64,000 nucleotides of DNA from Sporichthya brevicatena. Lineage in GTDB: Bacteria > Actinomycetota > Actinomycetes > Sporichthyales > Sporichthyaceae. Below the pieces are notes generated by a model that was not told where the DNA came from, ran no database searches, and saw only the letters and a program-made list of their open reading frames with translations. Location of the stretch: NCBI RefSeq assembly GCF_039525035.1, contig NZ_BAAAHE010000020.1, forward strand, positions 14,841-78,840, read 5' to 3'. The position numbers were made by a program, and so were the translations under genes. Shown in pieces: positions 1-64,000 of this stretch. Numbering within the stretch: the first letter of the stretch is position 1; each line of letters starts with the position of its first letter.

Positions 1-46
1 CCTATAGCCCACAGTTGGCCGGACGCTACGAGCTCAGTCGACGAGC

Positions 47-253
47 TCAGTCCGCGGCGGCGCGGCGCTCGGCTCCGGTCTCGCCGGAGAAGTCCTCGTC
101 CCCGGCGACCCGGCCGACGAACTCCTCCGCACGGCTGGTCCCGGTGGTGCCGCCCTCGGTGTGCCGGCGGTCCGGGTCACCCCCGGTGGCCCGGGAGTCG
201 ACCCGCGCCTCGTCGGGCTGCACGTCGTCCTCGGTCTTCTGGCGTCCGCTCAT
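47..253 (-). CDS. Small hydrophilic hypothetical protein (68 aa)
   Basis: A short, highly charged protein rich in Asp, Glu, Arg and Gly, with no membrane segment and no recognisable domain. The start is supported by a strong purine-rich ribosome binding site (GAGAGGAGA) 4-5 bases before the ATG. It is the last gene of a leftward set and follows the SRPBCC gene by about 37 bp, so the two may be co-transcribed. I do not recognise the family. Its composition resembles small disordered, stress-associated actinobacterial proteins, but no function can be assigned. Confidence 0.6.
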   Translation of the reverse strand: MSGRQKTEDDVQPDEARVDSRATGGDPDRRHTEGGTTGTSRAEEFVGRVAGDEDFSGETGAERRAAAD

Positions 254-290
254 GGCGTTCTCCTCTCGTCGCGACGGGGAAGCGCGCTGG

Positions 291-749
291 TCAGGGCTTC
301 GGCCGCTCGACCTCGCCGCGCCAGCCGCCGGTCTCGGCGCCGCGCTGCTCGATGAACTCCTTGAACCGGCCCAGGTCGCCGTCGATCTGGCGGCCGATCA
401 CGCCGGTGGCGAGTCCGAGCTTCTCGAGCATCCCGCCCTCGATGTCCATCTGCAGGGTGAGGCGGGTCTGCGCCTCGTCGAGGCGGTGGAACGTGACGAC
501 GCCGGCCTGCTCGGTCTCGCCGTTGGTCGTGGTCCAGGCGATCCGCTCGTCCGGGATCTGCTCGGTGATGCGGGTCTCGAACTCACGCTCGGCGCCCATC
601 ACGTTGGTCTTCCAGCGGCTGCGGGTGTCGTCGATCTGCTGGACCGACTCGACGCCGTCCATGAAGCGCGGGAACTCCTCCAGCTGCGTCCACTGGTTGT
701 AGGCCGTCGACACGGGGACGGCGACGTCGACCGTCTTGAGCAGCGTCAT
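291..749 (-). CDS. SRPBCC family protein (polyketide cyclase/dehydrase-like)
   Basis: A 152-residue START/Bet v1-like protein. The N-terminal pattern (TVDVAVPVSTAYNQWTQLEEF) and the later FHRLDEAQTRLTLQM strand segment are typical of the actinobacterial SRPBCC or COQ10-like family, which forms a hydrophobic ligand cavity. The start at 749 is chosen over an upstream in-frame ATG because GAAGGAGA lies just before it. It probably binds a small hydrophobic molecule in the cytoplasm; the ligand is unknown. It may form a small leftward operon with the 68-aa gene downstream. Confidence 0.85.
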   Translation of the reverse strand: MTLLKTVDVAVPVSTAYNQWTQLEEFPRFMDGVESVQQIDDTRSRWKTNVMGAEREFETRITEQIPDERIAWTTTNGETEQAGVVTFHRLDEAQTRLTLQMDIEGGMLEKLGLATGVIGRQIDGDLGRFKEFIEQRGAETGGWRGEVERPKP

Positions 750-843
750 GTCGCTCTCCTTCGTTCCGGGCACAACCCGTTCGGGCGCGCCGTGATCACG
801 TGGGAGAGCCCTACCCGGGCCGGGGCCGGAAACTCGGGAGTAA

Positions 844-1296
844 CTAGCCGAGCCGACCCGGCAGCGCCGGGCGCGGGTGGGTGCGGAGGCGGTCCGCGAG
901 CGTGGTCGCCGCGGCGGGGTCCCCGACGCCGGCGGCGGCGAGGGTGGCGTACGTCTCGGACCGGTCCAGGCCCTCGAGGTGCCGAAGCGCGTACGCCGCG
1001 CGCGCGGCGGGGAACAGGCCGACGAGGTCGGGGTCGGACGCCCGGGGCCGGGCGGCGCAGGAGGCGAGGACGGCGCGGCGGCGGCCGGTGTCCAGCGTGC
1101 GGCGCAGGACCAGCTCGCGCAGGACGGTGTACGGGGCCTCGGCGTTGTAGGTCCGGTCCACCGCGACGTGGGCGATCAACGCCCGCCGGCGGCGTCCCAG
1201 GCTGGGGCTCAGCACCAGGAACGCCAGTCGCTGCAGTCGGGCGCGCGCGTCGGCGGCGGAGGGGTTCAGACCTGGTTCGGCAGGGTTACCGGACAC
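844..1296 (-). CDS. Hypothetical protein with sigma-70 region-4-like helices
   Basis: A cytoplasmic, Arg- and Ala-rich protein. An internal stretch (ALRHLEGLDRSETYATLAAAGV) reads like the helix-turn-helix of sigma region 4, preceded by helical segments rich in Leu and Arg. The GTG at 1296 gives a more conserved-looking N-terminus (SGNPAEPGLNPSA); an ATG at 1392 is also open in frame but adds low-complexity residues. It could be a divergent sigma-like regulator or simply an all-helical protein. Neither the function nor the start is secure. Confidence 0.5.
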   Translation of the reverse strand: MSGNPAEPGLNPSAADARARLQRLAFLVLSPSLGRRRRALIAHVAVDRTYNAEAPYTVLRELVLRRTLDTGRRRAVLASCAARPRASDPDLVGLFPAARAAYALRHLEGLDRSETYATLAAAGVGDPAAATTLADRLRTHPRPALPGRLG

Positions 1297-1474
1297 GAGA
1301 GCGACGTCCCATCTTCCGGAGCGGCGGGACCGCGAGTGGCGGGTGGCGGTGCTGTGACTGATCCGGAGCGCAGCGTCACGGGTTTGACGCACGTCCGAGG
1401 GACAATCCTCTGGTTCCCGGGGGGTGTGTCAAGACCCTTGGGCCCGGTGGGCCGAACTCTTAGCTGACGGCCCG

Positions 1475-1720
1475 TCACTTGCTCGGCGTGTCGCCGCCTG
1501 AGCCCGCCTTACCGGTGATCTTGCTCTTGAGCGTCTCGACTCGTTCCTTGTTCTTCGGATCCTGGAGCTGCTTCTGGACCTGTTCCTTGGCCTTGGCGAT
1601 GCGCTCCTGGTTCTTAGGGTCGGCGAGCTGCTTGCGGACCTGCTCGTTCGCGACCTTGATCGCCCGGCGGCCTTGGGGGGACGCGAGGATCTGGGCGACC
1701 TTGACAATCGGCACCGCCAT
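1475..1720 (-). CDS. Lys/Gln-rich helical hypothetical protein (81 aa)
   Basis: A small, strongly helical protein with two tandem segments of the form KQLADPKNQERIAKAKEQVQ and KQLQDPKNKERVETLKSK, an internal duplication of roughly 20 residues. There is no signal peptide or membrane segment. An AAGGGG ribosome binding site precedes the ATG. The repeats suggest a short coiled coil or surface-binding helix pair. I do not recognise a named family. Confidence 0.6.
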   Translation of the reverse strand: MAVPIVKVAQILASPQGRRAIKVANEQVRKQLADPKNQERIAKAKEQVQKQLQDPKNKERVETLKSKITGKAGSGGDTPSK

Positions 1721-1766
1721 GAGAAACCCCTTGGACGAGTCGGAGGACTTTCTCAGATTACCGGCA

Positions 1767-2156
1767 TTACGGACGCTGGTCCCGGCGAAGCGGATGGTCG
1801 GCCGGGACCTCGACCAGGACGATCTTCATGCCGTCGGGGTCGGCGATCCAGCACTCGATGAGCCCCCAGGGCTCCTGGACCGGCGGCCGGAGGATCGGGA
1901 CGCCCGCCCGTTCGAGCCGTTCGTGCTGCTTGTGGACGTTGCGGACCTGGATCCACATGGCGATCGCGTCGTTCGGTCCGCTCTCGGAGGAGCCGGAGAG
2001 CTCCAGCAGCCCGTTGCCCAGGTGGAACACCACGCCGGGGTGGTCGGCCGGCCCGAACTCGCGGAACACCGCGAGACCGAGCGTCTCCTCGTAGAAGTGG
2101 CGGGACCGGGCGTGGTCCGTCGGGCGCACCAGTACGCGACTGCTCAGGACGTCCAT
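1767..2156 (-). CDS. VOC family protein (glyoxalase/bleomycin-resistance fold)
   Basis: A 129-residue protein with the paired beta-alpha-beta-beta-beta modules of the vicinal oxygen chelate superfamily. It begins with SSRVLVRPTDHARSRHFYEE and ends with the typical WIADPDGMKIVLVEVP strand, in which ADPDG and the following Glu are usual metal or substrate positions. The length matches single-domain VOC proteins. Substrate cannot be predicted; lactoylglutathione lyase, dioxygenase and antibiotic-binding proteins share this fold. Confidence 0.88.
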   Translation of the reverse strand: MDVLSSRVLVRPTDHARSRHFYEETLGLAVFREFGPADHPGVVFHLGNGLLELSGSSESGPNDAIAMWIQVRNVHKQHERLERAGVPILRPPVQEPWGLIECWIADPDGMKIVLVEVPADHPLRRDQRP

Positions 2157-2195
2157 GGCCGCAATTCTTTCGGACCGGACCCCGCGAACGGAGAA

Positions 2196-2237
2196 CGGCC
2201 CCGGGACCGAGGGAGGGAACTCCCGGTCCCGGGGCCG
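2196..2237 (-). terminator. Rho-independent-type hairpin downstream of narK
   Basis: A perfect 14-bp inverted repeat (arms 2196-2209 and 2224-2237, CGGCCCCGGGACCG and its complement) with a 14-base loop. It lies 35 bp beyond the narK stop on the minus strand and just upstream of the VOC gene. There is no T-run, as is common for actinobacterial terminators. Confidence 0.6.
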
Positions 2238-2271
2238 ACTCGCCCGGAGTGATGTAGCTCGTGACGGGGCG

Positions 2272-3654
2272 TCAGACTCCGAGGAGCTTGCCGTCGCGCG
2301 GCCGGAGGTAGACCCACCAGGTGACGACGAAGCAGGCCGCGTAGAAGAGCAGGAAGCTCAGGTAGGCGGCGTCGCCCGTGCCGTTGCGGAGGAAGGACTC
2401 GCGGAAGGCGATGTTGACGAGCACGCCGCCGAAGGCGCCGATCGCACCGGCGATGCCGATCAGGGCGCCGGACATCCGGCGCGCGTGCTTGTCGGCGACG
2501 GCCGAGTCCTCGCCCGCGGCGACCGCGAGCTGGGCCTTGGCCCGGAAGATCATCGGGATCATCTTGTAGGTCGAGCCGTTGCCGATGCCCGAGGTGATGA
2601 ACAGGCCGACGAAGCCGATCAGGTGCAACGGCAGCGACTCCTGCATCGAGGCGATCCACACCAGCGAGGCGAAGACCGCCATCCCGACGAAGTTCCAGAA
2701 CGTCACCAGTGCGCCGCCGAGCCGGTCGGCCATGACGCCGCCCACCGGGCGGGCGATCGAGCCGATCAGGGCGCCGATGAAGGTGATCTCCGCGGCGTCA
2801 CGGGCCGTCGGGAACTGGTCCGGGAACTGCGTGAGCAGGACCTGGCCGAAGGCGAAGCCGAAGCCGATGAACGAGCCGAAGGTGCCGATGTAGAGGAAGG
2901 ACATGATCCAGGTCTGCGCGTCCTTGCAGACCTCCCGCATCGCGCCCTTCTCGTTCGCAGCGCTGGTGATGTTGTCCATGTACATCGCCGAGAGGACCGC
3001 GGCGACGACGATGAACGGGATGTAGATGCCGACGACCATCTTCGGGTGGTTCACGCCGGCCGTGGCGAGGATGATCAGGCCGACGATCTGGATCGTCGCG
3101 ACACCGAGGTTGCCGCCGGCGGCGTTGAGCCCGAGCGCGCGGCCCTTGAGCCGGGCCGGGTAGAAGACGTTGATGTTCGCCATCGACGAGGCGAAGTTGC
3201 CACCACCGACGCCGGCGATCGCCGAGAGGACGAGCAGCGTCTCGTAGGAGATGCCGGGCTCGAGCAGGAAGAACGTCGCCAGCGTCGGGAGCAGCAGCAA
3301 GGCTGCGGAGACGATCGTCCAGTTCCGCCCGCCGAACTTCGCGACCGCGAAGGTGTACGGCAGGCGCAGGAACGACCCGCAACCGGCGGCGACCGAGACG
3401 ATGGTGAACTTCTCCGCCGGCGTCAGGCCGTAGGCCGGGCCGAGGAACAGGACGAGGGTCGACCACATCGTCCAGACCGAGAACCCGATGTGCTCGGAGA
3501 AGATCGAGAAGATCAGGTTCCGGCGGGCGATGTCCTTGCCCTTCGACTCCCAGAACTCGACGTCCTCCGGCCGCCAGTCGTCGATCCAGTGCGGCCGGGC
3601 GGCGGTAGTGGTGGCCTCAGGGCTGGTGCCCGGGCTCTCCGCGGCAATCGTCAT
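2272..3654 (-). CDS. narK: NarK/NasA-type nitrate/nitrite MFS transporter
   Basis: A 460-residue polytopic membrane protein of the NNP branch of the major facilitator superfamily, moving nitrate and/or nitrite across the cytoplasmic membrane. After a hydrophilic N-terminal tail (WRPEDVEFWESKGKDIARRN, characteristic of actinobacterial NarK2-like proteins) come about 12 hydrophobic segments. The nitrate-signature-like motifs GVGGGNFASSM and FITSGIGNGSTYKMIP are present. An AGGAG site precedes the ATG. No nitrate or nitrite reductase gene is visible nearby. Direction (import, export or exchange) cannot be told from sequence. Confidence 0.92.
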   Translation of the reverse strand: MTIAAESPGTSPEATTTAARPHWIDDWRPEDVEFWESKGKDIARRNLIFSIFSEHIGFSVWTMWSTLVLFLGPAYGLTPAEKFTIVSVAAGCGSFLRLPYTFAVAKFGGRNWTIVSAALLLLPTLATFFLLEPGISYETLLVLSAIAGVGGGNFASSMANINVFYPARLKGRALGLNAAGGNLGVATIQIVGLIILATAGVNHPKMVVGIYIPFIVVAAVLSAMYMDNITSAANEKGAMREVCKDAQTWIMSFLYIGTFGSFIGFGFAFGQVLLTQFPDQFPTARDAAEITFIGALIGSIARPVGGVMADRLGGALVTFWNFVGMAVFASLVWIASMQESLPLHLIGFVGLFITSGIGNGSTYKMIPMIFRAKAQLAVAAGEDSAVADKHARRMSGALIGIAGAIGAFGGVLVNIAFRESFLRNGTGDAAYLSFLLFYAACFVVTWWVYLRPRDGKLLGV

Positions 3655-3791
3655 CGGGGCTCCTGCTCGTGCGGTGGACTCCTGCAGAGTCCGGCACGGT
3701 TGTTGCCGCCCTGTGTGTGTCGTGTTAACCGAAACGCACGGGAAGCCGCACCCGTCTCACCGCCGGCCGTGAGGACGGCCTCTGAACAGCA

Positions 3792-3849
3792 CGAAAGCGC
3801 AGTCCCGTACGCGCGGATCGGCGGATCCGTGCGCGGTTCTGCGCTTTCG
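3792..3849 (-). terminator. Long hairpin downstream of ppa
   Basis: Arms CGAAAGCGCAG (3792-3802) and CTGCGCTTTCG (3839-3849) are perfectly complementary, with a further imperfect inner stem around GGATC/GATCC. It lies 20 bp past the ppa stop on the minus strand and upstream of narK, so it most likely ends ppa transcription. Confidence 0.55.
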
Positions 3850-3869
3850 AGGTGCTGAGCGGGGGTGCG

Positions 3870-4379
3870 TCAGTGAGCTGCGTCACCGTGGTCGGCGAGG
3901 CGCTTGCGCGAGGCGACGATCTCGGCCTCCGCGGCGGCCCGGTCGACCCAGGTCGCGCCCTCGACGGACTTGCCGGGCTCCAGGTCCTTGTAGACCTCGA
4001 AGAAGTGCTGGATCTCGAGACGGTCGAACTCCGAGAGGTGGTGGATGTCCCGGATGTGCTCGACGCGGGGGTCGTTCGCGGGCACGCAGAGGACCTTGTC
4101 GTCGCCGCCCTTCTCGTCGGTCATGCGGAACATGCCGATCGCGCGGCAGAGGATCAGGCAGCCGGGGAAGGTGGGCTCCTCCACGAGGACCAGGGCGTCC
4201 AGCGGGTCGCCGTCCTCACCGAGGGTGTCGTCCACGAAGCCGTAGTCGGCCGGGTAGCGCGTCGAGGTGAAGAGCATCCGGTCGAGCCGGATGCGGCCGC
4301 TCACGTGGTCGACCTCGTACTTGTTGCGCTGCCCCTTGGGGATCTCGATCGTGACGTCGAACTGCAGGGGCGTGGTCAT
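3870..4379 (-). CDS. ppa: Inorganic pyrophosphatase (family I)
   Basis: Hydrolyses pyrophosphate to two phosphates, pulling biosynthetic reactions forward; a soluble cytoplasmic enzyme. The 169-residue length is typical of bacterial family I enzymes. Signature residues are clear: ETP-like start, KYEVD, a YPADYGFV segment and the metal-binding DGDPLDALV loop (DxDPxD), followed by DEKGGDDKV. It is transcribed divergently from dacB with about 118 bp between the starts, an arrangement conserved in actinobacteria. Confidence 0.97.
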
Positions 4380-4497
4380 CGCAGGTAATTCCTCAGGTGG
4401 CGGAATCGCAGGGGTAGGGCGGGATGTCTCGATAATCTCGCAGGGGCTTGATCATGGTGGGGTCGGGTCGACGGGCTGTCGTACGAGTGGAGGCCAG

Positions 4498-5943
4498 GTG
4501 GGGGTTCCGCTGCGGTACCGCACGCTCGCGGGAGCGGCTGCGCTCGCGCTGCTGCCGGCGTTGGCGGGCGGCGCCGTCGGTGCGGCTGAGATCACACCGT
4601 CCCCGACCGCTCCGGACGACGTCCCGCAGGTCCTCGCCCCGGTCGACCCCGCGTCCGGGACCGGGCCGACCGCGACGGGCCTGGGCTCCGCCCTCGCCGA
4701 CCTGCTGAAGCCCGGCCCGCTCGGCGGGGTGCGCGGGATCGCCGTCGTCGACGTCGCGACCGGCGCGCTGCTCTACGAGGCGGACGGCTCCCGTCCGATC
4801 ACGCCCGCCTCCACGACGAAGGTCCTCACCGCGGCCGGCATCCTCGCGGCGCTCGGCCCCGACGCCGTGCTCCGCACCCGCGTGCAGCGGGTGGTCGAGC
4901 CGGGCGCCGAGACCGCGGCCCCGACGCCGTCCCCCTCGCCCGGGGCCACGGCCCCGCCCGCGCCGCCGGCCAAGCTCGTGCTCGTCGGCGGCGGCGACCC
5001 GCTGCTGTCCTCGCTGCCGAAGGGGACGGACAAGCTGCCCGACTACCCCCGGCGGGCCTCGCTGGTCGACCTCGCGGTGCAGACCGTCCGCGAGCTCAAC
5101 GACGAGGGCATCACCGCGGTGCGCCTCCAGTACGACGGGGGGATCTTCCCCGGCCCCGCGGCCTCGCCGCACTGGCCGCGGACCTACACCGGTGACGTGG
5201 TCGGGCCGGTCATGGGCCTGTCCGCGGACCAGGGTCGCAGCGGGCCGCTGAACGGGGGACGCGTCAACGACCCCGCGCTGCGGACGGCGCAGTTGTTCGC
5301 CGCCGAGCTCGAGCGGCGGGGCGTCGACGTCCTGGGCTCGCCGGCCGCCGGGGTCGCGCCGGCCGAGGCGCCGACCGTCGCCGAGGTGACGTCCGCGCCG
5401 ATCACCGCCCTGGTCGAGCACATGCTGGTCGAGTCCGACAACGACGTCGCCGAGGCGCTGCTGCGGCAGATCGCGATCGCCCGCGGCAAGCCGGGGACGT
5501 TTCACGACGGCGTCGCCACCCTGCTCGCGGAGCTGACCGCGCTCGGGATCGACGTCACCGGCGTGACGCTCCACGACGGCAGCGGGCTCTCCCGTGACAA
5601 CCGGATCCCGCCGCAGGTGATCGCGAAGACCCTCGCCGTCGCCGCGGCCGGCCCGCGCCTGGAGCTGCGGCCGCTGATCGCCGGTCTCGCGATCGCCGGG
5701 ACCAACGGCACCCTGGGGCAGCGGTTCACCTCCGGCGCCGCCGTCCCCGCCCGCGGCGTGCTGCGCGGGAAGAGCGGATACCTGACCGGCGTCGTCTCCC
5801 TCTCCGGCGTGGTCCTCGACGCCTCCGGCCGCCTGCTCGCGTTCGACGTCGCCGCCGACGCCGTCCGCCCCGGCTCCGGCATCGCCGTCCGCACCACCTG
5901 GGACCGCGTCGCCGGCGTTCTCGCCAAGTGCGGGTGCAGCTGA
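4498..5943 (+). CDS. dacB: D-alanyl-D-alanine carboxypeptidase/endopeptidase (PBP4 type)
   Basis: An exported class C low-molecular-weight penicillin-binding protein that trims or cleaves peptidoglycan peptides. The GTG at 4498 is preceded by GGAGG at 4 bases and gives a clean signal peptide (RYRTLAGAAALALLPALAGG). The three serine-hydrolase motifs are present: SxxK as STTK, SDN in VESDNDVAE, and KTG-like KSG in GKSGYLTG. The 481-aa length fits the PBP4 family. A Pro/Ser/Thr-rich insert lies between the first motif and the middle of the protein. It is divergent from ppa. Confidence 0.93.
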   Translation: MGVPLRYRTLAGAAALALLPALAGGAVGAAEITPSPTAPDDVPQVLAPVDPASGTGPTATGLGSALADLLKPGPLGGVRGIAVVDVATGALLYEADGSRPITPASTTKVLTAAGILAALGPDAVLRTRVQRVVEPGAETAAPTPSPSPGATAPPAPPAKLVLVGGGDPLLSSLPKGTDKLPDYPRRASLVDLAVQTVRELNDEGITAVRLQYDGGIFPGPAASPHWPRTYTGDVVGPVMGLSADQGRSGPLNGGRVNDPALRTAQLFAAELERRGVDVLGSPAAGVAPAEAPTVAEVTSAPITALVEHMLVESDNDVAEALLRQIAIARGKPGTFHDGVATLLAELTALGIDVTGVTLHDGSGLSRDNRIPPQVIAKTLAVAAAGPRLELRPLIAGLAIAGTNGTLGQRFTSGAAVPARGVLRGKSGYLTGVVSLSGVVLDASGRLLAFDVAADAVRPGSGIAVRTTWDRVAGVLAKCGCS

Positions 5944-5977
5944 CCCCCGCCCCCGCGGCGGCCGTACCGTTGCGCCC

Positions 5978-7075
5978 ATGAGCAGCGGCGGCGCGATGAT
6001 CGACTGGGGCGTGGCCCGGGCCACCGGGAAGCGCCTGATGCCGGCGCCGCCCCGGCGGACCGAGATCGAGATCAACCAGGTGGTCGGGCAGCTGCGGACG
6101 CTGGCGCTCGACTCCCGCGCCTACGTGCGCGACTTCACCGGGATGATCCCGGCCGGGCCGGAGCCGCCCGTGCTCGTCGTCGACCGGTTCCGCTGGCTCG
6201 ACGTCAACGTCGCCTCGTTCTCCGAGCTCTCCGCCCCGTTGCTGGAGCGCATGGCCGAGGAGCGCCAGGGCGCGACCGGCGCGGTGATGAGCGCGTTCGG
6301 CTCGCGGGTCACCGGTGCCGAGCTCGGTGCGCTGCTCGCGTTCGTCGGGTCCAAGGTGCTCGGCCAGTACGAGCCGTTCCTGCCGGCCGCGGACGCGAAG
6401 GAGGGGGAGCGGGGGAGCCTGCTGCTCGTCGCGCCGAACATCGTCGCCGTCGAGCGGGAGCTGCAGGTCGACCCGACCGACTTCCGCCTGTGGGTGTGCC
6501 TGCACGAGGAGACGCACCGCACGCAGTTCACCGCCGTCCCCTGGCTCGCCGACCACGTGCGCGGCGAGATCCGCGAGTTCCTCGACGCGACCGACGTCGA
6601 CCCCGCCGCGATGCTCCGTCAGATCGGCCGTGCGGTGCAGGGTCTCGGCGACGTCGCGCGGGGGCAGGGCTCGGTTCTCGACCTCGTCGCGACGCCGGAT
6701 CAGAAGACCGCGCTGGACCGCATCACCGCCGTCATGTCCCTGCTCGAAGGTCACGCCGACTTCGTCATGGACGGCGTCGGGCCCGAGGTCATCCCGTCGG
6801 TCGGGGAGATCCGCTCGGCGTTCCAGCGCCGCCGCGAGTCCGCGTCCGGGCTCGACGCGCTCCTGCGCCGCCTCCTCGGCCTGGAGGCGAAGCTCAAGCA
6901 GTACGCGGACGGAGTCAAGTTCGTCTCGGCCGTCGTCGACGCCGTCGGGATGGCGGGGTTCAACAAGGTCTGGGACTCCCCGGCCACGCTCCCCAGCCTC
7001 GCCGAGCTCCACGACCCCGCCGCCTGGGTCGCCCGGGTCCACCCGGCGGCCCCGGCCTCGGCCCCGGCCCCCTGA
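5978..7075 (+). CDS. Zinc-dependent metalloprotease-like protein (zincin_2/DUF2342 family)
   Basis: A 365-residue protein of the actinobacterial family annotated as putative hydrolase or F420-biosynthesis-associated protein, next to tilS in many genomes. The HEETH zincin motif sits near residue 176 in LWVCLHEETHRTQF, with further conserved parts such as LLEGHADFVMDGVG. No signal peptide is present. A TACCGT -10-like box a few bases before the ATG suggests a nearly leaderless transcript. Catalytic activity and substrate are not established for the family. Confidence 0.88.
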   Translation: MSSGGAMIDWGVARATGKRLMPAPPRRTEIEINQVVGQLRTLALDSRAYVRDFTGMIPAGPEPPVLVVDRFRWLDVNVASFSELSAPLLERMAEERQGATGAVMSAFGSRVTGAELGALLAFVGSKVLGQYEPFLPAADAKEGERGSLLLVAPNIVAVERELQVDPTDFRLWVCLHEETHRTQFTAVPWLADHVRGEIREFLDATDVDPAAMLRQIGRAVQGLGDVARGQGSVLDLVATPDQKTALDRITAVMSLLEGHADFVMDGVGPEVIPSVGEIRSAFQRRRESASGLDALLRRLLGLEAKLKQYADGVKFVSAVVDAVGMAGFNKVWDSPATLPSLAELHDPAAWVARVHPAAPASAPAP

Positions 7076-7102
7076 CGGGCGACCCCTGATGCCCCCGCCT
7101 TC

Positions 7103-7152
7103 AAAAAAGGGTGACACCCCTTACTGCGCAGTAAGGGGTGTCACCCTTTTTT
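7103..7152. repeat. 50-bp perfect palindrome, copy 1
   Basis: Two 25-base arms meet with no loop (7103-7127 and 7128-7152). It starts with AAAAAA, ends with TTTTTT and has TTACTGCGCAGTAA at the centre. Each arm also holds its own small palindrome (GGGTGACACCC and GGGTGTCACCC). Copies recur at 56652-56700 and 59662-59708. Here it lies between two same-direction genes and could end transcription of the zincin gene on either strand. Confidence 0.9.
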
Positions 7153-7182
7153 CACCGCGCGCCGCGACGGGGGCGGGCTGAC

Positions 7183-8169
7183 ATGGGTCCCCACCCGGCG
7201 GTGGCGGAGATCCGGCGGGCAATCCGGGCCGCGGTCGCGGACCTGGAGCCTGGGGACCTCGTCCTCGTCGCGTGCAGCGGGGGGCCGGACTCGCTCGCCC
7301 TGGCGCGGGCGACGGCCTTCGAGGCCCCGCGCGCCGGGCTGCGGGCCGGACTGATCACCGTCGACCACGGGCTGCAGCCCGGCTCGGCGGAGCGGGCGGC
7401 CGCGGTCGCCGCGACCGGCCGCGAGTGGGGGTTCGACCCGGCGGAGGCGATCGCCGTCGACGTCGGGACCGACGGGGGGCCCGAGGCCGCCGCCCGGACC
7501 GCGCGCTACGCCGCGCTGGACGCTGCGGCCGAGAAGCACGGCGCGGCGGCCGTCCTGCTCGCCCATACCCGGGACGACCAGGCCGAGACGGTCCTGCTCG
7601 GCCTCGCCCGCGGCTCCGGGGCCCGGTCGCTCGCCGGCATGGCCCCGCGCTCCGGGCGCTACCGGCGTCCGCTGCTCGACGTCACCCGCGCGACCGTCGC
7701 GCTCGCCTGCCAGGCCGAGCACCTCCAGCCCTGGCACGACCCCCACAACGCCGACCCGGCGTACGCCCGGTCCCGGGTCCGCCACGAGGCCCTCCCGGCC
7801 CTGGAGGCGGCGCTCGGCCCCGGCATCGTCGACGCCCTCGCCCGGACCGCGACCCTGCTCCGCGCCGACGCCGACGCCCTCGACGCCCTCGCCGCCGCAG
7901 CGGCCGCCGCCTGCGCCGCCCCCGCCGGGCTCGACTGCGTGCGGCTCGCGGAGCAGCCGGGGGCGATCCGGACCCGGGTGCTGCGGACCGCGGCGATCGC
8001 GGCGGGCTCGCCGGCGGGGGACCTGACGGCCGGCCACGTCGAGGCGCTGGACGCGCTGGTCATCGCCTGGCGGGGGCAGCGGTGGGTAGATCTCCCGGGC
8101 GCGGTCCGCGCGCTCCGATCGTGTGGGACGCTCGTCTTTGTCGGCCCCCCGGAGGAGAACTCCCCGTGA
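7183..8169 (+). CDS. tilS: tRNA(Ile)-lysidine synthetase
   Basis: Attaches lysine to C34 of the AUA-reading tRNA(Ile), an essential cytoplasmic step. The PP-loop ATP-pyrophosphatase motif SGGPDS is near residue 31, followed by [11 protein letters not shown] and the family's [19 protein letters not shown] segment. The 328-aa length fits actinobacterial TilS with a short C-terminal domain. The ATG at 7183 is preferred because it follows a G-rich site; an upstream frame would run through the palindrome. It precedes hpt, a common pairing. Confidence 0.95.
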
Positions 8170-8185
8170 GCGAGAAGGAACCAGC

Positions 8186-8737
8186 GTGAACGAGGGCGAT
8201 CTCGGGTCGGACCTGGACCGGGTCCTGATCACCGAGGCGGAGATCCAGGCGAAGCTGCACGAACTCGCGAAGCAGATCGACGCCGACTACGCCGGGCAGG
8301 ACCTTCTCCTCATCGGGGTCCTCAAGGGGGCGGTCATGGTCATGGCCGACCTCGCGCGGGCGCTGTCGTCCCCGGTGGAGATGGACTGGATGGCGGTCAG
8401 CTCCTACGGCTCCGGGACGAAGTCCTCGGGCGTGGTCCGGATCCTCAAGGACCTCGACATCGATCTGGCCGGCAAGCACGTCCTGGTCGTCGAGGACATC
8501 ATCGACTCCGGCCTGACGCTCTCCTGGCTGCTGCGCAACCTCAAGATGCGCCAGCCGGCGAGCCTGGAGGTCTTCACGCTGCTCCGGAAGCCGGAGGCCG
8601 TGCAGGTCGAGATCAATGTCCGATATGTCGGATTCGACATCCCCAACGAGTTCGTCGTGGGCTACGGCCTGGACTACCGCCAGCGCTACCGGAACCTGCC
8701 GTTCGTGGGCACGCTCGCGCAGCACGTGTATCAGTAG
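8186..8737 (+). CDS. hpt: Hypoxanthine phosphoribosyltransferase
   Basis: Salvages hypoxanthine and guanine to IMP and GMP using PRPP. The PRPP-binding motif [13 protein letters not shown] is intact, as are the [16 protein letters not shown] strand-loop and [19 protein letters not shown]-terminal segments. Length is 183 aa. The GTG start at 8186 follows AAGGAA and lies 16 bp after the tilS stop, so the genes are likely co-transcribed. Confidence 0.96.
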
Positions 8738-8798
8738 CCACACCCCTTGACCGGCCAGCCCGCATCTCGGGAGGCCCGCGACAGGTATCGTCACAGTG

Positions 8799-10850
8799 AT
8801 GGACGTCAAGCGTTATCTGCGCGGCCCGGTGGTCTGGATCATCGTGGCCGTTCTCGCCGTGATCCTGGTGAGCCGGGTGTTCGACGCGGCGAACGGCTAC
8901 AAGAAGGTCGACACCGCGACCGTCGTTGACGCCATCAACAAGGATCAGGTCCAGAAGGCCGAGCTGATCGGCGGCGCCTCGCCGCGCATCCAGCTCGAGC
9001 TCAAGGGCGACGTCAAGAACGACAAGATCCAGGCGTCCTACCTGGAGCGCCAGGGCGCCGAGCTCGGCAAGCTCCTCCAGGACAAGAAGGCCTCCGGCGC
9101 GATCGAGACCTACGACATCTCGAACCCGCGACAGAACTTCTTCGTCTCGCTGCTGGTGACGCTGCTGCCGTTCGTGCTGATCGTCGTCATCTTCCTGTTC
9201 CTCATGAACCAGATGCAGGGCGGCGGCTCGCGCGTCATGCAGTTCGGGAAGTCCAAGGCGAAGCTCATCTCCAAGGACACCCCGAAGACGACGTTCGCCG
9301 ACGTCGCCGGTGCCGGTGAGGCGGTGCAGGAGCTCCACGAGATCAAGGAGTTCCTCGAGGCCCCCGGCAAGTTCCAGGCGATGGGCGCGAAGATCCCGAA
9401 GGGCGTCCTGCTCTACGGCCCGCCCGGCACCGGTAAGACCCTCCTCGCGCGCGCCGTCGCCGGCGAGGCGGGCGTGCCGTTCTACTCGATCTCCGGGTCC
9501 GACTTCGTCGAGATGTTCGTCGGTGTCGGTGCCTCCCGCGTCCGCGACCTGTTCGAGCAGGCCAAGGCCAACGCCCCCGCGATCGTCTTCGTCGACGAGA
9601 TCGACGCCGTCGGTCGCCACCGCGGCGCCGGCCTCGGGGGTGGTCACGACGAGCGCGAGCAGACGCTGAACCAGCTCCTCGTCGAGATGGACGGCTTCGA
9701 CGTCAAGGGCGGCGTCATCCTGATCGCGGCGACGAACCGGCCCGACATCCTCGACCCGGCGCTGCTGCGTCCGGGTCGTTTCGACCGGCAGATCGCCGTC
9801 GAGCGTCCGGACCTGCAGGGCCGCCACGAGATCCTCAAGGTCCACGCGCGCGGCAAGCCCGTCGCGCCGGACATCGACCTGCTCTCGATCGCCCGCCGGA
9901 CGCCCGGCTTCACCGGCGCGGACCTCGCGAACGTCCTCAACGAGGCCGCGCTGCTGACGGCCCGCAGCGACGGCAAGCTGATCGACTACAAGGCCCTCGA
10001 CGAGGCGATCGACCGCGTCGTCGCCGGCCCGCAGAAGTCCTCTCGTCTGATGAACGAGAAGGAGAAGAAGATCACCGCCTACCACGAGGGCGGGCACGCC
10101 CTGGTGGCCGCGGCGCTGCCGAACACCGACCCGGTGCACAAGATCACGATCCTGTCCCGCGGCCGGGCCCTCGGCTACACGATGGTGCTGCCGGACGAGG
10201 ACAAGTACTCGACGACGCGCAACCAGATGCTCGACCAGCTCGCCTACATGATGGGCGGCCGCGCGGCGGAGGAGCTGATCTTCCACGACCCGACGACGGG
10301 CGCCGCGAACGACATCGAGAAGGCGACGGGTCTCGCCCGCGCGATGGTCACGCAGTACGGCATGACCGAGCGCCTCGGCGCGATCAAGCTCGGCCAGGAC
10401 AACGGCGAGGTCTTCCTCGGCCGCGACATGGGCCACCAGCGCGACTACTCCGAGGAGATCGCGGCGATCGTCGACGCCGAGGTCAAGAAGCTGATCGAGA
10501 CCGCGCACAACGAGGCCTTCCAGATCCTCGCCGACAACCGCGACATCCTCGACAACCTCGTCGTCGCCCTCCTGGAGAAGGAGACGCTGAACAAGGAGGA
10601 GGTCGCCGAGATCTTCCGCGACCTCAACCGGCGTCCCCAGCGTCCGGCGTGGACGGGTTCGGACCTGCGCATCCCGTCCAACCGCGCCCCGGTCATGACG
10701 CCGAAGGAGATCGCGCTCGCCAACGGGGCCCCCGTCGACGACGCCTCCACCCCGCCGCCCTCGATCCCCGCGGACAACCGTCCCGCCTACGAGCCCGACC
10801 CGAACTCCGGGCTCCCCGGCCGCCCCATCTGGGACCCCCCGACCGCCTGA
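8799..10850 (+). CDS. ftsH: ATP-dependent zinc metalloprotease FtsH
   Basis: A membrane-anchored AAA+ protease degrading misassembled membrane and regulatory proteins. The order is an N-terminal membrane helix ([16 protein letters not shown]), an extracytoplasmic segment, a second helix ([18 protein letters not shown]), the AAA module with Walker A GPPGTGKT near residue 207, Walker B VFVDEID and the SRH, and the M41 protease domain with HEGGH near residue 429. A Pro-rich tail of about 50 residues ends the 683-aa protein. The ATG at 8799 directly follows an alternative GTG at 8796. Confidence 0.97.
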
Positions 10851-10895
10851 ACCACCCCGCTGGCGCGCGGGCCCGGGCTGCCGGCCCCAACCGCC

Positions 10896-10982
10896 GGGCC
10901 CAGCTGCACCGAGTGCGCAGTTGAGCCCCGGTGTGCGGCCTCGAACCGGTGCTGATCTGCGCACTCAGCGCAGGTGAGCCCC
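10896..10982. repeat. TGCGCACTC repeat family, inverted pair A/B
   Basis: Two related units of about 35 bp in opposite orientation. Unit A (10896-10930) reads on the minus strand as CTGCGCACTCGGTGCAGCTG; unit B (10951-10982) reads on the plus strand as ATCTGCGCACTCAGCGCAGG. Each has the palindromic core CTGCGC-N-TGCGCAG in more or less eroded form. Unit B contains the stop codon of the nuclease-like gene that follows. Confidence 0.8.
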
Positions 10983-11753
10983 GCGCCGCCGGAGGAGGTC
11001 GAGGACGCGGGCGATGTCCGACCCCCACTGGCGGGGTTGGTTCCGGTGGTGCGCGCCCTCGTACTCCAGGGCGAGGCCGATCCGGAAGCCCAGGTCGGGC
11101 TTCGCCCACTGGCGGCCGTACTCGTCGTAGAGCGGCTCGTTGACGGTGTCCGGGACGAACCCGTTCTCCACGAGGAGGATCCGCAGGTGACTCTCGGGCG
11201 CGGAGTCGGCCCGGGGATTGAGCAGCGGGAAGGCGCGCCGCGCCATGCGGACACCCGGCCGTCCGGTGCCGGCCTCCAGTGCCGTCACGAACGACGGCCG
11301 CGCCGACGGCACGCGGAGCAACCCGTCCCCGACGGCGACGAGGTTCGGGAAGTCCAGATGCGCCGCGAGGTCGACGAAAGTCCGGCCGGGGGAGGTTGTC
11401 CGGAGTCCTCCGTGTTCCCACACCGCGCCGAGGTCCCGGACCCGATGTGCGACGACGCCCTTGATCCGCGGCTCGACGGTCGCCGCCACGCTGGCATGCA
11501 CCCGGGAGTCTGCGGCCACCGGAGCGTCGAAGAGCCTCGCCGCCGTCTGGTGGCTGAAGGCGGCGTCGTCCGGCAGCACGAGCCGCGCCGCCTCGCACCG
11601 CGCGCGGAGGTCCAGGCGCGCGTCGGTCGCGATCCGCACTCCCCGTGACACCGAACGGAATCGCCTGCCTTGCAGCTGACGCCGTGTCAGCCCCGCCGCC
11701 ATCGCGTCCGAGTTCCGGAACGGCCGGGAATCGCTGAAGTCGGAAGAAGTCAT
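10965..11753 (-). CDS. AbiEi/DUF559-type protein with Vsr-like nuclease fold
   Basis: A 262-residue member of a family very common in actinobacteria: an N-terminal DNA-binding-like part (GLTRRQLQGRRFRSVSRGVR), a middle AbiEi-like region, and a C-terminal PD-(D/E)XK domain. Candidate catalytic residues are Glu in PESHLR, Asp in KPDLGF, and Glu/His in LEYEGAHH. The C-terminus stops early (RRRGAHLR) inside repeat unit B, without the usual final strand and helix. It is a lone gene against the direction of the fol operon, flanked on both sides by TGCGCACTC repeats. Function is unproven; a repair, defence or mobile-element role are all possible. Confidence 0.75.
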   Translation of the reverse strand: MTSSDFSDSRPFRNSDAMAAGLTRRQLQGRRFRSVSRGVRIATDARLDLRARCEAARLVLPDDAAFSHQTAARLFDAPVAADSRVHASVAATVEPRIKGVVAHRVRDLGAVWEHGGLRTTSPGRTFVDLAAHLDFPNLVAVGDGLLRVPSARPSFVTALEAGTGRPGVRMARRAFPLLNPRADSAPESHLRILLVENGFVPDTVNEPLYDEYGRQWAKPDLGFRIGLALEYEGAHHRNQPRQWGSDIARVLDLLRRRGAHLR

Positions 11754-11866
11754 GGCGCGGACTCTGCCTCCTCGCGGACGCCGCCGTTCCTGGGCTGTGG
11801 ACAACCCCGTGGGGGTGCGCCCCTGTGCATAAGTCGCCCGAACGTGCTCGCCGGCCAGGCACGGAG

Positions 11867-11952
11867 GTGCTCTTCTGCGCACTCGGCGCAGCTGGGCCCG
11901 GGGCTAGGGCCGCGGACCGGTGCTGATCTGCGCACCGGGTGCCGTTGGGCCC
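11867..11952. repeat. TGCGCACTC repeat family, direct pair C/D
   Basis: Unit C (11867-11900, CTGCGCACTCGGCGCAGCTG) and unit D (11919-11952, GATCTGCGCACCGGGTGCCG) lie in the same orientation about 52 bp apart, upstream of the nuclease-like gene and of folE. The end of D holds a TTGGGC that could act as the -35 for folE. Confidence 0.78.
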
Positions 11953-11969
11953 CGTCACCGGGCAGTGCC

Positions 11970-11975
11970 TAGGCT
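11970..11975 (+). promoter_or_regulatory. -10 box of folE
   Basis: TAGGCT lies 6 bases before the folE ATG, giving a leaderless or nearly leaderless message, a common actinobacterial arrangement. A TTGGGC at 11945-11950 is 19 bp upstream of it. Confidence 0.55.
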
Positions 11976-11981
11976 GACGGG

Positions 11982-12605
11982 ATGGTCCAACCCACCTCCC
12001 TGCCGGCAGACGACGGGGGCGCGAAGCGTCCCTACGACGCGAAGCGGGCGGAGGACGCCGTCCGGGAGCTGCTGTACGCGATCGGGGAGGACCCGGAGCG
12101 GGACGGGCTCAAGGACACCCCGGCCCGGGTGGCGCGAGCGTACGCGGAGATGTTCTCCGGGCTCTGGCAGCGGCCGGAGGACGTGCTGACCACGACCTTC
12201 GACCTCGGGCACGACGAGATGATCCTGGTCCGGGACATCGAGATGTACTCCTGCTGCGAGCACCACCTCGTGCCGTTCCACGGGCTCGCGCACATCGGGT
12301 ACATCCCGGCGCCGGAGGGCCGGATCACCGGGCTGTCCAAGCTGGCCCGCCTGGTCGACGTGTTCGCCAAGCGCCCGCAGGTCCAGGAGCGACTGACGAC
12401 GCAGATCGCCGACTCGCTGATGCGGATCCTCGAGCCGCGGGGCGCGATCGTCGTCATCGAGGCCGAGCACCTGTGCATGACGATGCGCGGGGTCCGGAAG
12501 CCGGGGTCGCGGACGATCACGTCCGCGGTGCGCGGGAGCCTGCTCAACGCCACCACACGGGCCGAGGCGATGGCCCTGATCATGGAGTCCGGGCCGCGCC
12601 GGTGA
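11982..12605 (+). CDS. folE: GTP cyclohydrolase I
   Basis: First committed enzyme of tetrahydrofolate synthesis, converting GTP to dihydroneopterin triphosphate. Zinc-site residues are visible: Cys/His in [12 protein letters not shown] near residue 91 and the second Cys in [11 protein letters not shown]. The [21 protein letters not shown] segment is also characteristic. Length is 207 aa. It heads the folE-folP-NTF2-folB-folK run. Confidence 0.97.
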
Positions 12606-12609
12606 CCAG

Positions 12610-13455
12610 GTGAACAGAGCAGTCCCCGGCCTGCCGGTCCGGGACCGGTGCCTGGTCATGGGCGTCGTCAACGTCACCCCCGACTCGTTCTCCGACGGCG
12701 GCGAGTTCTTCGACGCCGAGACCGCCGTCCAGCGGGGCCGGTACCTCATGCGCACCGGCGCGGACCTCATCGACGTCGGCGGGGAGTCGACCCGCCCGGG
12801 CGCGGTGCGGATCGAGGCGGCCGAGGAGCTGCGCCGGGTCATCCCGGTGGTCGCGGCGCTGGCGAACGACGGCATCCCCGTCGCGGTGGACACGACCCGG
12901 GCCGAGGTCGCGGCCGACGCGCTCGCGGCCGGGGCGCGCCTGGTCAACGACGTCTCCGGCGGCCTGTCGGACCCCGAGATGGTCGGGTTGGTCGCCGCGG
13001 CGGGCGTACCGTACGTCCTCATGCACTGGCGCGGCCCGAGCGTCGACATGCAGTCCCGCGCCGTCTACGACGACGTGGTGGCCGACGTCTGCCGTGAACT
13101 GCAGACCCGCCTCGACGAGGTGACGGCCGCGGGGGTCGACCCCGAGCACGTCATCCTCGACCCGGGCCTGGGCTTCGCGAAGACCGCCGAGCACAACTGG
13201 GCCCTGCTCGCCCGCCTGCACGAGCTGCACGCCCTCGGCCGGCCGCTGCTGGTCGCGGCCTCGCGGAAGGCCTTCCTCGGCCGCCTGCTGCCCGACGCGG
13301 ACGGCCACCCGCGCCCGGTGGACCAGCGCGAGGACGCCACGACCGCCGTCTCGGCCCTGGCGGCCGCGCAGGGGGCGTACTGCGTCCGCGTGCACGAGGC
13401 GGGCCCGACCGCCGACGCCGTCCGCGTGGCGGCCGCCTGGACGGGAGCGCGATGA
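12610..13455 (+). CDS. folP: Dihydropteroate synthase
   Basis: Joins p-aminobenzoate to the pterin pyrophosphate; the target of sulfonamides. TIM-barrel signatures are complete: MGVVNVTPDSFSDGG, DVGGESTRPGA, LVNDVSGG, ILDPGLGFAKT and ASRKAFLG. The GTG start lies 5 bp after the folE stop. Length is 281 aa. It overlaps the next gene by 4 bp (ATGA), so translation is probably coupled. Confidence 0.97.
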   Translation: MNRAVPGLPVRDRCLVMGVVNVTPDSFSDGGEFFDAETAVQRGRYLMRTGADLIDVGGESTRPGAVRIEAAEELRRVIPVVAALANDGIPVAVDTTRAEVAADALAAGARLVNDVSGGLSDPEMVGLVAAAGVPYVLMHWRGPSVDMQSRAVYDDVVADVCRELQTRLDEVTAAGVDPEHVILDPGLGFAKTAEHNWALLARLHELHALGRPLLVAASRKAFLGRLLPDADGHPRPVDQREDATTAVSALAAAQGAYCVRVHEAGPTADAVRVAAAWTGAR

Positions 13456-13883
13456 GCGACGAACAGCGGCTCATCGAGCTCAACGAGGACTTCTACGCCG
13501 CCTTCGAGGCCGGCGACCTGGACCGCATGGACCGGATCTGGGCCAACGGCGACCTCGCGGCGTCGGTGACCTGCGTGCACCCGGGCTGGCCGGCGCTGCG
13601 GGGCCGGGACGAGGTGCTGCGCTCCTGGGCGATGATCATGGCGAACACGACGTACATCCAGTTCGTCCTGACGGACGTCGAGGTCCACCTCGGGTCGGAC
13701 TTCGCGGTGCTCACCTGCGTCGAGAACATCCTCACCGACGACGACGAGGACGACGCCACGACCTTCGCCGGGGCAAAAGGCGTGGCCACGAACATTTTTC
13801 GGCGGACCGAGAACGGCTGGCAGCTGTGGGTCCGCCACGGCTCACCGGTCATCTCGGACACGCACGACGACGACGAGGGGTAG
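13452..13883 (+). CDS. Nuclear transport factor 2 (SnoaL-like) family protein
   Basis: A 143-residue cone-shaped alpha+beta protein. The pattern LIELNEDFYAAFEAGDLDRMDRIWA followed by CVHPGWPALRGRDEVLRSW is the typical NTF2/DUF4440 beginning. It sits between folP and folB in many actinobacteria. Whether it acts in folate metabolism is unknown. Confidence 0.88.
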   Translation: MSDEQRLIELNEDFYAAFEAGDLDRMDRIWANGDLAASVTCVHPGWPALRGRDEVLRSWAMIMANTTYIQFVLTDVEVHLGSDFAVLTCVENILTDDDEDDATTFAGAKGVATNIFRRTENGWQLWVRHGSPVISDTHDDDEG

Positions 13884-13948
13884 CTGAGGGATTACTTAAC
13901 CCTTCGCCGGGTCTCAACTGCCCGGTGCCGTGGAAGAACCAGGGCAGG

Positions 13949-13954
13949 TAGGTT
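13949..13954 (+). promoter_or_regulatory. Internal promoter -10 before folB
   Basis: TAGGTT, a TAGGNT-type -10 box, lies about 43 bp before the folB ATG in the only sizeable gap (113 bp) of the fol run, so folB and folK may also be transcribed separately. Confidence 0.45.
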
Positions 13955-13996
13955 GCACGTACCGCTCTCCCGCCGAGAAGTGAGGACACCGCCCGT

Positions 13997-14365
13997 ATGC
14001 AGCAGCTCGACCGCATCGCCCTCCGGGGTCTGCGCGGCTTCGGGCGGCACGGGGTCCTGCCCTCGGAGCGGGCGAACGGGCAGCCGTTCCTGGTCGACGT
14101 GGAGCTCGGGGTCGACACCCGCCGCGCCGCCAAGAGCGACGACCTGTCCGACACCGTGGACTACGCCGGTCTCGCCGACCGTGTCGTGGCCCTCGTGGAG
14201 GGGGAGCCCGTCAACCTGATCGAGACCCTGGCCGAGCGCATCGCCGCGATGTGCCTGGAGGACCCCGGGGTCGAGCAGGTGCAGATCACCGTCCACAAGC
14301 CCGAAGCGCCGGTCTCCGTCGCGTTCGAGGACGTATCCGTGACGATCATGCGGAGCCGCTCATGA
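13997..14365 (+). CDS. folB: Dihydroneopterin aldolase
   Basis: Cleaves dihydroneopterin to 6-hydroxymethyl-dihydropterin and glycolaldehyde. Family features include LRGLRGFGRHGVLPSERANG, the DTVDYAGLAD segment and LIETLAERIA with the pterin-binding Glu. Length is 122 aa. The stop overlaps the folK start (ATGA), matching the order of the reactions. Confidence 0.95.
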   Translation: MQQLDRIALRGLRGFGRHGVLPSERANGQPFLVDVELGVDTRRAAKSDDLSDTVDYAGLADRVVALVEGEPVNLIETLAERIAAMCLEDPGVEQVQITVHKPEAPVSVAFEDVSVTIMRSRS

Positions 14366-14922
14366 CTGACACCTCGCCCGGCGTCGACGACACCCTCACC
14401 GGCCAGCTGCGCCCCATCCGGCGGGCCGTGCTCTCGCTCGGCTCGAACACCGGCGACCGTGAGACGAACCTGCAGAACGCGATCGACGCGATCCTCGACG
14501 CCCCCGGCATCTGGGGGCTGAGCGTCTCCCCGGTGTACGAGTCCGAGCCGGAGAAGCCCGAGGACGGCGGGAAGTTCTACAACGCGGTCCTGCTGGTCGA
14601 CACCGAGATGTCCGGCGCCACGCTGCTGGAGCGCTGCCACGCCGTCGAGGAGGCCTTCGGCCGCCCGCGCGTGGGGGAGGACCGCTCCGGTCCCCGCCGT
14701 CTGGACGTCGACGTCGTCGCGCTCGCCGACCGCGTGCTGGACGACCCGGCGATCACGCTGCCGCACCCGCGTGCCCACAAGCGGGCGTTCGTGCTGCTGC
14801 CGTGGCGGGACGTCGAGCCCGACGCCGAGCTCGTCACCCACGGCAAGATCGCCGACCTCCTGACGGACCTGGACACCTCGACGCTGCGCCGCACCGACGT
14901 CGTCCTGGAACTGCCGGCCTGA
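14362..14922 (+). CDS. folK: 2-amino-4-hydroxy-6-hydroxymethyldihydropteridine pyrophosphokinase
   Basis: Transfers pyrophosphate from ATP to the pterin. HPPK signatures are present: LSLGSNTGDRETNLQNAI, GPRRLDVDVVAL and LPHPRAHKRAFVLLPW. The ATG at 14362 overlaps the folB stop by 4 bp. A short N-terminal extension (about 20 residues) precedes the fold. Length is 186 aa. Confidence 0.95.
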   Translation: MTDTSPGVDDTLTGQLRPIRRAVLSLGSNTGDRETNLQNAIDAILDAPGIWGLSVSPVYESEPEKPEDGGKFYNAVLLVDTEMSGATLLERCHAVEEAFGRPRVGEDRSGPRRLDVDVVALADRVLDDPAITLPHPRAHKRAFVLLPWRDVEPDAELVTHGKIADLLTDLDTSTLRRTDVVLELPA

Positions 14923-14929
14923 CGCGGTC

Positions 14930-15445
14930 GTGCTGCGACCGACGCGACCGCCGGTCCTCGCCGCGGTCGCGGTGCTGGCCGGCTCGGTCGGGTACTCGGC
15001 CGGGCTGCTGATCGACGGCTCGGGCCGGACGCTGCCGCGCGTCCCGGCCACGGCCGCCGGCGTCCTCGCGCTGCTGGCGGCGGTGCTGATCGGCCTGGCC
15101 GTGAGCACCCGGGGCCGGCTGCGCGCGATCGCCGAGCGCCGCCCCGACGCCCGGCCGGTGAACGCGCTGCAGACCGCGCGGTACGTGGTCCTGGCACGGG
15201 CGAGCTCGCCGGTCGGGGCCGCGATGGCGGGCGGCTACGGCGGCTACACGCTCTTCCTCGCCGGGGACTGGGGCGAGCCCGGCCGCTCCGAGATCGGGAC
15301 GAACGCGCTCGCGGCCGCGGTCGCGTCGGTGGCGGTGATCGCCGGGGCGCTGTTCCTCGAGCACGTCTGCCGGGTCCCCGGGGGCGACGGCGACGGCCCC
15401 GACCGCCCCGGCCTCCCCGGCCCCCGGGCCGACCACGCGGGCTGA
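14930..15445 (+). CDS. DUF3180 membrane protein
   Basis: A 171-residue protein with four hydrophobic segments, starting from GTG 7 bp after folK. The ALQTARYVVLARASSPVGAA motif near the middle is characteristic of DUF3180, found directly after folK across actinobacteria (Rv3605c in M. tuberculosis). Function is unknown. The tail is Gly/Pro-rich. It is the last conserved gene before the accessory region. Confidence 0.9.
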   Translation: MLRPTRPPVLAAVAVLAGSVGYSAGLLIDGSGRTLPRVPATAAGVLALLAAVLIGLAVSTRGRLRAIAERRPDARPVNALQTARYVVLARASSPVGAAMAGGYGGYTLFLAGDWGEPGRSEIGTNALAAAVASVAVIAGALFLEHVCRVPGGDGDGPDRPGLPGPRADHAG

Positions 15446-15451
15446 CAGTTG

Positions 15452-15491
15452 CTGTTGTGTCTTATGCAACAGTGTTGTATGGTGCACAACA
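15452..15491. promoter_or_regulatory. Two tandem operator-like inverted repeats
   Basis: CTGTTG-N9-CAACAG (15452-15472) and TGTTGT-N7-ACAACA (15473-15491) abut one another and end exactly at the GTG of the next gene. They share the TGTTG half site, and the DNA is locally AT-rich. This fits autoregulation by the helix-turn-helix protein of the downstream pair. Confidence 0.6.
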
Positions 15492-15743
15492 GTGATTAGC
15501 AAGGGGCGTCACCCCAAGAACTCGATCGCGCAGGCGCTCGATGGTGCGCGTGAAGCCTCCATGGTCGTCACGGAGGTACACAAAGGTCATCGGTGGGGCG
15601 TCGTTCGGTGTGCCTGTGGAGCGGACTTCGCGGTCTGGAGCACGCCGCGGAACGCTGACACTCATGCCAAGCAAGTCGATCGGTTCGTCGCCAAGCACCG
15701 CGCCTGTGTTACCGAGCAGACCGGAGAGTTCGAGGAGGGATGA
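15492..15743 (+). CDS. Toxin-like protein of a small two-gene module (HicA-like)
   Basis: An 83-residue basic protein with GHRWG, a CxC pair (RCACG) and WSTPRN followed by a basic helix. I recognise this pattern as a common actinobacterial hypothetical protein paired with a helix-turn-helix partner, with HicA-like size and order. The GTG start abuts the operator repeats and no clear ribosome binding site is present, so translation may be leaderless. It overlaps the next gene by 4 bp. Toxin activity is inference. Confidence 0.6.
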   Translation: MISKGRHPKNSIAQALDGAREASMVVTEVHKGHRWGVVRCACGADFAVWSTPRNADTHAKQVDRFVAKHRACVTEQTGEFEEG

Positions 15744-16285
15744 GCCCGATGAGCATGTGGAACTTCCGATTGCGGCTCAACCGTGCGCTTAGTGACGACG
15801 AGGTCGACGCTCTGTACGAAGCAGGGCTCGACGATGCCGGCATCCAAGCCCGCCCGGTCGGGCTTCTCGACGTCGACCGGGAGGCTGACACGCTCCTGGA
15901 CGCTGTCCTGTCGGCGGTCGGACAGGCCGAGTCGGTCGAGGGTCTCCGGGTCGCCGAGTTGGTCGACTCGGACGCCGTGACATTGGCGGAAATCGCCGAA
16001 CGCGTCGGCCGGACGTACGAGTCCATCCGGCTCCTCGCGGAAGGGAAGCGCGGCCCGGGCGGATTCCCCGCTCCGCTGCACGGTCTGGAGGGTCCGCGCG
16101 GTGCGCGGCTGTACTCCTGGGTAGAGGTTCGCGAATGGCTGCTCGGCGCGGGCGTGCATCTCGACAAGGGGCCTGCAGTCGATCGCACCCTCCCTGCGAT
16201 CCGTGGCGCCCTGCTACTGCGTGACGCCCTGCTCGCCCTCGATCCGTCGAACGCCGCCAAGGTTCGGCACCTGGTGGGCGCCTGA
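15740..16285 (+). CDS. Helix-turn-helix protein, antitoxin-like partner
   Basis: A 181-residue protein with an N-terminal HicB-like strand-helix region (FRLRLNRALSDDEVDALYEAG) and a central DNA-binding helix-turn-helix (VTLAEIAERVGRTYESIRLLAEG), followed by a MerR/excisionase-like SWVEVREWL motif. It is translationally coupled to the small basic gene upstream (ATGA overlap). The order, sizes and operator repeats support a toxin-antitoxin-like unit with this protein as repressor/antitoxin. Confidence 0.6.
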   Translation: MSPMSMWNFRLRLNRALSDDEVDALYEAGLDDAGIQARPVGLLDVDREADTLLDAVLSAVGQAESVEGLRVAELVDSDAVTLAEIAERVGRTYESIRLLAEGKRGPGGFPAPLHGLEGPRGARLYSWVEVREWLLGAGVHLDKGPAVDRTLPAIRGALLLRDALLALDPSNAAKVRHLVGA

Positions 16286-16296
16286 CTCCTCGGGTC

Positions 16297-16380
16297 TACC
16301 TGCGCAGAGTGCGCAGATCGGCCCCGGTCCGTGCCCGGCGACCCGTGCCCAACTCCACCGAGTGCGCAGATCGGCCCCGC
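16297..16380. repeat. TGCGCACTC repeat family, direct pair E/F
   Basis: Unit E (16297-16328) contains CTGCGCA-GAG-TGCGCAG, a perfect 7-bp inverted repeat; unit F (16347-16380) carries CACCGAGTGCGCAGATCGG. Both read in the minus orientation relative to units B-D. They lie 12 bp past the antitoxin-like gene. Confidence 0.78.
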
Positions 16381-16506
16381 GGGCCGGCCTCGCGGGCTGC
16401 TGGACGCGGTCGATTCGCCCCGCTTCGTCACACAAGTCGCGACACGCCTCTCACGTCTCGGCGTGCCTCATCGGAATCGTGAGTCACACCGGTTACTTTT
16501 TCGCCC

Positions 16507-17184
16507 ATGACACGTGGACGCCATCGCCAGCAGCTCCCCACCGTCAAGACCGTGTCCGGCGTGAGCGTCGGAACGGTCGCGACCGCGGGGGTCGTACTCG
16601 CCGTCGTTTCCGGAGACACCCAGGTTCTGCGGCTGGCCGTGGTCGCGTCCTGGTTGATCGCGCTCGGGCTGGTCGCGGACTCGGTCCGCCGCAGCCGGCG
16701 CTACTCCCGCGAACTGGCGCTGCAGGAATCGATGCGCCGCCGGGACGAGTCGCTGTTCACCCAGCAGCTGTCCGTTCTGAGCGAGAGCATCAAGTCGCTG
16801 CAGACGCAGGTCGAGACGATGAACGCCGAGTCCGCCGAGCTGCGGGCCGAGGTCGCCCAGCTGCGGGTCGAGAAGGCGGAGGCCGACGAGATCGTCCGCC
16901 AGGCCCGCGCCGAGCGCGCGAAGGCTCAGCTGGCCGAGCGCGAGGCCGCGGACCAGCGTCTGCTCACCGCCGCCGCGTTCGAGGCCGCCGCCGCCGTGCT
17001 CCAGAGCTTCGGCAACGGCGAGACCGAGGACTCCGGCGACTGGATCGACGCCTGGGTCGCCAGCCTCCGCACCTCCGGCGAGCTGGACCTCACCATGCAC
17101 GACGACACGATCGAGATCGACCTCGACTCCGACGAGGTCGCCGTCGACGAGGTCGACAACCTCCCGATCGTCAAGATCGCCTGA
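16507..17184 (+). CDS. Membrane-anchored coiled-coil protein
   Basis: A 225-residue protein with two hydrophobic segments (about residues 17-33 and 42-58), then a long coiled coil (about 65-150) rich in Glu, Ala, Gln and Arg, and an acidic C-terminus (SGDW...DEVAVDEVDNLPIVKIA). This is the layout of a small membrane-tethered scaffold facing the cytoplasm. I do not recognise a named family. A clear terminator follows. Confidence 0.75.
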   Translation: MTRGRHRQQLPTVKTVSGVSVGTVATAGVVLAVVSGDTQVLRLAVVASWLIALGLVADSVRRSRRYSRELALQESMRRRDESLFTQQLSVLSESIKSLQTQVETMNAESAELRAEVAQLRVEKAEADEIVRQARAERAKAQLAEREAADQRLLTAAAFEAAAAVLQSFGNGETEDSGDWIDAWVASLRTSGELDLTMHDDTIEIDLDSDEVAVDEVDNLPIVKIA

Positions 17185-17203
17185 CCGAGGGCTTCACCTC
17201 GAC

Positions 17204-17239
17204 GAAGGGCCCGGCATCCAGCCGGGCCCTTCCCTTTTG
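17204..17239 (+). terminator. Intrinsic terminator
   Basis: GAAGGGCCCGGC (17204-17215), a 5-base loop and its perfect complement (17221-17232), followed by CCTTTTG. A strong 12-bp stem directly after the coiled-coil gene. Confidence 0.8.
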
Positions 17240-17382
17240 CGCCCGTCCTTCGGCAGCCTGGTCAGGCCACCACCGGAGGAGGGGTTGAAGTGAGCGAGAG
17301 CCGCCCCACCTACCTCGTCCCGGGTTCGTTCGATCTCGAGGTCGACCACGGTTAGATCGGTCGGACGCCGAAAGACGCACCG

Positions 17383-17660
17383 GTGCTGCTCATCGGGATC
17401 GGTTCGGACCTCGCGATGATGGAGGCGCTCAACTCTTACGGACGGCCCTTCCACCAGAGTTTCCCGTCGAGGCCCAGGCGCGAACGGTGCTCTCCGCGGT
17501 GGGAGGTGGGGAGCGGACCTTCTCGAACATCGGCCGCGCGGCAAGCGATCTGCAGCAGGCGTCGCTGAACCGATCCCTACGGCTGCTGGCGGAGAAGAGC
17601 ATGACTCCGTCGACCAGCCGCTCTCCACGAAGGCCAGTCCAAAGGACAAGCGCTACCGCC
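17383..17660 (+). pseudogene. Remnant of an AAA-type ATPase (DUF234-like)
   Basis: Broken pieces of one protein appear in successive frames: LLIGIGSDLAMMEALNSYGR (17383 onward), then FPVEAQARTVLSAVGGGE and LQQASLNRSLRLLAEK in another frame, then VDQPLSTKASPKDKRYR in a third. These resemble the C-terminal half of archaeal-type ATPases with a DUF234 domain. The N-terminal Walker region is missing and at least two frameshifts are needed. A 21-codon reading frame with a strong GGAGGAGG site (GTG at 17290) just upstream may be another scrap. Confidence 0.55.
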
Positions 17661-17710
17661 CCTGCTCACCGCCTGGTCGTGACACCCCCCGGGGGACGTG
17701 GGTCCTCTAG

Positions 17711-17737
17711 CCCCCTTGACATTGAAAATCAAGGGGG
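17711..17737. promoter_or_regulatory. Inverted repeat overlapping promoter and RBS of the hicA-like gene
   Basis: CCCCCTTGA and TCAAGGGGG form a perfect 9-bp inverted repeat with a 9-base AT-rich loop. A TTGACA (17716-17721) overlaps the left arm and the G-rich right arm doubles as the ribosome binding site, so a bound repressor or RNA hairpin would block expression. Confidence 0.5.
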
Positions 17738-17745
17738 GATTGATT

Positions 17746-17964
17746 ATGCTGGTGAAGCGAGCCGAGATCCTCCGGAAGATCCGCAAGGCGGCCAAAGCGG
17801 CAGGCCTTGAGGTCGTCGAGGTCGAAGACACCCGGCACACTCACATCGAGGTTGGCGGAGTCCGGACCACTGTCAGCCGGAGCACCAAAGACTTCGGCCG
17901 GATGAGTGACGTGATCTTCAGCCAGTTGGAGTCCGTTCTCGGGACAGGTTGGTGGCGCAAGTGA
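17746..17964 (+). CDS. HicA-like small basic protein (putative mRNA interferase)
   Basis: A 72-residue protein with a basic N-terminus (KRAEILRKIRKAAKAAG), a central HTHIEVGGVRTTVSRS segment with the His/Gly pair typical of double-stranded RNA-binding HicA folds, and a KDFGRM...GTGWWRK end. The ATG at 17746 follows a GGGGGGA site. It overlaps the next gene (GTGA). HicA proteins are ribosome-independent RNases in type II toxin-antitoxin systems; assignment here rests on pattern and layout. Confidence 0.6.
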   Translation: MLVKRAEILRKIRKAAKAAGLEVVEVEDTRHTHIEVGGVRTTVSRSTKDFGRMSDVIFSQLESVLGTGWWRK

Positions 17965-18347
17965 GCGAGCGAGTATTCGTCGTGCATGCCGAGCGTGCAC
18001 CTCAGGGTCAGTGGGGCCTGACCGTGCCCGAGGTCCCAGGAGCGGTGTCGCTGGTCGCGCGACTGTCCCAAGCTGAGCAGCACATCCGGGAGGCCATTTC
18101 CTGGGTCGCCGACCTCCCGTCGGATTCCTTCGCTGTGCGGCTCGTGGTCAACCTGAGTGGCGATGTCGGCAAGGAGTTGGCCGAGGTTCGCGACCTCTCG
18201 ACCCACGCGGAGCAACTGGCGCGGGAAGCCGCGGACCGTAAGCGTCGGCTGGTCGGACAGTTGAAGGCCGCAGGGTGGTCCGGCAGTGACATTGCAACAG
18301 TGCTCGAGGTCTCTCCGCAACGGGTGTCGCAGCTGATCAAGGGCTGA
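17961..18347 (+). CDS. HicB-like antitoxin with C-terminal helix-turn-helix
   Basis: A 128-residue protein. The N-terminal half (WGLTVPEVPGAVSLVARLSQAEQHIREAI) matches the partial RNase H-like HicB fold, and the C-terminus holds a DNA-binding helix-turn-helix (AGWSGSDIATVLEVSPQRVSQLIKG). The GTG at 17961 overlaps the hicA-like stop; a TTG at 17949 is also open. It probably neutralises the partner and represses the promoter through the upstream inverted repeat. Confidence 0.65.
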   Translation: MSERVFVVHAERAPQGQWGLTVPEVPGAVSLVARLSQAEQHIREAISWVADLPSDSFAVRLVVNLSGDVGKELAEVRDLSTHAEQLAREAADRKRRLVGQLKAAGWSGSDIATVLEVSPQRVSQLIKG

Positions 18348-18524
18348 CCCGGGGCAGTCTGCGATCGCGCCGACCGGGGGATCAACGGCCCTCCCCGCTC
18401 GCCCCTCATTTGTCACTTCCGCGAGCTCACGGACGCCCCCGTCATGGCGGGCATCTCCTACGTGATGTGGGGCGCCGGGCACGCCTTCCGAAACGGACGC
18501 GGCGGCCCCACTAGGGTTTCGGCC

Positions 18525-19145
18525 GTGGGAGGGACGGACGGCGAGGCGGCGGGGGTGCTCGACCCCGGGTTCCGGATCCTGTTCGTCTGCACGGGGAACA
18601 TCTGCCGGTCGGCGTTCGCGGAGCTGCTGACGGCCCACTTCCTGGCCGAGCGGCTCGGGGACGGGGTGACCCGCTTCGCGCTCGGGAGCGCGGGGACGCA
18701 GGCGATCGTCGGGCGCCAGATTCACGCCGACACCCGCCGCGAGCTGGAGCCGTGGAAGCTCGACGGCCCGTATGCGGACCGGTTCGTCTCCCGGCAGCTG
18801 GAGGCCTGGCTGGTCGACTGGGCCGACGTCGTCCTCACCGCCACCCCGGAGCACCGGGTCGCGGTCCTGACGCTCGCCCCGCAGGCCCTGCCGAAGGCGT
18901 TCGCGCTGCGCGAGTTCGCGCGCCTCGCGGCTTCCATCGACCCCGGTGACCTCCCGCTCGACCCGGTCGAGCGCGCGCACGCCCTCGTCGACCGCGCCCG
19001 CCGCAAGCGGGGCACGATCCGGGTCAAGAGCCCGGACGACGACACCATCGTCGACCCCATCGGCCGGCCGCAGAAGATTCACCACCAGGCCGCCACGCAG
19101 ATCGCCGAGGCGGTCCAGACGATCGCGGAGATCGTCGCGATCTGA
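18525..19145 (+). CDS. Low-molecular-weight protein tyrosine phosphatase (Wzb-like)
   Basis: A 206-residue phosphatase with the P-loop CTGNICRS (Cys near residue 22, C-x5-R-S) in FRILFVCTGNICRS. Unlike many relatives it lacks an obvious DPYY-type aspartate loop at the usual place. It immediately precedes the exopolysaccharide locus and probably removes phosphate from the tyrosine-rich tail of the Wzc-like kinase (27214-28884). The GTG at 18525 lies 6 bases after a TAGGGT -10 box, suggesting leaderless expression; an ATG at 18444 is also open. Confidence 0.82.
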   Translation: MGGTDGEAAGVLDPGFRILFVCTGNICRSAFAELLTAHFLAERLGDGVTRFALGSAGTQAIVGRQIHADTRRELEPWKLDGPYADRFVSRQLEAWLVDWADVVLTATPEHRVAVLTLAPQALPKAFALREFARLAASIDPGDLPLDPVERAHALVDRARRKRGTIRVKSPDDDTIVDPIGRPQKIHHQAATQIAEAVQTIAEIVAI

Positions 19146-19595
19146 GCCCGAAGCGGCTCTTTCCTGGGGACTCTCTGTAGATTTCGCACCGCGATCTGGA
19201 GCGCGTCTCACACATCACATGCGGTAGCCGTATTGGCCCGCGTGGAGCTTTGCGCCACTACCCCTCTCCGGGGCGCGTTCGCGCGCTCGGTTCACCCGTC
19301 AAACCTGCGTCTACTGGGCGAATCGGACACACAAAACACCGGTATTCGACGGATATTCCACTCCACTGCGCCAAATGGATGAATTCGAAGTTCCACCGAA
19401 TTGAGTACAGACAGTGAGGGGAATACGGGCGCTTAATAGCCCTGCTCAGCGAAAATTCGACGGCTCGCACCACGGTGGAACCAATCGGACAAACACCTGG
19501 GTCAGTGATTGGGCACCACCCGCGGGGGCGGGCTTGTCGCGGGGGAGGCGGCACCACTTGCTAGTCCACAGCTTCACCACCCCGGGCGGGTCCCG
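19146..19595. other. 450-bp AT-richer intergenic region before the exopolysaccharide genes
   Basis: No credible gene. From about 19290 to 19460 the DNA is clearly richer in A and T than the neighbourhood. It probably holds the promoter and binding sites for the glycosylphosphotransferase gene. I see no strong long palindrome. Confidence 0.5.
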
Positions 19596-21089
19596 ATGAG
19601 TGTCCTCACGGGTCACGGCCTGCCGGAGATGCGCCGGCCCGTCGATGACCTGACGCTCGACCTCGCCCCTCCCGTCCCGACGCCCGCCCGCACCCGCCGC
19701 CACGAGTGGCAGACCACCTACACCGCGTTCTCGGTCCTCATCGACATCACCGCCGCGCTCGCGGCCGCGGGCCTGGCGCTCGGGCTCCGCTTCGGGGAAG
19801 CCACCCCGCCCCTCTACGTCGCCGGCTCGCTGGCCCTCGCGCCCCTGTGGGTGCTCCTCGTGACCGTCTCCCGCGCCTACGAGCACCGGTTCATCGGAGT
19901 CGGCACCGAAGCCTGCCGCCGCGTCTTCCACGCCGGCGTCGGGATGATGGCGACGGTCGCGTTCGTCTCCTACGCGTTCAAGGCGCAGATCAGCCGTGGC
20001 TGGGTCGTCATGGCCATCCCCGGCGCGGTGGCGCTCAGCCTGCTCGGGCGGGCGGCGCAGCGGGCGTGGCTCAACCGTCAGCGGGCGTCGGACCGCTGCG
20101 TCCAGCGGACGTTGCTCATCGGTTCGCCGAGCGCGGTCCGGTGGACCCTCGATCGGCTCCGCGCCGACAAGACGCACGGCATGGACGTCGTCGGGGCCTG
20201 CCTGTCCGAGGGGGACCCGTCCGACCTGTTCGACACCGGCCTGCAGGCCTACGGCGATCTGAACGACATCGTCGACGCGGTCGCCAAGAGCGACGCCGAG
20301 GTCGTGACGGTGCTCGCCAGCGCGCGCCTCGACGGTGACGACCTGCGCCGCCTCAGTTGGCGCCTCGAGGCGCTCGGCACCGAGCTCGTCGTCTGCTCGG
20401 GTCTGACGGAGATCAGCGGCGCCCGCGTCACGATCCGCTCCGCCGGCCACTCGCCGATGCTGCAGGTCGCACACGCTCGTCTGTCCGGCCCGTCGCGGGT
20501 CATCAAGGGTGTGTTCGACCGAGTCGGCGCGCTCGTCGGGATCGTGCTGATCTCGCCGATCGTGGTCCCGGTCGCCCTGGCGGTCTGGGCGCAGGACCGC
20601 AAGAACCCGTTCTTCCGCCAGACCCGCGTCGGGCTGAACGGCCGTGAGTTCCGGATGTGGAAGCTCCGGACGATGTGCGTCGACGCCGAGGAGCGCAAAG
20701 CCGAGCTGCTCCCGCTGAACGAGGCCGACGGCGCGCTGTTCAAGATCGCCGACGACCCGCGGATCACCCCGATCGGCAAGTGGCTCCGCAAGTACTCGAT
20801 CGACGAGCTCCCGCAGCTGATCAACGTGCTCCGCGGCGAGATGTCGCTGGTCGGACCCCGGCCGCCGCTGCCCGATGAGGTCAACACCTACGGGCACGAC
20901 ATGCGGCGCCGGCTGCTGGTGAAGCCGGGCATGACGGGCCTGTGGCAGGTCAGTGGACGGTCCCAGCTCTCGTGGGTTGAGACGGAGCAACTTGATATCC
21001 GATACGTCGAAAACTGGTCGCTCACTTACGACCTCGCAATCCTTTGGCGGACAGTCCGCGCCGTCGTCGCGGGGACAGGCGCCCATTAG
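19596..21089 (+). CDS. Polyprenyl glycosylphosphotransferase (WbaP/CpsE-like)
   Basis: Starts exopolysaccharide repeat units by moving a sugar-1-phosphate onto undecaprenyl phosphate at the inner membrane face. After a cytoplasmic tail come four hydrophobic segments (about residues 45-150), a CoA-binding-like region, another helix (GALVGIVLISPIVVPVALAV), and the catalytic Bac_transf domain with FFRQTRVGLNG, MWKLRTM, DELPQLINVLRGEMSLVGPR and KPGMTGLWQVSGRS. Length is 497 aa. GC drops near the last 40 codons, marking the edge of a low-GC block. Confidence 0.93.
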   Translation: MSVLTGHGLPEMRRPVDDLTLDLAPPVPTPARTRRHEWQTTYTAFSVLIDITAALAAAGLALGLRFGEATPPLYVAGSLALAPLWVLLVTVSRAYEHRFIGVGTEACRRVFHAGVGMMATVAFVSYAFKAQISRGWVVMAIPGAVALSLLGRAAQRAWLNRQRASDRCVQRTLLIGSPSAVRWTLDRLRADKTHGMDVVGACLSEGDPSDLFDTGLQAYGDLNDIVDAVAKSDAEVVTVLASARLDGDDLRRLSWRLEALGTELVVCSGLTEISGARVTIRSAGHSPMLQVAHARLSGPSRVIKGVFDRVGALVGIVLISPIVVPVALAVWAQDRKNPFFRQTRVGLNGREFRMWKLRTMCVDAEERKAELLPLNEADGALFKIADDPRITPIGKWLRKYSIDELPQLINVLRGEMSLVGPRPPLPDEVNTYGHDMRRRLLVKPGMTGLWQVSGRSQLSWVETEQLDIRYVENWSLTYDLAILWRTVRAVVAGTGAH

Positions 21090-21378
21090 CAGGAGACATC
21101 TCCAGCGCCCGCAATCGCGCGCAGGGGGACGCGTCTGTCCTAGGTTTAAGTTCATGATCGATGTCGACGACACGCGGCCGCTCGGACGAGCGCGTTCGCG
21201 AGATGAAGCCCCGCGGCGTCCCGGCAGACGTAGACGAAGGTCGTCCTGCCCGGGCGACCGGTGGTTGGGAATGGGACGCTCATGGCTCCCTGTGGTGTCT
21301 CACGACAGGTAGTCACGAATCACCCAATCGGCGCTCACGCCAAGTCGGTGGTTCGAAGGATGCGAGGAGTCAGAGCCG

Positions 21379-22125
21379 ATGCCCACTAGGACGCTGACCA
21401 ACAAAGTCGTCCGCCGGTGGAAACTTCGCGGGCCTACTCACGGCAGCGACCTCGCTCGGGATATCGAACGGCGCCTGCCAACGTACTGTCCTGAGAACAT
21501 CTTGGATATTGGAGCGAACGTCGGTCAGTCCACTCGCGCCTTCCGGCGGCGGTTTCCGCGGAGCAATATCTATTGCGTCGAGCCGGTGCGGTCGACCTTC
21601 GAGGAGCTGTACAAGAACACGCGTCGGCTTCCGAGAGTTTGGCAGCTGCAGGCCGCGGTCGGTGCGCAGCCCGGTGTGGCCCGGATGGAGTGCCCTCCGG
21701 AGGCTTCGGACCGCGCGCGAATTCTCGCTACGGCTAGCGGAGCTGGCGCAAACGTAGCGACGGAAGAAGTGGAAGTCACCACGGTCGACTTGTTGTGCGA
21801 CCGTTGGCAACTGTCAGACGTAGGACTGCTAAAGATCGACACAGAAGGATTCGACCTCGAAGTTCTCCGGGGTGCCACCGATGTGTTGCGTCGGCAGCGC
21901 GTTGATCTCGTTGAAGCCGAGGTGGCGATGAATCCGCGCAACGACACGCACGTCCCATTCGAGAGTGTGAAGAAATTTCTCGAACCACACGGCTACTTTC
22001 TCTTCGGCATCTACGAGCAGGTTGAGGAGTGGCCTAGCGGTGGTCCGAACCTCCGTCGCGGAAACGTAGTCTTCATCTCGAGTCAGATGATCGAGCGATA
22101 CCGATCCAGTGCGGACCGCCTGTAA
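21379..22125 (+). CDS. FkbM family methyltransferase
   Basis: A 248-residue SAM-dependent methyltransferase. The SAM motif ILDIGANVGQST is near residue 42, followed by YCVEPVRSTFEEL and the FkbM hallmark VGLLKIDTEGFDLEVLRGA. It probably O-methylates a sugar of the exopolysaccharide. It is the last plus-strand gene before the convergent leftward operon. A TAGGTT box at 21141 lies 238 bp upstream. Base composition is less GC-rich than that of the flanks. Confidence 0.9.
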   Translation: MPTRTLTNKVVRRWKLRGPTHGSDLARDIERRLPTYCPENILDIGANVGQSTRAFRRRFPRSNIYCVEPVRSTFEELYKNTRRLPRVWQLQAAVGAQPGVARMECPPEASDRARILATASGAGANVATEEVEVTTVDLLCDRWQLSDVGLLKIDTEGFDLEVLRGATDVLRRQRVDLVEAEVAMNPRNDTHVPFESVKKFLEPHGYFLFGIYEQVEEWPSGGPNLRRGNVVFISSQMIERYRSSADRL

Positions 22126-22249
22126 CTTGCGCGGCGCGAGCGGAGCCATTCGGCGCGCCTGCTGCTAACGCTGGGCATCGCTAACCGCAAACGGCATCGT
22201 TGCGCCCCTCGTCGCCCGCTCGACTGTCGCTGCCGCCTCGGCGGGTGAA

Positions 22250-23125
22250 TTATCTGCGGCGAAGCACGCCGGAAGCCCCGACGATGACGGCGGCCGCGTG
22301 CGGCGCATGACGGAGCGTTCTAAGTGCTTGCAGGACTCCGTGGCGGTCCCGCGCCGCCAAGGCACTCCGCAGGGCGACCGCTGTGATGAAGTCGCTTCGG
22401 GCGCGGCCGGACACAGCATCCGACACCGCGCATAGCCACTCCAGGCTGGCTTGCCAGTCTGGCGAGACGGAGACGCTGTGCGCGCTTCCCTGCATGATAT
22501 GTACGAGTGGCTTTCGAACCATCGCGAACTCGGTATCGGGTCGATTGATAGTTCGAATAATTAAGTCCCAGTCCTGGTGTCGCCGCAGTGCGGGGTTCCA
22601 GGGTTCGGCGATTGCGAGGGCGCGATCCATCAGCAACATCGACGTCTGGATGAAGCCCTGTCCGAAGCGAATCCGGGATCTTCGGAGCAGGTGATCTGCA
22701 ACGTCGCCGCCGGCCCTCAAAGGTTCCGCGGGGATGATCCGAACGCGGCCGTCCGTGGCGTGGAAAACCGCCTGGGTCCCCACAACCGCGTGGCCACGCG
22801 CAACGAGGTCCTCAGCTACAGGCAGCTGGGACGCCAATTTGGTTGGCTCCCACCAATCATCATCGTCCAAAAAGGCGATGAATTGAGCGCTCGATGAGTG
22901 GACTCCCAAATTGCGAGCCGCTCCGCCCGTAATTCGAGTCGGCGCGACGACCACGCGCGCCGGCAAGCCGTCCAACTGAGCGCGAACGTCTCTCTCTGCT
23001 TCAGGGTCCGCAACAACTACGACAACGTCAGAATCGACGCCATCTTGGGAGCGTGCAGTTGCAACAGCCTTGCGCAGGGATGGCCGACCCAGTGACGGGA
23101 TCACTACCGCGATCTGCGCTCCCAC
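22250..23125 (-). CDS. Glycosyltransferase family 2
   Basis: A 291-residue GT-A fold enzyme. The N-terminus IAVVIPSLGRPSLRKAVATA, the DxD-type nucleotide-sugar motif in AFLDDDDWWEPTKL and the HQDWDLIIR segment with the general-base region are clear. It adds one sugar during repeat-unit assembly on the lipid carrier; donor and acceptor are unknown. Start is GTG at 23125. Last gene of the leftward exopolysaccharide operon. Confidence 0.9.
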   Translation of the reverse strand: MGAQIAVVIPSLGRPSLRKAVATARSQDGVDSDVVVVVADPEAERDVRAQLDGLPARVVVAPTRITGGAARNLGVHSSSAQFIAFLDDDDWWEPTKLASQLPVAEDLVARGHAVVGTQAVFHATDGRVRIIPAEPLRAGGDVADHLLRRSRIRFGQGFIQTSMLLMDRALAIAEPWNPALRRHQDWDLIIRTINRPDTEFAMVRKPLVHIMQGSAHSVSVSPDWQASLEWLCAVSDAVSGRARSDFITAVALRSALAARDRHGVLQALRTLRHAPHAAAVIVGASGVLRRR

Positions 23126-23176
23126 TTTCGGATGACCCCTTTCACGGACTGGTCAGCGTTAGATCGGCGGCCGCAC

Positions 23177-24466
23177 CTAATGCGGACGCGAGAGACGTGG
23201 TCCACCCATCATCCTGGACGCTGCCACGCCTCGAGAGCGTCCGACCGCCGAACCGCTTTCGCCGACCTGCAAAGCAATGAGAACCATTAGAGGCAGGACA
23301 CCGAACTCGCTGTTAACCGATGACACGGAGAAGGAGTTAGCGAGCGCGAGCGCGAAGATCACGAGACGATCTTTTCGGGCCACGCACGACGTCGCAGCGA
23401 GGTACCAGAGCATGACCGCCAAAAATGCGGTGCCGAGCAAGCCCTGATCAAATATAGCCCGCAAGGAGTACATGTGGAGGATGACGGAGTAACAGACCTC
23501 ATCGCCGCCTTGCAGCGATACCAGGCTGTCGTAACTGCTTAGCGCCTTACAACTGGCATCGGAAAGGGGAGTAAGGGGAGGTGCCCCGAAAAGCCACTCC
23601 TGGATGCCCCAGTGGGACGTCTCCCGCTGGAAGAACTGAAAGAATCGAAAGCGATCGACGCTCGCCAATCCGCCCTGACCGGCCCGCTGAGCGAAAATCT
23701 CGGTCGCGGCGAACAGCGCACAACCGAGGGCACCCAGGTACAACGGAAAACGCGGGGATCGCGGTTTTAGATACAGGGCCACAAGCAAAATCGCTAGTTC
23801 GACGACGCCAGAACGGGACTCGGAGAGGATGGTGATGAGACTGAGGGCCGCGACCCATGCACCGCTGTACTGACCAAGAGCGGGAAAAGCAATATATGTT
23901 AGACCGATGAGGGTTAGAAGCTCGAAGTTGTTCTCAGTCCAGATTCCGGGACGATCGCCTCCTGCCGCCACCACTGCGATGTATTTGAGCAGCGTCAGGC
24001 CGAGGAGAATTTTGACAGTTCGCGCGAGGCCTTCCCTGGAGAAGCATCTCCGGCCGACGAAGAAGGCGAGGAATAGTAGAAAGAAGTAAGCTTTGTATGC
24101 CCGTATGAACTCCGTAGCTGGCGCTGGGTCAGCTTCCAGTGCATACAGGGAGGTCTTGAGAATGAGGTAGGTCGACGTGAGGAGTGAGAAAGTAGCGACG
24201 GGGGGGCGAGAAAGCCGGCTTGGTGACAGCAGGCATGCCAAAAGAACTGCGCCGAGAACTCCGTCCATCGCGAGCGGCATCGGTAGTCGGTTGAAGGAGT
24301 TGAGCGTCGAGAGCCCGCTCAGTGCGGTGATTACTAGACCCCACCGCAAAATGCGGTCCGCAGAGGTGTCGGCGGACCGGTCTAGCTTGCCGTGCTCCGC
24401 TGGTCCGGACCCATGCTGGTGGTGATGCGTAGAGACCCCGGCCGGCTTGAGTGCATGACGCGTCAT
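23177..24466 (-). CDS. O-antigen/exopolysaccharide polymerase-like membrane protein (Wzy candidate)
   Basis: A 429-residue protein with about 10-12 membrane segments and a large extracytoplasmic loop (about residues 265-345, containing FQRETSHWGIQEWLFGAPPL), the layout of Wzy polymerases. Similarity within that family is usually poor, so the call rests on topology and neighbours. The ATG at 24466 overlaps the acetyltransferase stop by 4 bp. It would polymerise lipid-linked repeat units after export by the flippase. Confidence 0.75.
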   Translation of the reverse strand: MTRHALKPAGVSTHHHQHGSGPAEHGKLDRSADTSADRILRWGLVITALSGLSTLNSFNRLPMPLAMDGVLGAVLLACLLSPSRLSRPPVATFSLLTSTYLILKTSLYALEADPAPATEFIRAYKAYFFLLFLAFFVGRRCFSREGLARTVKILLGLTLLKYIAVVAAGGDRPGIWTENNFELLTLIGLTYIAFPALGQYSGAWVAALSLITILSESRSGVVELAILLVALYLKPRSPRFPLYLGALGCALFAATEIFAQRAGQGGLASVDRFRFFQFFQRETSHWGIQEWLFGAPPLTPLSDASCKALSSYDSLVSLQGGDEVCYSVILHMYSLRAIFDQGLLGTAFLAVMLWYLAATSCVARKDRLVIFALALANSFSVSSVNSEFGVLPLMVLIALQVGESGSAVGRSRGVAASRMMGGPRLSRPH

Positions 24467-24966
24467 GATGAGTCCGGGAGTGGTGCGGACGTGGCGTTGG
24501 CTGCGCGAGGACGGTTGGGTGGCGAGACAATTCGAGCAGGAACTCCTACTGCCGTCGAGTCGGCGGGCACGTTCCCTAAGACAACTGCGTTCGCGCCAAT
24601 CCGAGCAGACGGGCCCACCACGACGGCACCGAGGAGGCACGCTCCGGTGCCTATGTACACGCCGTCGCCAATTTCTGGAGCGCCTTGACTGGGACCGCTC
24701 ACGCCCAGAGTGACGCCATGGTAAATGGTAACGTTCCGACCGATTCGACTGCCAGGATGCACAACAACTCCCCGGCCCCCGTGGGGGAGTCGCAAGCCGG
24801 CCTCAATCGCCACTGACCTCGGAATGTCGCATCCGCAGAGTATGCGAAGAAGGGTGTCCGGGATAACGCTCAGTGCTGATGGCAGGGACCGAGAGAGTCG
24901 CAACAAGATTACGGCGACGCGGCCAAAGTTGTCGGTCGCCTTCGACAGATCGTCTTTGAGATCCAT
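24463..24966 (-). CDS. Serine acetyltransferase-like hexapeptide acyltransferase
   Basis: A 167-residue left-handed beta-helix transferase. Hexapeptide turns are visible from HPGSRIGRNVTIYHGVTLG to GAVVVGPSARIGANAVVLGN, followed by the GVPARIV C-terminal motif typical of CysE-like enzymes. It lacks the long N-terminal helical domain of true CysE (usually over 250 aa), and its place between wecG-like and wzy-like genes points to acetylation of the polysaccharide rather than cysteine synthesis. Confidence 0.87.
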   Translation of the reverse strand: MDLKDDLSKATDNFGRVAVILLRLSRSLPSALSVIPDTLLRILCGCDIPRSVAIEAGLRLPHGGRGVVVHPGSRIGRNVTIYHGVTLGVSGPSQGAPEIGDGVYIGTGACLLGAVVVGPSARIGANAVVLGNVPADSTAVGVPARIVSPPNRPRAANATSAPLPDSS

Positions 24967-25090
24967 TCGCTTCCGACTCTCCTTTCCGGCCGTTGTCGGC
25001 GCCGACCGAGGCCAATTTTCGCATTGCCAGAATCTGAGCGCTTTCAGGGCCAGTGGTTTCTTGGCGTTTAGCCCACGTCGAGGATTGACG

Positions 25091-25906
25091 TTAGGCCCCG
25101 CTGCGGTCGTACTGATGAAACCGAAGATCGATCAATGTCCTGGCCGTGTCGAGTGCTCCGAGCAAATAGCGCTTCCAAAGACGCCGCGGACTCTGAACCA
25201 CCCGAAACACCCACTCAAGCCGCAGGTTCTGCAAGAGCTTCGGGGCTCGCCTTTCCTGGCCTGCCAGAAATCCGAACCATCCGCCGCACGTGACGACGAG
25301 GGCTCCACCAGGGAAGGCATCTCGCTGCTGAACGCAAAAGACCTGCTCCCGGGGTGAGCCGAGGCCGACAAAAACAATGTCCAAACGCGTTGTGCTCAGG
25401 CCCCTCACCGCCGCTTCAAGGTCCTCTCGATAGCCGTCGATCGCGGTCACGACCTGTGCGCCGTACTCCTCAAGGCGCGTCCCCGCAGCTTCGGCCAACC
25501 CCGGTGGCCCCCCTACGAGGCCGACGCGGACAGGACGCCCGAGTTCCTCGGCGAGGATCTGGACAAGATCGCATCCTAGGTCTGTGGTCGGTGCGCGCTC
25601 GATGTGTTTCGCTCCCGCGGCCTTTGCGCAGAGCACGATGCTGGCGCCGTCGGCGTACACCACATCGGCGCTCCGCATCGCGGCTACGTAGTCGTCGGAC
25701 TTGCGGTGGCGCAAAGCGCCGACGTGAGCTGCAAAGACTAGGACGGGTTCGGGCGGGGACGAAGCCGCGGCGCTCGCGCGTGCCCGAGCCAGATGCAAGG
25801 CGAGCTCTGTTTGTGTCAGGTCAGCGATCGACATCTCGTAGATGTCCACTCGCGGCATTGTCTCGAGATTCCGTCCGGTGTCGGTGCCGGCTTCTTTCGC
25901 TGTCAT
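25091..25906 (-). CDS. WecG/TagA/CpsF family glycosyltransferase
   Basis: A 271-residue GT26 enzyme. Key motifs are YADGASIVLCAKA, ERAPTTDLGCDLVQILAEE, VGLVGGPPGLAE, IVFVGLGSPREQVF and CGGWFGFLAGQERRAPKLL. Family members add N-acetylmannosaminuronate, N-acetylmannosamine or similar sugars to a lipid-linked primer, often as the second sugar. It overlaps the wzx-like gene by 4 bp. Confidence 0.93.
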   Translation of the reverse strand: MTAKEAGTDTGRNLETMPRVDIYEMSIADLTQTELALHLARARASAAASSPPEPVLVFAAHVGALRHRKSDDYVAAMRSADVVYADGASIVLCAKAAGAKHIERAPTTDLGCDLVQILAEELGRPVRVGLVGGPPGLAEAAGTRLEEYGAQVVTAIDGYREDLEAAVRGLSTTRLDIVFVGLGSPREQVFCVQQRDAFPGGALVVTCGGWFGFLAGQERRAPKLLQNLRLEWVFRVVQSPRRLWKRYLLGALDTARTLIDLRFHQYDRSGA

Positions 25907-27210
25907 TTGTCACCACCACTCAGATAAGAACGCTTCCGATCGACTCGCCTTTCGATGACGCAGACAACGGCGGCGAGTGCCACATATGTCGCCGAACAAG
26001 CTGCCGCAGCGCCTTGTGCGCCGTAGCGCGATGCGAGAAAGGCTGTGAGGATGCCTTCCACGGCAAGGCCCATCATCAGGACCAGCGACGGGGTCCGGCT
26101 TTCCCCGAATGCGGAAGCCTCCATGACCCACAGTCTCACAACGACGAAAGCGAGGACGCCGGGGATGAGCCAAAGCATGGCTCGGTAAGAATCGACGTAT
26201 TCCACGCCGAGTAGAATTTTCACGGCCGCGTAGCCGAACACGCAGGCCCCGAGGGCTAGCGCCGCTGTGACGACAAGACAGTCGCGCCTCGCGGCAGCCC
26301 GCGCCATCTTTCGCTCGTCATACGGCTGTCCTACGAGGGAAGGGAAGAGGACGACCGACTTGGCGCTCGCATACATCCATATGCACTCGGCGGCCATCAG
26401 GCTTATTGAGTAAATTCCCACCTGGCCCGCGTCCGAAAATATGCCAAGCAGTACCAGGTCCGCTCTGTAGAGAAGCAGCAGCAGCATCGCTGCCGTCCAG
26501 GTCTTCAACGTCGACCGGAACAATGCGTCGCGACGCAATCGCTGGCAGACGACTACAGCGGTGACCGTCTCGCGTTGGCGATTCGCGATGGTCCTCACCG
26601 CGACGAGGATCGGGAGAGGACTCACGCATGCAGTTACAACAGTGGCGTGCCAGTCACGAGTCCAGATTGCGACTGTCGCAGTTAGCAGGGGCGGGATCGC
26701 AGTCCAGAACGTTCGTTCGATCGCGAGCCGCGAGAACAGGCCCTCAGATTGGCGGCGCGCGGCGTGATGCTCCGCGGCGACCTGCGTGCACGCGGCGAGC
26801 GCAGCAATCCCAGCGAGACCGACGAGTCCGCTGGCATCAAGATCTGCGAGCCCCGAGTGTCCTAAGAGCCCCACTGTTCCCGCGCCGGCAAGCAGACAGG
26901 CCGCTATTAGCGCAAGGCGGACTGCCGTGCCCGCCCCTGCGTAGGGCTGACCGGCGCGGGCGGCTCGCACGATGTATTGGTTCGTACCTAGCAAGCCGCA
27001 GTAGGCGCCGATCGCTACAACCACCATCGACGCAGAGACCAAACCGCGGCCCTCGGGACCAAGCACTCGCGCCGTGATGACGGCGCACAAGCTCAAGCTG
27101 GCTACTGCCGCTCCCTGCGAAGCCAGGAGCGCGAACTCGGCTCGCCGGTGTCTAGGCAGACGCTCTGACGATGTGACGCTCGGCGATATGCCGAGCGTGG
27201 AACCAGACAT
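25903..27210 (-). CDS. Oligosaccharide flippase (Wzx/MOP family)
   Basis: A 435-residue protein with about 12-14 membrane helices (for example FALLASQGAAVASLSLCAVI and VLGPEGRGLVSASMVVVAIG). The latter resembles the conserved N-terminal signature of the polysaccharide-transport MOP family. It would move lipid-linked repeat units to the outer membrane face for polymerisation. It lies 3 bp after the wzc-like stop and is lower in GC than that gene. Confidence 0.85.
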   Translation of the reverse strand: MSGSTLGISPSVTSSERLPRHRRAEFALLASQGAAVASLSLCAVITARVLGPEGRGLVSASMVVVAIGAYCGLLGTNQYIVRAARAGQPYAGAGTAVRLALIAACLLAGAGTVGLLGHSGLADLDASGLVGLAGIAALAACTQVAAEHHAARRQSEGLFSRLAIERTFWTAIPPLLTATVAIWTRDWHATVVTACVSPLPILVAVRTIANRQRETVTAVVVCQRLRRDALFRSTLKTWTAAMLLLLLYRADLVLLGIFSDAGQVGIYSISLMAAECIWMYASAKSVVLFPSLVGQPYDERKMARAAARRDCLVVTAALALGACVFGYAAVKILLGVEYVDSYRAMLWLIPGVLAFVVVRLWVMEASAFGESRTPSLVLMMGLAVEGILTAFLASRYGAQGAAAACSATYVALAAVVCVIERRVDRKRSYLSGGDK

Positions 27211-27213
27211 CGA

Positions 27214-28884
27214 CTAGGCCGTGGGTCGAGTGGAAGCGTCGGGGCGCTTGCCGGTGGTGATGACGACGACCTCGTCCGGAGTTGCTACGGAGGCGGACTG
27301 CTGCCCGTTGCGCGATGCCGGGACGAACGGCGTCTCGGCGGGGGCTGGGACCGGAGTCTCGACCCAGTCGACGACGCCGTTCGACGTCATCGCGCCGCCG
27401 GCGGCGCGGAGCAAGGTCTCGGCCTCGGAGACGTTGCCGGCCTGCTGGGCCTCGATCGCCTTGCGGGTCCGGGGCGTGCGGAGCTTCCCGGCCTGGACCT
27501 TCATCGACGACTGCAGCCCACTCGACACCACGGTGCCGGGAGAGGCGGAGTAGCCGTACTCGTAGTAGTAACCGCCCTTGCCCTTCGAGCGCGGGGCCAT
27601 CGTGAGGATGACGCCGAAGACGTTCGCCGAGACCCGGTGCAGGGTGTCGGCGGCGGCTCGGACCTGGTCGAGGGTCACCTTGCCGTGGCGCGCGATGAAC
27701 AGCGCGCCGTGGCACTGCGCGGTGAGCACGGCCGCGTCGGCGACCGGCAGGGTCGGCGGGGCGTCGAAGAGCACGACGTCGTAGTTGCGGCCGAGCTCCT
27801 CGAGCACGTCGCCCATCTGGCGCGAGGCCAGCAGCTCGCTCGGGTTCGGCGGCAGCGGGCCGCTGCCGAGGAAGTCGAACAGTCCGTCGCCCCACGGCTG
27901 GATCGCCGAGGCCAGCGGGAGCTGACCGGTCAGCACGTTGGTCAGGCCGACGGCGTTGTCCAGGCCGAGCAGGTGTGCGGCTTTGGGCCGGCGCAGGTCC
28001 GCCTCGACGAGAGCGACCCGCGCGCCGCCCTGGGCCAGTGCGATCGCGAGGTTCGCACTCGTCGTGGTCTTGCCCTCCGACGGCAGCGAGCTCGTGACCA
28101 CGATCAGCTTCGCGGTGTTGTCGAGGTCGACGTACTGCAGGTTCGTCCGCAGCTGACGGAAGGACTCGGCGAGACCCGACTGCGGGGCGTCGAAGACGAC
28201 GAGCGGGTTGGTCTTGATGTCCGGGTCGAACGACGTCGCGCCCATGACCGGGGCTTCGACCAGCGCCGAGAGCGCGTCCGTGGTCTTCATCGAGCGGTCG
28301 AGCGTGTGGCGCAGGACGGCCAGGCCGACACCGAGCATCGCGCCGAGCACGATGCCGAGCGCGAAGTCACGCGCGGGCTTCGGCGAGACGGGCGCCTCGG
28401 GCAGCGTCGGGGTCTGCACGATCTTCGCGGTGACGGCGGGCGTGCCGCCGGCGACGGGCTTCTCGACCTCGTTCACCAGCGCGACGAACTCGCTCGAGGC
28501 GATCTGCGCGATGCGCTGCGCGCGCTGCGGCGACGGGTCGGTGACGGAGATGGTGAGCAGGACGGTGTCCGGGCGGGCGCTCGCGCCGAGCTTGGCGCTG
28601 CCGAGCGGAGCGCCGAGTTGCTGCTCGACCTGCTCCTCCATCCGGCGGCCGGTCGCGAGCTCGGTGTAGGACTTGATCTTCTGCTCCGAGAGCAAGCTGC
28701 CCTGGTAGGCCTTGGTGACGTCGTCGCCCAGGTCCGTGGTCGCGATGAAGAACGTCGCGCTCGTCGAGTACTGCTCGGTCGCGAGGAAGGCGTGGGCGCC
28801 GGCGCCCGTGACGCCGAGGATGAGGCCGAACACCACCAGCAGCCAGCGTTCGCGGAGCACCCGCACGTAGTCCTGGAAGGTCAC
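27214..28884 (-). CDS. Wzc-like polysaccharide co-polymerase with BY-kinase domain
   Basis: A 556-residue fusion of a Wzz chain-length domain (membrane helices near residues 14-34 and 170-190) and a bacterial tyrosine kinase. Walker A SSLPSEGKTTTS is near residue 268, Walker A' is VALVEADLRRP and Walker B is VVLFDAPP. A tyrosine cluster (GGYYYEYGYS near residue 440) is the probable autophosphorylation site. About 110 further residues, low in complexity, follow the cluster, which is unusual because the cluster normally ends the protein. First gene of the leftward operon; partner of the LMW-PTP. Confidence 0.92.
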   Translation of the reverse strand: MTFQDYVRVLRERWLLVVFGLILGVTGAGAHAFLATEQYSTSATFFIATTDLGDDVTKAYQGSLLSEQKIKSYTELATGRRMEEQVEQQLGAPLGSAKLGASARPDTVLLTISVTDPSPQRAQRIAQIASSEFVALVNEVEKPVAGGTPAVTAKIVQTPTLPEAPVSPKPARDFALGIVLGAMLGVGLAVLRHTLDRSMKTTDALSALVEAPVMGATSFDPDIKTNPLVVFDAPQSGLAESFRQLRTNLQYVDLDNTAKLIVVTSSLPSEGKTTTSANLAIALAQGGARVALVEADLRRPKAAHLLGLDNAVGLTNVLTGQLPLASAIQPWGDGLFDFLGSGPLPPNPSELLASRQMGDVLEELGRNYDVVLFDAPPTLPVADAAVLTAQCHGALFIARHGKVTLDQVRAAADTLHRVSANVFGVILTMAPRSKGKGGYYYEYGYSASPGTVVSSGLQSSMKVQAGKLRTPRTRKAIEAQQAGNVSEAETLLRAAGGAMTSNGVVDWVETPVPAPAETPFVPASRNGQQSASVATPDEVVVITTGKRPDASTRPTA

Positions 28885-29267
28885 TGGATCCCCCGTCGTC
28901 CGCGGCGGCCGGCTCGGAGACCGGCCAAGCTGTTGCAGGCTAGCGCCGCTGGTGTTGATGTGACAGATGTGACGACAGTGCGTGGTATGTCTGCCACGGT
29001 CGCTCCCCTACGACGGTGTGCCTCGAACGCGAAATCCGCCCGATGTGCGCGCAGGACCAACCCTGATCGATCCGGCCGGAACGGGCCATTTCGGCGTCAC
29101 CCGAACGGCCCAAGATCAAACGGACATACAGCGGAGGGGAACGGACGGAGGTAGCACCTCGTCTCACCGCTCACGCAGACCTATCGTCTGCTGCGGGGAC
29201 CGGTTTGCCTCTCGGGGCGAGAACCGGACGGAAGATGCGGCGGGGGCCGCGTCTTCAGGGGGGAACG
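28885..29267. promoter_or_regulatory. Divergent promoter region, wzc-like / hsp70-like 1
   Basis: 383 bp between two divergent starts with no credible gene. It contains the motif TCACCCGAACGGCC (29097-29110), which recurs in three other intergenic regions of the surface-gene island. Upstream sequence around 29080 (CGGAACGGGCCATTTCGG) adds related half sites. Confidence 0.5.
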
Positions 29268-30902
29268 ATGACGTACCGGCTCGGCATTGACCTGGGCACG
29301 ACCTTCACGGCTGCCGCCGTGCTCCGCGCGGGGGGACGCCCGGAGCCGTTGGTGCTGGGGTCACGGTCGGCCGCCGTGCCGTCGGTCGTCTTCCTCGGCC
29401 CCGACGGCAAGGTCCTGTTCGGCGAGGCCGCCGAGGACCGCGCCCCGGACGCGCCCGAGCGCATCGCCCGCCACTTCAAGCGCCGCATCGGTGACGAGGT
29501 TCCGCTTGTCCTCGGCGCCACCGCCGCCGACCGCGTCGAGTGCTACGCCCACGACCTCGCCGCCGCGATCATCGCCTGGGTCGTCGCCGTCGCCACCGCC
29601 CGCGAGGGCGAGCGGCCGGCCGAGATCGCCGTGACCCACCCGGCGTCCTGGACCCGCCGCAAGATCGACCTCCTGCTCGGCGCGCTCGCCGCGCAGAACC
29701 TGCCGCCGGTCACCCTGATCACCGAGCCCGAGGCCGTCGCCGTGGGCTACGCCGGCACCGGCCTCATCGCGCACCCCGCGACGCTCGCGGTCTACGACCT
29801 CGGCGGCGGCACGCTCGACGTCGCCATCCTCACGACCTCCGACGACGGCCGCTTCACCCGCGTCGGCGCCGCCGCCGGCCTCGACGGGCTCGGCGGCATC
29901 GACTTCGACGACGCCGTCCTCAAGCGCGTGCTCGACGCCGTTGACGCGGAGTCCTGGGCCGGCCTCGACGGCTCCGACGTCACGCCCGAGGTCCTGCGCG
30001 CACTCGCCCAACTGCGCGCGGCGAGCGTCGCCGCCAAGGAGACGCTGAGTACTCAGCCGACCGCCTCGGTCTCGGTGCTGTTCGACGGCGAGACCGTCAC
30101 CGTCCCCCTCGAGCGCGAGACCTTCGACAGCCTCATCGCCGACAAGATCGGCCAGTCCGTCGCCTTCTTCGTCGACGCCATCGCCTCCGCCGGCTACGGC
30201 GTCGAGAACCTGACGGCAGTCCTGCTCACCGGCGGTTCGGTGCAGATCCCGCTCGTGACGGAGATGCTCGCCGACGACCTGCCCGAGGGCATCACGATCC
30301 TGCGCGCGGTCGACCCCAAGGCGATGGTCGCCGCCGGCGCCGTGCTCTCGCTCGCGGCTCCGATGGCCGTCACCGCTCCGGCTCCGCGGCGCGGCTCCGA
30401 CCTCGCGGTCGCGCAGGCTCGGGCCTTCTTCGACTCCCGGACCGCGGCGGCCTCGATTCCGGCCGCCCGTAGCGGTGGGTCCGAGGACACGCCCGTCGCG
30501 GCGGCTGCGGTCCCGGCGGCCGCGGTGGCGGCCGGTGGCCCGCCCGCGACCCCGCCCCTGATCCCGGCCGCTCCGAGCCCGTCGCTCGACGACGCCCCGG
30601 CGCCGCAGAAGGTCCCGACCCCGCGGACGCCCGAGACGATGCCGGACGAGACCGTCCCGATCGTTCCGGCCCCGCGCCGGCGCCTGCTCACCTGGCCCCG
30701 CGCCGCGGCCGCCACGGTCGTCGCGGCGGCGGTTCTCGTGGGCGGTGGCTTCTGGCTCCGGGCCGAGAGTCCGACCGTCCCGCCGGCCGCCCCGACGTCG
30801 ACGAGCGACTCCCTCGGCACGTCGACCGCCCCGGACGACAAGCCGGCCAAGGCCGCGAAGCCGAAGAAGCCGAAGGCGACCGCGTCCAACGACACGCCCT
30901 GA
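29268..30902 (+). CDS. Membrane-anchored Hsp70-like ATPase 1
   Basis: A 544-residue protein with an actin/Hsp70 ATPase fold: phosphate-1 LGIDLGTTFTAAAV, phosphate-2 AVYDLGGGTLDVAIL and adenosine motif LLTGGSVQIPLV. In place of the DnaK substrate-binding domain and lid there is a Pro/Ala-rich linker, one membrane helix (about residues 477-497) and a short Lys-rich tail. It is therefore not DnaK; the ATPase should face the cytoplasm. The ATG at 29268 follows GGGGGGAA. Two paralogues lie at 36065-37798 and 48875-50821. Role inferred: ATP-dependent control of envelope partners. Confidence 0.85.
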   Translation: MTYRLGIDLGTTFTAAAVLRAGGRPEPLVLGSRSAAVPSVVFLGPDGKVLFGEAAEDRAPDAPERIARHFKRRIGDEVPLVLGATAADRVECYAHDLAAAIIAWVVAVATAREGERPAEIAVTHPASWTRRKIDLLLGALAAQNLPPVTLITEPEAVAVGYAGTGLIAHPATLAVYDLGGGTLDVAILTTSDDGRFTRVGAAAGLDGLGGIDFDDAVLKRVLDAVDAESWAGLDGSDVTPEVLRALAQLRAASVAAKETLSTQPTASVSVLFDGETVTVPLERETFDSLIADKIGQSVAFFVDAIASAGYGVENLTAVLLTGGSVQIPLVTEMLADDLPEGITILRAVDPKAMVAAGAVLSLAAPMAVTAPAPRRGSDLAVAQARAFFDSRTAAASIPAARSGGSEDTPVAAAAVPAAAVAAGGPPATPPLIPAAPSPSLDDAPAPQKVPTPRTPETMPDETVPIVPAPRRRLLTWPRAAAATVVAAAVLVGGGFWLRAESPTVPPAAPTSTSDSLGTSTAPDDKPAKAAKPKKPKATASNDTP

Positions 30903-30945
30903 CGGGTCGTCAAGTTCACCCGATCGGCGTAATCGCGCTACGAAG

Positions 30946-30974
30946 AAGTCCGGGCCCCGTGGGGGCCCGGACTT
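30946..30974. terminator. Bidirectional hairpin between convergent genes
   Basis: AAGTCCGGGCCCC (30946-30958), a 3-base loop and its perfect complement (30962-30974). It lies between hsp70-like 1 and the convergent small secreted gene, and flanking A and T residues would suit termination from both sides. Confidence 0.75.
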
Positions 30975-31007
30975 GGTCGTTCGTGGGTGGATTTGTCGGC
31001 CGGTGGA

Positions 31008-31397
31008 TCAGCGGCAGGCCTTCTTCTTGCCGATGAACAGGTCGGTCAGGACGGTCAGCTTCGAGGACTTCCCCCGCACGACGAGGGTGGCACCGCACTT
31101 GTACTTGCGCGGGATCGTGACCTTGCTGGAGAAGCCGCCCTTGCCGTTCGCCTTGAACGACTTGAGCGTGTCCCGCTGCTTGCCCTGACGGAGCTTGACG
31201 ACGATCTGCTCGCGTGCCTTGAACTTGGTCGCCTTGAGCGTGATGGTGGCCCCCCGCCCGGGGTTGGGCTTGGAGACGGTCACCGTCGGCTGGGGTGTGT
31301 AGGGGGCGGGTACTGCCTCCGCGGGCGCGGCACCCACCGTCCCCAGGCCGATGGCCGTGGCGGTCGCGATTGCGCAGACGCTCTTCGTCCAGTTCAT
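31008..31397 (-). CDS. Small secreted Ig-like/beta-sandwich protein
   Basis: A 129-residue exported protein. A signal peptide (SVCAIATATAIGLGTVGAAPAEA) is followed by a predicted beta-sandwich with VTVSKPNPGRGATITLKATK and ended by a Lys-rich C-terminus with two Cys (YKCGATL, KKKACR). It shares the pattern 'APYTPxP...xNPxxGxxITxxxxxF' with the two minus-strand surface proteins at 33493 and 34271, but lacks their membrane anchor. AAGGGGG precedes the ATG. Possibly an envelope-binding protein. Confidence 0.75.
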   Translation of the reverse strand: MNWTKSVCAIATATAIGLGTVGAAPAEAVPAPYTPQPTVTVSKPNPGRGATITLKATKFKAREQIVVKLRQGKQRDTLKSFKANGKGGFSSKVTIPRKYKCGATLVVRGKSSKLTVLTDLFIGKKKACR

Positions 31398-31412
31398 GTG
31401 TGCCCCCTTGTA

Positions 31413-31438
31413 GGCGCACCACGGGCGCGTGGTGCGCC
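31413..31438. promoter_or_regulatory. Operator-like palindrome between divergent genes
   Basis: GGCGCACCAC (31413-31422), a 6-base spacer and its perfect complement (31429-31438), in the 99-bp gap between the small secreted gene and the DUF4012 gene. It is well placed to regulate both. Confidence 0.5.
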
Positions 31439-31496
31439 GGATCTGTTGGTGCTGGACCGTAGGGCAAGATCGAATAGCTGAGCAACGGATGCACGG

Positions 31497-33293
31497 GTGA
31501 GGCACGGGGGTCGGAAGGTGCGGAGATCGGCACGCCGATTGCGGCGACGACACCCGCGTCGCTGGCGCGCGTTGCAGCTGGCTGTGGTCGGCGCCGTGGT
31601 CCTCGGCGTCCTCGGCGTCGTGTGGCTCGGCGTCACCGCGATGATGGCGCGCAGCGAGCTGAACAAGGTCCGCGCCGGCGCCCCGCAACTGCGCGCGCAA
31701 CTGCTCGCGGCCGACATCCCGTCCGCCACCGCGTCCGCTGATCTGATTGCACGTCAGGCTACGCGTTCCCACAAGTTGACGAGTGGTCCCGCGTGGGCGG
31801 TGATCAGTCGCATCCCGGTCCTCGGCGACCCGTTCGAGACGGCGCGCGGCATCACCGGCGTCGCGAACGAACTCGGCCGCAACGCGCTGCCGGAACTGGT
31901 CGAGGCGGGCACGACGATCGACCCGTCCGCGCTCCGCGGAGCGGACGGCCGCATCGACATCGCAGCCCTGCAGCGCATCACCCCGGCCCTTGACTCCGCG
32001 GCGGCCTCCATCGACCGCGCGATCGCGCGAACCGAGCGGCTTCCCGCCTCGACGTACCTGCCGGCCGTCGACGACGCCCGCGTCGACCTCCTCGACGAGC
32101 TGCGCCCGTTGGCCCATATGGCTGAAGCTTCGCAGCAGGCTGCGCAGCTGCTGCCGCCGATGCTCGGGTCCACCAAGCCGCAGACGTACTTCCTCGGCTT
32201 CCAGAACAACGCCGAGGCCCGGGGGACCGGCGGCCTGCCCGGCGCGTTCGCGATCGTCAAGGCGTCGAAGGGGAAGATCGACTTCGTCGGGTTCCACAAC
32301 GACGACGAGCTGAGGGGCGTCACCGCCAAGGTTCGGTTCGACTCCGAGTACGAGGAGCTCTACCGCAACGCGGCCACGAAGACGCTGTTCCTCAACAGCA
32401 ACCTGTCGCCGCACTTCCCTTACGCCGCGGCGATCTGGGCCGACATGTGGCGCCAGCACTCCGGCCAGCGCGTGGACGGCGCGATTGCCGTCGACCCCGA
32501 GGTGCTCAGCTACCTGCTCGCCGTCACCGGGCCGGCGAAGCTGCGCGACGGGACGCAACTGAGCGCCGCCAACGTCGTCGAGCTGACCCAGAGCACGGCC
32601 TACAACCGCTTCGCCGACGACAACGCCGCGCGCAAGCGGTTCCTGATCGAGATCGCGGCCGCCGCGGCCGACAAGGTGATCGGGTCGGTCGACGACCCCG
32701 TCGAGCTCGCGCGTGCCCTCGCCCGCGCCGCGGACGAGCGCCGGCTGCTCGTGTGGAGCGCGAACAAGGACCTGCAGACGCTCATCGAGAAGACCGAGCT
32801 CTCCGGCGCCGTCCCCGTGACGAACGCGCCCTACGTCGGGCTGACGATCATCAACGAGGGCGGCAACAAGCTCGACTACTACCTCGACCGCGCGCTCACC
32901 TGGCAGCGCGGCGCCTGTGGGGAGGACCGTCCGGTCACCGCGACCGTCCGCCTCACCAACACCGCCCCGGACGGGCTCTCGCCCTACGTGACGTCGCGTT
33001 CGGACGACCCGGGCTACCCGATCAAGCCCGGTGACCACCGGGTGACGATCTTCTACGCCGCGACCTCGGGTGCGGTGCTCACCTCGGCGACGCTCGACGG
33101 CAAGCCCGCCGGCGTCTCCGCCGGCAAGGAGCGCGGCCACCCGGTCTTCATCGTCGACGTCGAGCTGCCCCGCGGGAAGCCGCGCACGGTCGTCCTGAAC
33201 ATCGACGAACCCCACCGCGCGGGGGAGCCCATCGTCTTCCGCCAGCCCCTGGTCCGCGACCTCGCCCTGGACGTCCGCGACACCCCCTGCTGA
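31497..33293 (+). CDS. DUF4012 domain-containing membrane protein
   Basis: A 598-residue protein with a very basic N-terminal tail, one membrane helix (about residues 26-48) and a long extracytoplasmic part. The YFLGFQNNAEARGTGGLPGA segment is the hallmark of DUF4012, found near exopolysaccharide and surface genes in actinobacteria. Some family members resemble LytR-CpsA-Psr-associated proteins, but the function is unknown. Likely start is GTG at 31497; an alternative lower in the Arg-rich tail cannot be excluded. Confidence 0.85.
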   Translation: MRHGGRKVRRSARRLRRRHPRRWRALQLAVVGAVVLGVLGVVWLGVTAMMARSELNKVRAGAPQLRAQLLAADIPSATASADLIARQATRSHKLTSGPAWAVISRIPVLGDPFETARGITGVANELGRNALPELVEAGTTIDPSALRGADGRIDIAALQRITPALDSAAASIDRAIARTERLPASTYLPAVDDARVDLLDELRPLAHMAEASQQAAQLLPPMLGSTKPQTYFLGFQNNAEARGTGGLPGAFAIVKASKGKIDFVGFHNDDELRGVTAKVRFDSEYEELYRNAATKTLFLNSNLSPHFPYAAAIWADMWRQHSGQRVDGAIAVDPEVLSYLLAVTGPAKLRDGTQLSAANVVELTQSTAYNRFADDNAARKRFLIEIAAAAADKVIGSVDDPVELARALARAADERRLLVWSANKDLQTLIEKTELSGAVPVTNAPYVGLTIINEGGNKLDYYLDRALTWQRGACGEDRPVTATVRLTNTAPDGLSPYVTSRSDDPGYPIKPGDHRVTIFYAATSGAVLTSATLDGKPAGVSAGKERGHPVFIVDVELPRGKPRTVVLNIDEPHRAGEPIVFRQPLVRDLALDVRDTPC

Positions 33294-33307
33294 GTCCCCG
33301 CCTGCAC

Positions 33308-33367
33308 TGGAGATGACATCTCCACTCGGATTCGCCGTTTTCCTTGGAGATGTCATCTCCAAGGAAA
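33308..33367. repeat. Paired odd-length palindromes
   Basis: TGGAGATG-A-CATCTCCA (33308-33324) and TGGAGATG-T-CATCTCCA (33345-33361) are exact reverse complements of each other. The second extends to 14-bp arms (33339-33367). They sit between convergent genes. They could end transcription, but without a T-run they may equally be protein-binding sites. Confidence 0.7.
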
Positions 33368-33492
33368 GGGGTTCACGTTTCGGGGCTGGGGGCGGACGCG
33401 CGGGCGCCCCCTCCGCCGAGAGATCGTCCCGACGGAGGGGGTGGCTGTAGCGGCAGCCGCCGCGGGCCTGACGGCGGGTCAGGCCGCGGGGC

Positions 33493-34032
33493 TCAGTAGC
33501 GGTACGACTTGCGTCGGCGGGCGAGGAAGCCCGCACCCGCGACGACGGCCAGGCCGGCGGCCGCGGCGGTCGCGACGGCGGGGGAGGACGTGCCCGACCC
33601 CGTCGACGGGGCGGCGAGCAGCGTCGGCTCGAGCGTCCGCTCGGTGGCGGTCTGCGCCCCGCACAGGTTGAGGCCACCGATGAGCATGCTCGACGTCGCC
33701 ACCGAGCCCGACTCACGTCCCGTGGCCGTGAGCGTCTGCTCGCACAGGACGTTCTTCGGCAGCATGACGACGCCGGTCGCCGTGCCGTCCGACTTCGCCT
33801 GGAGGGTGCCGAGCGGCAGGTCCATGCCGTTCAGGGTGATGTCGATGAGCTCACCGGTCGCGAAGTTCAGGACCGTGACCGTGATGGAGCCGCCGAGGAT
33901 CGGGTTGAACAGATTGATCTGCAGCAGCGGGTCCGGCGTGTACGGCGCAGCCGTCGCCGGGGCCGCAGCCGGGATCGCGAGCGCGGTGGCGCTGCACACT
34001 CCGGCGAGAACGGCGCGTGTGGTCGTGCGCAT
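33493..34032 (-). CDS. Surface protein with signal peptide and C-terminal anchor
   Basis: A 179-residue protein: signal peptide (VLAGVCSATALAIPAAAPATA), a beta-sandwich-like part beginning APYTPDPLLQINLFNPILGG with two cysteines, a Ser/Thr/Pro spacer, then a hydrophobic segment and basic end (GAGFLARRRKSYRY). This is the layout of cell-wall or membrane-anchored proteins, although no clear LPxTG motif is visible. It is paralogous to the proteins at 31008 and 34271. GAAGGGG lies 9 bases before the ATG. Confidence 0.75.
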   Translation of the reverse strand: MRTTTRAVLAGVCSATALAIPAAAPATAAPYTPDPLLQINLFNPILGGSITVTVLNFATGELIDITLNGMDLPLGTLQAKSDGTATGVVMLPKNVLCEQTLTATGRESGSVATSSMLIGGLNLCGAQTATERTLEPTLLAAPSTGSGTSSPAVATAAAAGLAVVAGAGFLARRRKSYRY

Positions 34033-34205
34033 GGCGGAATGCCCCTTCGCAATGGGCCCGCGTTGTCCGCCTTGGGCCCCCGTGCGGCGGACGTTAGTGA
34101 GGGCCGGAGTACGCGCGCGTTTCCTCACGCTCTTCCGGGCCCGACGAGATAAACCGTTTCGTCACGGGATGTCCGGGTTGTCCAGCCAGTTCGGAAGCAC
34201 AACCC

Positions 34206-34231
34206 GTGATCGAAAGATCACCGAAACGGAC
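34206..34231. promoter_or_regulatory. Palindrome plus TCACCGAAACGGAC motif
   Basis: GTGATC-GAAA-GATCAC (34206-34221) overlaps TCACCGAAACGGAC (34218-34231), a relative of the motif at 29097, 35123 and 38028. It lies about 175-200 bp upstream of the surface-protein start at 34032. Confidence 0.45.
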
Positions 34232-34270
34232 TAACCCTCTTTTGTCGGTCGCGCCGAATCTGTCGGGACG

Positions 34271-34948
34271 TCAGGTGTTGCGGCGTCCTCGCGTGCACAG
34301 GAAGCCGACCCCGCCGGTGACGGTCAGGCCGAGCAGCAGGGCCGCGGCGACCTGGCCGGGGGCGTCCTGGGTCAGCGTCGCGCTGTGGGCGACGTTGCCC
34401 CATCCGGTGTGACCCTCGCCGACGTTGCCGCTGCCGGTGTTGTCCTCACCGAGGTTGCCCTCGCCGGTGTTGCCCTCGCCGGTGTTGCCCTCGCCGATGT
34501 TCCCGTTGCCGGTGTTGCCCTCGCCGATGTTCCCGCTGCCCGAGTTGCCGGAGCCGAGGTTGCCGCCCGGGTTCGAGCTGCAGCCGTCCCGGCCACCGAT
34601 GACGATCTGCGTGGACGCGACGAATCCCGACGTCAGGCCCGTCGCGACGATCTCGTGCAGGCAGTGCGCCGACCACGGCAGCTGCACGCGCTTGCTGGCC
34701 TCGCCGTCCTCGTCGGTCTTGAGCGAGCCGAGCGGGACCGGGTCCGAGTGCAGTTCCAGTTCGACGGTCTCGGAGGGGGCGAAGCCGAACAGGTCGACCC
34801 ACACGATGCCGCCGATGGGCGGGTTGTAGGGACCGACCACGACCTCGGGGTCGTCGGTGTACGGGTGGGCCGCTGCGGTCGCGGCGCCGGCCAGGGTCAG
34901 GGTCGCCGCGGCCACGAGAGCGGCGAACGCGGTGCGCGTCGGTGACAC
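34271..34948 (-). CDS. Surface protein with GNxGxGN repeats
   Basis: A 225-residue protein: signal peptide, Ig-like domain (HPYTDDPEVVVGPYNPPIGG) with two conserved Cys, about 13 tandem five-residue repeats of the type GNxGx (GNTGEGNTGEGNLGEDN), then a hydrophobic anchor and a basic tail (CTRGRRNT). The repeats resemble the NxGxGNxG pattern of mycobacterial PPE-MPTR proteins, though no PPE domain is present. GTG start at 34948 preceded by GGGAGG. It likely projects from the cell wall. Confidence 0.75.
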   Translation of the reverse strand: MSPTRTAFAALVAAATLTLAGAATAAAHPYTDDPEVVVGPYNPPIGGIVWVDLFGFAPSETVELELHSDPVPLGSLKTDEDGEASKRVQLPWSAHCLHEIVATGLTSGFVASTQIVIGGRDGCSSNPGGNLGSGNSGSGNIGEGNTGNGNIGEGNTGEGNTGEGNLGEDNTGSGNVGEGHTGWGNVAHSATLTQDAPGQVAAALLLGLTVTGGVGFLCTRGRRNT

Positions 34949-35122
34949 GGGGCCTCCCTCGGGGGCTCGGGGCTGCGATGTCCGCTTTGCCCGGGTGGCG
35001 CGGGACGCTAGTTGATCAGCGAGGCGGGTGTGACTGGCTCCCCTGCGCGGTTCTGTCCGGGTATGTCCGGATTCCGACGCTTGTGGTGAGCCCTGAGGCA
35101 TCCGACGGTCTGTGACCAGAAA

Positions 35123-35136
35123 TCACCGGAATGGCC
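35123..35136. promoter_or_regulatory. TCACCGGAATGGCC motif
   Basis: One of four copies of a 14-bp motif in intergenic regions of the surface-gene island. Here it lies 175 bp upstream of the GNxGxGN protein and 185 bp upstream of the DUF4184 gene, in their divergent promoter region. Confidence 0.4.
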
Positions 35137-35320
35137 GAATGCTGACCGATGGTTCTGATGAGGCGTCAGGAGCTCTGGGAGGCGACGGCCCTATTCGTCC
35201 GCCCGCTGACGTTGTGGCCCCACCTTTGCGATCTGTGCGCCCTGATTTGGGCGATCACGCCGGAATCGCGTGCTTACCTCGAACGGCCGGGATCAGCCCG
35301 GCCTCGGGAGGGAGTGCGCA

Positions 35321-36049
35321 GTGCCGTTCACGGTCAGCCACGTGGCCGTCGTGCTGCCGCTGACGCGGACGCCACTGCCGGCGTCGGCGCTCGTGATCGG
35401 GTCGATGGTGCCGGACCTGCCGGTCCACCTCGCGCACCGGCCGACGGAGATCACCCACTCCTGGAGCGGACTGGTCGGCCAGGACCTCGCGATGGGTCTC
35501 GCCGGCTGGGCGCTCTGGCACGGGCTGCTCGCGGCGCCCGTCCTCGCGGGGGCGCCGGCGGCCGTGCGGGCCCGCGCGGCCGGGGTCCGGATGGGGCTGG
35601 GCAACCGGCTCCGGGACGTCCGGGAGCTCGGCCTCGTCGTCGTCGCGCTGCTGCTCGGCTCTGCGCTGCACGTGCTGCTCGACTCGTTCACCCACGTCGA
35701 CCGGTGGGGCACCTCGCTGGTCCCGGCCCTGAACGAGACCTACGCCGGGCACGCCGGCTACTCCTGGCTGCAGTACGGCGGCAGTGTGCTCGGGCTCGCC
35801 GTCGTCGGCGCGGTGCTGCTGCGCGCGTGGCGCGGTCCCGGCCAGTCCTGGACGCTCGTCATCGCCAGCGCCGCCACCGTCGGCGGGCTGCTCGGCCTGC
35901 ACGGCGCGGTCAGCTCCGGCGACCTGCGGACGATCGCGTACTACGCGGTCACCCGGGCGTCGGCGGCGCTGCTCGCGACCGTCCTGGTCCTCGCGGCGGC
36001 CTGGCACCTCCGGCGGGCACTACTGCCGCCGGACCGCGTCTCGGCTTAG
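35321..36049 (+). CDS. DUF4184 family membrane protein
   Basis: A 242-residue polytopic membrane protein. The N-terminal FTVSHVAVVLPLTRTPLPASALVIGS followed by MVPDLP and the HVLLDSFTHVDRWG His/Asp segment define the family, which resembles metal-dependent membrane hydrolases (PAP2/YdjM-like). Enzymatic role unknown. The GTG at 35321 follows GGAGGGA. It converges on hsp70-like 2 with only 15 bp between the stops. Confidence 0.85.
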   Translation: MPFTVSHVAVVLPLTRTPLPASALVIGSMVPDLPVHLAHRPTEITHSWSGLVGQDLAMGLAGWALWHGLLAAPVLAGAPAAVRARAAGVRMGLGNRLRDVRELGLVVVALLLGSALHVLLDSFTHVDRWGTSLVPALNETYAGHAGYSWLQYGGSVLGLAVVGAVLLRAWRGPGQSWTLVIASAATVGGLLGLHGAVSSGDLRTIAYYAVTRASAALLATVLVLAAAWHLRRALLPPDRVSA

Positions 36050-36064
36050 GAGCCGGCCGCCGAA

Positions 36065-37798
36065 CTACTTCGCCGCGCGCGGGGCCGAAGCGACCTTCAT
36101 GTCCTTCACCGGCTGGTCGGTGATGGCCGGGGTCGCGGGGTTCCACGCCGTCGCGCCGACGAAGATCGCCGCCGTCAGGGCCGTGAGCGCCAGCGAACGG
36201 CGGACGCTGACGAGCGAGCGCCAGGTCCAGCCGGCCTGCAGGGCCTCGAGCTCGACGTCGTCGACCGCGGAGAAGAGCTGGTCCTCGAGCGCCGGGCGCG
36301 GCGGGGGCAGGGTCTCCGCGCTGCGGACCGGGGCGGGGGCGTCCTCGACGAGGAGCGCCTCGACCGACCGGACCGCGCGGGCCGGGATCACCGCACGCGG
36401 GACCTCGGCGACCATCGCCGCCGGGGCCTCGGACGGCGCCGCCGGACGCGGAGCGACGGGCGTCGCGACCGCGATCCCCTCGAGCCCGACCACCTCGGGG
36501 CGACGGGCACCCCGGCGGGGACGGATCGGCTTGCTGCTCGGGCCGGTCGGCGTCGGGAGCGGGATCGCCGGGGCCGCGGGGGCCTCGGCGACCGGTGCCT
36601 CCGGGGCAGCCGCGACCGCCTGAGCGGCAGCCTTGGGCTTGCGAGCAGCGGTCTTCACGACCTGCTTCGCGGCGGCGAGCACCGGCGCCGGGGCGGCGGG
36701 CGAGGCCTCACCGAGCGCGAGGACCGCACCCGCGGCGACCGCGGTGGCGGGGGTGGCGGGGGTGGCCCCACCGGCGCGGACCACCGGGCGCTGGAACTGA
36801 CGCGAGACCAGCTGGGTCACGAGCGGGATCCGGGCCGAGCCGCCGATCGTCAGGACGGCGGCGAGGTCCGCCGCCGCGACGCCGGCATTCTCCAGCACGG
36901 AGTCGAGGACGTCGACGGTCGCCTCGAGCGGGCCGGCGATCAGGCCTTCGAGCTCGGACCGGGTCAGGCGCACCGAGCCGGCGATGCCGGGCAGGGCGAC
37001 CTTCACGGTCACGGCGGTTTCGGTGGACAGCTTCTCCTTGGCCGCGACGCACGAGGCGCGCAGGGTGGACAGGGCGGCGCCGGTCTCGGCGTCCTCGGCG
37101 TCGAGGGCGGCGAAGGCGGTCTGCTGATCCGGCGTCAGGCCCGAGACGACGTGCGCGAGGACGAGGTCGTCGAAGTCCGCGCCGCCGAAGTCGGCGAGCT
37201 CGGCGGGCCGGCCGAGGACGGACCAGGTCTGCCCCGCCTCGTCGAGCTGGACGACCGCGGCGTCGAACGTGCGGCCGCCGAGGTCGTAGATCGCGAGCTT
37301 CGTGCCGGGCGCGTAGGCCGCGTCCTGCGCACCCAGCGCGGCGGCGGCGACGGGCTCGGCGACGAGGGTCGCGTTCGCGACGCCGGCCTCGGCGAGGGCG
37401 GCGGCGAAGAGCTCACGCTTGTGCGGGCCCCAGGTGGCGGGGTGCGTCACGGCGACGGCGTCGGGCGCACGGCCCTCCTGCACGCTCGCCTGGTCGACGA
37501 CCCATGCGACGAGGTCCGCGGCGACGCGGTGCGCGGCGGAGGCCGCCCCGACGGCCGGGATCATCGGCGTCTCGTCGCCGATCCGGCGCACGAACCCGCG
37601 CAGGACACGCTCGGACTCCGCGGCGGCGACATCCGCCACGGCGTGGCCGTAAAGACGGGCTCCGTCCGTGCCGATGTAGACCACGGACGGCACCACCGCG
37701 GAGTCAGCGCCGAGGGAGGAGCCGCCGGCTCCACCGTCCCGCGCGATCGTCGCGGCCGTATATGACGTTCCCAGGTCCACGCCCAGTCGGTAACCCAC
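36065..37798 (-). CDS. Membrane-anchored Hsp70-like ATPase 2
   Basis: A 577-residue paralogue of the protein at 29268. Motifs: LGVDLGTSYTAATI, AIYDLGGRTFDAAVV and LTIGGSARIPLV. The phosphate-2 motif has Arg in place of the third Gly, which may weaken ATP hydrolysis. A long Pro/Ala-rich linker (about residues 370-515) leads to one membrane helix near residues 535-552 and a short outer tail. No substrate-binding domain. It is divergent from the giant IniB-domain gene, with about 535 bp between starts. Start is GTG at 37798. Confidence 0.85.
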   Translation of the reverse strand: MGYRLGVDLGTSYTAATIARDGGAGGSSLGADSAVVPSVVYIGTDGARLYGHAVADVAAAESERVLRGFVRRIGDETPMIPAVGAASAAHRVAADLVAWVVDQASVQEGRAPDAVAVTHPATWGPHKRELFAAALAEAGVANATLVAEPVAAAALGAQDAAYAPGTKLAIYDLGGRTFDAAVVQLDEAGQTWSVLGRPAELADFGGADFDDLVLAHVVSGLTPDQQTAFAALDAEDAETGAALSTLRASCVAAKEKLSTETAVTVKVALPGIAGSVRLTRSELEGLIAGPLEATVDVLDSVLENAGVAAADLAAVLTIGGSARIPLVTQLVSRQFQRPVVRAGGATPATPATAVAAGAVLALGEASPAAPAPVLAAAKQVVKTAARKPKAAAQAVAAAPEAPVAEAPAAPAIPLPTPTGPSSKPIRPRRGARRPEVVGLEGIAVATPVAPRPAAPSEAPAAMVAEVPRAVIPARAVRSVEALLVEDAPAPVRSAETLPPPRPALEDQLFSAVDDVELEALQAGWTWRSLVSVRRSLALTALTAAIFVGATAWNPATPAITDQPVKDMKVASAPRAAK

Positions 37799-38333
37799 TT
37801 GTCAGCCCCCCCAGCTGTCCCCCTGCTACCCCTTAGAGGGGACCACGGCCCGTTTGGTTGCCTGTCGGGGTTTGCTGAATGGAGACCGTGCGTATTCGCA
37901 CACCGCCGGGATCGCTGCTGAAAGCGCCGGCCTGAGCCGTTGCGGCCAATTGTGGCGGAATGTCCGTTTGTTTCCCGGAGGGCGCCGAATTGGCACCCTG
38001 ACCGGACGGAAAGCTCGTTACCGAGAGTCACCCGAACGGGGGAACTTGCCTTTGGGCGGTTAGTTCCCGGCTTCGTCCGATTTGCCGACCCCATATTGCC
38101 GACAGGCCTCCGACCAGCGGCTTTGCGCGTTCTTGACAAGGGTTATCGCCGATGGTGGCCTGTCACCCGCGAACCCCCTAATCGCCGATTGGGGGGTGTC
38201 GTGAGAGCCCCTAAGGTCCAAGCCGAGCATTGGGGAACAGGCCCGATGGACGGCTCCAGTGAATTTCTAACGTGATCAGAAGAACCGGTCCGGTGTGGAT
38301 CGGTCACGCTGACAAATTGGTGGGGGAGCCGGC
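37799..38333. promoter_or_regulatory. Divergent promoter region, hsp70-like 2 / giant iniB-like
   Basis: 535 bp without a credible gene, AT-richer than its flanks. It holds TCACCCGAACGGGG (38028-38041), an inverted repeat CCCCCTAATCG/CGATTGGGGGG (38174-38196) and two CCCTA boxes 33 bp apart (38176 and 38209). Related elements occur before other genes of the island, so shared control is likely. Confidence 0.5.
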
Positions 38334-41300
38334 ATGGCAACACCTTCGTTGCTCGAATGGATCATGGATCTGCTGCGCGACAACGACGCGCGCACCGCCT
38401 TCAGTCGGAACCCGGAGGCCGCGCTGACGGCTGCCGGCTTCTCGGCCCGCTGCGGCGCTGAGGTCCAGCAGGCGCGTCTCGCGCTCGCGGACAACCCGTG
38501 CATTCAGGAGGTCAAGGGCGTCACGATCCTGCCGCCCGGTGGCCAGGTCGGCGGCGTGGACCTCGACCCGGACGACGCGGTCGGTCAGATCATCAACATC
38601 ATCAACAACTACACCTACACCGCCGGCGACATCACCAACACCGGCGACGGTGCGGTGCAGCAGGGTGACGGCAACGTCAACGCCCCGAACAACAGCGGCG
38701 TCGTGAACACCGGTGACGGGAACGTCATCAACAACGGCGACCAGAACGGCAACACCGGGACCATCGTCAACGGCGACGGCAACACCGTGAACAACGGTGG
38801 CCTCATCGGTGGCGACCTCATCGGTGGCGACCTGATCGGTGGCGACCTGCTCTCCGGCATCCTCAGCCCGGGTGGGGACCTGCTCTCCGGGATCCTGAGC
38901 CCCGGCGGGGACCAGAACATCCTCGGCAACCTCGGTCTGCTCAACGGTGGCCTCGTCAACGGCGGCCTGCTGAACGGCGGCGTCGTCAACGGTGGCCTGC
39001 TCACCGACCTGATCGACGGTGGCCTCCTCAACGGCGCGCTCAACGGCCTGCTGGCCGGCGGCCTGCTCAACACCGTCGGCACGGGCAACACCGGTGGCCT
39101 CACCGGCGTCCTCGGCGGCGACATCCTCGGCAACGTCCTGAACATCGGGAACCTGCTCAGCCCCGGTGGTTCCGTGAGCGGCGGCGGCATGGACGGCCTC
39201 GGCGCCCTCGGCATCGGCGACACCGCCAACGGTCCGGGGAACGACAACAACTCGCTCATCGGCGGCGTCGCGCTCGACGGCGTCCTCGGCAACGTCCTCA
39301 GCTCCGGCGGGACGGGCCTCGACCTGGGCGGCGTGCTCAACGGCGCCGGCCTGCTCAACGGCAACGCTGTTCTCTCGGGTCTGCTCAGCGGCACCCTGAA
39401 CGGCACCCTGAACGGCACCAACGTCGTCGCGCCGCTGCTGAACGGTCTCGACGTCGGCCTGCTCAACGAGGTCAGCCCGAACGTCTTCGCCCCGCTGCTC
39501 AACGGTGCGCTCACCGGTCTCCTCGGTGGCGCGGACGTCGACGCGGACGTGGTCGGCGGCATCCTCAACGGCCTCGACGGTGGCGTCCTCAACGGCCTCC
39601 TCGGCGAGGGCGTCGGCGGGATCGGCGACATCAGCGTCCTGTCCGGCCTGCTCAACGGCGTCGGCCTGGCCGCTGCGAACGGCGTCACCGCGCCGGTCCT
39701 GAACGGCGCGCTGAACGGCGTCGCCAACGGCATCCTGAGCCCGGAGATCCTCACCGGCGTCCTCGCGGGCGTCGGCACCGGCGACATCGGCGTCGACCTG
39801 CTGAGCGGTCTGCTCGGTGGCGACAACGACGTCCTGTCGAACCTGATCACCGGCGACACCGCGCTGCTGTCCGGCCTGCTCGCGGGTGTGGGCGTCGGCG
39901 ACATCGGCGTCGACCTGCTGAGCAACCTCGTCGGCGACGTCGCCAACGGTGCGCTCAGCCCGGTCATCATCCCGACGCTGCTGAACGGCATCACCGCCGG
40001 GATGATCGACACCGACATCCTGACCGGTCTGCTCTCGGGCAACGTCGTCTCGCCGGCGCTGCTCAACGGTGTCCTCAGCGGCATCACCTCCGGCGTGTTC
40101 ACCGGCGACGTCCTGTCGGACCTCATCACCGGTGACACCGCCGTCCTCAGCGGCATCACCGCGGGTCTGCTGCAGGGCATCACCACCGGCGACCTGGGCG
40201 TCAACCTGATTCCGCAGCTGCTCAACGGCATCAGCCCGACGCTGCTCAACGGCATCGGTGTGGGTGCGTTGAACGACGTGCTCGGCGGTGGCGTCAACGT
40301 CGTGCCGGCGCTGCTCAGCGGCATCACGACCGGAGACCTGGGCCTGCTCAACGGCCTGCTGGTCGGCGTCGCCAACGGCGACAACGCGATCCTGAGCGGT
40401 CTGTTCAACGGCGTCGCCAACGGCGTCCTGAACCCGCAGATCGTGACCGGCCTGCTCACCGGCGACCTCGCCATCGTCCCGGCCCTGCTCAACGGCGTCT
40501 CCGGCGGCGACATCGGCGTGGGCCTGCTGAACGACCTCGTCGGCGGGATCGCCGCCGGCGACATCGGCGTCAACCTGCTCCCGGCCGTGGTCAACGGCGT
40601 CCTCGGCGGCGACAACGACCTGCTGAACGGGATCCTGGGCGGCGACATCATCGGCGACATCACCTCGGGCGACATCACTGACGTTCTGTCAGGGATCAAC
40701 GTCCAGGGCGTCACGGCGGCCATCGCGCCGGCCGTGACGATCGTCCCGACGCTCATCGGTGGCCTCGCCACCGGCGACATCTCGCCGGCGATCCTGACCG
40801 ACCTGATCGGCAGCATCACCACCGGTGCGGTCGGGGCCGAGCTGCTGACCGACCTGGTCGACCTGGCCACCGGCAACATCGCGCCGGACATCCTGACCGA
40901 CGTGGTCGGCGGCATCACCGGCAACGTGATCTCGCCCGAGATCGTGACGACGCTCCTGAGCGGCATCGTCGGCAACGCGATCGCCCCGTCGATCCTGACG
41001 GACCTGATCGGCGACGTCACCACCGGCGCCGTCTCGCCGGAGGTCGTGACGACCCTGCTCAACGGCATCGTCGGCAACACGATCTCGCCGACGCTCGTCA
41101 CCGGGCTGCTCAACGGCGTCACCGCGGGCCTGTTCGACACGGATGTCCTGACCGACCTCGTCGGTGGCCTCACCACCGGCGACATCACGCCGGAGATCCT
41201 GACCGACCTGCTCAACATCGGCGCCCTCGCGGCGCCGGTGACCGTGGTGCCGGCTCTGCTCAACGGCATCGTCGGCAACACGATCGCGCCGGAGATCCTC

Positions 41301-43094
41301 ACGGACCTGGTCGACGCGGTCGTCGGTGGCACGCTCTCGCCGGAGATCCTGAACAACGTCCTCGGCCCCGTGCTGTCGGACAACGGCGTCTTCGCCGGCC
41401 TCGGCGACGTGCTGTCGAACAACGGCCTCGTCCTCGGTGCGCTGACCGGGACGCTGGCGAGCATCGACCCGACCACCACGGTCGGCGACCTGCTCACCGG
41501 CAACATGCTCGGCGAGCTGCTCTCGGGCAACACCCTGGGCGACCTGCTGTCCGGCAACACGATCGACTCGATCACGGCCGCCCTGGGCGACCTCGACGTG
41601 ACCACGACGGTGTCGGAGCTCCTCACCGGCGACCTGCTCGAGAACGTGCTCTCCGGCAACAACCTGCCGGTGGTCGCGAACGTGATGCCGATCGTCTCGA
41701 CGGTGCTCCCGGCCGTCAGCACCGCGCTGGGCGTCCTCAACCCGGAGACGACCGTGGGCAACCTGCTCTCGGACAACCTCCTGGGCGACGTGCTCTCGGG
41801 CGATCTGCTGTCGGGCAACTTCCTCGGCCCGATCCTGGCCAACGTCGCTCCGCTCACCACGGTCGGCGACCTGCTCGGCGGTGACCTGCTCAGCGACCTG
41901 GTCGACGGTGGCCTGCTCACCGGTGACCTGCTGAGCAACGTCACCACGACGCTTCAGGCGCTCAACCCGACCGTGCTGGTCGAGGACCTGCTCAACGGGT
42001 CGCTGCTCGACGGCGCGACGGACCTGCTCGACCTGGACGCCGGTGTCAGCGACCTGCTGAACGGCACCGCGATCGGCGACATCCTCAACGGGAACGTCAT
42101 CCCGGTCGCGGCGATCCTGCCGGCGATCAGCGCGGCGCTGACCACGCTGAACCCGACCACCACGGTGGGCGACCTGCTCAGCGGTGACCTGCTGCCGAAC
42201 CTGCTGCAGGGCAACGCGCTCAGCGAGATCCTGACCGGCAACAGCGGTGCGATCACCGACGTCCTCAGCAACACGGGCGCGGTCTCGGACCTGCTCGACG
42301 TCAACGCCGGCCCGGTCAGCGCCCTCACCGGCACGATCGCTCCGGTGCTCACCGCGACGACCGGCCTCCTCACCGGCGACAACGGCCTGCTCGCCGGCAA
42401 CGGTGGCCTGCTCTCCGGGAACGGCGGCCTGCTGTCCGGCAACGGTGGCCTGCTCAACAACCTCCTGGGTGGCAACGGCGGGAACGGCGGCCTGCTCAAC
42501 GGCCTCCTCCCGAACCAGGGCGGCATCCTCAACGGCGGCGTCGTCGACGCGGTCGTCGGGGAGAACGGCATCGCCAACGGCCTGCTCGGCGGCGACGGTG
42601 GCCTCCTCGGCACCGGCGGTGTCGGCGGGATCCTCACCGGTGACGACGGCGTCCTGAACGGTGTCCTCGGTGGCGACAACCTCGTCGGTGGCGTCCTCAC
42701 CGGTGACGACGGTGTGCTGAACGGTGTCCTCGGTGGGGACGGTGCCCTCGGCAACGTCCTCGGCGGTGAGAACAGCGTCGTCGGCGGCATCCTCAACAGC
42801 GAGGACGGCCTGCTGAACAACGTGGTCGGGGACACCAGCCTCGTCAGCGAGGTCCTCGGTGGGGACGGTGCCCTCGGCAACGTCCTCGGCGGCGACAACA
42901 GCGTCGTGGGCGGCATCCTCGGTGGGGAGAACAACGTCCTCACCGGCGACAACGGCCTGCTGAACACGACGGTCGACGCGCTCACCGGCGACCAGGGCGT
43001 CCTGAACAACGTCGTCGGCGACGTCGACCTGCTCGACGACGTCACCGCGACCGTGGACAACATCACCGCGACGGTGACGGACACGATCCTGTAG
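38334..43094 (+). CDS. Giant IniB-domain repeat protein (1586 aa)
   Basis: The first about 60 residues form an IniB N-terminal domain (LLEWIMDLLRDNDARTAF, then TAAGFSARCG). Then comes an Asn/Gly/Asp region (GDGNVxNNG) and more than 1300 residues of degenerate repeats of about 18-20 residues such as LLNGIVGNTISPxLVTGLLNG and GDxLSDLITG, and a Gly/Asn-rich end. No signal peptide, membrane helix or enzyme motif. The periodic Leu/Ile-Gly-Asn-Asp pattern suggests a beta-solenoid or fibrous surface protein. A GTGGGGGAG site precedes the ATG. How it would leave the cell is not evident. Confidence 0.85.
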   Translation: MATPSLLEWIMDLLRDNDARTAFSRNPEAALTAAGFSARCGAEVQQARLALADNPCIQEVKGVTILPPGGQVGGVDLDPDDAVGQIINIINNYTYTAGDITNTGDGAVQQGDGNVNAPNNSGVVNTGDGNVINNGDQNGNTGTIVNGDGNTVNNGGLIGGDLIGGDLIGGDLLSGILSPGGDLLSGILSPGGDQNILGNLGLLNGGLVNGGLLNGGVVNGGLLTDLIDGGLLNGALNGLLAGGLLNTVGTGNTGGLTGVLGGDILGNVLNIGNLLSPGGSVSGGGMDGLGALGIGDTANGPGNDNNSLIGGVALDGVLGNVLSSGGTGLDLGGVLNGAGLLNGNAVLSGLLSGTLNGTLNGTNVVAPLLNGLDVGLLNEVSPNVFAPLLNGALTGLLGGADVDADVVGGILNGLDGGVLNGLLGEGVGGIGDISVLSGLLNGVGLAAANGVTAPVLNGALNGVANGILSPEILTGVLAGVGTGDIGVDLLSGLLGGDNDVLSNLITGDTALLSGLLAGVGVGDIGVDLLSNLVGDVANGALSPVIIPTLLNGITAGMIDTDILTGLLSGNVVSPALLNGVLSGITSGVFTGDVLSDLITGDTAVLSGITAGLLQGITTGDLGVNLIPQLLNGISPTLLNGIGVGALNDVLGGGVNVVPALLSGITTGDLGLLNGLLVGVANGDNAILSGLFNGVANGVLNPQIVTGLLTGDLAIVPALLNGVSGGDIGVGLLNDLVGGIAAGDIGVNLLPAVVNGVLGGDNDLLNGILGGDIIGDITSGDITDVLSGINVQGVTAAIAPAVTIVPTLIGGLATGDISPAILTDLIGSITTGAVGAELLTDLVDLATGNIAPDILTDVVGGITGNVISPEIVTTLLSGIVGNAIAPSILTDLIGDVTTGAVSPEVVTTLLNGIVGNTISPTLVTGLLNGVTAGLFDTDVLTDLVGGLTTGDITPEILTDLLNIGALAAPVTVVPALLNGIVGNTIAPEILTDLVDAVVGGTLSPEILNNVLGPVLSDNGVFAGLGDVLSNNGLVLGALTGTLASIDPTTTVGDLLTGNMLGELLSGNTLGDLLSGNTIDSITAALGDLDVTTTVSELLTGDLLENVLSGNNLPVVANVMPIVSTVLPAVSTALGVLNPETTVGNLLSDNLLGDVLSGDLLSGNFLGPILANVAPLTTVGDLLGGDLLSDLVDGGLLTGDLLSNVTTTLQALNPTVLVEDLLNGSLLDGATDLLDLDAGVSDLLNGTAIGDILNGNVIPVAAILPAISAALTTLNPTTTVGDLLSGDLLPNLLQGNALSEILTGNSGAITDVLSNTGAVSDLLDVNAGPVSALTGTIAPVLTATTGLLTGDNGLLAGNGGLLSGNGGLLSGNGGLLNNLLGGNGGNGGLLNGLLPNQGGILNGGVVDAVVGENGIANGLLGGDGGLLGTGGVGGILTGDDGVLNGVLGGDNLVGGVLTGDDGVLNGVLGGDGALGNVLGGENSVVGGILNSEDGLLNNVVGDTSLVSEVLGGDGALGNVLGGDNSVVGGILGGENNVLTGDNGLLNTTVDALTGDQGVLNNVVGDVDLLDDVTATVDNITATVTDTIL

Positions 43095-43112
43095 TCCAGC
43101 AACACCTCCGGC

Positions 43113-43141
43113 GGCCCCACCCTCCTCGCGAGGGTGGGGCC
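43113..43141 (+). terminator. Terminator after the giant iniB-like gene
   Basis: GGCCCCACCCTC (43113-43124), a 5-base loop and its perfect complement (43130-43141), 18 bp past the stop codon. Confidence 0.75.
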
Positions 43142-43152
43142 GTCGGCGTTTC

Positions 43153-43214
43153 CACCCCCGCAACGTCAGCGGGATCGCGCCTCATAGCGCTCGATCCCGC
43201 TGACGTTGTGAGGG
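43153..43214. repeat. Palindromic repeat, upstream copy
   Basis: Perfect 17-bp arms (43161-43177 and 43192-43208, CAACGTCAGCGGGATCG and complement) around a 14-base loop containing CATAGCGC. A near-identical copy lies at 44195-44255, so the nuclease-like gene is bracketed. Confidence 0.9.
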
Positions 43215-43275
43215 TTGCGAGACTTGTCCACAGGGGGAGTGGCGGACACAGGAAGATCCCCCACGATGCGGGGCC

Positions 43276-44226
43276 ATGTCCCACACCCGCGCGGACCGGA
43301 TCGCCCGACGGGCTGCCATCGAGGCGGTCGCGAGCCGGCAGGGAAATCTCATCGGGCGTCGGCAGCTCTATGCCCTCGGCGTGACGCGCAGCGAGGTGCG
43401 CGCGGAGATCGTCGCCCGGCGATGGCGACGGCGCGGCTGTCAGTGCATCCAGGTCGGGGACGCCGGCGACGCGACTCCCTACTGGCGGGCCGTCCTGGAG
43501 GTCGGGCCGACGGCTGTGGTCGACGGCGTCAGCGCACTGATCTTCGCCGGCCTGCGGACGATCAGCTCGGCGGAGATTCACATCGCGGTCCCTCAGGGCG
43601 CCTGGTACCGCCGCTGCAAAGGCGTCCGCGTGCACGAGACGCGGCGCTTCCGTGAGGTGGACGTCGTACGCGGCGGCCTCCCGCGCACGGCGCCGGCGAC
43701 CGCCGCGGTCCACGGTGCGCTGTGGGCGCGTACCGACAACGAGGCGGCGCTGTTCGTCATCGCCTCCGTGCAGCAGGGTCTCGTCGCGGTGCCGCAGCTC
43801 GTCGACGCCGTCGCTCTCATCAAGCGCGACAAGCGCCGCAAGCTGCTCAAGGGCTTGCTGATCGACGTCAGCGACGGCATCGAGTCGATCGACGAACGCG
43901 CGTTCGCGAAGGTGTGCCGGGACCGCGGGATTCCCAAACCGGATCGTCAGGTGGTGGCCCGACTTCCGTCGGGGCGCGTCCGCTACGACAACTACTGGGG
44001 CGACGTTCTCGTCGTCGAGATCCATGGCGCCCAGCACCTCGACGTCGCGATGACGACGCGGGACATGCTCAAGCTGAACGCCGCCTCGATGGACGGTCGC
44101 GCCGTCATCCAGATCCCCAACTTCGCGATCCGGACGAACCCGGATCCGTTCCTCGACCAGATCGAGTCCGTCCTCGCCGCCAGGGCTTACAAACCCCCGC
44201 AACGTCAGCGAAAGCGCGCGTCATAG
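43276..44226 (+). CDS. AbiEi/DUF559-type protein with Vsr-like nuclease fold, bracketed by palindromes
   Basis: A 316-residue protein of the same broad family as the gene at 10965: N-terminal DNA-binding-like part (GNLIGRRQLYALGVTRSEVR), AbiEi-like centre, and a PD-(D/E)XK-like C-terminal domain with candidate residues Glu in SIDERAF, Asp in RYDNYWG, and Glu/His in VVEIHGAQH. The last dozen residues (YKPPQRQRKRAS) and the TAG are encoded by the downstream palindromic repeat. It interrupts the series of IniB-related genes, uses a weak ribosome site and has a terminator on its upstream side, so it looks inserted. Confidence 0.75.
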   Translation: MSHTRADRIARRAAIEAVASRQGNLIGRRQLYALGVTRSEVRAEIVARRWRRRGCQCIQVGDAGDATPYWRAVLEVGPTAVVDGVSALIFAGLRTISSAEIHIAVPQGAWYRRCKGVRVHETRRFREVDVVRGGLPRTAPATAAVHGALWARTDNEAALFVIASVQQGLVAVPQLVDAVALIKRDKRRKLLKGLLIDVSDGIESIDERAFAKVCRDRGIPKPDRQVVARLPSGRVRYDNYWGDVLVVEIHGAQHLDVAMTTRDMLKLNAASMDGRAVIQIPNFAIRTNPDPFLDQIESVLAARAYKPPQRQRKRAS

Positions 44227-44255
44227 CGCTCGATCCCGCTGACGTTGCGAGGGGG
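44195..44255. repeat. Palindromic repeat, downstream copy
   Basis: Outer arms GCAACGTCAGCG (44199-44210) and CGCTGACGTTGC (44237-44248), continued by CCCCC/GGGGG. The stretch from CATAGCGCTC to CGTTG is identical to the copy at 43153. The inner left arm has drifted (AAAGCGCGCG for GGATCGCGCC). The gene's TAG stop is in the loop. Confidence 0.9.
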
Positions 44256-44263
44256 ACCGGGGG

Positions 44264-44294
44264 CCCTAGTGCGATCTTCACGTCCCCCTAGTGA
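44264..44294 (+). promoter_or_regulatory. CCCTAGTG direct repeats, 22 bp apart
   Basis: CCCTAGTG (44264-44271) and CCCTAGTGA (44286-44294) repeat with a 22-bp period about 115-140 bp before the repeat-protein gene. The same pair with the same spacing occurs at 46787-46817 before the next repeat-protein gene. GTGATCAC (44291-44298) overlaps the second box. Confidence 0.5.
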
Positions 44295-44406
44295 TCACGA
44301 GGCGCACCCGCCAAATCCCCGATGGAACAAGGGCTTCGCTCCGTGATCGTGAAGTGCAGACGCGGTGACCGACACCCACCGCGCACTACGGGGAGGTTCT
44401 ACCGGC

Positions 44407-46575
44407 ATGTCCATCTTCGACGGGATTCCTGGCTTCCGCATCGGCCTCGGGGCCGGTGACGCGGACGAGGAGTACGAGTTCGAGTTCGGCCTCGGCGACG
44501 AGCCCGGCGCCGACGCCCTCCGCCTCGGCACGCCCATGCTGGGTGACGCCACTGGATTCCTCCGGGCCGGCATCGCGATCGCGAACCCGCTCAGCGGGGG
44601 CTTCGGTGACCTGCCGAACCTCAACGACGTCCTGCCCACGATCCCGGACCTGGCGGGCGTTATCCCTGCCATCCCGGCGCTGCCGGACATCTCGCCGGAG
44701 ATCCTCAACGACCTCGCGGTGACGGTGACCGACCTCGTGGGTGACGTCAACGTCCTCCCGAACCTGACCGAGCTCCCCGCGCTGCCGGACGTCACCGCGG
44801 TGCTGGGTGTGGTCGCGAACATCCTGCCGGGGCTGAGCCTGCCGGTGCTGCCGGGCGAGCCGAACCCGGGGACCCCGGGTCTGCCCGACCTCGGTGGACT
44901 GGTCGCGGTGCTGCCGGCGCTGGGCGAGATCGTCCCCGCGCTGACCGAGCTCCTGCCGGCGCTGCCGGGGATCGTCCCGGCCCTGCCCGAGCTGCTGCCC
45001 GCGCTGGGTGAGATCGTGCCGGACCTGCCCGCACTGCCGGACATGACCGCCGCCCTGGACGTGGTCACGAACATCCTGCCGGGCCTGGTCCTGCCGGGTC
45101 TGCCCGGACTGCCGGGCCTGCCGACCCCGGGGGCCCCGGGCCTGCCCGAGCTGGGTGACCTGCTCTCCGTGCTTCCGACGGTCACTCAGATCATCCCCGC
45201 GCTGGGTGAGATCGTCCCTGGCCTCCCGGCGCTGCCGGCGCTCCCGGCCCTGCCCGACATCACCGCCGCCCTGGACGTCGTCACCAACATCCTCCCGGGC
45301 CTGGTCCTCCCCGCCCTGCCGTCGCTGCCGTCGCTGCCGGTGCTGCCGGGCGAGCCGAACCCGGGAACCCCGGGCCTGCCCGAGCTCGGTGACCTGTTCG
45401 CGGTGCTGCCGGCGCTGGGCGAGATCGTCCCCGCGCTGACGGAGATCCTGCCGGCGCTCGGCGAGATCGTCCCGGACCTTCCGGCGCTGCCGGACATCAC
45501 CGCGGCCCTGGACGTGGTCGCCAACATCCTGCCGGGTCTGGCACTGCCGGGCCTGCCGGCGCCGGGGGCGCCGGGTCTGCCGGAGCTGGGTGACCTGCTC
45601 TCCGTGCTTCCGACGCTGACGCAGATCGTCCCGGCCCTGGGCGAGATCCTCCCCAGCCTCCCGGCCGCGCCGGCGCTGCCGGACATCTCCGCAGCGCTGG
45701 ACGTGGTCGCGAACATCCTCCCGGGCCTGGCGCTGCCGGGTCTGCCGACCCCGGGGCTGCCCGGGCTGCCGGACACCACGCCGCTCCAGCAGGTGATCGG
45801 GACGACCTTCAACGCGGCCGGGGGCTTCGTGGCGACGACCGCCGCGGCGGCCGAGTCCCTGATCGAGACCACCTTCGCCTCGGCGGGGGAGTTCGTCGAC
45901 CACGTGCCGGCGGTGACCGACGTCGTGGGTGACCCCACGTCAGTTCTCGGCATCGTCGACGGTGTTCTCGGGCTGATCCAGCTGCCGAACCCCAACCCCG
46001 GCCCGCTGCCGCCCGACCCGAACCCGCTGCCGGGCCTGCCCGGGCTGCCGATCCCGGCGCTCGGCGACGTCCTGAACCTGCTGCCGCAGCTGAACCTGCC
46101 GCTGCCGGTTCCGGGTGGCCCCGTGCCGCTGCCGATGCCGCTCCCCGAACTGCCGCTGCCCCCGGAGATCGCGGGGATCGTCGACGGCACCCTCACCGCG
46201 ACGTCGACCCTCGTCGCGGGTCTCGTGGAGACCGTCGAGATCGCCGGCGCCGAGGCGACCACCGCTGTGGCCGGGACCGGGGCTGCGGCGACCGCCGCGG
46301 TCGGCGAGCTCGGTGACGACCTCACCAGCAAGCTGCTCGGCACGAACACGATGGTCAGCGACGTTCTGACGCAAACTCAGACGACGGTCAGCACCATCGT
46401 CCCGCTCCACGACCTCGACCACCCGCAGGCTTTTGTCCAGAACACGCTGGCGAACCTCGGGCTGGCCGAGCCCGTCTTCACCACCCAGTCCACTGGTCTG
46501 ACCGAGCCCGTCGAGGAGCTGCTGCCGGTGACCTCCGGCGTACTCGACACCGTGAGCGGCCTCGGCCTGCTCTGA
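44407..46575 (+). CDS. Leu/Pro-rich repeat protein (722 aa)
   Basis: After an acidic, Gly-rich head (DADEEYEFEFGLGDEPG) come five imperfect repeats of about 65-85 residues, each with a segment like LPDITAALDVVTNILPGL (DNA positions near 44793, 45044, 45257, 45495 and 45684) followed by LPGLPxPGAPGLPELGDLL. Then an Ala/Thr helical part (near residues 460-510), a Pro-rich stretch and a C-terminal helical tail. No IniB domain or signal peptide. The ATG at 44407 follows GGGAGG. It lies between IniB-related genes; a structural envelope role is inferred. Confidence 0.8.
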   Translation: MSIFDGIPGFRIGLGAGDADEEYEFEFGLGDEPGADALRLGTPMLGDATGFLRAGIAIANPLSGGFGDLPNLNDVLPTIPDLAGVIPAIPALPDISPEILNDLAVTVTDLVGDVNVLPNLTELPALPDVTAVLGVVANILPGLSLPVLPGEPNPGTPGLPDLGGLVAVLPALGEIVPALTELLPALPGIVPALPELLPALGEIVPDLPALPDMTAALDVVTNILPGLVLPGLPGLPGLPTPGAPGLPELGDLLSVLPTVTQIIPALGEIVPGLPALPALPALPDITAALDVVTNILPGLVLPALPSLPSLPVLPGEPNPGTPGLPELGDLFAVLPALGEIVPALTEILPALGEIVPDLPALPDITAALDVVANILPGLALPGLPAPGAPGLPELGDLLSVLPTLTQIVPALGEILPSLPAAPALPDISAALDVVANILPGLALPGLPTPGLPGLPDTTPLQQVIGTTFNAAGGFVATTAAAAESLIETTFASAGEFVDHVPAVTDVVGDPTSVLGIVDGVLGLIQLPNPNPGPLPPDPNPLPGLPGLPIPALGDVLNLLPQLNLPLPVPGGPVPLPMPLPELPLPPEIAGIVDGTLTATSTLVAGLVETVEIAGAEATTAVAGTGAAATAAVGELGDDLTSKLLGTNTMVSDVLTQTQTTVSTIVPLHDLDHPQAFVQNTLANLGLAEPVFTTQSTGLTEPVEELLPVTSGVLDTVSGLGLL

Positions 46576-46633
46576 GTCAGACCCCTCGGGGACCGGTCCG
46601 CCGGCCCCCGAGGTCAGGGCCGCCCGTGCGGCC

Positions 46634-46676
46634 GAAAGGGCCCCGTCCACTCCCCCCACCTGGACGGGGCCCTTTC
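46634..46676 (+). terminator. Strong intrinsic terminator
   Basis: Perfect 16-bp arms GAAAGGGCCCCGTCCA (46634-46649) and its complement (46661-46676) with an 11-base loop, 59 bp after the stop of the Leu/Pro-rich repeat gene. Confidence 0.85.
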
Positions 46677-47040
46677 CTGTGCCCGCGAGGGCACGTGCGA
46701 ATTTCATAGCGGAAAGGTCCACCTTTCCTTTCGGACAGGGTGGATGAGGACCGTCACGGCCCCGAATTGGGAATGTCACTGCGCGGCCCTAGTGAGGCCG
46801 TCACATCTCCCTAATGACAGCAAGATCCGTTAGGTGCCGACCCCGATTGGATCTTGCGCTCGCATCCCTACTTTCGATTCAGGGACGCAACGGCCCCACC
46901 AACCACCGCTGCGTCGCCAGTGAGAACGACGTCTGCTCTGCATTTACGGGGCGATTCGGTCATCACGCTCGACCTGATCGACACAGAGATCTGACACCTG
47001 CGCGGGACCCCTTCCCCGCCGTAACTGGAGGCACCCACCC
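46677..47040 (+). promoter_or_regulatory. Upstream region of the Gly/Leu repeat gene
   Basis: About 360 bp without a gene. It carries CCCTAGTGA (46787-46795) and CCCTAATGA (46809-46817), the 22-bp-spaced pair also found at 44264. Further CCCCGAATT and CCCCGATTGG boxes lie at about 46760 and 46840. GGAGG lies about 12 bases before the ATG at 47041. Confidence 0.5.
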
Positions 47041-48741
47041 ATGGCTTTTCCTGAGGACATTCTCGCGCCGGTCGACGGTGTCGTGGACACCGCGATCGGT
47101 CTGACCGGTCTGACGGCCACGGTGCCGGCTCTGGCCCTGCTGACCGAGCTGTCGGCCCTTGGTCAGGTGACCGACGTCTTCGACACCGTGAAGGACACGC
47201 TGCAGTCCGTCGGTTCGCTGGCGTCCGGCATCACTGCCGCGACCTCTCCGACCGGCCCCCTGGGTGCGGTCAACACCGCGGTGACGGGCGTCTACAACGC
47301 CGCGACCACCACGCTCGCCACCGGCCCGCTGAACGCGGCCGTCACGTCGGTCGTCACGGCTGCGAACCAGCTGCCGGTCGACCAGATCACCAGCGCGGTC
47401 GAGGGTGCTCTCGGCACCGCGGGGATCGCCACCGCGCTCGTTCCGACGGTCACTGGGCTCGTCGGCGGCATCGTGCCGGTCCCCGGCGTGGACGGGATCG
47501 TCGGTGGCGTCACCGGTGCGCTGGGCGTCACCGGGGCTCTCCCCGACGTCTTCGACGCCGTCAACGACCTGCACCAGACCGTGACCAACACGCAGGCCGG
47601 CCTCCTCAGCCCGCTCACCGGCGGTCTGCTCTCCACCGTTGGCCCGCTGGCCACCATCGGCGCCGTTGCGACGGCGGTCCGGACCGCCGTGAACCCGGCC
47701 AACACCCTCGCCGAGGTCGGCGCCCTGGTGAACGCGGTGCACGCGGTCACCAACACGACGGCCGAGCTGGCCACGGTGAACGCGCTGGTCAACTCGCTCT
47801 CCTCGACGTCGCTGAGCGCGCTGAACCCGATCGTGCCCGGCACGACGCTCGGCTTCGTGAACCAGGTCGTCGGCGCCACCACCGACGTCGTCGACCCGGT
47901 CCTCGGTGTCGTCACCGGGGCGACCGGGGCCAGCGACGGCCTGCTCGGCGGCCTCGGTGGCCTGCCCGGCACCGAGCTGCTCGACACGCTGCCCCTCAAC
48001 GACCTGCTCGGCGGCGTCCTCGGCAGCAACGGCGACCTGCTCGGCGGGATCCTCGGGCCGGAGGGCCTGGTCGGTGGCCTGCTGAACGGCGGCGTCCTCG
48101 GCGGCGAGGGTGACCTGCTCGGCGGGATCCTCGGGCCGGAGGGCCTGGTCGGTGGCCTGCTCGGCGGTGTCACCGGCGGCGAGGGTGACCTGCTCGGCGG
48201 GATCCTCGGGCCGGAGGGCCTGGTCGGTGGCCTGCTCGGTGGCGTGACCGGCGGCGAGGGTGACCTGCTCGGTGGCCTGCTCGGTGGCGTCACCGGTGGC
48301 TCGGCGAGCCCGCTCGACGGTGTTCTCGGTGAGGACGGCGTCGTCGGTGGCCTGCTCGGCGGTGTCACGGGCGGTTCGGCGAGCCCGCTCGACGGTCTTC
48401 TCGGTGAGGACGGCGTCGTCGGTGGCCTGCTCGGCGGTGTCACGGGCGGTTCGGCGAGCCCGCTCGACGCTGTTCTCGGTGAGAACGGCATCGTCGGTGG
48501 TCTGCTCGGTGGCGTCACCGGCGGCACGGAGAACGGTGGCCTGCTGGCCCCGGTCACCGGCCTGCTCGGCGGCGTGACCGGCGGCACCGAGGGCGCGGAC
48601 CCGCTGGCCCCGGTCAACGACATCCTGGGCGGCCTCACGGGCGGCACCGAGGGCTCCGACCCGGTCGGCGGCCTCCTGGGTGGCGTGCTCGGCGGCGAGA
48701 ACGGCGGCCTCCTCGGCGGCCTCCTCGGCGGCGCTGCCTGA
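47041..48741 (+). CDS. Gly/Leu-rich repeat protein (566 aa)
   Basis: The N-terminal 300 residues are Ala/Thr/Val-rich and likely helical (LLTELSALGQVTDVFDTVKD). The C-terminal 240 residues are Gly/Leu-rich tandem repeats such as LLGGILGPEGLVGGLL (three to four units) and GGSASPLDGVLGEDGVVGG (three units of 25 residues, 75 bp). No IniB domain, signal peptide or enzyme motif. It resembles the end of the giant IniB-domain protein in composition. Probably another structural member of the island. Confidence 0.8.
   Translation: MAFPEDILAPVDGVVDTAIGLTGLTATVPALALLTELSALGQVTDVFDTVKDTLQSVGSLASGITAATSPTGPLGAVNTAVTGVYNAATTTLATGPLNAAVTSVVTAANQLPVDQITSAVEGALGTAGIATALVPTVTGLVGGIVPVPGVDGIVGGVTGALGVTGALPDVFDAVNDLHQTVTNTQAGLLSPLTGGLLSTVGPLATIGAVATAVRTAVNPANTLAEVGALVNAVHAVTNTTAELATVNALVNSLSSTSLSALNPIVPGTTLGFVNQVVGATTDVVDPVLGVVTGATGASDGLLGGLGGLPGTELLDTLPLNDLLGGVLGSNGDLLGGILGPEGLVGGLLNGGVLGGEGDLLGGILGPEGLVGGLLGGVTGGEGDLLGGILGPEGLVGGLLGGVTGGEGDLLGGLLGGVTGGSASPLDGVLGEDGVVGGLLGGVTGGSASPLDGLLGEDGVVGGLLGGVTGGSASPLDAVLGENGIVGGLLGGVTGGTENGGLLAPVTGLLGGVTGGTEGADPLAPVNDILGGLTGGTEGSDPVGGLLGGVLGGENGGLLGGLLGGAA
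48301..48525 (+). repeat. 75-bp tandem repeats inside the Gly/Leu repeat gene
   Basis: Three units starting at 48301, 48376 and 48451 begin with TCGGCGAGCCCGCTCGACG and are almost identical at DNA level. Related units with GGGCCGGAGGGCCTGGTCGG occur from about 48055 to 48230. Such homogeneity predicts copy-number changes by recombination. Confidence 0.85.
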
Positions 48742-48773
48742 TAGGTAGTCAGCTAGCTGCACAGCAACAAGAC

Positions 48774-48807
48774 GAAGGGCCCCACCGCGCCGGCGGTGGG
48801 GCCCTTC
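48774..48807. terminator. Bidirectional terminator between convergent genes
   Basis: Perfect 15-bp arms GAAGGGCCCCACCGC (48774-48788) and complement (48793-48807) around GCCG, between the Gly/Leu repeat gene and the convergent hsp70-like 3 gene. Confidence 0.82.
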
Positions 48808-48874
48808 CTTGCGTCCGGCGATAGGTGGCCTACCGGCCACAGTCAGCCGGACGCAGGGGAGGTTCCTCGAGGAA

Positions 48875-50821
48875 TTACGGCGCGGGGGGAGACTCCTCAC
48901 CAGCGTCGCCGAACTCGACGGAACCGGACTCGGTCGAGGTGTCTTCCTCGACCTCTGCGGCCGGGGCGGGGGCCGCCTGCTCGGCGGGGGCCGCCTCGAC
49001 GGCCGACGGGGCGGCGACGGCGTCGACCGGTGCTGCCTCGGGGGTCGTGGCCTTCGTCGGGGTCACGGCGCCATCGCTGCGGCGGGCCGTGGCCTTGCGG
49101 TCGGTCTTCGCGGGACGCTCGACGACGACGTCGTCCTCCTCGTCCGCCCGCGCCGAATCTGTCGTGGCGTCAGACGATCCGGCCGAGGCGGCCCGCGAGT
49201 CGGCACTCCCCTCCGTGCGCCCACTCGCGGATCCGCCCGCCGACCCCGTGGCCGCGTCCGAGGAGGACGACTCCTCCGCGGCCGTCTCCTCGGCCCGCTC
49301 CCCGCGGGCCTTGTCCTTGTTCTTGCTCTTGCCGGTCTCCTCGACCTGGAGCTCGGCGTCGTCACCGACACCGGCACGGGCCTCCTGCACCGAACCGGCG
49401 GGAACGGCGTCGCCGAGGTCGAGCACGCCGAGCGACGCCAGCCCGAACCCGCCGAGCAGGATCACGCCCGCGGCGACTGTCACGACCTTGTGCGCCTTGC
49501 GCTGCGGCTTGGGCTCGGACTTCATCCGCCGTCCCTCGACGATCTCCGCCTCCCGACCGTCGAACTTCTCGGTCGTGAGCGCGGGACGCACCGGCCGGTC
49601 GGCGGTGGTGCCGGCTGCCACCGGAGCCAGGGGAGCCACGGAAGCCGGGGCGGGGGAGTTTGCCGCCGCGGCCGCCGGAGCGACGGCCGCGGCAGCGGCC
49701 AGTCCGGCGGTGAGGGCGAGCGCGGGACGGGCGTGCCGGCCGGACTTCTCCAGGGCCAGGACGCCGCCGATCGCGACCGCGAGCTTGGGGTCGATGTCCC
49801 GCTCGAGCGGGACGCCCGGGTACCGAGCGGACAGCAGCTGCGTCACGAGCGGGATCCGCGAGGACCCACCGGTGAGCAGGATGCGGTCGAGGTTCTTGCT
49901 CGTCAGCCCCGCGGAGACCAGCGCGGCCTCGACGAAGGTGCACGTCTCCTCGAGGGCGCCGGCGATCATCGCCTCGAAGTCGGCGCGGGTGACGCGGACG
50001 GAGGTCTGCGCCCCGCCGAGCAGGACCGGCACGGTCGCGGCGGTGTCGGCGGACAGGGCCTCCTTCGCCTCGACGCACTCACGCCGCAGGCGGGCCATCG
50101 CCGTCAGGTGCAGCGGGTCGTCGGGCTCGACGCCCGGGGTCTGCGGCCCGGCGACGCCGAGCACGTAGGCGAGCACTGCGTCGTCGAAGTCGACGCCACC
50201 GAGGTTCGGGATCCCCGTCGGGGTGCCGAGTGCGGTGAAGCGGTTGCCGGACTCCGCGCGCAGGACCGCCGCGTCGAACGTCCCGCCGCCGAGGTCGTAG
50301 ACCGCGACGGCCGCGCCGGCCTCGAGCTTCCCGGCCTGTGCGTAGGCCAGGGCCGCGGCGGCGGGCTCGCTGATCATCGTGACGTCGAGCAGGCCCTCGC
50401 GGGCGAGCGCGCCGGCGAGCAGGTCCTTCTTGTGCGAGCCCCACGCGGCCGGGACGGTGACGGCGACGGCGTCGGGCGCCCCGCCCTCCTGCTCGGCGAC
50501 GCGGTCGGCGACGAGGCCGATCATCTTCGCCGCGAGGGCGTGCGCGGTGAGGCCGTCGCCGGACGTGCCGACGAGCAGCGGGGTCTCGTCCCCGATGCGG
50601 CGCTTGAACCGACGGACCACGCGGTCCGGGTCGGTCAGCGCGCGGCGCTCGGCCGCCTCACCCATGAGGACGGTGCCGTCGGCGCCCAGGAACAGGACGG
50701 AGGGCACGGTCGCGGACCGGTCGCCCAGTCGGACGACGGTCGGCGCGGACCCGGTGCCCGGGCGGTGCACCACCGCCGCGGTGTTGGTGGTGCCGAGATC
50801 GACACTGAGTCGGTAACCCAT
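48875..50821 (-). CDS. Membrane-anchored Hsp70-like ATPase 3
   Basis: A 648-residue paralogue. The ATPase motifs are intact: LSVDLGTTNTAAVV, AVYDLGGGTFDAAVL and LLTGGSSRIPLV. After a linker, one membrane helix (about residues 445-466, AAGVILLGGFGLASLGVL) is followed by a 180-residue Ser/Ala/Glu-rich acidic tail predicted outside the membrane, far longer than in the two paralogues. No DnaK-type substrate domain. The ATG at 50821 follows AAGGGGG. It is divergent from the second IniB-domain gene. The outer tail may contact cell-wall material or the repeat proteins. Confidence 0.87.
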   Translation of the reverse strand: MGYRLSVDLGTTNTAAVVHRPGTGSAPTVVRLGDRSATVPSVLFLGADGTVLMGEAAERRALTDPDRVVRRFKRRIGDETPLLVGTSGDGLTAHALAAKMIGLVADRVAEQEGGAPDAVAVTVPAAWGSHKKDLLAGALAREGLLDVTMISEPAAAALAYAQAGKLEAGAAVAVYDLGGGTFDAAVLRAESGNRFTALGTPTGIPNLGGVDFDDAVLAYVLGVAGPQTPGVEPDDPLHLTAMARLRRECVEAKEALSADTAATVPVLLGGAQTSVRVTRADFEAMIAGALEETCTFVEAALVSAGLTSKNLDRILLTGGSSRIPLVTQLLSARYPGVPLERDIDPKLAVAIGGVLALEKSGRHARPALALTAGLAAAAAVAPAAAAANSPAPASVAPLAPVAAGTTADRPVRPALTTEKFDGREAEIVEGRRMKSEPKPQRKAHKVVTVAAGVILLGGFGLASLGVLDLGDAVPAGSVQEARAGVGDDAELQVEETGKSKNKDKARGERAEETAAEESSSSDAATGSAGGSASGRTEGSADSRAASAGSSDATTDSARADEEDDVVVERPAKTDRKATARRSDGAVTPTKATTPEAAPVDAVAAPSAVEAAPAEQAAPAPAAEVEEDTSTESGSVEFGDAGEESPPAP

Positions 50822-51246
50822 GGCGCGCCAGCCCCCTTGGTCGTGGTTCAACGGGGGCAATACGACCGGAGCGACACCCGCCGGGTCGCCCTAAACCAGG
50901 ACAAGATCGTTTGACCGCGAGCGCAGCAAAGGAGCCGAGGGAAGGTCCGATTTCGGGCGTTCGTGCAGGTCGGAGGCGGTTTACTACCGCTTGAACCAGT
51001 GTGACTGGTGATGTCTAGTGTGACGGTTGTTACCACTTCTTGAACACCAGTCACACGCGACACGCCGCGAATCCCCCAACGCGGGCGCGCCGGCCAAGAT
51101 CCAGATCCCCCAATCCGGTGATCTTGATTTGGGGGTTTTCCCCGATCCGTCCGATTCGCCCGACTCCCTAGGTTCGGCACCACAGCGGCTCCGGTGCGGG
51201 GCCCCGAGCCCACCACCTCGGACGAATCTGACGAAGGGTCACCCCA
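50822..51246. promoter_or_regulatory. Divergent promoter region, hsp70-like 3 / iniB-like 2
   Basis: 425 bp without a credible gene. GTGTGACTGGTG (50999-51010) and CACCAGTCACAC (51045-51056) form a perfect 12-bp inverted repeat, and AGTGTGACGG (51017) adds a direct half site 19 bp after the first. GCGGT-TTACT-ACCGC lies just before. CCCCCAATC and GATTTGGGGG flank about 51105-51135, and CCCTAGGTT (51166-51174) could be a -10 for the iniB-like gene. Confidence 0.55.
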
Positions 51247-51948
51247 ATGGCTACCTCCCTGCTCGACTGGATCATGGACCTGATGCGGGACGGCAGCGCC
51301 CGCGAGGCGTTCAACACGAACCCGCAGCTGTCGATGGCGTCCGCCGGCTTCACCAACGTGTGCGGCGCGGACGTCGCGGACTCGCGCACGTTCCTCTTCG
51401 ACAACCCCTCGATCCGCGAGGTCGGCGGCGTCGAGCGTCCCTCGGTCGACGAGGCGGACGCGGCGGAGCACATCCGCTACATCATCAACAACTACACGAT
51501 CGAGCAGCCGGCCGTGGCGTCCGACAGCTTCACCGGCCCGACGACGATCATCGACACCCCCGAGCCCAGCAGCACGGACACGCAGTCGACCGGGATCGAG
51601 GGTGACAACAACACCGTCACCGCGAACCAGGAGAACACCGCGGACCAGAGCTCGTCGGACGACGACACGGTGACCGACTCCAGCACCAACATGGACAGCG
51701 ACGCCGACAACGTCGTCACCGGCGACCACTCGGCCGGTGAGAACCAGATCGCCGGTGGCCTCGACGACATCGGCGAGGGCCTGTCGGGCAACGACAACAC
51801 GAACATCATCACCCTCGCCGACGTGGTCGACATCGAGGACTCCCCGATCCTCAACGAGTCGCTGAACCGGCTCGTCGACGACAGCCTGAACGAGGTCGCC
51901 TACAACGGCCTGCAGTCCGCGCACGACCTGATCAACATCCTCGGCTGA
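51247..51948 (+). CDS. IniB-domain protein 2 (233 aa)
   Basis: An IniB N-terminal domain (SLLDWIMDLMRDGSAREAF, then SAGFTNVCG) of about 60 residues, then an acidic Ser/Thr/Asn/Asp-rich disordered region (NQENTADQSSSDDDTVTDS) and a C-terminal helix ending HDLINILG. No signal peptide. It is about 60-70 percent similar by eye to the next gene, including leader and 3' hairpin. AAGGGTCAC precedes the ATG. In M. tuberculosis iniB is followed by the dynamin-like iniA and iniC, as here. Confidence 0.85.
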   Translation: MATSLLDWIMDLMRDGSAREAFNTNPQLSMASAGFTNVCGADVADSRTFLFDNPSIREVGGVERPSVDEADAAEHIRYIINNYTIEQPAVASDSFTGPTTIIDTPEPSSTDTQSTGIEGDNNTVTANQENTADQSSSDDDTVTDSSTNMDSDADNVVTGDHSAGENQIAGGLDDIGEGLSGNDNTNIITLADVVDIEDSPILNESLNRLVDDSLNEVAYNGLQSAHDLINILG

Positions 51949-52072
51949 CACTCGCGAGATCTGCCGAAGCTCGACTCCCGAGCTACCTCGCGGAGGGGAG
52001 CATCTCGTCCGGCGCGCGTCACCCGTGTCGCGCCGATCTCAAGGCGCGCGTCGACGAGGTGTGTGGGGTATG

Positions 52073-52103
52073 GCCCCGCCCCGGCGGCCCACCGGGGCGG
52101 GGC
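52073..52103 (+). terminator. GC hairpin after iniB-like 2
   Basis: GCCCCGCCCCGG (52073-52084) and its perfect complement (52092-52103) with a 7-base loop. A related hairpin follows the next gene at 52975. Confidence 0.65.
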
Positions 52104-52189
52104 GATCCCGACCAGCCAGCGCAGCATCCGGCCCGACCGGGCCCCATCAACCAACAGCCAGCACCACAACCTGAGGAAGGGTCACGGAA

Positions 52190-52882
52190 ATGGCCATCAC
52201 CCTGCTCGACTGGATCGCCGACCTGATGCGCAACGCCGGCGCCCGCGAGGCGTTCGCCGCGCAGCCGCAGCTCGCCATGGCGTCCGCCGGCTTCACGCAG
52301 TCCTGCGGCTCCGGCGAGGTCTCCCCGGCGTTCTACCCGGCGGACACCAGCTTCCGCGAGGTCCAGGGCGTCTCGGTGCCCGACACCGTCCAGGACGTCA
52401 CGTACGTCGAGTACGTCATCAACAACTACACGTACACCACGCCGGCCGTCTCCACCTCGGAGTTCACCGGCCCGACGACCATCATCGACAACCCGGAGCC
52501 CAGCAACACCGAGACCCAGGGCGCCAACATCGAGGGCGACGGCAACACGGTCGACGCGAACCAGTCGAACACCGTCGACCAGAGCTCGAGCGACGACGAC
52601 ACCACGACCGACGAGAGCACCAACACCGACCAGGACGCCGACAACGTCGTGACCGGCGACCACTCGGCCGGTGGCAACCAGATCGCCGGCGGCATCGACG
52701 ACGTCGGTGAGGGCATCTCGGGCAGCGACAACCTGAACGTCATCACGCTGGCGGACGTCGTCGACATCGAGGACTCGCCCATCCTCAACCGCAGCCTCAA
52801 CGACGCGGTCGACGACAGCCTCAACGAGGTCGGCTACAACCTGCTCCAGAACGCCGAGAACCTGATCAACATCCTGGGCTGA
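52190..52882 (+). CDS. IniB-domain protein 3 (230 aa)
   Basis: A paralogue of the preceding protein: LLDWIADLMRNAGAREAF and SAGFTQSCG in the IniB domain, then NYTYTTPAVSTSEFTGPTTI, an acidic NTVDQSSSDDDTTTDES region and the same C-terminal helix (NLINILG). The leader GGAAGGGTCAC matches that of iniB-like 2. It is 210 bp upstream of the dynamin pair. Possibly cytoplasmic or exported by an unknown route; no signal peptide is visible. Confidence 0.85.
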   Translation: MAITLLDWIADLMRNAGAREAFAAQPQLAMASAGFTQSCGSGEVSPAFYPADTSFREVQGVSVPDTVQDVTYVEYVINNYTYTTPAVSTSEFTGPTTIIDNPEPSNTETQGANIEGDGNTVDANQSNTVDQSSSDDDTTTDESTNTDQDADNVVTGDHSAGGNQIAGGIDDVGEGISGSDNLNVITLADVVDIEDSPILNRSLNDAVDDSLNEVGYNLLQNAENLINILG

Positions 52883-52974
52883 CGGCAACGCCTCAGGAGG
52901 GGACATCTCGACGTATTCCGTGTCGGTCGTGTCGCGCCAGATCCCCCGACACGCACCCGTCGAGGTGAGAGGAT

Positions 52975-53007
52975 CGGCCCCGTCCCGGGTTCACCGGGGC
53001 GGGGCCG
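52975..53007 (+). terminator. GC hairpin before the dynamin genes
   Basis: CGGCCCCGTCCCGG (52975-52988) pairs with CCGGGGCGGGGCCG (52994-53007) with one G-T pair. It and its flanks resemble the hairpin after iniB-like 2, so it may attenuate read-through into the dynamin pair. Confidence 0.55.
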
Positions 53008-53092
53008 CCGCCTGCGCGGACCGGGTCGCGGACTTACCGTGGCTCGGGGCGCCTGTGGGGGCGGTCGTGAAGACCAGGGTCAGGAGAGGTAC

Positions 53093-54937
53093 GTGCCGGC
53101 ACCCGAAGCGGTGATCCAGACGGTCGACGAGGCGCTGCGCATGGTCACGGCGCGCGGCCGCACCGACCTCGCGGCACGCCTGCGCAAGACCAAGGACCGG
53201 CTCCACGACGACCGCATCCGTGTCCTGGTCATCGGGGAGTTCAAGCAGGGCAAGTCCCAGCTGGTGAACGCCCTGGTCCGGGCCCGGGTCTGCCCCGTCG
53301 ACGACGACATCGCCACCTCCGTCCCGACGGCCGTGTACTACTCCGAGACGCCGGTCGTGACGCTGGTGAAGGAGGAGCCGGGCGCGGATCCCGACGACGA
53401 GTCACGTCCGGTGCGCACCGAACGCACCGAGGCGAGCCTGGAGGACATCCAGCGCTTCGTGACCGAGATGGGCAACCCCGCGAACCGCGAGGGGCTCAGC
53501 CACGTCGAGGTAGGACTGCCCACGCCGTTGCTCCAATCGGGTCTTGAGCTCGTGGACACTCCGGGCGTCGGTGGTCTCGGGTCCGTCCGCGCCACCGCGA
53601 CCCTCGCAGCCCTGCCCGGCGCCGACGCCGTCCTCCTCGTCTCCGACGCCGCGCAGGAGTACACCGCCGCGGAGCTCGAGTTCCTCAAGCACGCGGTGAA
53701 GCTGTGCCCGAACATCGCCTGCATCCTGACGAAGATCGACCTCTACCCCGAGTGGCGGCGCATCTACGAGCTGAACCAGGCGCACCTGACCAAGGCGGGC
53801 ATCACGGCCCAGCTGATCCCGGTCTCCTCGGTGCTGCGCTGGCACGCGCTCGACCGCAACGACAACGACCTCAACATCGAGTCCGGCTTCCCGGTGCTCG
53901 CGACGATGCTGACGAACACCGTCGGCCAGGCGGAGCTGCTGGTGCGGCGCGCGGTCGCGAACACCGTGGCCGGCGTGGCCGAGCAGCTCGCGCGGGGTCT
54001 GCAGTCCGAGCTCGGCGTCCAGGAGCACCCGGAGACCGTGCAGTCGACGGTCACCGACCTGCGTGCGGCCAAGGAGCGGATGGCCGCCCTGCGTGACCGG
54101 TCCGCCCGCTGGCAGCAGACGCTCTCGGACGGCGTCGCCGACCTCGCCGCCGACATCGACTACGACCTCCGCGACCGCATGCGCGACATCCAGCGCAACG
54201 CCGAGGAGGAGATCGACGTCCTCGGCGACCCCGCCGTCGTGTGGGTCGAGTTCGCCCCGTGGGTGGAGGAGCAGGTCGCGGCCGCGACGTCGGCCAACTT
54301 CGTCTGGGCGAACGAACGCGCCCGCTACCTGGCCGCGCTCGTCGCCGAGCACTTCGCGGAGGACGGTCAGCTCTCGCTGCCCGACCTCGACGTCGACTCC
54401 GGCGGGTCGATGCAGGCCGTCCGTCCGATGTACCTCTCCGACGAGGGTGACCCGAGCCTCGGCGAGCAGGCCCTGATCGCCGTCCGCGGCGGTTACATCG
54501 GAACACTCATGTTCGGCATGTTCTCCACCTTCGCGGGGATGGCTCTGCTGAACCCGTTCTCGGTCGGCGCCGGTCTCCTGCTCGGTGGACGTACGCTGCG
54601 GGAGGAGAAGAAGCGCTTGCTGCAGCGCCGTCAGGCGGAGGCGAAGAACGCTGTGCGTCGATACACCGACGATGTGACCTTCCACGTCGGGAAGGACTCG
54701 CGCGACATGCTGCGCCGGGTCCAGCGTCAGTTGCGCGACCACTTCACGCAGGTGGCCACCGAGCTCGAGACGTCGCTGCAGGACTCGCTGAAGGTCGCCG
54801 AGGCCGGCGCCCGCACCAACGCCAAGGACCGCGAGGCCCGGATCGGTGAGCTCAAGCGCGAGCTCGCCGGCGTCGCCGCGCTGCAGAAGCAGGCTCGCGA
54901 CCTCGTCGCCGTCGCCGCGAAGGCGGGTGCGGTGTGA
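53093..54937 (+). CDS. Dynamin-like GTPase, IniA-like
   Basis: A 614-residue bacterial dynamin-family protein. G1 GEFKQGKS lies at residues 48-55, G3 is DTPGVGG and G4 is LTKID. After helical stalk-like regions a hydrophobic pair near residues 475-510 (GGYIGTLMFGMFSTFAGMALL) could insert in the membrane, as in IniA, where fission of membranes has been shown for the mycobacterial protein. The GTG at 53093 follows AGGAGAGG. It overlaps the iniC-like gene by 4 bp, so the pair is coupled. Confidence 0.9.
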   Translation: MPAPEAVIQTVDEALRMVTARGRTDLAARLRKTKDRLHDDRIRVLVIGEFKQGKSQLVNALVRARVCPVDDDIATSVPTAVYYSETPVVTLVKEEPGADPDDESRPVRTERTEASLEDIQRFVTEMGNPANREGLSHVEVGLPTPLLQSGLELVDTPGVGGLGSVRATATLAALPGADAVLLVSDAAQEYTAAELEFLKHAVKLCPNIACILTKIDLYPEWRRIYELNQAHLTKAGITAQLIPVSSVLRWHALDRNDNDLNIESGFPVLATMLTNTVGQAELLVRRAVANTVAGVAEQLARGLQSELGVQEHPETVQSTVTDLRAAKERMAALRDRSARWQQTLSDGVADLAADIDYDLRDRMRDIQRNAEEEIDVLGDPAVVWVEFAPWVEEQVAAATSANFVWANERARYLAALVAEHFAEDGQLSLPDLDVDSGGSMQAVRPMYLSDEGDPSLGEQALIAVRGGYIGTLMFGMFSTFAGMALLNPFSVGAGLLLGGRTLREEKKRLLQRRQAEAKNAVRRYTDDVTFHVGKDSRDMLRRVQRQLRDHFTQVATELETSLQDSLKVAEAGARTNAKDREARIGELKRELAGVAALQKQARDLVAVAAKAGAV

Positions 54938-56634
54938 TCCTTCGCCGCAAGAACAAGAAACGCGCGGCGGAAACGGACGAGACGGCGACCTCCGGCGTTC
55001 CCGCCCAGGCCACCCCCGCCGGTCCGCTGCCCGGCTCCGCTCCGCTCGAGCCCCCGACGGCTGCGGCTCCGGATGCGCCGCCGGCTCCGGTCGAGACGCC
55101 GGCCGCCCCGGTCGCGCGGGAGACGCCGGTCCCCGCGGCGCGGTCGCGGATCACGCCGGCGTCGACGGACATCTGCGACCAGGTGCGCGCCGTGCTGCAG
55201 CAGGCCGCGGAGGTCTACGCCGACCACCCCGAGGAGGCGGAGCGGATCGAGGCCCACCTCGACCGGCTCGACTCCCCGGTCCGGATCGCCATCGCCGGCA
55301 AGGTGAAGGCGGGCAAGTCGACGCTGTTGAACGCGCTCGTCGGCGAGATCATCGCCCCCACCGACGCGGGGGAGTGCACCCGCATCGTCACCTGGTACCG
55401 CAACGCCCAGGCGCCGCGGATCGTCATGCGGCGCAAGGACGGCGAGGCCGCGGACCTGCCGATCGTCCGGCACAACGGCAAGCTCGAGCTCGACCTGCTC
55501 GGCGCCGCGCCCGAGGACGTCGACCGCCTCACCGTCGACTGGCCCTCCGGTGACCTCTCCTCGATGACGCTGATCGACACCCCGGGCATCGCGTCCGCGT
55601 CGGCGGAGGTGTCCGCGCGGACCGAGGCGCTGCTCACCCCCGACGAGGAGCAGGGCGCCGCCGACGCGATCGTCTACCTGATGCGGCACGTGCACGCCGA
55701 CGACGTCGGGTTCCTCGAGGCCTTCCACGCCCACGCGGCGATCGGGTCCTCCCCGGTGAACACCGTCGCGGTGCTCTCCCGGGCGGACGAGATCGGCGCC
55801 GGCCGCGTCGACGCGCTGCAGTCCGCGCGCGCGATCGCGTCCCGGCTGCGCGGCGAGGAGAAGATCCGGTCGCTGTGTCAGACCGTCGTCCCCGTCGCGG
55901 GTCTGCTGGCCGAGACGGGACGGACGCTCCGTCAGTCGGAGTTCAACGCGCTCGCGAAGATCGCCGCCGCGGACCGTGACTTCGTCGACGCGATGCTGCT
56001 CTCCGCCGACCGCTTCGGGCGCGAGCTGCCCGAGGGCTCGCCGGACCTGCCGTCGGCCGAGGTGCGCCGCCGGCTGCTCGAGCGGTTCGGGCTCTTCGGC
56101 GTCCGGCTCGCGCTGCCGCTGATCCGGCAGGGCATCACGGACTCGACGGCGCTGTCGGCGGAGCTCGTCCGTCGCTCCGGGCTGGAGGAGCTGCGCGAGG
56201 CCCTGACCGCGCTGTTCACCGAGCGCGGTGACCTGCTCAAGGCGCGGTCGGCGCTGATGGCGCTGGACTCGATCCTGCGTTCCACGCCGCTGCCCGAGTC
56301 GGAGATGCTCTTCGCGCAGGTCGAGAAGATCTCGTCCGGCGCGCACGAGTTCGTCGAGCTCGGCCTGCTGGGGTCGTTGCGCACTGGTGCCGTCGTGCTC
56401 CCCGCGGACCAGCGCGCCGAGGCCGAGCGCCTCCTCGGCGGGACCGGTCAGGCCCAGTTCGTGCGCCTCGGCCTCCCGCCGGAGGCGACCCCCGACGAGA
56501 TCCGCGACGCCGCCACCGACGCGATGGGCCGCTGGCGCCGCCGGGCCGAGAACCCCGCCTCGACCCGCCCCGTCGCCGACGCCGCCCGCGTCATCGTCCG
56601 CACCTGCGAGGGCATCATCGCCTCCCTGCCCTGA
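54934..56634 (+). CDS. Dynamin-like GTPase, IniC-like
   Basis: A 566-residue partner GTPase. A Pro/Ala-rich head of about 70 residues precedes the GTPase domain: G1 GKVKAGKS at 122-129, G3 DTPGIAS near 213 and G4 LSRADE near 288 (a variant of N/TKxD, as in mycobacterial IniC). The helical remainder has no hydrophobic insertion segment, unlike the upstream gene, which suggests a heteromeric pair with one membrane-inserting subunit. The start overlaps the previous stop (GTGA). A perfect palindrome follows. Confidence 0.88.
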   Translation: MILRRKNKKRAAETDETATSGVPAQATPAGPLPGSAPLEPPTAAAPDAPPAPVETPAAPVARETPVPAARSRITPASTDICDQVRAVLQQAAEVYADHPEEAERIEAHLDRLDSPVRIAIAGKVKAGKSTLLNALVGEIIAPTDAGECTRIVTWYRNAQAPRIVMRRKDGEAADLPIVRHNGKLELDLLGAAPEDVDRLTVDWPSGDLSSMTLIDTPGIASASAEVSARTEALLTPDEEQGAADAIVYLMRHVHADDVGFLEAFHAHAAIGSSPVNTVAVLSRADEIGAGRVDALQSARAIASRLRGEEKIRSLCQTVVPVAGLLAETGRTLRQSEFNALAKIAAADRDFVDAMLLSADRFGRELPEGSPDLPSAEVRRRLLERFGLFGVRLALPLIRQGITDSTALSAELVRRSGLEELREALTALFTERGDLLKARSALMALDSILRSTPLPESEMLFAQVEKISSGAHEFVELGLLGSLRTGAVVLPADQRAEAERLLGGTGQAQFVRLGLPPEATPDEIRDAATDAMGRWRRRAENPASTRPVADAARVIVRTCEGIIASLP

Positions 56635-56651
56635 TCTGCGACCTCTTCGTC

Positions 56652-56700
56652 AAAAAAGGGTGTCACCCCTTACTGCGCAGTAAGGGGTGACACCCTTTTT
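56652..56700. repeat. Perfect palindrome, copy 2, plus adjacent half site
   Basis: 24-bp arms with no loop (56653-56676 and 56677-56700), the same sequence as copy 1 at 7103 apart from the A/T exchange in GGGTGNCACCC. A further half copy (AAAGGGTGTCACCCC) starts at 56709. Here it separates convergent genes and is a good bidirectional terminator. Confidence 0.9.
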
Positions 56701-56744
56701 GGCGCCAGAAAGGGTGTCACCCCCACTGTGACGGGTGAGGCTGA

Positions 56745-59405
56745 TCAGGCGTCGTTGTCGAGGGCGGCGCGGAGCTGGGAGAACAGCTCGCCGCGGCTGC
56801 CGGCGCCGAGGCGCTGGCGCATACGGGCGACGTGGTGCTCGACGGTCTTCGCGGAGATGAACAGCCGCTCGCCGATCTCCTTGTACGTCAGGCCCGTGAC
56901 GAGCAGAGCGGCGACCTCGCGCTCGCGCTCGGAGAGGCTGACCCCGCTCGACGAGGAGGACGACGAGGTCGGCGCGGAGTCCCCCGGACGGCTGGGGGAG
57001 GGGAAGGTCGGCGTGTCGGCCGGGAGGTCCAGGCCCGCGGCCTCGACCGCGACCGAGCCGGCGGCGGCCGGACGCAGCGAGCGGGCGACGCTCATCAGCG
57101 CCGACATCACCTGGCGGTCGCCGGTGCGGACGGCGGCCTGGCCGGCGAGGCGGGAGGCGTCCCAGGCGTGGCCGATCGAGTGCAGACGCCGGGCCGCGGC
57201 CTCGACCTCGGTGGCGTCGACCTGACCCGCCATCACGCGCATCCACGACCGCGCCGCCGCGGCGAGGACCGCCGCCTGCGGGTAGGACGGGGCCGCTGTC
57301 TCGAGCACAGCGATATGTGACTCGGCGTCAGCCGGACGGTCCGCCAGACTCGCGGCCTGGACGGCATACCAGTGCATCGGGGTCGCCCACAGCGCCGGCT
57401 GGCCGAGACGGTCGAGCAGAGCCCACGCCTCGGTGAGGTGCGGACGGATCCAGCTCTCCTCCTGCAGTCGCGCCGCGGCGACGGCGAGCTCGCCGACGGC
57501 GTGCAGCGCGAACAGGTCGACGGGGTGGCGGACGATCGCCTGCCGCGCCCGCTGCCACGCGGTGGTCAGCGCGCCGAGGTCGCCCTCGCGGCGGGCGAGC
57601 CCGACCTCGATGGCGGCGGCGGTCAGTTCCTCGCGGGGCTCCAGGGCGCCGCCGCCCGGGCCGGCGGAGGCGACGAGAGCGCGGGCGGCGTCGAGGTCGC
57701 CCCGCTGCATCGCGGTCCAGGCCTGCAGGAGGCGGTAGCGCGACATCGCCGGCTCCCCGCCGAGGCGGACGGCGACCGCCCGGCTCAGCACGGACTCGGC
57801 GACGTCGAACTCCCCGCAGTTCAGCGCGACGATCGCGGCGAGGGCGGCGGGGGTGTCGGGCATCAGGGTCCGCTCGGCGGCGGGTTCGAGCAGCATCGCG
57901 GCGCGGGCGAGCAGCGAGAGCGCGAGGCTCGGCGTCCCCGTCACGCTCTCCAGGACGCCCTCGGCGAGCAGGGTCTCGACCCCGTCCGACAGCGTCGGTG
58001 CCGGCAGCAGGCCGTGCTCGAGGGCGGCGCGCGCCCCGGGCAGGTCACCGACGCCGAGCAGCGCCGGCACCGCGAGCACGGGCGGCTCGCCGGTCGTGTT
58101 GGCCCACCAGCGGTAGAGCTGCGCGGTGCGGCTGAGCATGCCGCGGGTCGCGAGGACGGTGGCGGCGACCGCGACGGCGACGTCGCGGTCGGGAGCGTTG
58201 GCGTCGGAGATCGCGACGTCGGCCAGGCGCAGCGCGGTGTTCAGGTCGCCGACGAGCGCGCTCGCGCGGCCCAGCTTCGCGGCGACGGACGCGATCGGAA
58301 CCCCCGCCTGCACGGCGGCGGCGTAGAGCTTGACGGCCTCGGTCGGCGTCGGGGCCTCCCCGGCACCGGCGGCGAGCACGGCCCCGACCTCGGGCCCGGT
58401 CATCCCCGCCCCGGCGAGCGCGCGGGCGTGCTCGAGCATCGAACCGCCGCGGCGGTGGACGGCGGTGACCCAGCCGGTCCGCATGGCCTGGATGCGCATC
58501 GGCGGCGCGAGGGTGAGCAGCGCGTGCCGGGCGAGCGGCAGCAGCGCACCGGTCTCGGTCAGCAGCCCGCTCGCGCGCGCCACCTCGGCGGCGTGCTCGA
58601 CGGACGCGGGCTCGGAGTTCAGGACGTCGGCCAGCACCTGCGGGTTCAGCTCCGCCCCGACGGCGAGCGCGAGCAGCAGGCTCAGTGGTTCGGGCCCGAG
58701 GGCGCTCAGGTCCAGACGCAGGAGTTCGAGGACGCTCGTCGGGATCTTCGCCGGCGCCCAGCCCGCGTGCCCCGGCCCGTCGGGGACGAGCCCGGCGGCG
58801 CACAACGCGGCGGCGAGGGCGTCGACGAGCTTCGGCGTCCCGGCGGTCTGCTCGTAGACGAACGCGGCGAGCGCGGCGCTGCCGGCCCCGGTGCACAGCC
58901 CCTCGACGCGGGCCGTGACCTCGGCCCGCGAGAGCCGCCCGAGCACGATCGGCGCCCGCTGGCGGCCGAGCGCCGCGGCGAGGGCGTCGACGTGCGGCAG
59001 GTCCGGCCCCGGACGCGTCGCGACGACGATGCGCTGGCGGCCCGCCTCGACCATCCGGCGCAGGTCGAGGAGGACCTCGTCGGGCAAATTGCGGGCGTCG
59101 TCGATGAGGAGGACGGCGTCCTCCGGCGGCGGCCAGGCTGACGCGTCGCGGTGCACCGTCGCGCCGGCGGTGGAGTAGATGGAGGCGAGCGCGTCGAGCA
59201 TCGCCGTCTTGCCGGTGCCCCCGCGCCCGACGATGACGCCGACCAGCGGGCCGGACGGGTCGGCCGCGGCGTCCGCGCAGAGCGCGACGGCGGCGTGCGA
59301 GCCCGAGAACGTCGCGTTCGGATTCCGCGGCGCCGTGAGCGAGGACGCGGAGCCGCGCGAACCGGGACCGGGAACCCGGGCCGATTGAGCGCTGGCCTGA
59401 ACCAC
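56745..59405 (-). CDS. STAND-type ATPase with LuxR helix-turn-helix (IniR-like regulator)
   Basis: An 886-residue transcription regulator. Walker A GRGGTGKT is at residues 60-67 and Walker B-like VLLIDDAR near 100. A long helical, TPR-like middle follows, and the C-terminus holds a LuxR domain (LSEREREVAALLVTGLTYKE and ISAKTVEHHVARMRQ). This matches large LAL/STAND regulators. M. tuberculosis Rv0339c (IniR), of similar layout, controls iniBAC and lies beside it; here the gene converges on the iniC-like gene. GTG at 59405 is chosen for its G-rich site; a GTG at 59489 is also open. Confidence 0.87.
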   Translation of the reverse strand: MVQASAQSARVPGPGSRGSASSLTAPRNPNATFSGSHAAVALCADAAADPSGPLVGVIVGRGGTGKTAMLDALASIYSTAGATVHRDASAWPPPEDAVLLIDDARNLPDEVLLDLRRMVEAGRQRIVVATRPGPDLPHVDALAAALGRQRAPIVLGRLSRAEVTARVEGLCTGAGSAALAAFVYEQTAGTPKLVDALAAALCAAGLVPDGPGHAGWAPAKIPTSVLELLRLDLSALGPEPLSLLLALAVGAELNPQVLADVLNSEPASVEHAAEVARASGLLTETGALLPLARHALLTLAPPMRIQAMRTGWVTAVHRRGGSMLEHARALAGAGMTGPEVGAVLAAGAGEAPTPTEAVKLYAAAVQAGVPIASVAAKLGRASALVGDLNTALRLADVAISDANAPDRDVAVAVAATVLATRGMLSRTAQLYRWWANTTGEPPVLAVPALLGVGDLPGARAALEHGLLPAPTLSDGVETLLAEGVLESVTGTPSLALSLLARAAMLLEPAAERTLMPDTPAALAAIVALNCGEFDVAESVLSRAVAVRLGGEPAMSRYRLLQAWTAMQRGDLDAARALVASAGPGGGALEPREELTAAAIEVGLARREGDLGALTTAWQRARQAIVRHPVDLFALHAVGELAVAAARLQEESWIRPHLTEAWALLDRLGQPALWATPMHWYAVQAASLADRPADAESHIAVLETAAPSYPQAAVLAAAARSWMRVMAGQVDATEVEAAARRLHSIGHAWDASRLAGQAAVRTGDRQVMSALMSVARSLRPAAAGSVAVEAAGLDLPADTPTFPSPSRPGDSAPTSSSSSSSGVSLSEREREVAALLVTGLTYKEIGERLFISAKTVEHHVARMRQRLGAGSRGELFSQLRAALDNDA

Positions 59406-59661
59406 GCGTTTGCCCCCGTTTTCGATGCCAGTTGGTGCGGCGGTCGCCGACCCCGCCCCGCGGTCACCCCACGACCACCGTGGGTGCAACGGTCCAGGGG
59501 TTCGGACGCTGGATCAAGAAGACTGGTTCCGACGTGAACCTGCCTCACGCCGATTCTGTCTCTCGAGTAACACCAAACCCACGCGACACGCGTTCGCTTT
59601 GCGTTGCGTCCCTGACATCGCCGCGGCTGGGAGCCGGCTGAACGCCGCCTGTGCCGATGTC

Positions 59662-59708
59662 AAAAAAGGGTGTCACCCCTTACTGCGCAGTACGGGGTGA
59701 CACCCCTT
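59662..59708. repeat. Degenerate palindrome, copy 3
   Basis: The left arm is identical to copy 2, but the right arm has A-to-C and T-to-C changes and lacks the T-run. It lies in the 331-bp region (59406-59736) between divergent genes, where a terminator would make little sense. The rest of that region holds no gene; CGCCTAGCGT (59720-59729) may be the -10 for the PH-domain operon. Confidence 0.85.
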
Positions 59709-59736
59709 GGTGAGGGGGGCCGCCTAGCGTGGGGGC

Positions 59737-60240
59737 ATGGACCCGTTCGCGCTCGAGGACCGGTGGACCCCGGTCTCCCCCCGGCTGCGGTCGCTCCGCC
59801 TGACGGTGCTGACGGGCGTCCTCGGGACGCTCGCGCTGCTCGCGGGAGCCGCGGGGGTGCTGATGGCCGTCCTCGACGACCCGGGGCCCGGGCTGATCGG
59901 GGCCGGAGCGGCGCTGGTCGTCCTCGGCGGGCTCTACCTGCTCGGCCGGCGGCTGATCCGCCGCAACTACGAGGCCTGGGGGTACGCGGAGCGGGACGAG
60001 GACCTCCTCGTCGTCCGCGGCTGGCTGTTCCGCCGGCTCGTCGTCGTCCCCTACGGCCGGATGCAGTTCGTCGACGTGACGGCCGGGCCGCTGGAGCGCC
60101 GGTTTCACCTCGCGACGGTGCAGCTCCACACCGCCGCCGCGGCCTCCGACGCCCGGATCCCCGGCCTGCCCCCGGACGAGGCCCAGCGCCTCCGCGACAC
60201 CCTGGCCCGCCTCGGCGAGGCCCGGTCGGCGGGCCTGTGA
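59737..60240 (+). CDS. Bacterial PH-domain membrane protein (YdbS-like)
   Basis: A 167-residue protein with two membrane helices (TVLTGVLGTLALLAGAAGVL and LIGAGAALVVLGGLYLLG) followed by a bPH2 domain (LLVVRGWLFRRLVVVPYGRMQFVDV), the usual YdbS order. Probably sits in the cytoplasmic membrane with the PH domain outside or inside; role unknown. Overlaps the next gene by 4 bp. In actinobacteria this pair normally follows the DUF3180 gene. Confidence 0.88.
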   Translation: MDPFALEDRWTPVSPRLRSLRLTVLTGVLGTLALLAGAAGVLMAVLDDPGPGLIGAGAALVVLGGLYLLGRRLIRRNYEAWGYAERDEDLLVVRGWLFRRLVVVPYGRMQFVDVTAGPLERRFHLATVQLHTAAAASDARIPGLPPDEAQRLRDTLARLGEARSAGL

Positions 60241-61634
60241 CCGAGTTCCATCCACCCGACGCCGACTACACCCCGGCGGGGTTCCCGCCGCCGGAGCCGG
60301 TCACCGAGCCCCTGGCGCCGCCCGCGGCACCGCCCGAGGAACCCCGGCTCGCGGCCCGGCTGCACCCGCTGACCCCGTTCGCCCGGGGCTGGGCGGCGAT
60401 GATCGGCGCGACGGTGATCGCGGGCCAGGACGCGGTCCGCGAGGCGGACGTGGTCCAGATCCTGCTGATCCTCGCCGTGGTCACGGTCGCGGGCCTGGCG
60501 TTCGGGTTCTGGACGTGGTGGTTCACCCGCTACGTCATCGAGGGCGACGACCTGCGCGTGGACTCCGGGCTGCTGTTCCGCAAGAGCCGGCACATTCGGC
60601 TGTCCCGGCTGCAGGCGATCGACGTCGTGCAGCCGCTGGTGGCCCGGATCCTCGGCCTCGCCGAGCTCCGCCTCGAGGTCGCCGGCGGGGGAGCGGCCGA
60701 GGGGCGCCTGGCCTACCTCTCCGAGGACAAGGCCCGCGCGCTGCGCGCCGAGCTGCTCGCCCGGGCCGCCGGTGTCCGCCCCGACGCCCCCGAGGCGCCG
60801 GAGCAGGTCCTGGTCCGCGTCCCGGTCGCCGCGCTGATGACCTCGCTGCTGCTGACGGTCTGGGTGCCGTTGCTCGTCGTCGGCGGCTCGATCCTCATCG
60901 GCGTCGCGATCTGGCAGCGCGAGCCGGCGCTGATCTTCCCCGCGATCCCGGTCCTGCTCGCCTTCGGCACCCTCGCCTGGCGCGAGCTGGAGAGCGGCTT
61001 CGACTTCACCGTCGCCGAGTCACCCGACGGTCTGAGGCTCCGTCACGGCCTGCTGGCCCGGCACAGCCAGACCGTCCCGCCCGGCCGGGTCCAGGCGCTG
61101 CGGATCGTCCAGCCCCTGTTCTGGCGCAACCGCGACTGGGTCCGCGTCCTGATCAACGTCGCCGGCTACGCGGGCGGCAACGACGCCGCGCAGAAGTCGA
61201 CGTCGGTCCTGCTCCCCGTCGCCCCGCGCGCCACGGCGCTCGGCGTGATCGGCCGGATCCTGCCCGGCGTCGACCCGGGGACGATCCCGCTCAACCCCGC
61301 CCCGCGCCGCGCCGGCCGCGCCCGCCCGTTCTGGTGGCGCGGGCTGGCCTGGGGCGCCGACGACCGGGTCTTCGTCGCGACGAGCGGCCTGTTCCGCCGC
61401 AACCTCGACGTCGTCCCGCACGGCAAGACCCAGTCCGTCCGCCTCACCCAGGGCCCCTGGCAGCGCCGCCTCGGCCTCGCGACCGTCCGGCTCGACAGCG
61501 TCCCCGGCCCGGTCGTGGTCGAGGTCGCCCACCGCTTTGCCGCCGAGGCCCGCGAGCTCACCGAGACCCAGGCCGCCCGGGCCCGCGAGGGCCGCCGCTC
61601 CGCCGGCCCCGAGCGCTGGATGGCGGGGAGCTGA
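60237..61634 (+). CDS. Bacterial PH-domain membrane protein (YdbT-like)
   Basis: A 465-residue protein with multiple bPH2 domains separated by membrane helices. The first PH segment is YVIEGDDLRVDSGLLFRKSR, the second FTVAESPDGLRLRHGLLARH, and the third VATSGLFRRNLDVVPHGKTQ; helices occur near residues 60-100 and 205-245. The Pro-rich N-terminus is likely cytoplasmic. GTG start overlaps the YdbS-like stop. YdbS/YdbT pairs are linked to envelope integrity in some bacteria. Confidence 0.88.
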   Translation: MTEFHPPDADYTPAGFPPPEPVTEPLAPPAAPPEEPRLAARLHPLTPFARGWAAMIGATVIAGQDAVREADVVQILLILAVVTVAGLAFGFWTWWFTRYVIEGDDLRVDSGLLFRKSRHIRLSRLQAIDVVQPLVARILGLAELRLEVAGGGAAEGRLAYLSEDKARALRAELLARAAGVRPDAPEAPEQVLVRVPVAALMTSLLLTVWVPLLVVGGSILIGVAIWQREPALIFPAIPVLLAFGTLAWRELESGFDFTVAESPDGLRLRHGLLARHSQTVPPGRVQALRIVQPLFWRNRDWVRVLINVAGYAGGNDAAQKSTSVLLPVAPRATALGVIGRILPGVDPGTIPLNPAPRRAGRARPFWWRGLAWGADDRVFVATSGLFRRNLDVVPHGKTQSVRLTQGPWQRRLGLATVRLDSVPGPVVVEVAHRFAAEARELTETQAARAREGRRSAGPERWMAGS

Positions 61635-62015
61635 CGTCTCATCAGGGCGTTGTCCTCGGCGCGAGTGGCCAGTGGGCATAGCACAGTTGAGCGTCACTCA
61701 TCAAGGTTGGACACGTGTGACGTGATCCACTCGGGTGAATTGAGCGACGCATGTGGATCGGCTGCTGACAGCGACTACTGGGACGGGTGTTAACAGAGTG
61801 TCATTCACTTTGTCCGATTCGTCCCGCGATCGGGCCGCTGACCTGCGGAAATACCTACTGTGACAGGTGGGACTTTCTGTTCTCAAAGCGACCGAAGGCC
61901 ACCTATGTCCCATTGATTCGCCAAGCGCGAGCAAAGACGGTTTCCCCACGGCATATCCGAGATCTCTCCAGCAGCAGCGCTGGATAGGTGCGCCGGGAGG
62001 AAGTGGGGAACCCAT
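61635..62015. other. 381-bp intergenic region upstream of the first collagen-like gene
   Basis: No credible gene. AT-richer from about 61700 to 61950. GGGAGGAAGTGGGG (61994 onward) lies near the ATG and shares GGGAGGAAGTG with the leader of the second collagen-like gene. Confidence 0.5.
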
Positions 62016-62660
62016 ATGAGCAAGCACATCCTGCGCGGCGCCGCGTTCTTCGGCGCCGCCGCCGTCCTCGGGGTCGCAGGCATGCAGGTCGCCACCGCGG
62101 CACCCTCCGTTCATGCCGGCGCAGCGAACCAGACCGGCTCCAGCTTCAGTCAGCTCCAGTCCGGCGAGAATGTCGCCGCCCACGGCAAGCGGGGCCCCCG
62201 TGGTCCTCGCGGCTTCACCGGTCCGCGGGGACCGGCTGGTCCGCGTGGCCCGCAGGGTGTTCCTGGGACGCCGGGTGCGCCGGGATCGCCTGGCGCGCTC
62301 ATCGTCGACGTCTTCTTCCAGGGCGACGTCCAGAGCGGCACGCAACTCATGCCGTCGGGCTACGTGTTCAGTGACGGCGCCAATCCCGGGTATGACTTCC
62401 CCGGCTTCACGATCGCACCGCGTGCGTTGACGATCTCCAACTTCACCTACTGGGAGACGAACAACGCCGCTCCCGCCGCAACCAAGATCGGTCTCGGAGT
62501 GGACGACGGCACGCCGGAAGTTTTCCCGTGCATCTCGACGACCGTTGGAGGGAGCTGCACGATCTCCGCGGTGGAGATCCCGGCCGGTGCGCGTTACTAC
62601 CTCGTGGCGCTCGGGCCCTCCATCGAGACAGGCGACGTGGTCACGTACACCATCTCGTAA
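62016..62660 (+). CDS. Secreted collagen-like protein 1
   Basis: A 214-residue exported protein: signal peptide ([16 protein letters not shown]), a short linker, about 12 Gly-X-Y triplets ([19 protein letters not shown] onward) that can form a short collagen triple helix, and a C-terminal beta-rich domain with two Cys ending GDVVTYTIS. Such a head would trimerise on the triple helix. Paralogous to the gene at 63043. Function unknown; surface adhesion is a common guess for bacterial collagens. Confidence 0.85.
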
Positions 62661-63042
62661 TCGATTTGTCGGCTAGGCAGAAGATTCGTGACGCCGGTCG
62701 GCCCAGCGTCAGCTGGGTCGACCGGCTCCGCGAATACTGAGTGCTGCTTACTTCCCTCGGGTGAACTGTTGATCTTGGTCCTGTTGGGGGCCGAGTCGCT
62801 GGACCGATCGCGGGGCCGAAGCGCATTGCGACGGTTGTCGGATTTGCGGACCCGAGTCGGCCGCATTCGACCGATTTGGTCGCACTGCAATCTGACCCGG
62901 AATCACTCCGAACCGCGCAGTTCGCACGGCATGAGGCGATTGCTCGCCGATGGCGAAGATCTCTAGCTTCTGGCCCGAGTGCCGGTGATCTTGACCCGAC
63001 AGAAGGTCGGGGACGGCGGTGCTGGGGAGGAAGTGAAGCTCA
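62661..63042. other. 382-bp intergenic region between the collagen-like genes
   Basis: No credible gene and no strong terminator is visible. GGGGAGGAAGTG (63022 onward) is the likely ribosome binding region of the second gene. Nothing else recognised. Confidence 0.5.
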
Positions 63043-63660
63043 GTGCGAATCAACAGTGTCCTGCGGGGGGCGACGGTCTTCGGGGCCGCGGCGGTGATCG
63101 GGGTCGCGGGGATGCAGATCGCGAACGCGTCGCCGACCGTCAACGCCGGGGCGGGTGAGACCAGCGCCAGTGAGACGGCCGCCGGCGACACGGCCGCGGC
63201 GGGCAAGCGCGGTCCGCGGGGTCCGCGCGGCTACACCGGTCCCCGGGGTCCGGTGGGTCCGGCCGGTCCGTCCCTGGTCAGTGGTCAGTTCCTGCCCGGC
63301 GCGAACCTTCCGGCGGGGCGCTACCGCGCCGAGGGTGTCGTCAACGTGTGGGGCGCGAACACGTTCTCCTACACCTCCGTCGCGCGGACGCTGCGGAACT
63401 TCGTGTACGTCGACTCGGCGCAGTCCCCCGCCGGCGTCGAGATCAACATCGCGGTCGACACGACCCCGCTCGACGGGCCGGCCTCGGGCGTCACCACCTA
63501 CAAGTGCGCGACGGAGCCGACGCTCACGGGCGACTTCAACGCGGCGGGCGCGACCTGCTCGATCGCCTCGATCAGCATCCCGGCCGGCGCGATCTGGTAC
63601 TTCCAGACCGGCGGCGCCACCGACGAGAGCGGCGACTTCTTCTCGTACACGATCTCCTAG
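63043..63660 (+). CDS. Secreted collagen-like protein 2
   Basis: A 205-residue paralogue: signal peptide (GATVFGAAAVIGVAGMQIAN), a Thr/Ala/Glu linker, about eight Gly-X-Y triplets ([19 protein letters not shown]) and a C-terminal beta-rich domain with two Cys ending GDFFSYTIS. GTG start. The heads have diverged strongly while signal peptide, triplet start and final residues are conserved, as expected if the heads bind different partners. Confidence 0.85.
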   Translation: MRINSVLRGATVFGAAAVIGVAGMQIANASPTVNAGAGETSASETAAGDTAAAGKRGPRGPRGYTGPRGPVGPAGPSLVSGQFLPGANLPAGRYRAEGVVNVWGANTFSYTSVARTLRNFVYVDSAQSPAGVEINIAVDTTPLDGPASGVTTYKCATEPTLTGDFNAAGATCSIASISIPAGAIWYFQTGGATDESGDFFSYTIS

Positions 63661-63672
63661 GCGAGAACCCTT

Positions 63673-63710
63673 CCGACCGGCTCGGCCCCACGCGGGGCCG
63701 GGCCGGTCGG
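63673..63710 (+). terminator. Hairpin after collagen-like gene 2
   Basis: CCGACCGG (63673-63680) pairs with CCGGTCGG (63703-63710), with an inner CGGCCCC/GGGGCCG stem, 12 bp after the stop codon. Confidence 0.6.
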
Positions 63711-63744
63711 CCGTTCCAGCCCAAGATCCTGAGACGATCACGAC

Positions 63745-64000
63745 GTGAGCTCGCTCGAACCTGGTCGACCGGGGAAGTCCGGCCGCCCCGCCCGCCTCGA
63801 CGTCGGGGTGATCGGGGCCGGGAAGGTGGGGGCGGTCCTCGGGGCCGCGCTGATGCAGGCCGGGCACCGGGTGGTGGCGGCCTCCGGGGTCAGCCGCAAG
63901 AGCAAGGACCGCGCGCACGACCTCCTCGACGGCGTCGCGCTCACCGACCCCTTCGACGTCGCCGGCAAGGCGGACCTGCTGCTGATCGCGGTCCCCGACG
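63745..64000 (+). CDS. DUF2520/Rossmann-fold protein, N-terminal part
   Basis: The frame runs off the window end. The visible 85 residues begin with a short basic lead and a Rossmann dinucleotide-binding motif (VGVIGAGKVGAVLGAALMQ), then VVAASGVSRKSKDRA and KADLLLIAVPD, typical of the ProC-like family with a C-terminal DUF2520. It normally sits just before panC, whose presence beyond the edge is therefore expected. Start GTG at 63745. Confidence 0.85.
   Translation, partial: MSSLEPGRPGKSGRPARLDVGVIGAGKVGAVLGAALMQAGHRVVAASGVSRKSKDRAHDLLDGVALTDPFDVAGKADLLLIAVPD

Follow-up and report, generated by a model that had tools for sequence, protein, structure and literature searches.

The stretch analysed here, referred to as the window, comprises 64,000 nucleotides of Sporichthya brevicatena (contig 20, positions 14841-78840, of a 5.2 Mb source genome). 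The genes and elements of interest, in window coordinates, are:

29268-30902, plus strand: hspA, Hsp70-like NBD protein with a Pfam HSP70 match; TM helix at about 30702-30758; short basic/Pro tail
36065-37798, minus strand: hspB, Hsp70-like NBD protein with a Pfam HSP70 match; K70V and G198R; TM at about 36158-36214; divergent from iniB1
38174-38195: ini-box dyad CCCCCTAATC-GCC-GATTGGGGG, upstream of iniB1
38334-43094, plus strand: iniB1, IniB N-terminal domain, then about 1500 residues of LL(S/N)G-type repeats
44262-44297: box-like element GGCCCTAGTG..TCAC.TC.CCCTARTGA, upstream of rep1
44365-46575, plus strand: rep1, LPxLPxI/LGEIVPALP repeat protein; ATG at 44407 perhaps the true start
46785-46820: box-like element, upstream of rep2
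47041-48741, plus strand: rep2, GLLGGVTGG repeat protein
48875-50821, minus strand: hspC, core orthologue of the ini-locus Hsp70-like proteins; TM 49430-49486; divergent from iniB2
51107-51135: ini-box dyad CCCCCAATC-N10-GATTTGGGGG, upstream of iniB2; extra half-site CCCCCAAC at 51073
51247-51948, plus strand: iniB2, short IniB-domain protein; middle acidic and Asn/Ser/Thr-rich; C-terminal helix
52190-52882, plus strand: iniB3, tandem paralogue of iniB2
53039-54937, plus strand: iniA-like dynamin-family GTPase, Dynamin_N match
54934-56634, plus strand: iniC-like dynamin-family GTPase, Dynamin_N match; 4-base overlap with iniA
56745-59489, minus strand: iniR homologue, STAND/AAA ATPase with a C-terminal LuxR-type HTH; convergent with iniC

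Three IniB-domain proteins, two other repeat proteins, an IniA/IniC-like pair and a STAND-LuxR regulator are encoded in one 30-kb island, as an earlier sequence-only reading of this DNA had described. The IniB_NTERM profile (NF038175, cut-off 40 bits) gave 44.9 bits for iniB1, 51.5 for iniB2 and 30.1 for iniB3, the last being under the cut-off yet a clear paralogue of iniB2. In the window these proteins stand beside an IniA/IniC dynamin pair, the arrangement of an Ini system, and the two GTPases form the tandem Dynamin_N pair of bacterial dynamin-like proteins. The regulator aligned to the IniR profile NF038181 over positions 4-826 of 827 with 445 bits, which fails the equivalog cut-off of 750, and it is therefore treated as a full-length homologue without equivalog status; in the survey of the class, only matches from one genus (g5) passed this cut-off. 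The AlphaFold model of iniB2 was poor (pLDDT 53). A faint likeness of the IniB N-terminal domains (38334-38480, 51247-51400 and 52190-52330) to LigA-type small helical domains was dropped as a candidate relationship, at E = 0.11 in one of five members.

The family search gave no match for rep1 or rep2, which were found in the genus Sporichthya only; promoter element and position tie rep1 to the island by inference. Antisense ORFs across the repeat genes most likely arise mechanically from the high GC content. Between iniB1 and rep1, the ORF at 43276-44226 (plus strand) had no Pfam match and may resemble AbiEi/DUF559-type proteins. Two putative secreted proteins are encoded between hspA and hspB, at 31008-31406 and 34271-35101 (both minus strand), the latter containing GNxGxGN repeats of pentapeptide type and, at its C terminus, a hydrophobic segment. 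Next to hspA lie genes for a polysaccharide flippase and a Wzc-type chain-length/tyrosine kinase (25903-28884, minus strand).

The three Hsp70-like proteins matched Pfam HSP70 with E values of 1e-32 to 1e-44, only over profile positions 2-370 of 599; the substrate-binding domain is therefore absent from hspA, hspB and hspC. Judged as Hsp70 chaperones, they have the NBD and lack the substrate-binding domain and lid, the remainder being disorder and TM. Each has one hydrophobic segment past the NBD with basic residues near it, the weakest being that of hspB, so that three Hsp70-like proteins with a single membrane helix and no substrate-binding domain are present as previously read. Such a segment followed the NBD in 68 of 80 proteins checked, a set that includes two DnaKs as controls, both without it. 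As a rule basic residues come before it and a Pro/Thr/Ser-rich tail after it, an order which by the positive-inside rule suggests a cytoplasmic NBD and a tail reaching outside, into the cell wall.

In the AlphaFold model of hspC, residues 1-362 form a DnaK-type NBD (pLDDT mostly >90). Beyond residue 362 the model is disordered, save for a short helix at the membrane segment, and the 184-residue tail, rich in Ser/Thr/Glu/Pro, is predicted to lie outside. The best solved matches found by Foldseek were DnaK structures (NBD 5obx, TM 0.85 by target length). The ini NBDs therefore resemble those of the Hsp70 chaperones DnaK and HscA in sequence and fold, whereas a membrane helix and a low-complexity tail take the place of the substrate-binding domain. 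They also differ from DnaK in that many copies have lost the active site and in their placement in the tree, where DnaK forms a single clade (100/98) separate from the ini NBDs. There, hspC clusters with ini NBDs of the same genus. Orthologues of hspA and hspB were found only in one genome of the same genus (G001), and the deep placement of both is uncertain because of long branches. Together with rep1 and rep2, hspA and hspB are genus-specific additions. Kinship to the Rv3446c-type NBD proteins of type VII secretion (TIGR03931) found no support, this profile having no match in ten NBD proteins at E values up to 1.

Membrane NBD genes proved to be regular neighbours of ini genes. A profile scan of genome contigs with an IniA alignment yielded 80 loci, mainly from Pseudonocardia and also from Lentzea, Actinomycetospora, Arthrobacter, Paenarthrobacter, Cellulomonas, Microbacteriaceae and Williamsia. 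An NBD gene was present in 64 of the 80, and where the sequence extended 7 kb or more upstream, the count was 50 of 51 (the exception being L055); loci of one genus are not independent in these counts, and the pattern spans several families. In 14 whole genomes, an NBD gene lay within about 7 kb of all 18 IniA loci scoring above 300 bits. The Cellulomonas gene is degenerate, below the reach of Pfam and detected by a custom HMM only.

One rival reading is that Hsp70-like genes, being frequent in large genomes of actinobacteria, are linked to ini genes without any shared function. Pseudonocardia, Lentzea and Actinomycetospora genomes do hold several NBD genes away from ini loci, and the non-independence of loci within a genus points the same way. 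However, the linkage is found at all 18 loci of the 14 genomes, is kept across several families and gene orders, and extends to a promoter box common to some NBD genes. In the Arthrobacter, Compostimonas, Agromyces and Paenarthrobacter genomes (3.6-4.3 Mb), DnaK and the ini copy are moreover the only Hsp70-family genes, which by our own arithmetic puts the chance expectation per locus in these four below 1%. Mere hitch-hiking is hardly credible on these grounds; the association of NBD and ini genes is far beyond chance.

The regulator gave a second entry point. IniR was present in 26 of 297 genomes of the class, and eight of nine non-mycobacterial IniR loci had a clear NBD gene; the ninth (L162), with a 29-bit NBD match only, was excluded from the clear count. 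In the fetched stretches of 31 loci from genus g5, which was assigned to Mycobacterium by IniR scores above the curated mycobacterial cut-off and a nearby dnaK, an NBD gene was found in 30, and representative proteins matched Pfam HSP70 independently at 67-73 bits. Genome G086 (L198) exemplifies an ini locus with IniR where the fetched 11.6 kb held no clear NBD gene, which makes the NBD protein dispensable. Both entry points bear out the sequence-only reading, which a lack of statistical co-occurrence between membrane Hsp70-like and IniB-domain genes in other genomes would have refuted and which had placed the Hsp70-like genes in a single system with IniB, IniA and IniR. Among the matches listed, dnaK itself lies about 8-50 kb from the ini locus in many g5 and Williamsia genomes; in other families it is far away or on a different contig.

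Across actinobacterial families the components are conserved and their order varies. In Sporichthya and Pseudonocardia the NBD gene is divergent from IniB and iniR is convergent behind iniC. Arthrobacter and Microbacteriaceae carry NBD-iniR-iniB-iniA-iniC on a single strand, while in some Lentzea, Cellulomonas, Williamsia and Mycobacterium the NBD gene is followed by iniR on the same strand with IniB divergent. Counting 77 NBD genes from outside the later mycobacterial sample, 53 were divergent from IniB, 28 stood directly before iniR and 11 did both. In Mycobacterium a same-strand NBD gene precedes iniR at 29 of 31 loci. A second NBD gene is frequent there, directly behind iniC at 10 loci and behind iniR at 7, the latter being the position of the M. 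smegmatis dnaK-like gene of Boot 2017 (PMC5760070). These positions, before iniR or behind iniC, indicate the regulator and the dynamins at least as strongly as IniB. The NBD gene of Pseudonocardia and Sporichthya lies apart from iniR, which counts against a view of the NBD protein as a switch for IniR.

The dynamins could instead be the primary partner. Loosely as Hsc70 acts beside dynamin, the NBD protein, an actin-fold ATPase or pseudo-ATPase anchored in the membrane, would then recruit or release IniA/IniC there, with no part in IniR signalling. The same-strand gene directly behind iniC at 10 of the 31 mycobacterial loci fits such a role, as do an NBD gene following iniC with a gap of a few bases (L170) and two loci, Williamsia L140 and Pseudonocardia L141, that pair Dynamin_N genes with an NBD gene and have neither IniB nor IniR. 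Yet outside Pseudonocardia the commonest tight pairing is an NBD gene directly before iniR, and in Arthrobacter and Microbacteriaceae iniB-iniA-iniC forms a unit with its own box after the NBD-iniR pair, which makes an exclusive dynamin partner rather unlikely.

In the Williamsia locus, two dynamin-family genes and the NBD gene stand in a row (L140:6837-12061); small WXG100-like ORFs nearby may mark a type VII secretion region. In Pseudonocardia, histidine-kinase genes have as neighbours genes for NBD proteins with the NBD-TM layout (L147, L152/L153); the NBD protein of L147 combines the NBD and TM with a beta-propeller predicted outside, and a response-regulator-like ORF lies alongside. Distant IniC matches by the NBD genes of L147 and L152 turned out to be histidine kinases and not dynamins.

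The catalytic residues examined (T11, K70, E171, D194, G196-T199 and D201) are complete in hspA, hspC and most Pseudonocardia and Arthrobacter copies. The site is altered in hspB (K70V, G198R), and K70, E171, T199 and D201 are gone from every one of the 29 mycobacterial iniR-proximal copies, with K70 replaced by V, E171 by D and T199 by G. Some copies may thus use nucleotide, while others, judging from these residues, would be unable to hydrolyse it. ATP hydrolysis is therefore no universal requirement, and the earlier description of an ATP-driven system does not hold as a general rule.

The same reading had suggested that the ATPases may handle or gate the repetitive proteins, taken here as the handling, export or gating of IniB-type repeat proteins in ATP-driven cycles. 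Divergence from an IniB gene in 53 of 77 cases is consistent with this, and so are the duplicated Sporichthya pairs hspB-iniB1 and hspC-iniB2, which had been recognised as divergent from the start and are kept together with a dyad between each. The missing substrate-binding domain and the lost ATPase residues of hspB and the 29 mycobacterial copies argue against it, however, as do hspA, which adjoins no IniB gene, and the two dynamin-NBD loci without IniB. We consider such ATP-driven handling decidedly improbable; gating of the repeat proteins by the NBD proteins is possible and the least supported reading.

Upstream of iniB1 and iniB2, four CCCCC-N(0-1)-AATC half-sites in the window form two dyads. 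The dyad pattern CCCCYAAT-N(2-14)-ATTNGGGG occurs at two sites in the whole 5.2 Mb genome, both between the divergent hspB-iniB1 and hspC-iniB2 pairs, and its reversed control at none. The Sporichthya form of the box is thus an inverted dyad; tandem same-direction boxes were not found in this genome, where even the reversed control pattern gave a few matches. The elements upstream of rep1 and rep2 are identical at 26 of 36 positions. With a box upstream of both linked IniB units, the single system inferred from sequence also shows signs of shared regulation.

This promoter element is common to other ini loci, again as in an Ini system. In a k-mer count upstream of IniB genes at all loci, CCCCTAA and its extensions were strongest (44 of 115 regions against 1.8 expected). 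For CCCC[CT]AA[CT], 71 of 113 sites fell within the 1.5% of locus DNA upstream of IniB, a count in which motif discovery and test share the same data and relatives are not independent. The 31 Mycobacterium loci, largely fresh data, had 125 of 145 sites within 3.2% of the DNA, and the box was borne by 59 of 61 IniB genes and 7 of 16 second NBD genes. Throughout one whole genome (G059), tandem boxes occurred at three places only: iniB, iniB* and the second NBD gene. Arthrobacter-type loci show a 23-base box spacing. The exact box was absent at several Lentzea, Agromyces and Actinomycetospora loci despite the module. In genome G007 (L031, C1:1107677) an unlinked gene for a 995-residue IniB-domain protein is preceded by tandem CCCCTAA boxes 8 bases apart and is predicted to belong to the regulon in trans. 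Since IniR binds the iniBAC promoter in ChIP-seq (PMC5760070), we infer that the CCCCYAAY box is the natural candidate IniR site.

Among the closest known systems is the mycobacterial iniR-iniB*-iniBAC locus (PMC5760070; PMC6715688), which has the same IniR, IniB-domain and IniA/IniC dynamin components. Most sampled mycobacterial ini loci share with Sporichthya the type of NBD gene and the promoter box. The Sporichthya locus differs in its three NBD paralogues, three IniB genes, two extra repeat proteins and an iniR convergent with iniC. That the Hsp70-like partner lies outside the published description was nearly right: the mycobacterial account of Boot 2017 (PMC5760070) limits it to one sentence, which notes for M. 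smegmatis that a dnaK-like gene lies downstream of iniR, and that sentence was the only mention of an Hsp70/ini association in our literature search, which covered few subscription papers. GAP1-N2 GTPase conflict systems (Kaur 2020, PMC7159879) are likewise GTPase-centred, contain an Hsp70 without peptide-binding domain and are common in actinobacteria; by description they are set apart, comprising GAP1-N2 GTPases with HSP70, GrpE and FNIII-repeat proteins where ini loci have dynamins with IniB and IniR. A further likeness is to MalT-type STAND-LuxR regulation, as the middle domain of IniR is MalT-like (PMC5760070). The ini boxes are short G/C-rich direct or inverted repeats with CCCCYAAY as their own sequence, and may resemble MalT boxes. 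Judging from the Boot 2017 account and general background, M. tuberculosis and M. marinum probably have no ini NBD gene.

We conclude that a membrane Hsp70-NBD protein belongs to the core of the Ini envelope-stress system of actinobacteria and has gone largely undescribed. The Ini system itself is known; in the literature searched, neither a membrane NBD protein as its regular member nor the shared box appears to have been described. The missing substrate-binding domain, the hydrophobic segment after the NBD in most proteins checked and the ATPase residues lost in hspB and the mycobacterial copies favour a membrane switch or anchor over a chaperone, and the protein probably serves IniR and the dynamins in this way. 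Pairing with iniR in several families favours a role for IniR, and the position behind iniC together with the dynamin-NBD loci L140 and L141 favours a second role at the dynamins.

We therefore propose, with a probability of about 0.5 for the account as a whole, an expanded Ini envelope-stress module in which the NBD protein is switch or anchor for IniR, the boxes define its targets and dynamins are recruited. Its conserved core would consist of IniR, one or more IniB-domain proteins, the IniA/IniC dynamin pair and the membrane-anchored Hsp70-type NBD protein. The NBD copy encoded with iniR would hold IniR at the membrane and, upon wall damage, release or activate it. IniR would then bind the CCCCYAAY boxes and induce IniB proteins and dynamins, along with any NBD copies under box control; these copies in turn would recruit IniA/IniC for membrane repair or pinching off. 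IniA is a GTP-dependent membrane fission protein (PMC6715688), an activity that fits such a downstream repair role. The Sporichthya module would be enlarged by two more NBD paralogues and two repeat proteins.

A wider claim can be put forward tentatively. The NBD protein might represent a new transmembrane signalling class, in which an Hsp70/actin-fold ATPase or pseudo-ATPase, its tail facing the wall, controls the STAND-LuxR regulator IniR; it would be the missing membrane sensor for the drug-stress response of iniBAC, found in most ini loci of actinobacteria and, it seems, lost from the best-studied pathogens, with its NBD-TM layout reused beside dynamin (L140, L141) and histidine-kinase (L147, L152) genes. 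This layout may be a general membrane-sensor design.

The iniBAC response, studied chiefly in tuberculosis work and marked by induction with isoniazid/ethambutol or trehalose, is among the most strongly induced responses to first-line tuberculosis drugs. In most sampled ini loci, of mycobacteria and other actinobacteria alike, the NBD protein encoded with iniR or behind iniC is a candidate for carrying the wall-damage signal to IniR and for a partner of IniA, and the promoter box gives the predicted regulon a sequence-level definition. The comparison suggests that what has been studied in M. tuberculosis and M. marinum may be a reduced version, and that the well-studied iniBAC may be a trimmed-down form of a larger one.
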